DNA from: a virus
Reading direction: 5' to 3' (one strand)
Virus record (IMG/VR): IMGVR_UViG_3300002835_000732
Location: 1 to 31,048 of that record
Length of the DNA stretch: 31,048 nt
The notes below the pieces were generated by a model that was not told the DNA's origin, made no database searches, and saw only the letters and a program-made list of their open reading frames with translations. Positions 1 through 31,048 of this stretch are shown piece after piece. Numbering within the stretch: the stretch's first letter is position 1; each line of letters starts with the position of its first letter. A program made the translations under genes and the position numbers.

Positions 1-90
1 AAACCACAATCATTAAAGAGTCAAGAAGCTTGGCAAATGAATGTTGGATTAACAAATGATAAAAAAGAAAATCTAACTTGGTTACTCTAA
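1..90 (+). CDS. 3' end of an upstream late gene (partial)
   Basis: An open frame in phase from base 1 ends at a TAA at 88-90 and gives 29 C-terminal residues ending in ENLTWLL. Its start lies outside the window. In T4-like genomes the tail tube and sheath genes (gp19, gp18) lie just upstream of the portal gene, so this could be the tail end of such a gene, but nothing in these residues identifies it. It is followed by only 20 bases before the portal start. Confidence 0.55.
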   Translation, partial: KPQSLKSQEAWQMNVGLTNDKKENLTWLL

Positions 91-98
91 TATACTTA

Positions 99-106
99 TA
101 TATATA
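99..106 (+). promoter_or_regulatory. Late-type promoter variant before the portal gene
   Basis: TATATATA lies 4 bases upstream of the portal ATG. It occupies the same place as the TATTTATA motif before other late genes in this window and differs from it by one base. No Shine-Dalgarno sequence is present, so a transcript from here would start at or near the ATG. The assignment is by analogy with the T4 late promoter (TATAAATA) and is inference. Confidence 0.4.
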
Positions 107-110
107 ACTT

Positions 111-1979
111 ATGGCAAATGAAGAATTTCAAATATTAAAGCAAAGATCTCTTTTCTCCAAGTTAAGAAGACTGTTTTCCACTGATACAATTGTACGTAAT
201 GTAGGTGGTAAGAAATTGAAGGTAGTTGATACAGATCAAGCAATGTATGCAACTGACCGTAATACACTTAGAGATCGTTTTAATAGAATTAGAACTAGTG
301 CATATAATCAATACAGCAGAGATTTCACATTAAGTTATCAAGCTGCACGTATTGAGTTATTTCGTGATTATGATACAATGGATATGGACCCTATCATTTC
401 ATCTGCACTAGACATTTATGCAGATGAATGTGTTACTAAGAATGAATTGGGTGATATTTTAACAGTCCATTCAGAAGATCAAAACATCAAAGAAATTTTA
501 AATAATTTGTTTTATGACATATTAAATATTGAGTTTAATATGTGGAGTTGGACTAGAAACTTAGTTAAATATGGTGATTTTTATTTGAAGTTATACATTA
601 GTCCTGAATATGGTGTATACTTTGTTGAACCAATGAGTTCTTACAATGTTACCCGGGTTGAAAATAGTGATTTAAATAACAAGAATTATACAAAATTCCA
701 AGTTAATTTGCCTGAAGGTGGTAAGATTGAAGAACTTGAAAATTATCAAATTGCACACTTTAGATTATTGAGTGACAGTAACTTCTTGCCATATGGTAAG
801 AGTATTATTGAAGGTGGTAGAAGAGTATGGAAACAATTATCATTGATGGAAGACGCAATGTTAATCCACCGTGTAATGCGTGCTCCAGAAAAGAGAGTAT
901 TTAAAGTTGACGTTGGTAATATTCCACCACAAGAAGTGGATCAATATATGCAAAAGTTGATGGACAAGATGAAAAAGGTTCCATATATTGATGAAAAAAC
1001 AGGCGATTATAATTTACGTTTTAATTTACAAAACATGGTAGAAGACTTTTATCTACCAGTACGTGGCAGTGATAGTGGTACTAGCATTGAACCATTAAGT
1101 GGCATGGAATTTACTGGTATTGATGACATTCAATATCTTCGTAACAAGATGTTAGCCGCATTAAAGATTCCTAAAGCATTTTTGGGTTATGAAGAAGATT
1201 TGAGTGGTAAAGCAACTCTTGCAAGTGAAGACGTAAGGTTTGCTAAGACTGTTAATAGAGTACAAAGAATTTTAGTTAGTGAATTGACAAAGATTGCAAT
1301 CATTCATTTGTATGCACAAGGATATAAAGATTCTTCTCTAGTCAATTTTAGCTTGGAATTAACAAATCCATCCGTAATTTTTGAAAAAGAAAAAGTTGCA
1401 ATTTGGAGTGATAAAGTAGCCGTTGCAAAGGACATGGTAGAAAATAAGTTATTTAGCAGAAGATGGATCTATAACAATGTATTCAAAATTTCTGAGGATG
1501 ATATTGAAGTTCAGAAAAATGATATTGTTGATGATGCTAAACAAAATTATAGATTCAAACAAATTGAAGAAGAAGGCATTGACCCAGCTAAACCATTTAA
1601 TAAAATTAAGCCAGAAGAAGGTGGAACTGAAGGAGGTCCAGAAAGTGGTGGGGCAGGTCCAGTACCTGAACCTGGTGCTGGTCCTGAAGGAGGCGCATCT
1701 GAACCACCACCAGAAAAGTTGGCAGAATATGAAAGACCTTCTCAAAAAGGAAAGAAAAAAGCAAGTGATTATTCATATGGAGAAGACGTTCTTGGTAGTT
1801 TAGAAAACAATAGACAAGTAAAAAATACACTTACACATAAATTTAAAAATGATTCTCCTTTGAGTCTTGAAAGATTTGATTCTTATTTGAAGGATTATAA
1901 GACTGAAAATAGGGAATTATTAAAAGAATTTAAATCAAAAAACAAACCAAGTTACTTGGATGAAAGTAATATACTATGA
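111..1979 (+). CDS. 20: Portal vertex protein (T4 gp20-like)
   Basis: A 622-residue protein, somewhat longer than T4 gp20. It should form the dodecameric ring at the unique capsid vertex through which DNA is packaged and ejected, and which nucleates prohead assembly. I recognise the family from the N-terminal region (SAYNQYSRDF, then a DMDPIISSALDIYADE stretch near residues 90-105), the WSWTRNLVKYGDFYLKLY segment near 143-160, and the stem/clip region with KIPKAFLGYEED near 370. Residues about 500-560 are low complexity, rich in Pro, Gly and Glu, and are followed by a basic, probably flexible C terminus. It is first in the head block; the order portal, small core genes, protease, scaffold, capsid matches T4. 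The start is fixed by the late-type promoter 4 bases upstream. Confidence 0.93.
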   Translation: MANEEFQILKQRSLFSKLRRLFSTDTIVRNVGGKKLKVVDTDQAMYATDRNTLRDRFNRIRTSAYNQYSRDFTLSYQAARIELFRDYDTMDMDPIISSALDIYADECVTKNELGDILTVHSEDQNIKEILNNLFYDILNIEFNMWSWTRNLVKYGDFYLKLYISPEYGVYFVEPMSSYNVTRVENSDLNNKNYTKFQVNLPEGGKIEELENYQIAHFRLLSDSNFLPYGKSIIEGGRRVWKQLSLMEDAMLIHRVMRAPEKRVFKVDVGNIPPQEVDQYMQKLMDKMKKVPYIDEKTGDYNLRFNLQNMVEDFYLPVRGSDSGTSIEPLSGMEFTGIDDIQYLRNKMLAALKIPKAFLGYEEDLSGKATLASEDVRFAKTVNRVQRILVSELTKIAIIHLYAQGYKDSSLVNFSLELTNPSVIFEKEKVAIWSDKVAVAKDMVENKLFSRRWIYNNVFKISEDDIEVQKNDIVDDAKQNYRFKQIEEEGIDPAKPFNKIKPEEGGTEGGPESGGAGPVPEPGAGPEGGASEPPPEKLAEYERPSQKGKKKASDYSYGEDVLGSLENNRQVKNTLTHKFKNDSPLSLERFDSYLKDYKTENRELLKEFKSKNKPSYLDESNIL

Positions 1980-2038
1980 AATCACTGAAAGGATTCATAA
2001 ATATTGTATATAAAATGATTTTTACATAAAAATAACTA

Positions 2039-2046
2039 TATTTATA
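2039..2046 (+). promoter_or_regulatory. Late-type promoter motif TATTTATA
   Basis: An exact TATTTATA lies 21 bases before the ATG at 2068. Unlike most copies in the window it leaves a short leader (AAATAACTAGAAAAAGAATAT), so this transcript would not be leaderless. It occupies the 88-base gap after the portal gene, where no terminator is visible. Confidence 0.5.
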
Positions 2047-2067
2047 AAATAACTAGAAAAAGAATAT

Positions 2068-2940
2068 ATGCAAATAGCTAAAGCTAAGCACTCTAAATTT
2101 AGGAACACAGGCATTCTTTTTGAACTGCTCACTCGGCAAATTACTGCTGATATCCTTGCCGGAAAGGATGAATCTATTGCCAAAACTCTTCTCTTTAAAT
2201 ACTTCAAAGAAAACAAAGAATTAGGTAGAGAATGGCAATTGTATAGCTTTTTATTAAATGAAAAAGCAAAAGATGAAGTACAAGCTGAAAAATACATCAA
2301 CGTAGTCTTGAAACAAAGAGAAAAAATTGATGATAAAAAGTTAGTTCAAGAGAAATATAATTTAATCAAAGAAATAAAGGAAACTTATCCTATTGAAGAT
2401 TTGTTGAAGTCAAATCTAAAAAATTATAAGACGTTTGCATCTATTTACAAAGTATTTGAAGACCATGTAAATGACACTGTGAAGTTTGACATGAATGAAA
2501 TTATTCAGTCCAGAACAGTCATCACTGAAAATTTATGTGGTAAGAAAAAACAAATTAATGAATCTGAAGATAACTTAATAAACATCTACAAACAACAAAG
2601 TGAAGAAGTACGTTTATTAAGTTATAAACTTTTGATTGAAAGTCTAAATGAAAAATATAAAGGACTAGATACAAATCAAAAGAATCTGTTAAAAGAATAT
2701 ATCAATAACATTTCAAATACAAATTCACTTAATAAATTGATTGTAAGTGAAATTGAAAATGTTAAATCTCAATTAACAGAGTGCTTATCAAAAATTGATA
2801 ATGATATTATCAAAATTAAAATCAATGAAGTAGTAAAACAATTGAATAACGTAAAACCTTCTTCAAATGTAAAAGATAACCAAATCATGGTTTTGTTACT
2901 TTCATATGAACTTCTAAAAGAAATCAAAAATAAACTTTAA
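2068..2940 (+). CDS. Conserved head-region protein of unknown function
   Basis: 290 residues, Lys/Glu-rich and predicted mostly helical. The N terminus (AKHSKFRNTGILFELLTRQI) is a block I associate with uncharacterised proteins encoded near the portal in T4-like phages of environmental bacteria, but I know no function. There is no signal peptide, membrane segment or catalytic motif. It sits between portal and protease, where T4 carries the small core genes 67 and 68, and is followed after 4 bases by the next gene. A structural or assembly role is inferred from position only. Confidence 0.75.
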   Translation: MQIAKAKHSKFRNTGILFELLTRQITADILAGKDESIAKTLLFKYFKENKELGREWQLYSFLLNEKAKDEVQAEKYINVVLKQREKIDDKKLVQEKYNLIKEIKETYPIEDLLKSNLKNYKTFASIYKVFEDHVNDTVKFDMNEIIQSRTVITENLCGKKKQINESEDNLINIYKQQSEEVRLLSYKLLIESLNEKYKGLDTNQKNLLKEYINNISNTNSLNKLIVSEIENVKSQLTECLSKIDNDIIKIKINEVVKQLNNVKPSSNVKDNQIMVLLLSYELLKEIKNKL

Positions 2941-2944
2941 TATT

Positions 2945-3367
2945 ATGAGTGATAAAAACAAAAAACTAATCGTTGGTGATTTCAAAAAGGCCCTAAAAGA
3001 ATTGGTAAAACAAGTAATGGATGAAATCAGTACCACTGGCGGAGTTGGACCAGTTACTGGTCCTAATTGGGTAAGCAAAAATCCTAAAGGTCGCACTGAT
3101 TTAGCTACAAAGTCTCTTGACGGATATAAACTAGCAGAAAAGAAGGGTGAAAAGAAACTTGCACCAGTAGGTAAAGAAAAAACACCTGACGTAGTTAAAG
3201 GTCCAACAAGTAAGGGAGTAAAGTCAGATGATCTTTATATCCTTCACAAAAGAAGAGCAATTGCCGCTTCTAAGAATGATAAAAAAGACACACAACATTA
3301 TGACAATTTGATTGCTACAGGTGAAAAACAATTGGGTTATAAGCCAGGCGCAAGCAAAAAGAAATAA
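2945..3367 (+). CDS. Small basic head-region protein, unknown
   Basis: 140 residues and very lysine-rich. A Gly/Pro segment near residues 31-45 (TGGVGPVTGPNW) is followed by repeated Lys-Gly-Lys patches, and the C terminus is KPGASKKK. The high charge and lack of a hydrophobic core suggest a partly disordered, DNA- or scaffold-associated protein. Position matches the T4 core genes 67/68, but no homology is claimed. The gene starts 4 bases after the preceding stop and ends 1 base before the next ATG, so translation is probably coupled. Confidence 0.7.
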   Translation: MSDKNKKLIVGDFKKALKELVKQVMDEISTTGGVGPVTGPNWVSKNPKGRTDLATKSLDGYKLAEKKGEKKLAPVGKEKTPDVVKGPTSKGVKSDDLYILHKRRAIAASKNDKKDTQHYDNLIATGEKQLGYKPGASKKK

Positions 3368-3368
3368 T

Positions 3369-3953
3369 ATGAATATCAGTCTTAAAAAACTTATATTTGA
3401 AGCAGAAGGTGATGTACCACCACAAAAGGGTGCAAAACCACCTACACAAGCTCCAGCAGCTGCTCCAAAAACTGCTCCAGCACCAAAATCACCACCAACA
3501 CCAGCTCCAGCAGCAGAAAAACAACCATCTACTCCATCTGGTGGTGAAGGTGATGCAAATACATTTAATGTTAAGTTTGATTTAGATGACTTTGAAACAA
3601 AGGTTTCTAACTCAACTGAACAAGCAAAAAATGATTTTCAAAGCAAAATTTTGCAAAAGATTTCAAACAAACAAGTAAGATTGGTTAGAGCCGCAAAAGG
3701 TTTTGGTCAACCTGAAAGAGAATATGTTGTTAATGTTGCGGATGTCAAAATTGAATTTTGGTATCAAAAGTACGTTGTTGTAATTACTGGTAGAGAACAA
3801 AACAAACAAAAGGAAAGTGATTTCCATTTGACTGCTCCATATGTCATAAAGATTATGGGACAAGCTCAACCATCTAAATCTAAAAAACAAACACAACCAG
3901 CTGCTCCAAAACCAGTTCAAACACCACAAAACACTGCAACAAAGGGATTGTAA
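3369..3953 (+). CDS. Pro/Ala-rich head-region protein with capsid-targeting-like N terminus
   Basis: 194 residues from the ATG at 3369, one base after the previous stop. An in-frame ATG at 3312 would overlap the upstream gene by 56 bases and is not favoured. The N terminus MNISLKKLIFE-AEG ends in an I-x-E site of the kind cut by T4 prohead protease. Next come a Pro/Ala linker (about residues 18-55), a folded-looking domain (about 60-165, with alternating hydrophobic residues around VKIEFWYQKYVVVITG), and a second Pro/Gln/Lys-rich tail. Function unknown. The protease gene follows after one base, so packaging into the prohead core is a reasonable inference. Confidence 0.72.
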   Translation: MNISLKKLIFEAEGDVPPQKGAKPPTQAPAAAPKTAPAPKSPPTPAPAAEKQPSTPSGGEGDANTFNVKFDLDDFETKVSNSTEQAKNDFQSKILQKISNKQVRLVRAAKGFGQPEREYVVNVADVKIEFWYQKYVVVITGREQNKQKESDFHLTAPYVIKIMGQAQPSKSKKQTQPAAPKPVQTPQNTATKGL

Positions 3954-3954
3954 T

Positions 3955-4575
3955 ATGGAAAGAAAATTAATAGTAGATTGTATAACATTTGATATTTCAA
4001 AAGACGTAATAAATGAAGCCATGTCAAAAGGCGGACCATTTATTGTAAAAGGAATTTTGCAAAGAGCTGGCGCAAAAAACCAAAATGGTAGAATTTATCC
4101 AAAAGAAATTTTGGAACGTGAAGCAAATAAATACAATGAAAACTTCATCAAGGAACGTAGAGCTTTGGGTGAATTGGATCATCCAGATAGTAGCGTTGTA
4201 AACTTAAAAAATGTAAGTCACAATGTAACAAAAGTAATGTGGGATGGTGATGATTTGATTGGTGAAGTAGAAGTATTACCTACACCAAGTGGTAATATTC
4301 TAAAAGAATTATTTGCATCTGGAATTAGATTAGGTATTAGTTCTAGAGGAATGGGTAGTGTAAAGAAGAATGTTTATGAATCTGCTGATGAAGTTCAAGA
4401 TGATTTTGAATTGATTGCATTTGACTTTGTAAGCAATCCATCTACCAGAGGTGCTTTTTTATATCCAAAGGATCAACAATCTTTACAAGAAGGTGTAGTT
4501 AAGAATCCTGAAACAAATAAATGGGACAGTGTTGAGAATATTATTAGAGATATTCTTGGTGAAATTAAGTCATAA
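3955..4575 (+). CDS. 21: Prohead core protease (T4 gp21-like, peptidase S77)
   Basis: 206 residues, near the T4 gp21 length. This serine protease of the herpesvirus-assemblin-like fold sits in the prohead core and cuts scaffold, capsid and internal proteins after (L/I)-x-E. Visible family features are GILQRAGAKNQNGRIYP (about 33-49), ALGELDHP with candidate catalytic His76, GISSRGMG with candidate Ser129/Ser130, and the FDFVSNPSTRGA segment near 155-167. The ATG at 3955 follows the preceding TAA by one base. Its own cleavage specificity is not visible, but LxE/IxE sites recur in the N termini of several neighbouring proteins. Confidence 0.93.
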   Translation: MERKLIVDCITFDISKDVINEAMSKGGPFIVKGILQRAGAKNQNGRIYPKEILEREANKYNENFIKERRALGELDHPDSSVVNLKNVSHNVTKVMWDGDDLIGEVEVLPTPSGNILKELFASGIRLGISSRGMGSVKKNVYESADEVQDDFELIAFDFVSNPSTRGAFLYPKDQQSLQEGVVKNPETNKWDSVENIIRDILGEIKS

Positions 4576-4590
4576 ACACAAAATATTTTA

Positions 4591-4598
4591 TATTTATA
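4591..4598 (+). promoter_or_regulatory. Late-type promoter motif TATTTATA
   Basis: An exact TATTTATA is separated by ACAT from the ATG at 4603. If transcription starts about 5-6 bases beyond the motif, as at T4 late promoters, the mRNA begins at the start codon. No Shine-Dalgarno sequence is present. Confidence 0.6.
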
Positions 4599-4602
4599 AC
4601 AT

Positions 4603-5010
4603 ATGATTAAACTAAAAACTTTAATTGAAGAAAATGCAGCTGCTATTGGTCAACAATCTGTTAGTGCAGAACCACAAAAGATGACCAAGGAAGACAAAAA
4701 AATGTTGGCCCAAATGGTAGCAGAATACAATGAATACGGTAAAGTATTACGTAATGTAAATGAAATTGCTCAAGTATCTGAAAAGCTTTGTAAGATTGCT
4801 GGCATGGCAGAAAATTATGCATTACAAGAATGTGGTGATTGGATGCAAGCCAATGTAGCTAAGAGACACTTTGCTGAATTGAAGAAGTTGTCTGAAGGAT
4901 TTCGTAAATTAGCATCTGAATGTTATGAAAATAACAAACAAATGACTGCTCTATATGAAGATATGGGACACATTTATGAAAAGTATTTTGAAATTAATGA
5001 TCCTAAATAA
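4603..5010 (+). CDS. Helical late protein, probable internal/core protein
   Basis: 135 residues. The N terminus MIKLKTLIEE contains an LIE site and resembles the T4 capsid-targeting peptides that are removed by the prohead protease. The rest is highly helical (MTKEDKKMLAQMVAEYNEYG, then two more long amphipathic helices) with three cysteines and no recognisable catalytic motif. It lies between protease and scaffold, has its own late-type promoter and is closed by a strong terminator. Function unknown; packaging in the head is inferred from the N terminus and position. Confidence 0.72.
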   Translation: MIKLKTLIEENAAAIGQQSVSAEPQKMTKEDKKMLAQMVAEYNEYGKVLRNVNEIAQVSEKLCKIAGMAENYALQECGDWMQANVAKRHFAELKKLSEGFRKLASECYENNKQMTALYEDMGHIYEKYFEINDPK

Positions 5011-5036
5011 CTAAACGCTAAACTGTGGTAAAAGAA

Positions 5037-5066
5037 AACCCCGCCTTCTGGCGGGGTTTTTATTTT
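5037..5066. terminator. Bidirectional intrinsic terminator
   Basis: A perfect 9-bp stem, AACCCCGCC / GGCGGGGTT, with a TTCT loop is flanked by T-runs when read from either strand. It separates the rightward head gene ending at 5010 from the leftward genes ending at 5066, and so serves both convergent transcripts. Confidence 0.9.
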
Positions 5067-5386
5067 TAAGGTGTTTCAACTGAACCAAACGTGTTAATCA
5101 TATCCATCATTTGATCAAAGTTTTTATACACATGTTTTCTATCATTCATTATTAACCAATATCCTTGGGCAGTTTTATAAATAACAAAGTTTAATGATAT
5201 CATATCACTGTTTCTGTCAACTTTTAGTCTGAATCTTGTATCACCATCAGGTTCAAATCCCATACCAATTAACATGTCTACTTCTTTCCAATCCCAACCA
5301 TTTGGGTGGTCAATATCATCAATTTTATATTCACCGTTTGTGGAATCAAAACCTTCTTTTTTAATAAATGATTTTAAATGCGTCAT
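5066..5386 (-). CDS. Small leftward protein, unknown
   Basis: 106 residues. The N terminus MTHLKSFIKKEGF is similar in style to the short amphipathic leaders of nearby late proteins but has no clean (L/I)-x-E site. A mixed alpha/beta domain follows (FRLKVDRN, ISLNFVIYKTAQGYWLIMND). I do not recognise a family. Its ATG overlaps the stop of the upstream minus-strand gene in an ATGA arrangement, so the two are translationally coupled. It ends at the bidirectional terminator. Confidence 0.65.
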   Translation of the reverse strand: MTHLKSFIKKEGFDSTNGEYKIDDIDHPNGWDWKEVDMLIGMGFEPDGDTRFRLKVDRNSDMISLNFVIYKTAQGYWLIMNDRKHVYKNFDQMMDMINTFGSVETP

Positions 5387-6000
5387 ATATTTACTTTCAT
5401 TGAATTATTAATGAACTTGACTATTTCACTTTCAATTTTACTCTTTTTACTTAAATCTGTTTTTTCTCCTTCAATTAATGCTTTGATTGGATCAGACAAT
5501 TTAGAATATACTATGGTTTTTTCTTCTAAACTAGCAGCATTTTTCTTTTCTACATAAAATATAATATACTTAAAACTAGTTTTACTACTATCAGATTCGT
5601 TTATTAGTTTTTTAATTACAAAGTAAAATGTATTTTCACCAATACTTTTTTCAAAAGTTAACTCCATACCTCTGTCAGTATCTTCTTTGTTAATGTTAAA
5701 TTTTAGAGTATCTTTAATTTTATCAATTTCAAACTGTTCAAAATTAATACCTTTGTTTTTTGTCAATTCAGCTTTTAGTGTTACGTCACTTACTTCAGAA
5801 TTTGCTGTTTCACTTAACAAAGATTCTTTAAGAGATCTACGTAAAACTTCTTTCAATTTAGACTTGATTTCATTCTTTTTTACATCTGGTACGTTTGCAT
5901 GAAGAGCAGCTAAATATTTTTTAACACTGCCTTTGGTACATCCAACTTTTTTACCAGTATCTTTTTTGTAAATGCAATTACCTTTTATTTTATATGGCAT
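5383..6000 (-). CDS. Leftward late protein with basic CTKG N-terminal module
   Basis: 205 residues from the ATG at 6000. A longer frame starting at 6036 is rejected because a TATTTATT late-type motif stands 5 bases before the 6000 start, the spacing seen at other late genes. The N terminus MPYKIKGNCIYKKDTGKKVG is a short basic module (with CTKGSVKKYLAALHAN following) that I recall from unrelated phage proteins. Residues about 50-70 contain LKEVLRRSLKESLLSE, with several L-x-E sites, followed by a mixed alpha/beta domain. Its function is unknown. It is coupled by ATGA overlap to the downstream gene and lies antisense to the main head operon. Confidence 0.7.
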   Translation of the reverse strand: MPYKIKGNCIYKKDTGKKVGCTKGSVKKYLAALHANVPDVKKNEIKSKLKEVLRRSLKESLLSETANSEVSDVTLKAELTKNKGINFEQFEIDKIKDTLKFNINKEDTDRGMELTFEKSIGENTFYFVIKKLINESDSSKTSFKYIIFYVEKKNAASLEEKTIVYSKLSDPIKALIEGEKTDLSKKSKIESEIVKFINNSMKVNI

Positions 6001-6005
6001 AATAC

Positions 6006-6013
6006 AATAAATA
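6006..6013 (-). promoter_or_regulatory. Leftward late-type promoter (TATTTATT)
   Basis: Read on the minus strand this is TATTTATT, one base different from TATTTATA, and it ends 5 bases before the ATG at 6000. Finding the motif in the same place on the other strand supports its being a directional promoter and not just AT-rich background. Confidence 0.5.
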
Positions 6014-6041
6014 TCTAAAATTTTTATTACTTTCATTTTTT

Positions 6042-6150
6042 TATTTATATTTATTTAACAGTATTACGACATTCTTTGTCGCATAAATTAATAAAAAATT
6101 ATTATTGAAGTTTACCCTCTAATAACTTCAGGAAACCCAAAGGAAATATT
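6042..6150 (+). promoter_or_regulatory. Late-type promoter and structured leader of the scaffold gene
   Basis: TATTTATA at 6042-6049 is followed by a leader of about 100 bases. The leader contains a 5-bp hairpin, CGACA/TGTCG (6067-6081), and near the ATG an AAAGGA Shine-Dalgarno-like sequence (about 6139-6145). This is one of the few late genes here with a long leader and a visible ribosome-binding site, which may reflect high expression of scaffold and capsid protein. Confidence 0.5.
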
Positions 6151-7137
6151 ATGTCAGATTTATTAAAGGAAGCTATTGCTGACGCTAAGGCTGTACGTGC
6201 TACTGCTCTAGCAAATGCAAAAGCCGCATTAGAAGAATCATTCAAGCCAACATTGGAAGCAATGTTAGCTGAAAAACTAAAGAGTGAAATTGGTATGGAA
6301 GATGAAGCAGTTCATTCTTCTGATATTGGTTCAGGTAAAAGTGTAGCACCACTTGGTACACAATCTACCAACCAAGATCCAGGCGCAAATCAAATGTTTG
6401 AAGAATCAGATGAAGAAGTAACAAGTGAAGAACTTGATGAAATTCTTGCTGAACTTGAAAGAGAAATGGGAGATGAACCAGCTGCTCCAGCACCTGCTCC
6501 AGAAGCTCCAGTAGCTGCTGAACCTGATGTTGAAATTCCAGCACCAGCTCCTGCTCCAGAAGCCCCAGTTGCTCCTGCTCCAGAAGCTCCAGTAGCTGCT
6601 GAAGAAGTAGAAGAAGTTGATGAAGAAATCAATCTACAAGAACTTCTAGACACCTTGAGTGAAGAAGTTGAAGAAGTAGATGAAGCTAAGAAACATGATT
6701 CTGAAGAAAAAGAAGAAGAAGATAAAGAAGAAGTAAAAGAACAAACTGAAGAATCTGTTCAATTGGCTGAAGCTTTGAATACCGTTCAATTCCTACGTGA
6801 TCAATTGAATGAAATCAATCTTTTGAATGCTAAGTTGTTGTACACCAACAAGTTGTTCAATAAGTTCTCATTGAACCAAGCTCAAAAGATGAAGGTAGTA
6901 GAAACTTTCGACTTAACCAGCTCCATCCGTGAAGTTAAGTTGAGTTATAAAATTTTGTCCGAATCACTTAGTTCAGGTGGATCAGCTGTCAAGAAACCAA
7001 ATACAGCTGCACAAACTATCACCGAAGGTTTGGCAAGTAAACCAGTTGCATCAACAGCTCCTAAGAAGGAATTGATTGTTGAAAACAGCAACGTGATGGC
7101 TTCAAGATTCCAAAGACTTGCCGGAATTAAGAAGTAA
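6151..7137 (+). CDS. 22: Prohead core scaffold protein (T4 gp22-like)
   Basis: 328 residues, strongly acidic, and placed directly before the capsid gene as in T4. It should form the inner core on which the capsid shell assembles and then be degraded by the gp21 protease. The N terminus MSDLLKEAIADAKAVRA is helical with LKE and later LEE/LEA sites. Residues about 110-150 are Pro/Ala/Glu repeats built on PAPAPEAPVA. An acidic stretch of EE/VDE runs follows, and the C-terminal half is helical and ends in MASRFQRLAGIKK. The Pro/Ala/Glu section is longer than in T4 gp22. The start has an AAAGGA site upstream. Confidence 0.88.
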   Translation: MSDLLKEAIADAKAVRATALANAKAALEESFKPTLEAMLAEKLKSEIGMEDEAVHSSDIGSGKSVAPLGTQSTNQDPGANQMFEESDEEVTSEELDEILAELEREMGDEPAAPAPAPEAPVAAEPDVEIPAPAPAPEAPVAPAPEAPVAAEEVEEVDEEINLQELLDTLSEEVEEVDEAKKHDSEEKEEEDKEEVKEQTEESVQLAEALNTVQFLRDQLNEINLLNAKLLYTNKLFNKFSLNQAQKMKVVETFDLTSSIREVKLSYKILSESLSSGGSAVKKPNTAAQTITEGLASKPVASTAPKKELIVENSNVMASRFQRLAGIKK

Positions 7138-7187
7138 AAAATTAAAACAAGGCAAGTAAACAAAAAACTAAAATACAGAAAGAAAAT

Positions 7188-8879
7188 ATGAGTGATATTA
7201 AGAGTCTATTGACAAACAATATGAACCCACAAGCTAAGTTGATGACTGAAACTCGTGGATTGCAAAACAAATGGGACAAGACAGGTCTTCTTGAAGGTCT
7301 AGAAGGCATTGAAAAGGCCAATATGTCTATCCTATTGGAAAACCAAGCAAAGCAATTGCTTGATGAATCTACCTCTACAGGTACTTCTGGTAACAGTGAA
7401 CAATGGGCTGGCGTAGCTCTTCCATTGGTTCGCCGTGTATTCGCTGAAATCTCCGCTAAGGAATTCGTTTCAGTTCAACCAATGAACCTACCATCTGGTC
7501 TAATCTTCTATCTAGACTTCAAGTACGGCACCAACCGTAACGGTCTACCAGGATCTAATCCATTCAGTGGTTCATCCATGTTCGGTGGTACTGGCATCAA
7601 GCTAGGTTCTACTGATTCTCCAGAAAACGGTCTATATGGTGCTGGTCGTTATTCTTACACCAGTAACTATTTCACCCAATCATTGAGCACCACTTCAGGT
7701 TCCGCAACCTTGAGTGATCTAAACTTTGATAGCTCAATTACATCAAGTACATTGCCATTCACTGGTCAAAAGATCAATGTTATAGTTGGTACTAACACAA
7801 TTAACACTGACTTGAATGCTGTAAGAAGCTTCACCATCAGTGCTTCTGGTATCAATCCAGCTAACGTAATCAATGAATTGACTAAGGTATATAACACTGG
7901 TTCTCTAACCACTGCTAACTACTACATTGTACAATTCATTGTAACTGGTTCAACTGCTGCAGGTAACGCCAGTGGTGCCGCAGTCCTAACTTATACAAAG
8001 CAACCAACTGATCAAACCCGTGGTGACTTTGAAGATACCAATCCATTCAAGGGTGAAGCTGTTAATAACGGTATTGACAAGGGTACTGATATCAACATTC
8101 CAGAAGTTAACTTGGAACTAAAGAGTGAACCAATTGTTGCTAAGACCCGTAAGTTGAAGGCAGTCTGGACCCCAGAATTGGCTCAAGACTTGAATGCTTA
8201 CCACAGCATTGACGCAGAAGCAGAATTGACTGCTCTATTGAGTGAATATGTATCAATGGAAATTGATCTTGAAATCATGGACATGTTGATCAGTGCTGCT
8301 CCAGCATTGACTACTGAAGCTTGGTCCGCCGTAATTGGTAAGGAACTAGTCAAGGGTGCAAATGACAGTGCAGGTCTACCAACCTTCACCGTAAACAATG
8401 ATTCAACCAATCGTACCGCTTACGTAAAGAGCACTTGGTACCAAACTCTTGGTAACAAGATCCAAAAGGTATCTAACAAGATTCACCAATTGACCCTACG
8501 TGGTGGTGCTAACTTCTTGGTTGTAGGACCAGACGTAGCCACTGTATTGGAATCCATCCCAGGATACGTTGTAAACACTGACGGTGACAGTGCTAAGTTC
8601 GCAATGGGCGTAAGCCGTGTTGGTTCTTTTGCTTCCCGTTTCCAAGTTTACAAGAACCCATACATGCAAGAAAACACAATCTTGCTTGGTTTCCGTGGTA
8701 ACAACTTCCTAGAAACCGGTGCAGTTTATGCTCCATATATTCCATTGGTACAAACTCCATTGGTATATGATCCAATCAACTTCACTCCACGTAGAGGTGT
8801 AATGACCCGTTATGCCAAGAAAGTAGTCCGCCCAGAATTCTACGGCAAGATATATGTTGGTGATTTGAACCAAGTCTAA
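7188..8879 (+). CDS. 23: Major capsid protein (T4 gp23-like)
   Basis: 563 residues, close to T4 gp23 length, HK97-type fold expected. Family landmarks are EQWAGVALPLVRRVFAEI (about 71-88), the FYLDFKYG block near 107, LKAVWTPELAQDLNAYHSID (about 323-342), and the C-terminal FTPRRGVMTRYAKK and PEFYGKIYVGDL segments. The N-terminal propeptide contains many LxE sites; a likely maturation cut is after Glu60 (QLLDE-STST), near the Glu65 cut in T4 gp23. The gene is followed by a strong terminator. Every glutamine codon I read is CAA, in contrast to the NAD genes further on. Confidence 0.96.
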   Translation: MSDIKSLLTNNMNPQAKLMTETRGLQNKWDKTGLLEGLEGIEKANMSILLENQAKQLLDESTSTGTSGNSEQWAGVALPLVRRVFAEISAKEFVSVQPMNLPSGLIFYLDFKYGTNRNGLPGSNPFSGSSMFGGTGIKLGSTDSPENGLYGAGRYSYTSNYFTQSLSTTSGSATLSDLNFDSSITSSTLPFTGQKINVIVGTNTINTDLNAVRSFTISASGINPANVINELTKVYNTGSLTTANYYIVQFIVTGSTAAGNASGAAVLTYTKQPTDQTRGDFEDTNPFKGEAVNNGIDKGTDINIPEVNLELKSEPIVAKTRKLKAVWTPELAQDLNAYHSIDAEAELTALLSEYVSMEIDLEIMDMLISAAPALTTEAWSAVIGKELVKGANDSAGLPTFTVNNDSTNRTAYVKSTWYQTLGNKIQKVSNKIHQLTLRGGANFLVVGPDVATVLESIPGYVVNTDGDSAKFAMGVSRVGSFASRFQVYKNPYMQENTILLGFRGNNFLETGAVYAPYIPLVQTPLVYDPINFTPRRGVMTRYAKKVVRPEFYGKIYVGDLNQV

Positions 8880-8905
8880 TCTAACATATAAAGTAAATTA
8901 AACAC

Positions 8906-8937
8906 AAACTCTCAGTAGAAATACTGAGAGTTTTTTT
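8906..8937 (+). terminator. Strong intrinsic terminator after the capsid gene
   Basis: A perfect 12-bp stem, AAACTCTCAGTA / TACTGAGAGTTT, is closed by a GAAA tetraloop and followed by a T-run. It ends the head operon. Confidence 0.92.
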
Positions 8938-9010
8938 GTATCTTTTTATTAAAATTCAAGATATTTATGGTAAGGTATGAAAAGTGGAATTTATAAAATA
9001 CTGGTAAAAT

Positions 9011-10438
9011 ATGACACTTGCAGAATTAAAATCATTAATAAAAGAAGTATTGCTTGAAGCAGTACCGTTTGATAAAGCAACTGACATTGAATATGGACTA
9101 AAAGCCAAATATGATGAATTGGGTGATTATACATTTGGTGTAGAATTTGAATTTGAACCTGTTGTAGAAGAACAGAATTTATCAACTGATCAAATCATAG
9201 AAAAGTTATCAGATCTGATGGGTGCATCATACAGTTATGATAATGGATTAACTGATGCTTATAATTCATGGGTTGATGAACAAAGAAATGAAGCAGCAAA
9301 AAGATGGAATCGTTATGGAACTATTGATAATATTGATAGATATGATGAAGAATATGGTCCAATGAGTGTAGATACATTTGATAGTAGTGTATCTGAACCA
9401 GTTGAAAGTGATTATGCTACTGAAGAGGAATACAATGAAGCATATGAAAAATATGATGAAGTAAGAAATGAAGTGGACAGTGAATATACTCGTTGGGAAA
9501 GAAGAAATCAAGGTGATTATGTTGATGAATATTTAAGACTTTTAGCAAGAAGTGGAGATTGGACTGATTTTGTTTCAGATAGTGAAATGAATGTCACTGA
9601 TATGGAAGGTGGTATTGATTCTGCGTATAATTTATTAGATAGTCTGGGTGAAGATGTAAGAAAAGATGATAAACCAGATAAAGACACATGGGCAGTTGGT
9701 GAAGATGGACCAAATGTTGAAATAAGAAGTAGACATATGAGACAAACAGGTAATGATTTTAATATTATTTCCAAAGTAGGAAATTGGGTAAGTGATCAAG
9801 CAACACATGGAAAAACTGGAATGCATGTTCATATAGGAGTTCCAAGTGATTTTGATATGTTTGATGTATTGGCAATGAGTACATTGGTTGATGAAAAAGC
9901 TATTAAATCTGCAGTAGCCATGGACAGAGATTTTAACAGTTTTGCCAAATTGAGAAGAAGTTTGAGTAACGCAATTTATAATAGAATTCATGAATACATG
10001 CGTAGACAATCTGAAAATGTACCAAAATCTTTTACGCTTACAAACGCACAAATGAAAGAAGTATTAGCTCATTTTGATCGCAATCACGGTACAAATATTG
10101 CAGCATTTAATGAACATAAAACAATTGAATTTAGATATTTGGGATCTGATATGGCAGATCAAGTATTAAAGTGGATATCTTATTTCTTGTTGTTACCTCG
10201 TATCGCTAAGAGCAGAAATCAAGTAAAATTGGATACTATTTATAATGAACAAATAGTAGCTACAAGAATGCCTGGTAAGATTAAGTTTGATTTGTTTACT
10301 ACAGATGACCCAAGAACTAGTGTTCCAATGCCAAAAGAACCTGCGGATGTAATTAAACAAAAAGCATTTGAATTACCAAGCAAATTGGATATTGCAAAAC
10401 AACAGGCTGCTGCTAAAAAACAATCGGGAACACAATAA
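9011..10438 (+). CDS. Putative amidoligase (glutamine-synthetase-like fold) with capsid-targeting-like N terminus
   Basis: 475 residues. The order GVEFEFE (43-49), PNVEIRS with E237 and R239, GMHVHIG (270-276) and TIEFRYL (371-377) matches the pattern of the amidoligase_2 family, ATP-dependent COOH-NH2 ligases of the glutamine-synthetase superfamily. Such enzymes are predicted to form amide or peptide bonds, and the acidic, His and Arg residues would bind metal and ATP. A long, very acidic Tyr/Asp/Glu-rich insertion occupies about residues 85-230. The N terminus MTLAELKSLIKE-VLLE-AVPF carries two (L/I)-x-E sites, like peptides removed by the prohead protease. A degenerate late-type motif lies at 8962-8969. 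The substrate is unknown; modification of capsid or injected host proteins is inference. Confidence 0.72.
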   Translation: MTLAELKSLIKEVLLEAVPFDKATDIEYGLKAKYDELGDYTFGVEFEFEPVVEEQNLSTDQIIEKLSDLMGASYSYDNGLTDAYNSWVDEQRNEAAKRWNRYGTIDNIDRYDEEYGPMSVDTFDSSVSEPVESDYATEEEYNEAYEKYDEVRNEVDSEYTRWERRNQGDYVDEYLRLLARSGDWTDFVSDSEMNVTDMEGGIDSAYNLLDSLGEDVRKDDKPDKDTWAVGEDGPNVEIRSRHMRQTGNDFNIISKVGNWVSDQATHGKTGMHVHIGVPSDFDMFDVLAMSTLVDEKAIKSAVAMDRDFNSFAKLRRSLSNAIYNRIHEYMRRQSENVPKSFTLTNAQMKEVLAHFDRNHGTNIAAFNEHKTIEFRYLGSDMADQVLKWISYFLLLPRIAKSRNQVKLDTIYNEQIVATRMPGKIKFDLFTTDDPRTSVPMPKEPADVIKQKAFELPSKLDIAKQQAAAKKQSGTQ

Positions 10439-10444
10439 TTCTTA

Positions 10445-10452
10445 TATTTATA
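10445..10452 (+). promoter_or_regulatory. Late-type promoter motif TATTTATA
   Basis: An exact TATTTATA ends 5 bases before the ATG at 10458, with ACAAT between. It fixes that ATG over an upstream in-frame ATG at 10368, which lies inside the amidoligase gene. Confidence 0.6.
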
Positions 10453-10457
10453 ACAAT

Positions 10458-11927
10458 ATGACATTGTTTGAACACATTTTGATTGAAAGCAGAGTGGATG
10501 ATTTTAAGAAAATGCTAAGCCAACGGTTTAGTATTGATTATGTTCAAAAGATTATCAATAGAGATACCAGCAAAAACCACAAGAATTTGCTGTGGATAGG
10601 TAAGATACTAAAAACAGAACCAGATATCAATGATGAAGATTTGTTTAAAAATCTGGAAATATTCAACAAAGTAGCATCATCCACTGATTTATATAGTTTT
10701 AGAGATTACAGTACATTTTTGAATTTCTTACAAAAGAAGAGTAAAGAAGTACAAATGGGTAAGATGGCTCAAATCAAAGCTGGTTCACATACAATTAAAG
10801 ATGATAAAAGATGGTTGGTAGTTGCACCACAAACACATGATGCAAGTAGATATTTTGGTGGTGGTACCAGTTGGTGTATCAGTACAAGCAATGATAGATA
10901 CTGGAAAGATTATTATTACGCACAAACCATAGTAATGATTAAAGATAGAACTAAGAAACCAGATAATGACTTGTTCAAAGTTGCCATTGTTGGTAATGCC
11001 TATGAACAACTTTGGGATACTCGTTTTAATGATAAGATAGATAAAATTAGAGAATTATCAAAACATGTAGATTTATATAATGTCAATGACAATAGATTAA
11101 GTGGTGACCAAAAAATTAATTATTTAGGACAATTACCAGAAGATTTAATTGAAGACTTGATGAATTATTTTAATGATGATGAAATCTATGAAAGACAAAA
11201 CGATCATTATTATGAACTTGCAAGAGAAAGATATGATAATGGTGGTAAAGAAGAACTTTTGAAATCATTGTTTAATACTACGGTAGCATATTTTGATGCG
11301 GATACAGATTTGGATGAAGATGCATTTGGTGATTTAATGAGCAGACAATTTGCAGATGAAATTCAAGATGGTAATTGGGATGAATTTTTAAGTGAACTAT
11401 GGGGTGCATGTATGACTTATCAAGGTGTAGATGATGATTCTTTTTATGCTGAAGTAAATACAAGAAATTTCAAAAACTTGATAAGTGATACCAGTTATGA
11501 TTTACAAACATATCTTGATTTAGCCAAAGAAATATTGAAAAATGAGGATATAGTAAATATGGATGACATCATAAAAGATGCGTTGATTAAAACATCTGAT
11601 AATGGTGATCCATACACTGTAATTAAAAGACAAGCAAATCAATTAAAAGATACAAATTATAATGATATAATATTATCCTCATTAAATGCATATAATGCAA
11701 AAAATAATCCTACTTTTATTCAAGGACAGAAATCTTTGGGTCCTGATTTTATGGGTATTGTAAATAAATTTAAACCAAAGAACATTGAGGATGTAATTAA
11801 AGTATTGAGTATCAATCCTAGAGCAAAGGATATGATTGATCAGATACAAAGATACAGAAGAGATTTGTATGAATCCAAGAAAAAGCGGTCAATTAAATAT
11901 AGAGATTTCTACAAATTTAAAGGTTGA
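10458..11927 (+). CDS. Large late protein with GGGTSWC motif and capsid-targeting-like N terminus
   Basis: 489 residues. The first ten, MTLFEHILIE, end in LIE and closely resemble in length and shape the ten-residue T4 capsid-targeting peptides, for example that of internal protein III. Residues about 105-200 hold a conserved-looking core: RWLVVAPQTHDASRYFGGGT, then SWCIS (Cys140), a DRYWKDYYY patch and VMIKDR. I recall similar G-x-GT-x-WC segments in uncharacterised phage proteins but know no function. The C-terminal half is helical and acidic, ending in a basic tail. The TGA stop is embedded in the -35 box of the next promoter. A packaged internal protein is the favoured reading. Confidence 0.72.
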   Translation: MTLFEHILIESRVDDFKKMLSQRFSIDYVQKIINRDTSKNHKNLLWIGKILKTEPDINDEDLFKNLEIFNKVASSTDLYSFRDYSTFLNFLQKKSKEVQMGKMAQIKAGSHTIKDDKRWLVVAPQTHDASRYFGGGTSWCISTSNDRYWKDYYYAQTIVMIKDRTKKPDNDLFKVAIVGNAYEQLWDTRFNDKIDKIRELSKHVDLYNVNDNRLSGDQKINYLGQLPEDLIEDLMNYFNDDEIYERQNDHYYELARERYDNGGKEELLKSLFNTTVAYFDADTDLDEDAFGDLMSRQFADEIQDGNWDEFLSELWGACMTYQGVDDDSFYAEVNTRNFKNLISDTSYDLQTYLDLAKEILKNEDIVNMDDIIKDALIKTSDNGDPYTVIKRQANQLKDTNYNDIILSSLNAYNAKNNPTFIQGQKSLGPDFMGIVNKFKPKNIEDVIKVLSINPRAKDMIDQIQRYRRDLYESKKKRSIKYRDFYKFKG

Positions 11928-11952
11928 CTTTTAGAATAACCTGCGGTACATT
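11924..11952 (+). promoter_or_regulatory. Early-type sigma70-like promoter, leaderless configuration
   Basis: TTGACT, a 17-base spacer ending in GCGG, then TACATT, which ends exactly 6 bases before the ATG at 11959. The TGA inside TTGACT is the stop codon of the preceding gene. Transcription would be expected to start at or next to the A of ATG. Confidence 0.75.
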
Positions 11953-11958
11953 GTGTAA

Positions 11959-12171
11959 ATGATCAACAATAATGAATTGTTTGCTAAGGTACTGGCTGAA
12001 AATCCTCTTCCTTACCGTTTTGGTGACAAGGTAAACACTAACCGTGGCATTGGTTATATCAGTGGTTATAACTTCAAGGACCGTGAAAAGACTTGGAAGT
12101 TTACTATTCGTCCACATGGATTAACTAATTATTATACGGATGTTGAAACCGTATATGGAAAGGTAGAATAA
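11959..12171 (+). CDS. Small early protein, unknown
   Basis: 70 residues with a beta-rich look: FGDKVNTNRGIGYISGYN and TWKFTIRPHG, reminiscent of small SH3-like barrels that begin with a GDKV turn. There is no catalytic motif. It is the first gene of the early-type block, with its own promoter, and is followed after 3 bases by a 53-residue coiled-coil gene. The SH3-like reading is only a shape impression. Confidence 0.6.
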   Translation: MINNNELFAKVLAENPLPYRFGDKVNTNRGIGYISGYNFKDREKTWKFTIRPHGLTNYYTDVETVYGKVE

Positions 12172-12174
12172 GTT

Positions 12175-12336
12175 ATGGAATTTGAATCAAATGCAGATAT
12201 TCTAAGAGATTTAATGGATCAACTACATACACTACACAAAGAAAATGCTAGGTTGCTTCAGAAAATTGAAGATTTAGAAAAACACAATGAAGAATTGAAC
12301 CGTAAGTTAAAGAGCATTCAAGCATTATTTCTTTGA
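12175..12336 (+). CDS. 53-residue coiled-coil protein
   Basis: An ATG 3 bases after the preceding stop opens a 53-residue frame that is almost wholly a heptad-patterned helix: LMDQLHTLHKENARLLQKIE, then DLEKHNEELNRKL. It is acidic at the N terminus and resembles a small dimeric leucine-zipper-like protein. The TGA stop falls inside the -35 box of the next promoter, which supports the frame being real. Function unknown; an adaptor or small regulator is possible. Confidence 0.55.
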   Translation: MEFESNADILRDLMDQLHTLHKENARLLQKIEDLEKHNEELNRKLKSIQALFL

Positions 12337-12360
12337 CTTTTTCTAATTCTAAGGTATCAT
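12333..12360 (+). promoter_or_regulatory. Early-type promoter, leaderless configuration
   Basis: TTGACT, a 16-base spacer ending AAGG, then TATCAT, which ends exactly 6 bases before the ATG at 12367. The stop codon of the coiled-coil gene (12334-12336) is inside the -35 element. Confidence 0.75.
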
Positions 12361-12366
12361 TTAAAC

Positions 12367-12627
12367 ATGACTATTCAAAACAAGTGTGGTTGTGGCAATG
12401 AAATTCATCCAGAACGGTATGCTCTTGGTTACAAAATCTGTTTGAAATGTGGTGAAAAGGCAGCAGCCAAACAAAAACCTTTTGGTTATCTTCACTATGG
12501 TCACAAGACTGCCGGATCAATTGTAATCACTTCCAAGGCTGGTTTTGACAATTATTCCAAGGTATCATACCGTAAAAACAAGGGTAGCAATATGGGTTAT
12601 GCTTCTAGACTAACCACTTCATTTTAA
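12367..12627 (+). CDS. Small zinc-finger protein, DksA/TraR-like finger
   Basis: 86 residues. The N-terminal half has C7-x-C9 and C25-x2-C28 around GNEIHPERYALGYKI, which is the spacing and context of a DksA/TraR-type C4 finger, in which a conserved Arg and Tyr follow the first Cys pair. The second half is basic, with GYLHYGHKTAGSIVI and YRKNKGSNMGYASR. DksA-like proteins bind RNA polymerase through its secondary channel, but this protein lacks the long coiled coil, so only the zinc finger is claimed. Confidence 0.6.
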   Translation: MTIQNKCGCGNEIHPERYALGYKICLKCGEKAAAKQKPFGYLHYGHKTAGSIVITSKAGFDNYSKVSYRKNKGSNMGYASRLTTSF

Positions 12628-12631
12628 TTAT

Positions 12632-12820
12632 ATGTCACATAAATATTATATTGCGGATGGTACAGAAAACCACGTTGGCAAAGATACTTGGAATAGATTG
12701 TCAAAGAATCAGAAAAACATAATCCGTAAGGACAGAAAGAATGCAGCCAAACACGCAGCTGCCTTCATCCGTGAAAAAAATGCTAAATTTGGTTGGTCAA
12801 AAAAGCTTGACGTTTCCTGA
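12632..12820 (+). CDS. Small basic protein, unknown
   Basis: 62 residues, rich in Lys, Asn and Ala (NQKNIIRKDRKNAAKHAAAF). It begins MSHKYYIADGTENHVGKDTW and has a basic amphipathic helix in its second half. It is separated from the zinc-finger gene by 4 bases and has no recognisable domain. The early-type promoter of the NAD genes begins inside its 3' end. The size and charge fit a small nucleic-acid-binding or host-takeover protein, but this is a guess. Confidence 0.5.
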   Translation: MSHKYYIADGTENHVGKDTWNRLSKNQKNIIRKDRKNAAKHAAAFIREKNAKFGWSKKLDVS

Positions 12821-12834
12821 ATCTAGGGTATAGT
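12807..12834 (+). promoter_or_regulatory. Early-type promoter of the NadM-Nudix gene
   Basis: TTGACG, a 16-base spacer ending AGGG, then TATAGT. Unlike its neighbours this promoter leaves a leader of about 75 bases before the ATG at 12915. The leader contains a short GTAGG...CCTAC inverted repeat (12842-12875) and an AAGGTATAGATAAAA element at 12898-12912 that recurs in the leader of the next NAD gene. Confidence 0.68.
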
Positions 12835-12897
12835 TATGAATGTAGGGAGGATAAGATTCAATAAGTCCAACCTACGCAAAAATTAAAAAAACATAGA

Positions 12898-12912
12898 AAG
12901 GTATAGATAAAA
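12898..12912 (+). repeat. Leader motif shared by the two NAD+ genes (copy 1)
   Basis: AAGGTATAGATAAAA lies 2 bases before the ATG of the NadM-Nudix gene. It matches 14 of 15 bases with AAGGTACAGATAAAA at 13913-13927 in the leader of the NadV gene. The different distances to the two ATGs (2 and 22 bases) argue against a simple Shine-Dalgarno role. Confidence 0.5.
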
Positions 12913-12914
12913 CT

Positions 12915-13871
12915 ATGAAAGAAAAAGTTACAAAGCCTACTGATGTAGCCGTTATCGTTGGACGTTTCCAGGTTAATGAATTGCATGATGCTCATATTGA
13001 CCTGATTACTTCCGTCACACAGAAACATGACCGTGTATTGGTGTTTCTTGGAAATAGTATCATCCGCAATACTCTCAACAATCCTCTTGACTATCGTGCA
13101 AGGCGGTCAATGATTGCAGAGAAGTTTCCTACTGTGGAGATTCATTATATCAATGACAATCCTTCTGATACTGCTTGGTCTAAGAATCTGGATAAATTGA
13201 TTGGTGAACAGTTGCTTCCTATGCAGACTGTAACACTGTATGGTTCCCGTGATAGTTTCCTCAAGTGTTACTGTGGTAAATTCAATACGTGTGAACTTGA
13301 AGCTACTACTTTTATCAGTGGTACTGAGGTTCGCCGCCGTGTGTGTAACAATTATCCTCCTACAGCAGATTATAGGGCTGGTATGATTGCTGCCACTGCC
13401 TACCGTTTTCCTACTGCATTTCAGACTGTTGATATTGCAGTTGTAAATGATAAGAATGAACTGCTTCTTGCACGTAAGCCAGATGAAAAGAAGTGGCGGT
13501 TTATTGGTGGATTTAGTGATCCTACTTCTACTTCACTTGAAGAAGATGCCAAACGTGAAGTGCAGGAAGAAGCTGGTGTAGAAGTTGGTAATATCACTTA
13601 TCTTGGTTCTACACTTATCAATGACTGGCGTTACCGTGGAGAAATTGATAAGATCAAGACCGCATTGTTTGTTGCCAAGTATGTGTTTGGCAAACCAGAG
13701 GGTGCAGATGATGTTGCTGAAGTGAAGTGGGTATCCATCAACAATTTGACTAAAAATGACATTGTTGAAACCCACCATGTTCTGATTGATATGTTCAATG
13801 AAAAGTTCAGTGGAAATCGGGAACTTCAGGATAGGTTTTTCAAACCGAATTTTGATGGAAAAATGCCTTGA
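12915..13871 (+). CDS. nadM: Bifunctional NMN adenylyltransferase / Nudix hydrolase
   Basis: 318 residues, the usual length for NadM-Nudix fusions. The N-terminal half is a nucleotidyltransferase that joins NMN and ATP to make NAD+: GRFQVNELHDAHIDLI (16-31) carries an HDAH variant of the HxGH motif, and ISGTEVRRR (134-142) is the second phosphate-binding motif. The C-terminal half is a Nudix domain with IGGF (187-190) and REVQEEAG (204-211). The first Glu of the usual Nudix box appears replaced in the DPTSTS stretch, and the loop is one residue longer. Nudix partners of this type usually act on ADP-ribose. It directly precedes the NadV gene. All seven Gln codons are CAG, unlike the late genes. 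Confidence 0.9.
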   Translation: MKEKVTKPTDVAVIVGRFQVNELHDAHIDLITSVTQKHDRVLVFLGNSIIRNTLNNPLDYRARRSMIAEKFPTVEIHYINDNPSDTAWSKNLDKLIGEQLLPMQTVTLYGSRDSFLKCYCGKFNTCELEATTFISGTEVRRRVCNNYPPTADYRAGMIAATAYRFPTAFQTVDIAVVNDKNELLLARKPDEKKWRFIGGFSDPTSTSLEEDAKREVQEEAGVEVGNITYLGSTLINDWRYRGEIDKIKTALFVAKYVFGKPEGADDVAEVKWVSINNLTKNDIVETHHVLIDMFNEKFSGNRELQDRFFKPNFDGKMP

Positions 13872-13896
13872 CTTTGAGTGAAGTCTAGGGTAAAGT
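13868..13896 (+). promoter_or_regulatory. Early-type promoter of the NadV gene
   Basis: TTGACT, a 17-base spacer ending AGGG, then TAAAGT. The TGA stop of the NadM gene lies inside the -35 box. A leader of about 47 bases precedes the ATG at 13950 and holds AAGGTACAGATAAAA (13913-13927), the second copy of the motif in front of NadM. Confidence 0.72.
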
Positions 13897-13912
13897 ATTA
13901 AAAGTAAAGATT

Positions 13913-13927
13913 AAGGTACAGATAAAA
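13913..13927 (+). repeat. Leader motif shared by the two NAD+ genes (copy 2)
   Basis: AAGGTACAGATAAAA differs by one base from 12898-12912. It lies in the untranslated leader 22 bases before the NadV start codon and could be a regulatory or translation element specific to the NAD genes. Confidence 0.5.
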
Positions 13928-13949
13928 ATCAATACAGAAAGATAAAATT

Positions 13950-15344
13950 ATGAATAAGAACATTTGTTTGACTACGGATTCCTATAAGTTGAATCACTGG
14001 AATCAGTATCCCGCTGGCACTGAAAAGGTTTATAGTTACTTTGAATGCCGTAAGGGTGCTAAGTTTGCTGAAACTCCATTCTTTGGACTTCAGTATATTA
14101 TTAAGAATCATCTTGAGGGTGTAGTTGTGACCCGTGAAAAGATTGAAAATGCAGCCAAGTTGTGTAAGGCTCACTTTGGTAGTGAGAAGTATTTCAACCG
14201 TGAAGGTTGGGAATATATTCTGAATAACTATGGCGGTAAGTTGCCTGTTGTTATCAAGGCAGTTGAAGAAGGAACTGTTGTTCCTATCAACAATGTGTTG
14301 ATGACTATTGAAAACACTGACAATAAGTGTTTCTGGCTCACTAACTTCTTGGAGACTATTTTGTCTCAGGTTTGGTATCCTATTACGGTGGCTTCACTGT
14401 CCCGTGAAGTTAAGGTTACTTTGAATGAGTATTTTACTCTTACCTCCGATGGTGGATTGCTTAACTTTGGATTGCATGATTTTGGATTTAGGGGTGCCAG
14501 CTCTTGGGAATCGGCGGGTATCGGGGGGGCTGCTCATTTGATTAATTTCTTGGGGACCGATACGGTAGTGGCTATGGAAGTAGCCGTGAACTATTATAAT
14601 GCTGATCTTAATGGTTTGGCGTTTTCCGTTGCTGCCACTGAACACTCTGTTATGACTGCTCTTGGTAAGAATGGTGAAGAACAGGTTGTTGAGAATCTTC
14701 TGAACGAGTATCCTACGGGTATTTTGTCTGTTGTTTCTGACAGCTATGACATTTATAACTTCGTGAGCAACATTGTTGGCACTAAGTTCAAGGATCGTAT
14801 TCTTGACCGTGACGGTGTGTTTGTTGTTCGTCCTGACTCTATTACTCCTACCCATCCTACTCCAGAGGAAGAAATGGTTTGGATTATGGAGAATTTGTGG
14901 GCTAATATCGGCGGAACCATTAACAACAAGGGATACAAGGTTATCAACCCCAAGGTTCGTGTGTTGTGGGGTGATGGAATTGACATTGATGGTATCAAGA
15001 AGATTCTGTATGCTGTTACCAAGGCTGGATTTGCAACTGAGAACATTGCTTGTTTTGGTATGGGTGGAGGTTTGTTGCAGAAGGTAAATCGTGATACTCA
15101 GCGTTGTGCTTTCAAGTGTAGTGCTCAGTATCGTGATGGTCAGTGGTATGACATTCAGAAGAATCCCAAGGATGTTTCCAAGGCATCCAAGAAGGGCAAG
15201 CTCAAGTTGATCAAGGTTGATGGTGAATTTGAGACTGTTGGTGAAAATGATCCTGGTGAGGATTATTTGAAGGTTGTTTTTTATGATGGCGTATTGCTCA
15301 ATGAAGTTGACTTTGCTACTATTCGTAAGAACGCTGCTTTGTAA
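13950..15344 (+). CDS. nadV: Nicotinamide phosphoribosyltransferase
   Basis: 464 residues, full length for the NAMPT/NadV family. It transfers the phosphoribosyl group of PRPP to nicotinamide to give NMN, the first step of two-step NAD+ salvage. Diagnostic segments are TTDSYKLNHWNQYP (8-21), GLHDFGFRGASSWESAG (164-180), ATEHSVM (219-225, with the expected catalytic His222), SDSYDIYN, VRPDS and WGDGID. The next step is done by the NadM protein encoded directly upstream, and a PRPP synthetase homologue lies three genes downstream. All nine Gln codons are CAG. Such genes occur in other T4-like phages (for example KVP40). Confidence 0.95.
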   Translation: MNKNICLTTDSYKLNHWNQYPAGTEKVYSYFECRKGAKFAETPFFGLQYIIKNHLEGVVVTREKIENAAKLCKAHFGSEKYFNREGWEYILNNYGGKLPVVIKAVEEGTVVPINNVLMTIENTDNKCFWLTNFLETILSQVWYPITVASLSREVKVTLNEYFTLTSDGGLLNFGLHDFGFRGASSWESAGIGGAAHLINFLGTDTVVAMEVAVNYYNADLNGLAFSVAATEHSVMTALGKNGEEQVVENLLNEYPTGILSVVSDSYDIYNFVSNIVGTKFKDRILDRDGVFVVRPDSITPTHPTPEEEMVWIMENLWANIGGTINNKGYKVINPKVRVLWGDGIDIDGIKKILYAVTKAGFATENIACFGMGGGLLQKVNRDTQRCAFKCSAQYRDGQWYDIQKNPKDVSKASKKGKLKLIKVDGEFETVGENDPGEDYLKVVFYDGVLLNEVDFATIRKNAAL

Positions 15345-15373
15345 TTGACAAATCAAAGGTTTGCGGTTATCCT
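15345..15373 (+). promoter_or_regulatory. Early-type promoter of the Pth2 operon
   Basis: TTGACA, a 17-base spacer, then TATCCT. It starts immediately after the NadV stop codon and ends 19 bases before the ATG at 15393. It should drive the coupled genes from 15393 to about 18096. Confidence 0.62.
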
Positions 15374-15392
15374 AACTAAAACCGCTTCTTTT

Positions 15393-15767
15393 ATGACTGA
15401 TAAAGTTAAACAAGTTATTGTAATGCGTAAAGACCTCAATATGAGTAAGGGTAAAATGGTTACTCAAGGTGCTCATGCAAGCGTTGCATTTCTTACCCAT
15501 CTAGTCCGTGGATATAATGGACAACCACTTCTTCTGAGTAAAGCTGAAAAAGAATGGGTATATGGCACTTTCTTCAAAGTGTGTGTGGGTGTAGATAGTG
15601 AAAAGGAACTGCTTGACATTGGATATAATGCTATTGCGATGGGTATATCAGTCAAATACATTGAAGAAACCGCCGGGTTTGATAAACCTACCGTTACTTG
15701 TATAGCTATCGGACCAGATTATAGTTCTGTAATTGATCCTGTCACTAAACATCTAAAACTTCTATGA
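15393..15767 (+). CDS. Peptidyl-tRNA hydrolase, Pth2 type
   Basis: 124 residues from the ATG at 15393; a TTG start at 15345 would put the promoter inside the gene and is rejected. The sequence follows the Pth2 family through its length: VKQVIVMRKDLNMSKGK with the catalytic-region Lys and Asp, TQGAHASVAFL, a KVCVGVDSEKELLDI strand-helix, then TVTCIAIGP and the C-terminal LKLL. Pth2 enzymes release peptides from peptidyl-tRNA and are typical of archaea and eukaryotes, rarer in bacteria, with some in phages. Its stop overlaps the next ATG (ATGA). It could recycle tRNA during translation stress caused by host defence. Confidence 0.88.
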   Translation: MTDKVKQVIVMRKDLNMSKGKMVTQGAHASVAFLTHLVRGYNGQPLLLSKAEKEWVYGTFFKVCVGVDSEKELLDIGYNAIAMGISVKYIEETAGFDKPTVTCIAIGPDYSSVIDPVTKHLKLL

Positions 15768-15997
15768 GTGTAATTTACCAACAGATTAACCAACGCCAGT
15801 ATATTGTACGAGCCAATATAGATTTTCCTCAAAGAGAGGTTGGTAGTTTAGTTATGGATGTGGATGGTTATTTTTATTTCTGGCCAGTAGATAACAATGG
15901 TGCTTGGTCATCATATCATCTAAAAGAAGTAGCAAACAAATTAGATGAAATTAATAAATCGTGGAATGAACAAGTTGAAAAGGATTTGAACAAATGA
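15764..15997 (+). CDS. Small protein in the PRPP operon, unknown
   Basis: 77 residues. The N-terminal two thirds look beta-rich (QRQYIVRANIDF, GSLVMDVDGYFYFWPVDNNG), ending in a helix (LKEVANKLDEINKSW). No family is recognised. It overlaps both neighbours by 4 bases: ATGA with the Pth2 gene and with the PRPP synthetase homologue. It is therefore tightly coupled to them, but its job is not visible. Confidence 0.68.
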   Translation: MSVIYQQINQRQYIVRANIDFPQREVGSLVMDVDGYFYFWPVDNNGAWSSYHLKEVANKLDEINKSWNEQVEKDLNK

Positions 15998-16953
15998 AAA
16001 CTATTAAACTATTTGCAGGTACAAGCAATCTACCATTGGCTCAGAAGATTTCACAAAATCTAAATGAACCACTTGGAAAGATTTACCACCACAAATTTCC
16101 GAGTGGAGAAACTTACTGTCAATTCAAGGAAAACATTCGTGGTAGTGATGTATTTTTAATTCAAGGCATTACCAATCCAGCCAATGAAAACCTAATGGAG
16201 TTGCTTGTTATGGCTGATGCGGCTAGGCGTGCTAGTGCAGAACGAATTACTGCGGTAATTCCATACTTTGGTTATGCCCGACAAGATCGTAAGGACAAGA
16301 GCCGTGTTCCTATTACAGCTAGGTTAGTAATGGATTTGATTGCTACTGCTGGTATTGATAGGGTAGTAACTATGGATCTACATAGTCCACAGGTGGGTGG
16401 TTTTACCAATCTACCATTTGATCATCTTACATTTGAACCAGTATTGAGTGAATATATTAGTACCAAGTATCATTCATTAGCCTATAGGGATAGTGTTGTA
16501 TTGATGGCACCTGATGTTGGTGCGGTCAAACGTGTTGAAAAGTATGCGGATCTACTAAAGAGTGATTTTGGATTTATTAGTAAGAAGCGTGTAAGTGATA
16601 CCAAGGTTGAACTACAGAACATTGTGGGTGATGTAAAAGATAAACACGTAGTTATTATTGATGATCTTACAGAAAGTCTTGGTACAATGGTTCAGGCGGC
16701 TAATGAGTGTAAGAAACAAGGTGCTACAAAGGTAACTTGTGCTGTTACGCATGGTTGTTTGACTGATATGGGTATCAAACGATTGGCGGAGAATAATAGT
16801 ATTGATGAATTTATTCATAGTAATACAACAAATACATGGGGTAATATTGGATTTAAACCAGCTAATGTTACAGAATTGGATGTAAGTATGTTGTTTGCTA
16901 AGGCTATTCGTAGTATCAACAAGAATGAAAGTGTGAGTGAATTGTTTGTATGA
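15994..16953 (+). CDS. prs: Ribose-phosphate pyrophosphokinase homologue (PRPP synthetase-like)
   Basis: 319 residues, normal length. Family marks are LFAGTSNLPLAQKI (6-19), FPSGETY (35-41), the ATP-binding PYFGYARQDRK (90-100), VTMDLHSPQ with His130, and APDVGAVKR (162-170). PRPP synthetase makes PRPP from ribose-5-phosphate and ATP, the co-substrate NadV needs. The PRPP-binding loop is unusual: IIDDLTESLGT (221-231) in place of the common DDxIDTGGT pattern. This may mean altered phosphate or sugar handling. A known relative of Prs, the ADP-ribose pyrophosphate synthetase of phage NAD+ reconstitution pathway 1, is an alternative. It overlaps both neighbours by 4 bases. Confidence 0.88.
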   Translation: MKTIKLFAGTSNLPLAQKISQNLNEPLGKIYHHKFPSGETYCQFKENIRGSDVFLIQGITNPANENLMELLVMADAARRASAERITAVIPYFGYARQDRKDKSRVPITARLVMDLIATAGIDRVVTMDLHSPQVGGFTNLPFDHLTFEPVLSEYISTKYHSLAYRDSVVLMAPDVGAVKRVEKYADLLKSDFGFISKKRVSDTKVELQNIVGDVKDKHVVIIDDLTESLGTMVQAANECKKQGATKVTCAVTHGCLTDMGIKRLAENNSIDEFIHSNTTNTWGNIGFKPANVTELDVSMLFAKAIRSINKNESVSELFV

Positions 16954-17480
16954 AATATATTGAAGCTCCTATTAAACATAAAGGCAAGTCAGGTGTACCC
17001 ACACTATTTTTGGGTGGTGGTATTAGTAATTGCAAAGATTGGCAATCCAAATTGGTAGAAAAGTTGAAGGATTATAATGTAACTATTTATAATCCCCGTC
17101 GTAACAACTTTGATATCAATAATCCAAAAGTCAGTGAAGAACAAATCAAGTGGGAACATAAGTATCTACATGAATCAAACATTCTAGTGTTTTACTTTGC
17201 GCAAGAAACACTGTGTCCAATTACATTGTTTGAATTGGGTGCAGCATTGGAACGCAACATTTATACTACTATCAAACAAGATATTATAGTATATTGTGAA
17301 CCAGAGTATTCTCGTAAGTTTGATGTAGAGTTACAGATTAAACTAGCAATGAAGAATGCTAAGGAACTTAGTGAGGGTTTTTGGACTCCTGATGATTACT
17401 TTGTATCACTGCATGACAATTATGATGATTTTGTGGATGAATTGAAAGCAATTGTTGATATTGCTCAAGTATATGTTTAA
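16950..17480 (+). CDS. Nucleoside 2-deoxyribosyltransferase-like protein
   Basis: 176 residues. FLGGGISNCKDWQ (20-32), YNPRRNNFD, IKWEHKYLHESNILVFYFAQ and LCPITLFELGA (about 88-98) match the nucleoside 2-deoxyribosyltransferase-like superfamily. In this superfamily the glycine-rich first loop and the acidic residue of the last block bind and cleave the N-glycosidic bond. Members act on deoxynucleosides or related N-ribosides. Its ATG overlaps the stop of the Prs homologue, so a nucleotide/NAD role is suggested by context. The substrate is unknown; an enzyme cleaving or swapping bases on NAD-related ribosides is possible. Confidence 0.78.
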   Translation: MKYIEAPIKHKGKSGVPTLFLGGGISNCKDWQSKLVEKLKDYNVTIYNPRRNNFDINNPKVSEEQIKWEHKYLHESNILVFYFAQETLCPITLFELGAALERNIYTTIKQDIIVYCEPEYSRKFDVELQIKLAMKNAKELSEGFWTPDDYFVSLHDNYDDFVDELKAIVDIAQVYV

Positions 17481-17483
17481 TAT

Positions 17484-17654
17484 ATGAAAATCTTTTTGGT
17501 ATTTTTTATTAATTTGGCAGTATCATTGTTATCCAGTATATTGCTTTATAAGTTGTTTAAAGTGGATGTATCACCTATAATTATTTCTATTGGATTGATT
17601 GTTGTGTATATGTGTTTACCACAACGGTTTCATGATTGGATTGCTGAAAAATGA
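17484..17654 (+). CDS. Small membrane protein, two transmembrane segments
   Basis: 56 residues. The ATG at 17484 comes 3 bases after the previous stop, and the TGA overlaps the next ATG (ATGA). The two hydrophobic segments are about residues 4-22 (FLVFFINLAVSLLSSILLY) and 31-46 (ending in YMCLP), joined by a short basic/acidic hinge and followed by a short RFHDWIAEK tail. A holin-like or membrane-anchoring peptide would look like this, but the context is early and metabolic, so no function is assigned. Confidence 0.65.
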   Translation: MKIFLVFFINLAVSLLSSILLYKLFKVDVSPIIISIGLIVVYMCLPQRFHDWIAEK

Positions 17655-17899
17655 ATATTAGACCATCACAATGTTTTGAATGTGAGACGGGTACATACAA
17701 AGATGTAACTGTCAATTATTTCTCACAATTAAGTGGGGGAAGAAGTTGTGTAACCAAAGATGTAACAATTCAACGTTGTGACATTTGTGGTGCTGAAATT
17801 TTAGATTCTAAAGCGTCTAAGATAATTGAATCAAATATTGAACGTAATTTTCCCGGTCATTACGATAAATGGAAAACCAAGAACAAACCCAGATTATGA
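17651..17899 (+). CDS. YgiT/MqsA-type zinc-finger protein
   Basis: 82 residues with C8-x2-C11 and C43-x2-C46 plus an isolated Cys33. The spacing and the ECETGTYK...CDICGAEIL context match the YgiT-type finger that forms the N-terminal half of MqsA-like antitoxins. The usual C-terminal DNA-binding helix-turn-helix is absent: the chain ends in a basic stretch, WKTKNKPRL. ATGA overlaps join it to both neighbours. It could be a stand-alone regulator or antitoxin-like protein; no toxin gene is adjacent. Confidence 0.68.
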   Translation: MNIRPSQCFECETGTYKDVTVNYFSQLSGGRSCVTKDVTIQRCDICGAEILDSKASKIIESNIERNFPGHYDKWKTKNKPRL

Positions 17900-18096
17900 A
17901 CGCCCACGTTCCGGAAGAAATTAAATCTAAATATCCACACATGGAATTTAGGGGTAAACAACGTCAGATGAACGATAGAACAGTGATGGAAGCGTACAAT
18001 CATGCAATTAATCAGAACTTTTTCTATAGTTTTGATGAGGATTTCTTTTGGTTTCCAGGTCAAATTCCTGACTACAAACTGCCAAAAGTGTCTTGA
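17896..18096 (+). CDS. Small protein, unknown
   Basis: 66 residues from the ATG at 17896. An in-frame ATG at 17869 would give a 31-base overlap; the 17896 start makes the 4-base ATGA overlap that is the rule in this operon. The protein has a basic middle (MEFRGKQRQMNDRTVMEAYN) and an aromatic acidic patch (FFYSFDEDFFWFPGQ). No family is recognised. Its TGA lies inside the next -35 box. Confidence 0.55.
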   Translation: MNAHVPEEIKSKYPHMEFRGKQRQMNDRTVMEAYNHAINQNFFYSFDEDFFWFPGQIPDYKLPKVS

Positions 18097-18121
18097 CTTG
18101 TTATAAAGTGTGTAGTAATCT
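18093..18121 (+). promoter_or_regulatory. Early-type promoter, leaderless configuration
   Basis: TTGACT, a 17-base spacer, then TAATCT, which ends exactly 6 bases before the ATG at 18128. The upstream gene's stop codon is embedded in the -35 box. Confidence 0.75.
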
Positions 18122-18127
18122 AGACTT

Positions 18128-18646
18128 ATGAGTGAACAAACCTATATGAACCTAAAAGATGCAGTAAAGCGTCCTGTACTCAGTGAGAAGACTGTTAACC
18201 GTTCTAACAAGGCATTTGTTAGGATGGTTGATAACTACCAGAAATGGAATGAGTCTATCACTGCTGATGAGCTACGTGAGACATATGAAGATGACATTTT
18301 TAATTGTCTCTTTGAATATGACTTGGATGGTTATAATTTGGCAGAATATCTAAAATCTAAGATCTATCTTGAGCCAGATGCTGGACTTGTAGATATTTTG
18401 GATGATATGATCTATGTCAAGAAGTCTTTAGAAGATGAAATGTTGAAACAATGGGTTAAGGAAAACTTTTTGACTATTTCAGATGATGTAGTTGGTAAGA
18501 AAGTTAATGCTAAACAGGGTTCTCGTAAGTATGAGAATCACTACATTACTGGAATTAGACCAGACACTTATCAAGTGACCATTAGTGATGATTCCAAGAA
18601 ATATGGTGGTTATATTGTTGGATTTGAAAATGTAACTTTTCTATGA
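18128..18646 (+). CDS. Early protein, unknown
   Basis: 172 residues. The first two thirds are acidic and helical (EYDLDGYNLAEYLKSKIY, DILDDMIYVKKSLEDEMLKQ). The C-terminal third looks beta-rich and basic (VVGKKVNAKQGSRKYENHYI, YGGYIVGFENVTFL), like a small nucleic-acid-binding barrel, but I cannot name it. It has its own leaderless-type promoter. The same reading frame continues for 19 sense codons past its TGA and ends at a second TGA within the next -35 box. Confidence 0.68.
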   Translation: MSEQTYMNLKDAVKRPVLSEKTVNRSNKAFVRMVDNYQKWNESITADELRETYEDDIFNCLFEYDLDGYNLAEYLKSKIYLEPDAGLVDILDDMIYVKKSLEDEMLKQWVKENFLTISDDVVGKKVNAKQGSRKYENHYITGIRPDTYQVTISDDSKKYGGYIVGFENVTFL

Positions 18647-18702
18647 AAGTTTCTACTCTTTGATAGTTGCAAAGAATGTGGTGAAAATGATGAAAATGAA
18701 TC

Positions 18703-18731
18703 TTGACTTTCTTTAAAATCTGCGGTAAGGT
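18703..18731 (+). promoter_or_regulatory. Early-type promoter of RNA ligase 1, leaderless configuration
   Basis: TTGACT, a 17-base spacer ending GCGG, then TAAGGT, which ends exactly 6 bases before the ATG at 18738. Confidence 0.75.
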
Positions 18732-18737
18732 ATTTGT

Positions 18738-19829
18738 ATGAAGATTGATATTTCCTCAATTGATCGTGAATCGTTTATGGTCCATGAACATATTATTTAT
18801 GGAGAAGTTGTATATTTGGTACAGCCAAAACATATAGGCGCAAAGTGGAAAAATGACAATTTACACTTTCGTTCATCTGTATGGAATTATAATGGAGAAT
18901 TGATCAGTGCATCATTTCCAAAATTCTTTAACTGGTCAGAACAACCAGATTTGTCTCCTGTTCCTAATTCATTGAAGCATTGTACCGTTGTTGAAAAACT
19001 TGACGGTAGCACTTTAATTGTTAGCAAGTATAATGGACAATATATTCTACGAACCCGTGGAACTGTTGATGCTTCTACTATGGCTAATGGTTTTGAGTTA
19101 GAATTATTCAAGTCAACTATTCTAAATAAGTTGCAGGATAATAATGATACTTGGGGTTATTCTATCATTTGGGAATGGCTGTCTCCAATCAATAAAATTG
19201 TGCTATCGTATGGCGATGAACCTATATGGAAGTTGATTGGTTTTATTAATCATATCAACTATTCACTTGCACAACAAGATATGTTGGATGCTATGGCTAA
19301 GAAGTATGATTTACTTCGTCCAGAAATCTATACTTTTACTGATATATCTGATATGTTACAGATTGTAGATAAGTGGCAGAATAAAGAGGGTGTATGTTTA
19401 TATAGTAAGAATGACCAAGTTATTCATAAGATTAAAGCATCCAAATATCTCCTGTTACATCATCTAAAGTCTGAACTTAGTTCACTAGAAAAAGTATTGG
19501 ATGTCTGGCTAGAGCAAGGTATGCCTGACTATCAGACTTTCTATAACTATATCTTTACCACTTTTGATTTTGAGTTAGCAGAGCAAATTAAAGGTACAAT
19601 TAGCCGTATTTGTGATGCTAAGAAGGAAGTGGATCTGATTGTGAGTGGTATGAATGAGTTTGTGAATAACAGACTCAAGACTCTACCTACTCGTAAGTTA
19701 CAGGCTGAACAAGTAATTTCAGCTTATGGTAATACTAATAGAGCTTCATTTTTGTTCAAATTGCTTGATGGTAAGTCGTTAGGCAAAGAAGAATATAAGA
19801 AGTTACTATTTCAAGTATTGAAGAACTAA
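18738..19829 (+). CDS. RNA ligase, T4 Rnl1-like
   Basis: 363 residues, near the T4 Rnl1 length (374). The covalent nucleotidyltransferase motifs are in order: motif I EKLDGS with the AMP-acceptor Lys87, a conserved RTRG segment near 105-108, motif III WEWLSPINKIVLSY (145-158), motif IV EGVCLYS (217-223), motif V HKIKASKY (230-237). The upstream FPKFFNWSE block is also typical of Rnl1. The enzyme joins 5'-phosphate and 3'-OH RNA ends, and in T4 it repairs tRNA cut by host anticodon nucleases. A kinase and phosphoesterase that could prepare the ends are encoded at 24705-25827. It is followed by a strong terminator. Confidence 0.9.
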   Translation: MKIDISSIDRESFMVHEHIIYGEVVYLVQPKHIGAKWKNDNLHFRSSVWNYNGELISASFPKFFNWSEQPDLSPVPNSLKHCTVVEKLDGSTLIVSKYNGQYILRTRGTVDASTMANGFELELFKSTILNKLQDNNDTWGYSIIWEWLSPINKIVLSYGDEPIWKLIGFINHINYSLAQQDMLDAMAKKYDLLRPEIYTFTDISDMLQIVDKWQNKEGVCLYSKNDQVIHKIKASKYLLLHHLKSELSSLEKVLDVWLEQGMPDYQTFYNYIFTTFDFELAEQIKGTISRICDAKKEVDLIVSGMNEFVNNRLKTLPTRKLQAEQVISAYGNTNRASFLFKLLDGKSLGKEEYKKLLFQVLKN

Positions 19830-19835
19830 AACAAT

Positions 19836-19871
19836 ACCCTACTAATTATAATAAATTGGTAGGGTTTTTTC
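19836..19871 (+). terminator. Intrinsic terminator after RNA ligase 1
   Basis: A 12-bp stem, ACCCTACTAATT / AATTGGTAGGGT, with one T:G wobble is followed by TTTTTT. Confidence 0.85.
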
Positions 19872-19874
19872 TTG

Positions 19875-19908
19875 TATATATATGTGTGATAGTCAATAGT
19901 GGCTATCA
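19875..19908 (+). promoter_or_regulatory. Possible late-type promoter and leader hairpin
   Basis: TATATATA at 19875-19882, the same variant as before the portal gene, is followed by a 6-bp inverted repeat TGATAG...CTATCA (19887-19908) in the leader of the gene at 19934. An AAAGGA sequence lies near the start codon. The promoter call is weak; the hairpin is seen directly. Confidence 0.35.
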
Positions 19909-19933
19909 TAACACACAAACACAAAGGAAAAAT

Positions 19934-20149
19934 ATGGCAGATAATAATAAAACTCCCTACGAATTGCGTTGGGAAATTCTAAAAGAAATGATCAATCTCA
20001 CCCGAGATGAATGGCATCACAAAAGAGAGGTAGCTCAATACAATGCTGAAAAAAGCGGTAAATCACTTGAATATGGCGGTGATATTCCATTACACGATGC
20101 GTTGCAACGTGCGGAAAATGTATATGCATCGTTTATTTGTAAAAAATAA
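19934..20149 (+). CDS. Small conserved phage protein, unknown
   Basis: 71 residues from the ATG at 19934, chosen because it has AAAGGA upstream and lies after the terminator. A longer in-frame start at 19856 would sit inside the terminator. It begins MADNNKTPYELRWEILKEMI and continues as two helices to ENVYASFI. This TPYELRWEIL-type start is one I recall from small uncharacterised proteins of T4-like phages of aquatic bacteria. It is a single-gene unit with its own terminator. Confidence 0.66.
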   Translation: MADNNKTPYELRWEILKEMINLTRDEWHHKREVAQYNAEKSGKSLEYGGDIPLHDALQRAENVYASFICKK

Positions 20150-20169
20150 TCATTTAAAAAACTAACACT

Positions 20170-20201
20170 AACCTCACTATTAATTTAGTGGGGTTTATTT
20201 T
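20170..20201 (+). terminator. Terminator, TTAATT-loop type (copy 1)
   Basis: Stem AACCTCACTA / TAGTGGGGTT with one T:G wobble and a TTAATT loop, followed by a T-rich tract. It is nearly identical to the terminators at 21073 and 21888. Confidence 0.82.
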
Positions 20202-20208
20202 TTGTTTC

Positions 20209-20216
20209 TATTTATA
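20209..20216 (+). promoter_or_regulatory. Late-type promoter motif TATTTATA
   Basis: An exact TATTTATA ends 5 bases before the ATG at 20222 and lies directly behind the terminator of the previous unit. No Shine-Dalgarno sequence. Confidence 0.6.
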
Positions 20217-20221
20217 AACAT

Positions 20222-21058
20222 ATGATTATAGACTGGGCAATATACTATCAACAAAACAAACATCTACCATTGAATAAAATAATGGAGTCATACAACAGAC
20301 TTTTGTTAGAATATCAAGAACAACTAAATTTAATAACACAACAAAGTTCACCAGTTGGAGCTGGACCAGGCGGTCAAGATACATCTACCGGTGAACCAGT
20401 ATCAACATATGGTGTGATGAATTTTAATGGATCTGCATTTGCTATAGTACCTCCTGATGAAACAATGCGATTTGGTACTAGTCCATTTACAATTGAATGT
20501 TGGATAAATTTCAGTGCAAATCCTGCTTCAGCCGGTTATTATTTCATAGAACCTACATCAGGAATTCTATATGGTATTGGTAATTACGGTGGATATTTTT
20601 CTTGGTTTAGATCTGGAGCTGCTCCAACATCATTTACTGATTGGACACTCAATCAAGCTGGATCTGGTAATATTTTATCATTATCTACTTGGTACCATAT
20701 AGCAGTAACTAGAGACGGTACAAATACAATTAGATTTTATGTAAACGGTACTGCTTCTACAACGACTGCTAATGATCCAAATAATTATTTACCATCAACC
20801 AATGGATTAAGAATTGGTAGTACATATAGTCAAGGTTTGAACGGTAAGATTTCAAATTTCAGAGTGATAAATGGTACTGCACTTTATACAGGATCATCAT
20901 TTGTTGTTCCATCCCTACCTCTAACAGATGTAACAAATACCGTTTTATTAATGAAATCTGTAACAAATGCAACTGTTGTATCAGATTCAAGTACCTATGC
21001 CAAGTCAATTACAAATACATCAGTTACTTGGACAGATGGACCAATAGTTTATCCATAA
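20222..21058 (+). CDS. LamG/concanavalin-like domain protein, late
   Basis: 278 residues. Residues about 65-270 form a LamG-like (laminin-G_3) beta-sandwich: MNFNGSAFAIVPPDETMRFG, then FTIECWINF, LSTWYHIAVTRDGTNTIRFYV, NGLRIGSTYSQGLNGKISNF and the final DSSTYAKSI segment. Such domains bind sugars or proteins. The first 45 residues are separate and helical (NKIMESYNRLLLEYQEQL), with IME and LLE sites followed by a Gln/Ser/Gly linker. A capsid-surface adhesin, fibre-associated protein or packaged protein are all possible; the LxE sites and late promoter lean toward the head. It is a single-gene unit. Confidence 0.78.
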   Translation: MIIDWAIYYQQNKHLPLNKIMESYNRLLLEYQEQLNLITQQSSPVGAGPGGQDTSTGEPVSTYGVMNFNGSAFAIVPPDETMRFGTSPFTIECWINFSANPASAGYYFIEPTSGILYGIGNYGGYFSWFRSGAAPTSFTDWTLNQAGSGNILSLSTWYHIAVTRDGTNTIRFYVNGTASTTTANDPNNYLPSTNGLRIGSTYSQGLNGKISNFRVINGTALYTGSSFVVPSLPLTDVTNTVLLMKSVTNATVVSDSSTYAKSITNTSVTWTDGPIVYP

Positions 21059-21072
21059 AATACTTTAACATT

Positions 21073-21104
21073 AACCCCACTATTAATTTAGTGGGGTTTT
21101 TATT
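21073..21104 (+). terminator. Terminator, TTAATT-loop type (copy 2)
   Basis: A perfect 10-bp stem, AACCCCACTA / TAGTGGGGTT, with a TTAATT loop, followed by a T-run. It closes the LamG unit. Confidence 0.9.
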
Positions 21105-21114
21105 TTTTTGTATA

Positions 21115-21122
21115 TATTTATA
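21115..21122 (+). promoter_or_regulatory. Late-type promoter motif TATTTATA
   Basis: An exact TATTTATA lies 26 bases before the ATG at 21149, leaving a short leader that holds AAAGGA. This is one of the late units with a conventional ribosome-binding site. Confidence 0.5.
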
Positions 21123-21148
21123 TTTAACACAAAGGAACATTTTTAACT

Positions 21149-21865
21149 ATGAAGAAAGACATTTTAAATGAAACATTTAATAAACATACATTTTTATTGA
21201 AGAAAAAGTTGTATGAACAAGGTGTAATCCAACAACAACCAATTCAAGAAGTTGAATTAGAAGAAGGATTGAAAGATATAGCACTTGCTACCCTTCTTGG
21301 ATTAAGCACATTGTTTAATATGACTGGTAAAGCAGATACCTCTACTACAGGTCAACCAACAGTTTCCGCTAGTAGTGAACTTAGCCGTGTTAAAAGTGCA
21401 AAACAAAAAGCAGAAGGTGTAGCCACTGAAATAGCACAAAGATTGAACGGTGGTGATGATATTAGTAAATCCACTGCAAAAAGAATTTTAGATGATGTAA
21501 TTAAATTTAATAAAACAAATAAATTTGGATCTAAAGCTCAAATGGACTATGCAGTTGAACTTGCTGCATCAAATGATCCAAATCTATATTCTGGTATAAA
21601 TATAAAACCACGTAATACATCTGAATTAATATCTCAAACAGCTCTTAAGGATTATATATCAGTGAATGATTCTGAAATATTAGAAAAAATAAACACTACG
21701 GTTCAAGAAATTGCACAATCATCTAAAGACGCTTTAGTTAAAAAAGCGAATATTACAGATTCAGATGTTTTAGGTTTAGTTTCAGGATTTTGTATGGATT
21801 CAGCTAAAGGTGATTTTCTACAAATGGTAGCTCAAAAGCTTGTAGATAATGCTACTCGTCCATAA
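21149..21865 (+). CDS. Late protein with capsid-targeting-like N terminus, unknown
   Basis: 238 residues. The N terminus MKKDILNE-TFNKHTFLLKKK contains an LNE site, and a second acidic block, IQEVELEEGLKDIA, sits near residues 34-47. A hydrophobic stretch follows at about 48-60 (LATLLGLSTLFNM), too short and weak to be certain as a membrane segment. The remainder is helical and Ser/Ala/Lys-rich. No family is recognised; I recall similar EGLKDIALATLLG segments in uncharacterised phage proteins. It has its own promoter and terminator. A packaged internal protein is the favoured guess. Confidence 0.68.
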   Translation: MKKDILNETFNKHTFLLKKKLYEQGVIQQQPIQEVELEEGLKDIALATLLGLSTLFNMTGKADTSTTGQPTVSASSELSRVKSAKQKAEGVATEIAQRLNGGDDISKSTAKRILDDVIKFNKTNKFGSKAQMDYAVELAASNDPNLYSGINIKPRNTSELISQTALKDYISVNDSEILEKINTTVQEIAQSSKDALVKKANITDSDVLGLVSGFCMDSAKGDFLQMVAQKLVDNATRP

Positions 21866-21887
21866 ATAATATAAAATATTAATCAAT

Positions 21888-21920
21888 AACCCCGCTATTA
21901 ATTTAGTGGGGTTTTTTTAT
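21888..21920 (+). terminator. Terminator, TTAATT-loop type (copy 3)
   Basis: Stem AACCCCGCTA / TAGTGGGGTT with one G:T wobble and a TTAATT loop, followed by TTTTTTT. The 3' arm and loop are identical to the copies at 20170 and 21073. Confidence 0.9.
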
Positions 21921-21930
21921 TTCAAGTCAA

Positions 21931-21938
21931 TATTTATA
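21931..21938 (+). promoter_or_regulatory. Late-type promoter motif TATTTATA
   Basis: An exact TATTTATA ends 5 bases before the ATG at 21944 and directly follows the previous terminator. Confidence 0.6.
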
Positions 21939-21943
21939 TTGAT

Positions 21944-22330
21944 ATGACTCAATCAGAATTAAAGCAATTAATCAAAGAATGTTTAAATGAAATAGATTTT
22001 GCACCTGGTTTTAGACCAACACAAGATTTAACCATAGTTTCAACTGTAACTGGTAGTGATGTAGATCATTTAAAAAAATATGTACTAGAATTACATAGAG
22101 TTTTAACGGCTAATTTTGGTAATGATGTACAGTTTGAAGAAAAATTAAAAATGTCTATATTACCAAATAAAGACAAACAAATTGAAACCACATTCACCAT
22201 TATTGATATAATTGATGAGTTAATGTCAAAAACAGTAAGAGAAAATCTACAAGATATACATGAACAATTAACAATGTGGTCAATAAATCAAGATTTAGTA
22301 ATAGACTTTACTTTCAAGATTAAAAAATAA
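21944..22330 (+). CDS. Late protein with capsid-targeting-like N terminus, unknown
   Basis: 128 residues. The N terminus MTQSELKQLIKE-CLNE-IDFAP is strikingly like that of the amidoligase (MTLAELKSLIKE-VLLE-AVPF), with both (L/I)-x-E sites at the same positions, 12 and 16. The rest is alpha/beta, with LTIVSTVTGSDVDHLKKYVL, ETTFTIIDIIDELM and a final DLVIDFTFKIKK strand. No enzyme family is recognised. It is the first of a two-gene unit: the RelE-like gene starts after one base. It might be a partner or inhibitor of that protein, or simply a second cargo. Confidence 0.68.
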   Translation: MTQSELKQLIKECLNEIDFAPGFRPTQDLTIVSTVTGSDVDHLKKYVLELHRVLTANFGNDVQFEEKLKMSILPNKDKQIETTFTIIDIIDELMSKTVRENLQDIHEQLTMWSINQDLVIDFTFKIKK

Positions 22331-22331
22331 T

Positions 22332-22829
22332 ATGAATGATATATTCACAACAACATTTGAAAAACATAAGAAACTGCTTCTTGAATCATTAAATGATTAC
22401 AACTGGGAAGAAAAAGTAGACTGGAGTGTATTTGATACTACAGAAGATAATTCTGGAGCATTTGAAAAGTTATTGGGTATATCAGAAGCTAAAAATCCAC
22501 AATCTGTTACGCCTACAACACCACCATCTCTTACTATAGTAAGTGTTCCTACAGGTGATTGGTGGGAATTGTATAACAATTTACCAGAACCAATAAAAAG
22601 AACTGCTATAGAAAGATATAAGTTATTTTTAAAAGATTCAAAAGAACCATCATTACATTTCAAACCTTTAAAACATAGAAAAGGTAATTATTGGAGTATT
22701 GCTATAAACGCAAATTACAGATCAGTTGGAATTAAAACTGACATACCAAATGGATTCAAAATTGTATGGGTATTTGTAGGAAATCATAATCAATATGATG
22801 CCTTTAAAAATAGTTTACCAACATCATAA
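22332..22829 (+). CDS. RelE/ParE-like toxin-fold protein with capsid-targeting-like N terminus
   Basis: 165 residues. Residues about 76-162 follow the RelE/ParE/HigB pattern: LPEPIKRTAIERYKLFL, SLHFKPLKHRKGNYWSIAI, NANYRSVGI with Arg130, then the strand KIVWVFVGNHNQYDAF with the typical H-x-x-Y turn. Such proteins usually cut mRNA on the ribosome or poison gyrase. Free toxins are about 90-110 residues. This one carries about 75 extra N-terminal residues: an amphipathic start ending in LLE (Glu18), an acidic stretch, ISE (Glu52) and a Pro/Thr linker. No classical antitoxin is visible unless it is the gene one base upstream. Packaging and injection is inference. Confidence 0.72.
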   Translation: MNDIFTTTFEKHKKLLLESLNDYNWEEKVDWSVFDTTEDNSGAFEKLLGISEAKNPQSVTPTTPPSLTIVSVPTGDWWELYNNLPEPIKRTAIERYKLFLKDSKEPSLHFKPLKHRKGNYWSIAINANYRSVGIKTDIPNGFKIVWVFVGNHNQYDAFKNSLPTS

Positions 22830-22838
22830 ATAATGAAA

Positions 22839-22862
22839 AACCCCACCGTTAAAAGTGGGGTT
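22839..22862. terminator. Bidirectional terminator between convergent genes
   Basis: A perfect 8-bp stem, AACCCCAC / GTGGGGTT, with an eight-base loop lies between the rightward RelE-like gene and the leftward EF-hand gene. The T-tract is weak on the rightward side; an AAAA run gives a T-tract for the leftward transcript. Confidence 0.78.
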
Positions 22863-22871
22863 ATTTGTTTA

Positions 22872-23189
22872 TTAGTTTTTCTTTGGTTTACTTGGTCTTT
22901 CACCATCTTTTGGTGGACCATCATGTTTTGGTCCTCTTGGTCCGCCTGGTGGTGGACCAAAACTTCTCAATAGTTTACGGTCATCATCACTGACCTTGAC
23001 ACGTTCTTCCTTGTCCAACTTACCGTCTTTGTTTGCGTCATATTTAGCAATTAATTCACTACGTTGCTTCTTTTGTTCCTCAGTCAACTTTGGACGGGGT
23101 GTACGGCCTTCACCTGGAGGTGGACCTTTTGGACCTTCTTGAGCATTTAAGGTAAATGCTGCGGCTAACACTAATAGATACTTATACAT
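22872..23189 (-). CDS. Secreted Pro-rich EF-hand protein
   Basis: 105 residues. A signal peptide is clear (MYKYLLVLAAAFTLNA, likely cut after Ala16). Pro/Gly/Lys-rich sequence follows, then one canonical EF-hand loop DANKDGKLDKEE (51-62) with calcium ligands at loop positions 1, 3, 5, 7, 9 and 12, flanked by helices. The chain ends in a second Pro/Gly/Lys-rich tail. I associate this layout with small secreted EF-hand proteins of Planctomycetes/Verrucomicrobia-like bacteria. An AAGGAAAA ribosome-binding site precedes the ATG. A secreted calcium-binding protein is unusual in a phage and may have been taken from the host. Confidence 0.8.
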   Translation of the reverse strand: MYKYLLVLAAAFTLNAQEGPKGPPPGEGRTPRPKLTEEQKKQRSELIAKYDANKDGKLDKEERVKVSDDDRKLLRSFGPPPGGPRGPKHDGPPKDGERPSKPKKN

Positions 23190-23277
23190 ATATTTTCCTT
23201 TTGTTTAGTAACCACCATAGATTACATTCTATACATACCATATCACATACCCTAAATAAACATCTTTTACACTAACT

Positions 23278-24024
23278 TTACAATTTTAAGTCAACATCAA
23301 AGTTTTCTCCCGTAGATGTTTTTATATTTTCATTTTTAATCATTTGTTTTACATGTGGATAAATTTGTAAATTATCTCCTGATCCATAAATTCCTGTAAA
23401 TTTTATTACATCACTGTCATCTTCTCTTTTTAGATCTACACAATAAAATTTATCATATTCACGGTCAATATTATTCAATTCAAATTTCCATGGAGTAATA
23501 CCATAATTTGTATGAATTAAATTATTGAATGTGTTTTTATTCCATATTGCAATCATTAAACTGGCTCTGAATAAACAATCTTTTGGTATCTCTCTTATCT
23601 TTACATCGTCAGATATTGTTATAAGTTTGTGTGTGCACATACCAGGACTTCCATAAAATCTTAAATAATTAACATCATTTTCAATTACATATTTAAACAA
23701 TTGTGACAATTTACCTTCATCAACAAAATCAGTAAATATATAATCGTCTTGGGTGTATAAAATATAATCATATTTGGTTGAATCAAATAACATCTTTAAA
23801 TTTTTACCCCAGTCTGATGGTCCTACAGGATCAATATGAGTAATAAAATTTATAATTTTTAAATTAGAATCAATATTAGGAATTGGTTTTGTCTCTGTAA
23901 TATAAAAAATATCAAGGGGACAATTTGGCCAGTATTTCTTGAAAAAATGTAATTGTACATCTGCCAATCTTAGATATTTGTCACAACTACTTATCACTAT
24001 ACATATTTTATTTTTATACTTTTC
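23278..24024 (-). CDS. Glycosyltransferase-like protein
   Basis: 248 residues from the ATG at 24024, which has GGGGAG 9 bases upstream; longer in-frame starts exist at 24036 and 24069. The pattern is of a GT-A type fold: an N-terminal KICIVISSCDKYLRLADVQL strand-helix, IFYITET, and YILYTQDDYIFTDF (about 100-115), where QDDY would take the place of the metal-binding DxD motif. It would transfer a sugar from a nucleotide-sugar donor. It overlaps the upstream FkbM methyltransferase by 11 bases, so the two are coupled, probably to modify a surface glycan or a phage component. Confidence 0.7.
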   Translation of the reverse strand, partial: EKYKNKICIVISSCDKYLRLADVQLHFFKKYWPNCPLDIFYITETKPIPNIDSNLKIINFITHIDPVGPSDWGKNLKMLFDSTKYDYILYTQDDYIFTDFVDEGKLSQLFKYVIENDVNYLRFYGSPGMCTHKLITISDDVKIREIPKDCLFRASLMIAIWNKNTFNNLIHTNYGITPWKFELNNIDREYDKFYCVDLKREDDSDVIKFTGIYGSGDNLQIYPHVKQMIKNENIKTSTGENFDVDLKL

Positions 24025-24643
24025 CATATAAAGCATCTCCCCATCCTTTGTTAGTATCAAAATATTCAATAAGTTTAAATCCGTGAGTCTTTAAACATTC
24101 ATTAAGTGTATCAAACAATACACAGTCTTTATACATTTCCTCAAAATTAATTTCAGTATAAATGTATTCTATGTGTTTTATATATTTTACAAATCCATCC
24201 AATACTAATTTTTCTGTTCCTTGAACATCCATCATTAACATATTGAATTTATTCATATCAATGTGGTTTTCTTCTATTAACGTATCAAGCTTTTTTGTTT
24301 TTAATCTAATAGTATCAATTACATTAGATAATTCAGGATAATAGATTTTGTGTTGTTTAAAATCCAACAAGGAAGAAGATTGTAAATGATTGGATATCTT
24401 AAAATCCAATTCTACATCATCTTTATCATAAACTAAATGGTTCAATATAATACATTCAAGTCCTACACGCATTTTTAATTTATCAATTATATTTGGATTG
24501 GCTTCTATAAAAATTATATTGTTTACATTTAACTTTTTATATAAATCATATTCACTAGCTAAATAACTGCCTACGTTTATTATACCTTTTAAATTTAAAT
24601 TGTATTTACGTTTAAGACGATTTAGATCCATTTCAGTCAACAT
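24014..24643 (-). CDS. FkbM family methyltransferase
   Basis: 209 residues from the ATG at 24643 (an alternative ATG lies at 24631; a TTG further up is unlikely). It is a Rossmann-type SAM methyltransferase: GIINVGSYLASEYDLYKKL is the SAM-binding motif I, IIFIEANP gives the acidic ribose-binding Glu at the end of strand 2, and FNMLMMDVQGTEKLVLDG, then YIYTEINFEEMY, are the blocks typical of FkbM proteins. FkbM enzymes often O-methylate sugars. The glycosyltransferase-like gene overlaps its 3' end. It is transcribed divergently from the kinase gene at 24705. Confidence 0.82.
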   Translation of the reverse strand: MLTEMDLNRLKRKYNLNLKGIINVGSYLASEYDLYKKLNVNNIIFIEANPNIIDKLKMRVGLECIILNHLVYDKDDVELDFKISNHLQSSSLLDFKQHKIYYPELSNVIDTIRLKTKKLDTLIEENHIDMNKFNMLMMDVQGTEKLVLDGFVKYIKHIEYIYTEINFEEMYKDCVLFDTLNECLKTHGFKLIEYFDTNKGWGDALYGKV

Positions 24644-24670
24644 ATCACATACATATAAAAACAAAAATGG

Positions 24671-24698
24671 TTGACCTTAGAAAAAGTTATGTTACAGT
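24671..24698 (+). promoter_or_regulatory. Early-type promoter, leaderless configuration, with dyad over the -10
   Basis: TTGACC, a 16-base spacer, then TACAGT, which ends exactly 6 bases before the ATG at 24705. A 13-base perfect dyad, TGTTACAGTAACA (24690-24702), is centred on the -10 box and could be an operator. It is also the point of divergence from the leftward FkbM gene. Confidence 0.72.
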
Positions 24699-24704
24699 AA
24701 CAAC

Positions 24705-25160
24705 ATGAGTACAATTTATATCGCTGTTGGATTGCCTGGAAGCGGTAAATCCACTTACGCAAAGAACTTTATTAAAGATAAAGATATTGAATACCTAAGT
24801 AGTGATGAACTACGTGCTGTATTTGGTAAAGGTGAAGATGATCAAACCGTTACCCCACTTGTTTTTGGTCACATCAAAAGAAAGGTTGACGAATTTCTAA
24901 AAGATGGTAAAAATGTATTGGTTGATGCAACCAGTGTAAACCGTAAGGAAAGAGCTGATTACATTACCACCGCAAAGAAATATGGCGCAAAAGTAGTTGC
25001 TCTTGTCTTCAAGATGGATCGTCAAGGTCTAATTGATAGAAATAAAAAGAGAGGCCAAGAAGGTGGTAGAGTTGTACCTGATTGGGTTATTGACAAAATG
25101 CTTGCTAAGTTTGAAGAACCTTCACATAGTGAAGGTATTGATGAGGTAATTTATGTTTGA
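24705..25160 (+). CDS. Polynucleotide-kinase-like P-loop kinase
   Basis: 151 residues. The Walker A is GLPGSGKST (9-17). SSDELR (32-37) gives the general-base Asp34 region, VDATSVNRKER (73-83) matches the T4 Pnk-type kinase, and a lid with RQGLIDRNKKRGQ (106-118) supplies Arg residues. This is the 5'-kinase half only: the HAD phosphatase half of T4 Pnk is missing. The following metallophosphoesterase gene, overlapping by 8 bases, may replace it. Together with the RNA ligases it could rebuild ligatable ends on cut RNA. A related small-molecule or zeta-toxin-like kinase is the alternative. Confidence 0.82.
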   Translation: MSTIYIAVGLPGSGKSTYAKNFIKDKDIEYLSSDELRAVFGKGEDDQTVTPLVFGHIKRKVDEFLKDGKNVLVDATSVNRKERADYITTAKKYGAKVVALVFKMDRQGLIDRNKKRGQEGGRVVPDWVIDKMLAKFEEPSHSEGIDEVIYV

Positions 25161-25827
25161 AAGACCGCTAAAACTAATTCATAATGATGATCACAAGGTA
25201 TTCTTTACCAGTGATACTCATTTCCGGCATAATCAAAGCTTCATATTTGAAGCTAGAGGTTATAAAGATCGTTATGAACACGATGATGCTTTGATTGCAA
25301 AGATCAATGAAGTGGTGCGTCCACAAGATACACTAATTCATTTGGGTGATTTTTGTCTAAATATTACTCCTCCAGAGTTTGTGCAAATTCTAGATAGAAT
25401 CAACTGTCAAAATATTGCTTATATTTGGGGTAATCATAACAGCTGTATTCGTAAGCATTATGAAGATGCTGTTGCTGGCCATTTGAATATGGTTAGATTC
25501 ACTGGTAACAGTCCTAATGATGGCATTGAAGTGTATCCATATGCAATTGGTAAACTAACTTATCTGGGTTATTATAAGGAATTGATTGTAAACGGTCATA
25601 TGATTGTTATTCATCATTACCCACACCAGATTTTCAATCAAATGCAAAAGGGTGCTTGGCAGTTGAGTGGACATAGCCACTATACCAATCCAACCACTCA
25701 GGTAGATTATCCAGACAATAAAATTCTGGATGTTGGATGGGATGGTCATGGTAAGCCATTGTCTTTTCCAGAAATTCAGAAGATTATGATGAATAAAAAT
25801 CATGTCAAGCATGATAAACATCATTAA
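25153..25827 (+). CDS. Calcineurin-like metallophosphoesterase
   Basis: 224 residues with the full set of metal-binding motifs: DTH (21-23), GDF (65-67), GNHN (93-96), HH (154-155) and GHSH (173-176). These bind two metal ions and cleave phosphomono- or diesters. The gene overlaps the kinase gene by 8 bases. Bacterial Pnkp carries kinase, calcineurin-like phosphatase and ligase domains in one chain, so this pair plus a separate ligase would be a split version, with the phosphoesterase removing 3'-phosphate or 2',3'-cyclic phosphate. The substrate is inferred from context only. Confidence 0.86.
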   Translation: MFERPLKLIHNDDHKVFFTSDTHFRHNQSFIFEARGYKDRYEHDDALIAKINEVVRPQDTLIHLGDFCLNITPPEFVQILDRINCQNIAYIWGNHNSCIRKHYEDAVAGHLNMVRFTGNSPNDGIEVYPYAIGKLTYLGYYKELIVNGHMIVIHHYPHQIFNQMQKGAWQLSGHSHYTNPTTQVDYPDNKILDVGWDGHGKPLSFPEIQKIMMNKNHVKHDKHH

Positions 25828-25833
25828 GTATAC

Positions 25834-25865
25834 AAATCCCCTCCGTAAAAAGAGGGGATTTTTTG
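25834..25865 (+). terminator. Intrinsic terminator abutting the next promoter
   Basis: A perfect 10-bp stem, AAATCCCCTC / GAGGGGATTT, is followed by a T-run that leads directly into the TTGACT box of the next promoter. Confidence 0.9.
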
Positions 25866-25894
25866 TTGACTTGTTATAAAACCCGTGGTAGATT
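25866..25894 (+). promoter_or_regulatory. Early-type promoter
   Basis: TTGACT, a 17-base spacer ending GTGG, then TAGATT. It ends 9 bases before the ATG at 25904, so the leader would be about 2-3 bases. It lies directly behind a terminator. Confidence 0.75.
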
Positions 25895-25903
25895 GAATTT
25901 GTT

Positions 25904-26380
25904 ATGTCAAAACCATACATTCACGCTCAAAGTTCAGTCCGTAAGTTCGGCGGTCAGCCACAGGATTATGAACCTATTCACGCCTTTATGGATTGTAGTA
26001 AAGGCGCAATTGCGGATAACCGCCATCGTGCTTTAACACACAATAGTTGGTTTCTTAGTAATATTCTGGAACGGGTAAAGTTTGCCAATAGTGGTCCAGA
26101 AACCAGTGATCATCGTTTTCCTACTATTATTAATAGTGATGGACGTAGTGTGAGTGTGCGTGACATTGGTGAACAACATTGTTTGGAAGACTTTGCTAAT
26201 AAGTTTATTCCTTCAGCACAAGATTATCTGGCTGAAATGGAGTTCAAGAGTTGGATGCAGAATGGCATTTCACATCCTCCTAGCTTTGTGAAGATTGATG
26301 AAGGTCGTAAAATCCGTGCTAAAAATGGTTTGACTTCTAAAACTTTCGGTGGTAGTATCAAAAATGTAATTGGAGACTAA
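25904..26380 (+). CDS. Conserved phage protein, DUF6915-like
   Basis: 158 residues. The N-terminal half, PYIHAQSSVRKFGGQPQDYE, then HAFMDCSKGAIADNRHRALT and IINSDGRSVSVRDIGEQH, follows a family of small proteins found in phages and bacteria that I recall as DUF6915, whose function I do not know. The three conserved His residues in RHRALTHNSW and GEQHCLEDF suggest a metal site. The C-terminal tail (after about 120) is basic and looks unrelated to the core. It is the first gene of an early-type operon of unknown proteins. Confidence 0.72.
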   Translation: MSKPYIHAQSSVRKFGGQPQDYEPIHAFMDCSKGAIADNRHRALTHNSWFLSNILERVKFANSGPETSDHRFPTIINSDGRSVSVRDIGEQHCLEDFANKFIPSAQDYLAEMEFKSWMQNGISHPPSFVKIDEGRKIRAKNGLTSKTFGGSIKNVIGD

Positions 26381-26393
26381 TAAAACAAAACAT

Positions 26394-26780
26394 ATGAAAG
26401 AATCACTTAAGAAAATTGAAGAGCTAAAGAATCAACTCAACGCAGTTAAGTCAGAACTCCAGAATGAGTTTAAGACTGGTCTAAAGAAGATCTTTGTTGA
26501 TAATCCTACACTGGACAGTGTTGAGATGTATGTTAATAACCACGAATTTAATGATGGTGGCGCAACCTCATTCTATATTGGATATGAAGATCTCAAGATT
26601 GTAGTAGAAGGTGAAGAAGTTGAACGTGAGTGGGATAATAAAACGAAAGAGTACGTGGAAAATCCTGTGCTTGAATCACTAATTGAACTTTTTGGTGATG
26701 TTCATTGTATCCATGAAGACCTATATGGTGATGAATATGAACATCTGTCTATTACCCGTGAAGAAGTTCTAAAGTTTTAA
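26394..26780 (+). CDS. Acidic early protein, unknown
   Basis: 128 residues from the ATG at 26394; a frame-extending TTG at 26370 overlaps the upstream gene and is not used. It begins with a coiled-coil-like helix (MKESLKKIEELKNQLNAVKS). A mixed domain follows, with two parts that look like strands (SFYIGYEDLKIVVEGEEVER) and a very acidic C-terminal half. No family is recognised. It is 13 bases after the DUF6915-like gene and 3 bases before the next ATG. Confidence 0.65.
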   Translation: MKESLKKIEELKNQLNAVKSELQNEFKTGLKKIFVDNPTLDSVEMYVNNHEFNDGGATSFYIGYEDLKIVVEGEEVEREWDNKTKEYVENPVLESLIELFGDVHCIHEDLYGDEYEHLSITREEVLKF

Positions 26781-26783
26781 TAT

Positions 26784-27173
26784 ATGAGTACATATCGTAG
26801 AGCAACATTACAGGATCTAGCCAAACTTGGTTATGTTCCTAACACTCAGAAGTATAAAGAACACATTGAATTTGCCAGGAAGTATTATCCTCCTGAGGCA
26901 ACTACAATGGTAATGAGTATTCATAGTGAATACAACGATTGTACATATGATAATAGTTTTCAGTATATCATTGTGTATGACATGGATGGCAATGAACTTC
27001 CTCCACTGAAGAAGACTGCCAAGGAATGCCGTGAACATTGGACTACTGAGTATCTGCCTATTCCAAACACAAGAGACGGCAATTATGGTGCGTCTGAATC
27101 AGATGAACCTTTGGATGATGTAGTTATTCCATTGACCTCTGAAGTTCCAGAACTTTATATCAAGGAAAGTTAA
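26784..27173 (+). CDS. Early protein, unknown
   Basis: 129 residues. The middle looks like a beta-rich core (TTMVMSIHSEYNDCTYDNSF, QYIIVYDMDGNELPPL), and the C terminus is Pro/Asp/Glu-rich and probably flexible. No catalytic motif or membrane segment. Joined to both neighbours by TAA-3 bases-ATG junctions without a Shine-Dalgarno sequence. Function unknown. Confidence 0.65.
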   Translation: MSTYRRATLQDLAKLGYVPNTQKYKEHIEFARKYYPPEATTMVMSIHSEYNDCTYDNSFQYIIVYDMDGNELPPLKKTAKECREHWTTEYLPIPNTRDGNYGASESDEPLDDVVIPLTSEVPELYIKES

Positions 27174-27176
27174 TAT

Positions 27177-27413
27177 ATGTTTAATAATAAAAATATTGTA
27201 AAGTATTGCGCAAAGTATTTTGTGTTGATGGCGGTGGGTGCGTACATTTTTAACGCATCCGTCACATTGATTAATCAAAAGAGTGACGTTGCAAATTTGG
27301 TTGGGTCCGCACTTTTTGCTGGACTTTTTGTTGGGACGCTGTTAATCTTAAAAAGTGATGTGACCAAGTTGGTCAAAAACATCAACAAAACTGAAAATAA
27401 AGAAAATGAATAA
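27177..27413 (+). CDS. Small membrane protein, two transmembrane segments
   Basis: 78 residues with two hydrophobic segments at about 14-32 (YFVLMAVGAYIFNASVTLI) and 40-58 (LVGSALFAGLFVGTLLIL), and a basic/acidic C-terminal tail (VKNINKTENKENE). A short hairpin-like membrane protein. Its stop overlaps the start of the SPFH lipoprotein gene by 8 bases, so the two are coupled and may act together at the inner membrane. No family name is offered. Confidence 0.68.
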   Translation: MFNNKNIVKYCAKYFVLMAVGAYIFNASVTLINQKSDVANLVGSALFAGLFVGTLLILKSDVTKLVKNINKTENKENE

Positions 27414-28311
27414 GAAGCTCGTTAGTCTGATTGCTGGTATCGTCGCCATTTCAACCTTTACTGGTTGTGATAGGGTTGAGCCTGGTTATGTTGGTATCAA
27501 GGTGAATCAGTGGGGTAACCAAAAGGGAGTCAATGATTTTCCGTTGGTTACTGGTGGTGTGTTCTACAATCCACTCACTGAGGATATCTATAAGTTCCCT
27601 ACCTTCATGCAGAATGCTGTGTGGGACCGTGAACGTGGTAGCAAGGAAAGTCCTGGTGATGACAGTGTGACCTTTAATAGTATTGAAGGTGCTGTTGTTA
27701 ATGCTGACATTGCTCTTGCTTATACATTTGTGGCAGAGAAGGTTCCTCAAATCTTTGTTGAATTCCGTCAGTCACCTGATGTTATTACTCACGGATTTAT
27801 GAGGAATGAAGTGAATAACGCATTCAACCGTGTTGCTAGTACCATGAAGGCTAGTGATATCTTTGGTGAAAGGAAACAGTACCTTCTTGACAATGTTAAG
27901 AGTAATCTTAATGTACAACTTGGACCCAAGGGATTTAAGTTTGAATTGATCAGTTTCCATGGTGGTCTCCGTGTTGATCAAAGTGTTCAGACCCGTATCA
28001 ATGCAGTCCTAGAGGCTAGTCAGAAGGCTATTGAGGCTGAAACCAAGGTCCGTCAGAGTAAGGCTGAGGCGGATCAAGTGATTGAAAAGGCTCGTGGTGA
28101 GAAGGAGAGTAACATTGCCAAGGCGGAGGGTGAGGCCCGTAGTATTGCCCTTAAGGCAGAGGCTCAATCCAAGGCTAACTTGGTGTTGGCTCAGTCTCTA
28201 ACTCCGGCACTGGTTCAATATGAAGCGCTTCAGAGGTGGGATGGTAAGTTGCCGGTATATAATGGAGGTGGTGTTGTACCGTTCGTTAACATTGGAAGCA
28301 CCAACCGATAA
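27406..28311 (+). CDS. SPFH/prohibitin-like lipoprotein
   Basis: 301 residues. A signal sequence with a lipobox-like TFTGC (Cys21) predicts lipid attachment. An SPFH (band 7) domain follows, with VEPGYVGIKVNQWG at the start and an AYTFVAEKVPQIFVEF segment, and then a long helical coiled coil of Ala/Glu/Lys repeats (about 205-262: KAEADQVIEKARGEKESNIA). This is the classic stomatin/prohibitin/HflKC layout, which forms membrane rings that regulate proteases such as FtsH or organise membranes. It has CAG-rich glutamine codons compared with the late genes. In a phage it may protect the envelope or control a host protease. Confidence 0.85.
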   Translation: MNKKLVSLIAGIVAISTFTGCDRVEPGYVGIKVNQWGNQKGVNDFPLVTGGVFYNPLTEDIYKFPTFMQNAVWDRERGSKESPGDDSVTFNSIEGAVVNADIALAYTFVAEKVPQIFVEFRQSPDVITHGFMRNEVNNAFNRVASTMKASDIFGERKQYLLDNVKSNLNVQLGPKGFKFELISFHGGLRVDQSVQTRINAVLEASQKAIEAETKVRQSKAEADQVIEKARGEKESNIAKAEGEARSIALKAEAQSKANLVLAQSLTPALVQYEALQRWDGKLPVYNGGGVVPFVNIGSTNR

Positions 28312-28329
28312 GTGGTAGGAAAAGTGGAG

Positions 28330-28361
28330 AAGCCCGTCAGAGAAATCTGGCGGGTTTTTTG
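28330..28361 (+). terminator. Intrinsic terminator after the SPFH gene
   Basis: Stem GCCCGTCAGA / TCTGGCGGGT with wobbles and a GAAA loop, followed by a T-run that runs straight into the next TTGACT box. Confidence 0.85.
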
Positions 28362-28390
28362 TTGACTTTGTTTAAACCACGTGGTAGAGT
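28362..28390 (+). promoter_or_regulatory. Early-type promoter
   Basis: TTGACT, a 17-base spacer ending GTGG, then TAGAGT. It ends 9 bases before the ATG at 28400, and the AAGGAG in between is one of the few Shine-Dalgarno-like sequences in the early class. The position may be off by one base. Confidence 0.72.
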
Positions 28391-28399
28391 TAAGGAGTA

Positions 28400-28717
28400 A
28401 TGAATATCGTAGATTACATTGTAAAGAATTGGGACACTCTTCCTAAGAGCAAGTTTGATGATGACCACATCGTAATTTTCAAGGAAATTGAGAATTGGGA
28501 TGGCGGTTATGGACATCACTCATATGAGGGTGTTGGTGTTGACAAGGATGGTAACGTCACTTGGTGTTACAGCTCTGGTTGTAGCTGTAGTGGCGGTCCC
28601 TCACTTGAGACCAAGAAGGACTTGAAGGTGTTTGTTGTAAATGAGGGAATTGATTTGAATGTAGATCCGTCTACTATTAATTTTAATTCACTTCAGGTTG
28701 AGTTTGATTCTTACTGA
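28400..28717 (+). CDS. Small Cys/Gly-rich protein, unknown
   Basis: 105 residues. A beta-rich N-terminal part (HHSYEGVGVDKDGNVTW) leads to a cluster, CYSSGCSCSGGP (about 57-68), with three or four cysteines close enough to bind zinc or form a metal site. The C-terminal part is acidic. No family is recognised. It is followed 15 bases later by the second RNA ligase gene, probably in the same transcript. Confidence 0.65.
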   Translation: MNIVDYIVKNWDTLPKSKFDDDHIVIFKEIENWDGGYGHHSYEGVGVDKDGNVTWCYSSGCSCSGGPSLETKKDLKVFVVNEGIDLNVDPSTINFNSLQVEFDSY

Positions 28718-28732
28718 TAGAAAGGATAAAAA

Positions 28733-29752
28733 ATGAATACTGATCGTAAATTGGCTAGTGTTGTTAAGATTGCTGACATTCAACCAATTCCCGGTGCTGA
28801 TGCCATTATGGTGGCTAAGGTAAAGGGGTGGAATGTAGTTGTGAAAGTTAATGAATACAAGGTGGGTGATTTGGCTGTTTATTATGAAATTGACAGCTTT
28901 TTGCCTATTCGTCCTCAATTTGAATTTCTGCGCAAGAGTAGTTACAAGCGTATGGGTTCTAGTGAGGGATTTCGTCTCAAGACCATTAGGTTGCGTGGAC
29001 AAATTAGTCAAGGTCTATTGACTCCAATTCCAGAGGGTATTAGTAATCCAAGGGAAGGTGATGATTTGACTGAAGCTCTTGATATTGTCAAGTATGAACC
29101 TCCTATTCCTGCTCAATTGGCTGGTAAGATCAAAGGAACATTTCCTAGTTTTATCCCAAAGACTGATGAAATTCGTATTCAGAACTTTGAGAGTGAAGTT
29201 GGATTTAGTCCAGTTGGTGAACGTGCTTATGTGACTGAAAAGTTGGATGGTACTAGTTTCACTTGTTACTTCAATAACGGTGTATTTGGAGTTTGTGGAC
29301 GTAATTGGGAATTGAGTGAGACTAGTGACAATAGTCTATGGCGTATGGCTAATGTTCTTCAATTGAAGGAAAAGATGACTAAACACGGCAAGAATATTGC
29401 TTTACAGGGAGAACTAGTTGGTGCTGGTATCAATGGTAATTTGTATGGATTGAGTGACCACAAGTTGTATTTCTTTACTGGTTATGACATTGATAAGGGT
29501 CGCCGTATGTTCTTTGATGAACTTGAGTGGGTATTGTTTGGTTTGCAATTGCAAATGGTACCATTGCTTGAGAAGTATGGATTTGTGATTCCAAATGAAA
29601 GTAATATTGTTGACTATATGTTGAAATATGCTGAAGGTAAGAGTGTATTGAACATGGAAGTTGATAGGGAAGGTGTGGTTGTACGTGGTCTTGAGAGAGA
29701 ATTTAGTTTCAAGGCTATTAGCAATACATATCTTCTTGGAAGTAAGGACTGA
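28733..29752 (+). CDS. RNA ligase, DraRnl/Rnl5-like
   Basis: 339 residues, close to the 342 of Deinococcus DraRnl. An N-terminal OB-fold module (about 5-100: IADIQPIPGADAIMVAKVKG, VVVKVNEYKVGDLAVYYEID) precedes the ligase domain. Motif I is TEKLDGTS with the AMP-acceptor Lys170. Later come GRNWELSE, ALQGELVG, FFTGYDI, motif IV REGVVVRG and motif V FKAISNTYLL. DraRnl-type ligases seal nicks in RNA, preferring ribonucleotides at the 3'-OH side. This is the second RNA ligase in the window and belongs to a different family from the one at 18738. AAAGGA precedes the ATG. Confidence 0.9.
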   Translation: MNTDRKLASVVKIADIQPIPGADAIMVAKVKGWNVVVKVNEYKVGDLAVYYEIDSFLPIRPQFEFLRKSSYKRMGSSEGFRLKTIRLRGQISQGLLTPIPEGISNPREGDDLTEALDIVKYEPPIPAQLAGKIKGTFPSFIPKTDEIRIQNFESEVGFSPVGERAYVTEKLDGTSFTCYFNNGVFGVCGRNWELSETSDNSLWRMANVLQLKEKMTKHGKNIALQGELVGAGINGNLYGLSDHKLYFFTGYDIDKGRRMFFDELEWVLFGLQLQMVPLLEKYGFVIPNESNIVDYMLKYAEGKSVLNMEVDREGVVVRGLEREFSFKAISNTYLLGSKD

Positions 29753-29756
29753 TTAA

Positions 29757-29790
29757 AAGGGAGGTATGTAATAGTACCTCCCTTATTTTT
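29757..29790 (+). terminator. Intrinsic terminator
   Basis: A perfect 10-bp stem, AAGGGAGGTA / TACCTCCCTT, is followed by a T-rich tract. It ends directly before the ATG at 29792, leaving that gene without an obvious separate promoter. Confidence 0.88.
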
Positions 29791-29791
29791 T

Positions 29792-30028
29792 ATGAAAAAG
29801 TATAGTATTAAGACAAATGATATTGGTATGTGTATGAGTGTGGGTTGTGATTTTTATCAGACTTGCACCAATAACAGTGTAAATATATTTTACAAGACCA
29901 AACATAAGTTTGAACCATTTCTTGACGGTACAGTATGTTTGAGTTACAGTAGTGGAAAGAATACAAAGGATTATGCGGATAATTGTTATCCTAATGTATT
30001 GAAGAAGATTTATGAATGTCACTCTTGA
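29792..30028 (+). CDS. Small Cys-rich protein, unknown
   Basis: 78 residues with six cysteines (MCMSVGCDFYQTC near 13-25, then VC, NC and the last at EC). This suggests a metal site or disulfide-rich fold. No signal peptide. The ATG lies immediately after the terminator T-tract, so it may rely on read-through. No family is recognised, and the call is less certain than its neighbours. Confidence 0.5.
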   Translation: MKKYSIKTNDIGMCMSVGCDFYQTCTNNSVNIFYKTKHKFEPFLDGTVCLSYSSGKNTKDYADNCYPNVLKKIYECHS

Positions 30029-30722
30029 TATAAAATTTGAGTATAATGTTCCTATGAAACTAGAAAAAATCCCGTTAAATAAATTTCTAAGTCATTTGAC
30101 AAATATTTCTCCGTTGGAATATTTGATTGAATTATTACCTAAGTGTACTGAAAATGGTCCGTGGATTGCTGGTGGGTGTTTGCATAGAACCTATCGTAAG
30201 TTACCATTAACAAATGCGGATATAGATGTATTCTTTAAAAACAAAGAACAATTTGAACAGTTTGTATCCGCAATCAGTTTGACCAGTCTTTTTTCTGGTT
30301 ATACGATTGAATCTACCATATACAGTGAATGGCATTGTACACTTACAATTAAGTATATGGATGTTGATTGGAAGATTCAGTGTGTAACATTCAAATACTT
30401 TGATACTATTGAATCGTTGTTTAAGTCATTTGATATTAATGTGTGTCGTATTGCTTATGACGGTACTAATATTATCTATGAAGATGGTGTATTAAATGAT
30501 ATCAACAGTAACAAGTTGAAGTTTAATGAAGGTAGTATTTACTATCCTAGTGTAACTTTAAAGAGGTTGGTTAAGTATGTTAAGATGGGATATGATATTG
30601 AAGATGTTGACCTTAAAATGTTGACGCATGCTTTTTATAAGTCTAAAAAGAAAGCAATTGATGTTCTTGATCAAGATCTACTTACCAAGAAACCGATTCA
30701 AACCTATGAAGGATTAAAATAA
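30012..30722 (+). CDS. Nucleotidyltransferase-fold protein
   Basis: 236 residues from the ATG at 30012, which overlaps the previous gene by 17 bases; an ATG at 30054 is an alternative start. WIAGGCLHRTYRKLP (51-65), then NADIDVFFKN (68-77), is the GG...DxD signature of the DNA polymerase beta/CCA-adding nucleotidyltransferase fold, with Asp70 and Asp72 as metal ligands. A third acidic residue may be in DVDWKIQCVTFK, where strand 5 would lie. SFDINVCRIAYDG follows. It lacks the long C-terminal domains of CCA-adding enzymes. It could add nucleotides to RNA or to a protein or small molecule. Lying among RNA ligase genes, a role in RNA repair is possible. Confidence 0.74.
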   Translation: MNVTLDIKFEYNVPMKLEKIPLNKFLSHLTNISPLEYLIELLPKCTENGPWIAGGCLHRTYRKLPLTNADIDVFFKNKEQFEQFVSAISLTSLFSGYTIESTIYSEWHCTLTIKYMDVDWKIQCVTFKYFDTIESLFKSFDINVCRIAYDGTNIIYEDGVLNDINSNKLKFNEGSIYYPSVTLKRLVKYVKMGYDIEDVDLKMLTHAFYKSKKKAIDVLDQDLLTKKPIQTYEGLK

Positions 30723-30726
30723 ATCA

Positions 30727-30754
30727 TTGACTTTTTATAACGGTGCGGTATGAT
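30727..30754 (+). promoter_or_regulatory. Early-type promoter, near-leaderless configuration
   Basis: TTGACT, a 16-base spacer ending GCGG, then TATGAT, which ends 7 bases before the ATG at 30762. Confidence 0.75.
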
Positions 30755-30761
30755 GATCTTA

Positions 30762-31048
30762 ATGAATCGTAAGATTATCTGCCGCACCGTTGACATTGCG
30801 ATGGCTCTTTGTCCGTTGAATTTGGAACACCGTTGTAGTCACATTGCTTTTTTGATTCGTTCCGGTAAAATTGTTCATATTGGAACTAATAGTTGCAAGA
30901 GTCATCCTGAAACCTTGAAATATGATTATAAGGATCATCAAAAGGTTGGAATTCATGCGGAATTGAGTGTTTGCATGAAGAGTGGTAAGGAGAATTTGAA
31001 GGATTATGAAATGGTTGTGTTGAGGGTTGACCGCAAGGGAAATCTGGC
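30762..31048 (+). CDS. Cytidine/dCMP deaminase-like protein (3' truncated by window end)
   Basis: The first 95 residues of a gene that runs off the window. IRSGKIVHIGTNSCKSHPE (about 32-50) and VGIHAELSVCMK (about 63-74) resemble zinc-dependent deaminases of the cytidine/deoxycytidylate family, in which the His and Glu of HAE bind zinc and carry the proton. The second zinc motif (PCxxC) would lie beyond the end and cannot be checked. It would convert dCMP or a related base for nucleotide metabolism or modification. The start is set by the promoter 7 bases upstream. Confidence 0.65.
   Translation, partial: MNRKIICRTVDIAMALCPLNLEHRCSHIAFLIRSGKIVHIGTNSCKSHPETLKYDYKDHQKVGIHAELSVCMKSGKENLKDYEMVVLRVDRKGNL

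What the first reader, a model, noticed from the sequence alone, without database searches (positions are those of the whole stretch)
4603..22829. A set of late proteins sharing capsid-targeting-like N termini: a packaged effector cargo
Late genes scattered over the window start with a short amphipathic peptide ending in (L/I)-x-E, the T4 prohead protease signature: MTLFEHILIE at 10458, MTLAELKSLIKE at 9011, MTQSELKQLIKE at 21944, MIKLKTLIEE at 4603, MNISLKKLIFE at 3369, MKKDILNE at 21149, and LLLE near residue 18 at 22332. In T4, internal proteins and Alt carry about ten-residue peptides of this type, which bring them into the prohead core and are then cut off. The 9011 and 21944 leaders align with both cut sites at the same positions although the rest of the proteins are unrelated. 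This suggests a shared targeting tag attached to different enzymes that are injected with the DNA.
Basis: partly seen in the sequence, partly recalled or inferred. Interest (0 to 1): 0.85.

Follow-up and report, generated by a model that had tools for sequence, protein, structure and literature searches.

The report
Capsid-targeting tags on phage cargo proteins
An uncultured T4-like phage and its relatives carry the same kind of short starter peptide on dozens of otherwise unrelated proteins, very probably an address label that loads them into the virus head (where the label is cut off) so that they can be delivered into the host with the DNA.

Summary
The bare (L/I)xE rule is at chance level in the window (13 of 46 genes, 14 expected). 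The informative signal is h-x-x-h-h-x-E (h = hydrophobic) ending at residue 10 or 12, the spacing mapped genetically in the T4 IPIII capsid-targeting sequence (residues 4, 7, 8, 10). In 725 protein families from relatives, 34 end this motif at residue 10 and 26 at residue 12; chance predicts about 1.5 per position. Unsupervised comparison of N-termini of unrelated proteins recovers the 9011/21944 leader as the largest shared-leader community (33 body families); Sec-like signals come second. The window encodes a gp21-type prohead protease, and its major capsid protein has an invariant L-(L/I)-x-E maturation site, so the cut rule is supported independently. Of seven proteins listed, two leaders are firm (9011, 21944), three good (10458, 4603, 3369) and two weak (21149, 22332). 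Proteins 3369 and 4603 are conserved head-operon proteins, probably core rather than effectors; in the window only the amidoligase has a recognised enzyme domain. Best reading: a T4-type capsid-targeting propeptide, diversified and much more widely used than in T4. Packaging, cleavage and injection are inferred, not shown.

The parts
111..1979 (+). gp20-type portal protein (head module context)
   Evidence: PF07230 E 2e-70
3369..3401 (+). Leader MNISLKKLIFE of a conserved head-operon protein (3369-3953), probably core; homologues read MPIFLKKILE, MSISLKRLLE, MVKLKTLLE, MISLVKLLTE
3955..4575 (+). gp21-type prohead protease, the predicted leader-cutting enzyme
   Evidence: PF03420 E 7.5e-28; phrog_207 1.9e-53; T4 gp21 structure 5jbl E 2.4e-14 with the SSRGMGS Ser region aligned
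4603..4632 (+). Leader MIKLKTLIEE (h4,h7,h8,E10) of a small conserved head-operon protein (4603-5010), probably core
   Evidence: 42 homologues beside the protease, mostly MIKLKxLxE; register
6151..7137 (+). Scaffold-like core protein, start MSDLLKE conserved in relatives (MSNLLKE/MSKLLKE)
   Evidence: position upstream of MCP and homologues
7353..7370 (+). Predicted maturation site of the major capsid protein: Q-L-L-D-E60|S
   Evidence: E60 in 61/61 distinct homologues, P3 L/I in 60/61, P2 variable; MCP PF07068 2e-73
9011..9058 (+). Leader MTLAELKSLIKE|VLLE|A of the amidoligase, sites E12 and E16
   Evidence: Variants keep L6, L9, I10, E12, L14, L15, E16 while residues 2-5 and 8 vary; member of the 33-family leader community
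9011..10438 (+). Amidoligase_2-domain protein, predicted packaged cargo (domain residues 40-385, after the leader)
   Evidence: PF12224 31.2 bits, cut-off 22
10458..10487 (+). Leader MTLFEHILIE (h4,h7,h8,E10) of a 489-aa phrog_17056 protein of unknown function (10458-11927)
   Evidence: L8 and E10 invariant in homologues at 46-51% identity while residues 2-6 vary; phrog_17056 E 1e-8
21149..21172 (+). Weak candidate leader MKKDILNE of a 238-aa protein (21149-21865)
   Evidence: Resembles 22332 leader (score 40) and immuto MKKQILSEQFKRMQ (38); best internal control 35
21944..21991 (+). Leader MTQSELKQLIKE|CLNE|I of a 128-aa protein (21944-22330)
   Evidence: A neighbouring unrelated gene in relative L106/G025 carries MTQSELKQLIKECLCEIDF; DNA 50/60 identical in the leaders, 8/30 just after
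22332..22829 (+). Weakly tagged 165-aa protein (LLLE at residues 15-18) with a possible ParE/RelE-like C-terminal domain
   Evidence: PF24732 E 0.0011, 19.4 bits, below cut-off 24.4; phrog_3066 toxin E 0.03; structure prediction failed, pLDDT 36

Best explanation
The leaders are T4-type capsid-targeting propeptides. A short amphipathic helix with hydrophobic residues spaced as in the T4 IPIII targeting sequence binds the scaffold core of the assembling prohead, so the attached protein is built into the core. The phage's gp21-type protease then cuts after Glu in (L/I)-x-E (residue 10 in MIKLKxLLxE-type leaders; 12 and possibly 16 in ELKxLIKExLxE-type leaders), the same rule as predicted for its major capsid protein, and frees the mature protein in the head. 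Some tagged proteins (3369, 4603) are head-core components; others (the amidoligase, 10458, 21944) are optional cargo, most plausibly ejected with the DNA to act at once in the new host. Shown computationally: leader sharing among unrelated proteins, register, conservation of the key residues, protease and predicted capsid site, clustering near head genes in several relatives. Inferred: targeting, cleavage, ejection and effector role.
For: Motif end position peaks at residue 10 (34 families) and 12 (26) against about 1.5 expected per position. In T4 IPIII, targeting maps to residues 4 and 7 and processing to 8 and 10, and gp21 cuts after L/I-x-E (PMC9026906): the same register. Unsupervised N-terminal comparison: family pairs at or above 28 bits, 17 at N-termini against 0.1 internally; largest community 33 body families including 9011 and 21944, second is Sec-like signals. 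The motif finds T4 ipII, ipIII, gp24 and gp2 among 8 hits in 68 T4 genes. Prohead protease. MCP site L-(L/I)-x-E60 invariant. Key residues conserved in 9011 and 10458 homologues. Tagged genes lie nearer the MCP: immuto p 0.0004, G002 0.006, G001 0.01, Mel 0.03. Leader shared at DNA level by adjacent unrelated genes with an abrupt end.
Against: No proteomics of this phage group was available. Location near the MCP is not significant in three relatives (p 0.07, 0.08, 0.48). Similar helices occur on baseplate-neighbour proteins (immuto 81525, Mel-JY01 162463), so not every motif hit need be a head protein. Mel-JY01 shows only marginal enrichment. Three of the 8 T4 hits are recognised targeting or processed leaders; the rest are not known to be. 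Ejection and effector function rest on analogy. The window motif was chosen post hoc, though tested on other genomes. Start codons in relatives come from a simple gene caller.
Confidence: 0.78

Rival explanations
1. The leaders are ordinary Leu/Lys/Glu-rich amphipathic N-terminal helices, frequent in AT-rich phage genomes, with no targeting role; (L/I)xE matches are chance.
For: Bare (L/I)xE is at chance in the window; such helices also occur on baseplate-neighbour proteins.
Against: Peaks at residues 10 and 12 far above internal rates; shared leaders on unrelated bodies; a shuffled N-terminus control gives at most 12-13 hits where 21-22 are seen in immuto and G001; not enriched in HTVC008M.
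Confidence: 0.1
2. The leader is an assembly tag for another purpose, such as binding the portal/membrane initiation complex or tail/baseplate, or all tagged proteins are structural core proteins that never enter the host.
For: Two of the window's tagged genes are conserved head-operon proteins; look-alike helices lie beside baseplate genes.
Against: Tagged proteins include enzyme-domain families unlikely to be structural (amidoligase, NT5C, CCA-adding, GNAT, ART-like); cleavable (L/I)xE matches the predicted capsid site; sporadic presence of cargo downstream of the MCP.
Confidence: 0.12
3. The shared leaders on unrelated proteins are remnants of recent gene duplication or recombination in gene arrays, kept without function.
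For: Adjacent genes in L106 share leader DNA (50/60) with an abrupt end; G024 has a tandem array with MIKLKDLLLEN leaders.
Against: Key residues are conserved while neighbouring leader residues vary in 9011 and 10458 homologues; the same leader type recurs in many phages and in non-adjacent genes.
Confidence: 0.05

Closest known systems
T4 capsid-targeting sequence of internal proteins IPI-III, Alt and gp24, cut by gp21
   Same: About ten N-terminal residues, hydrophobics at 4, 7, 8 and Glu at 10, cut after L/I-x-E, a leader shared by otherwise unrelated proteins, gp21-type protease (PMC9026906, PMC12373910)
   Different: Many more tagged families per phage group; ELKxLIKExLxE leader class with two candidate sites; different cargo such as amidoligase. 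Packaging and cleavage not shown.
Long propeptides of ejection proteins in giant phages phiKZ and SPN3US
   Same: N-terminal propeptides cut after Glu by a gp21-related protease; SPN3US gp53 and gp54 have identical first 15 residues on diverged proteins (PMC5694885)
   Different: There several propeptides exceed 100 residues and the cut is A-x-E or S-x-E; here 10-16 residues and L/I-x-E
Head-packaged ADP-ribosyltransferases and polyvalent proteins of tailed phages
   Same: Conflict-type enzyme domains predicted to be packaged; ART-PolyVal-like and other ART-like domains follow such leaders in relatives (PMC9503650)
   Different: Here small, mostly single-domain proteins with a short leader rather than large fusions; ART matches are below Pfam cut-offs

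Membership tests
T4-type capsid-targeted internal proteins | gp21-type prohead protease encoded in the same genome | tested here: met
   PF03420 7.5e-28, PDB 5jbl 2.4e-14
T4-type capsid-targeted internal proteins | Short N-terminal leader with targeting hydrophobics and L/I-x-E end | tested here: met
   9011, 21944, 10458, 4603 by motif and register, 3369 by motif at residue 11; not met in this register by 21149 and 22332
T4-type capsid-targeted internal proteins | Leader shared by proteins otherwise unrelated | tested here: met
   33-family community including 9011 and 21944; not individually significant for 21149, 22332, and only borderline for 10458, 3369, 4603
T4-type capsid-targeted internal proteins | Protease specificity of this phage is L/I-x-E | tested here: inconclusive
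   Predicted from the invariant MCP site L-(L/I)-x-E60 in 61 homologues; no cleavage measured
T4-type capsid-targeted internal proteins | Protein is in the virion, cut at the leader and ejected into the host | not testable with these tools
   Needs virion mass spectrometry and infection assays
Amidoligase_2 (PF12224) | Score above the curated cut-off | tested here: met
   31.2 bits against 22
ParE/RelE-type toxin (22332) | Score above the curated cut-off | tested here: not met
   19.4 bits against 24.4; no PDB match of that kind; structure prediction failed
Polyvalent proteins | Two or more effector domains in one chain | tested here: not met
   Window cargo shows at most one recognised domain each

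The most novel reading that the evidence does not exclude
This lineage of T4-like phages has turned the capsid-targeting propeptide into a general loading code, with several leader classes and a dozen or more tagged cargo genes per genome that are exchanged between phages, including enzyme classes not known as injected phage effectors, such as an amidoligase that would ligate peptides or metabolites in the host in the first minutes of infection.
Probability: 0.45. Interest if true: 0.82.

Novelty: new variant of a known kind. Interest (0 to 1): 0.64.

Why it matters
If right, the leader is a readable address code: it lets one list, from sequence alone, the proteins that uncultured T4-like phages load into their heads, most of them of unknown function. 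It would give a direct route to new injected anti-defence or host-takeover proteins, and could supply new short targeting tags for loading proteins into phage capsids. The prediction is cheap to test by virion mass spectrometry on a cultured relative.

Tried and rejected
Bare (L/I)xE enrichment: tested and rejected as evidence. Amidoligase (PF12224) in 22 contigs of relatives: none found, and the control search rang nowhere, so this does not show absence. tblastn of 9011, 10458 and 22332 against 50,697 phage records: no match. Structure prediction of 10458 (pLDDT 54) and 22332 (pLDDT 36) was too poor for a fold search. PDB sequence searches for ART-like cargo gave only weak hits. Considered a tag on the lectin-like protein at 20222: N-terminus no better than controls. 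No paper on immuto virion proteomics was found in the held library. Literature searches for an earlier description of such leaders in this group found only T4, giant phages and P1; the library is incomplete.

Full report
What was checked. The window is a 31-kb virus fragment with a T4-type head module: portal (111-1979, PF07230), prohead protease (3955-4575, PF03420), scaffold-like protein (6151-7137) and major capsid protein (7188-8879, PF07068). Its nearest described relatives by MCP are Microcystis phage Mel-JY01 and Flavobacterium phage immuto, at about 52% identity.

The stated criterion is not enough. (L/I/V/F/M)-x-E ending at residues 6-18 occurs in 13 of 46 window genes against 14.0 expected from internal segments of the same proteins. 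What stands out is h-x-x-h-h-x-E, with 7 genes against 1.3 expected. Because that pattern was chosen on the window, I tested it elsewhere: immuto 21/226 (4.0 expected), contig G001 22/167 (3.3), G024 19/126 (1.9, inflated by a tandem family), G002 10/141 (1.6), G006 10/122 (1.8), G025 7/87 (1.9). It was marginal in Mel-JY01 (9/245, 4.3) and in crAss-like phi14:2 (5/118, 1.9, or 3.3 against internal-Met windows), and not enriched in pelagiphage HTVC008M (5/200, 3.1).

Position is the most telling result. Over 725 body families, the motif ends at residue 10 in 34 families and at residue 12 in 26, against about 1.5 expected per position; neighbouring positions are much lower. The residue-10 form has hydrophobics at 4, 7 and 8 and Glu at 10. 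In T4 IPIII, targeting was mapped to residues 4 and 7 and processing to 8 and 10, and gp21 cuts after L/I-x-E (PMC9026906). The same scan of a 50-kb part of T4 finds ipII, ipIII, gp24 and gp2 among 8 hits in 68 genes.

Leader sharing without any motif. I compared N-terminal 25-residue stretches of all proteins whose bodies are unrelated. Family pairs at or above 28 bits number 17 at N-termini against a mean of 0.1 for internal segments; at or above 24 bits 40 against 2.6. The largest connected set has 33 body families in many phages and contains the window's 9011 and 21944 leaders; the next is Sec-like signal peptides, which shows that the method finds true N-terminal signals. In relative L106/G025 two adjacent unrelated genes carry MTQSELKQLIKECLCEIDF and MTKTELKQLIKECLCEIDF; their DNA is 50/60 identical over the leader and 8/30 just after. 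T4 internal proteins likewise share only their leader (PMC12373910).

Conservation within families. Amidoligase homologues keep L6, L9, I10, E12, L14, L15 and E16 while residues 2-5 and 8 vary. In 10458 homologues at 46-51% identity, L8 and E10 are invariant while residues 2-6 are not. Homologues of 4603 and 3369, next to the protease gene, mostly keep MIKLKxLxE and similar starts, with drift.

The cut rule. In 61 distinct MCP homologues the predicted maturation site reads L-(L/I)-x-E60, with E invariant, P3 L/I in 60 and P2 free. This supports the L/I-x-E specificity of this phage's protease independently of the leaders; it is a prediction, not a measured cut. The protease matches T4 gp21 (PDB 5jbl, E 2.4e-14) including the region of the catalytic serine.

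What is tagged. In the window, 3369 and 4603 are conserved members of the head operon and are best read as core proteins, not effectors. The amidoligase (PF12224 above cut-off; domain from residue 40, beyond the leader), 10458 (phrog_17056, unknown) and 21944 (unknown) are candidate cargo. 21149 and 22332 have leaders that resemble each other but no significant support; the ParE-like match of 22332 is below cut-off. In relatives, leaders of these types precede domains such as CCA-adding enzyme, NT5C 5'-nucleotidase, GNAT acetyltransferase, cytidylyltransferase and ART-like sequences, the last below cut-offs. In G002 and immuto the leader sits directly before the first DxDG strand of a 5'-nucleotidase. 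The genes just downstream of the MCP differ between relatives and include several different tagged families.

Location. Tagged genes lie closer to the MCP than other genes in immuto (p 0.0004), G002 (0.006), G001 (0.01) and Mel-JY01 (0.03), not significantly in G006, G007 and G004.

Limits. No virion proteomics was available; targeting, cleavage, ejection and effector function are inferred from T4. Start codons in relatives come from a simple gene caller. Look-alike helices beside baseplate genes show that the motif is not exclusive to head proteins. The contigs G024 and G025 are linked to the window by homologous genes, not shown to be the same phage.

Verdict. A real shared N-terminal leader, most probably a T4-type capsid-targeting propeptide used on far more protein families than in T4.

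Noticed in passing
12915-16953: Genes that by eye look like an NMNAT-Nudix fusion, a nicotinamide phosphoribosyltransferase and a PRPP synthetase: a possible NAD-restoring set of the kind phages use against NAD-depleting defences. Not tested with family searches.
   Followed up: no
L107:14617-17887 and L108:1548-4781 (contig G024): Tandem array of about ten genes beginning MIKLKDLLLEN with a second shared stretch IF(V/I)PRR(I/L)EDR, on partly unrelated bodies, ending with a Tpt1/ART-like LYHAT gene.
   Followed up: partly
immuto L082-L084 (MW353175 1803, 103806, 117631, 118632; 25061, 111675): Two further shared-leader classes on unrelated proteins: MENFDLKKFLVENKLTxNSxLLxE (four genes) and MKKQILSEQFxRMQxLAGIITES (two genes), several just upstream of the terminase.
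   Followed up: partly
L087:10276-12718 (Mel-JY01): Three neighbouring paralogues beginning MIKLKSLLQEIISDRVWHLT, possibly ART-like by eye; no Pfam match.
   Followed up: partly
18738-19829: RNA ligase of the T4 RnlA / tail-fibre attachment type (PF09511 7.5e-12; phrog_562 1.6e-32); a second ligase-like gene at 28733-29752 was seen by eye only.
   Followed up: partly
5066-6036 (minus strand): Two minus-strand genes inserted between the protease/core genes and the scaffold gene, no family match; one starts MTHLKSFIKKEG, superficially leader-like but not supported.
   Followed up: partly
25904-26380: DUF6915 protein (PF21866 4e-33) with a weak PHD-like antitoxin match.
   Followed up: no
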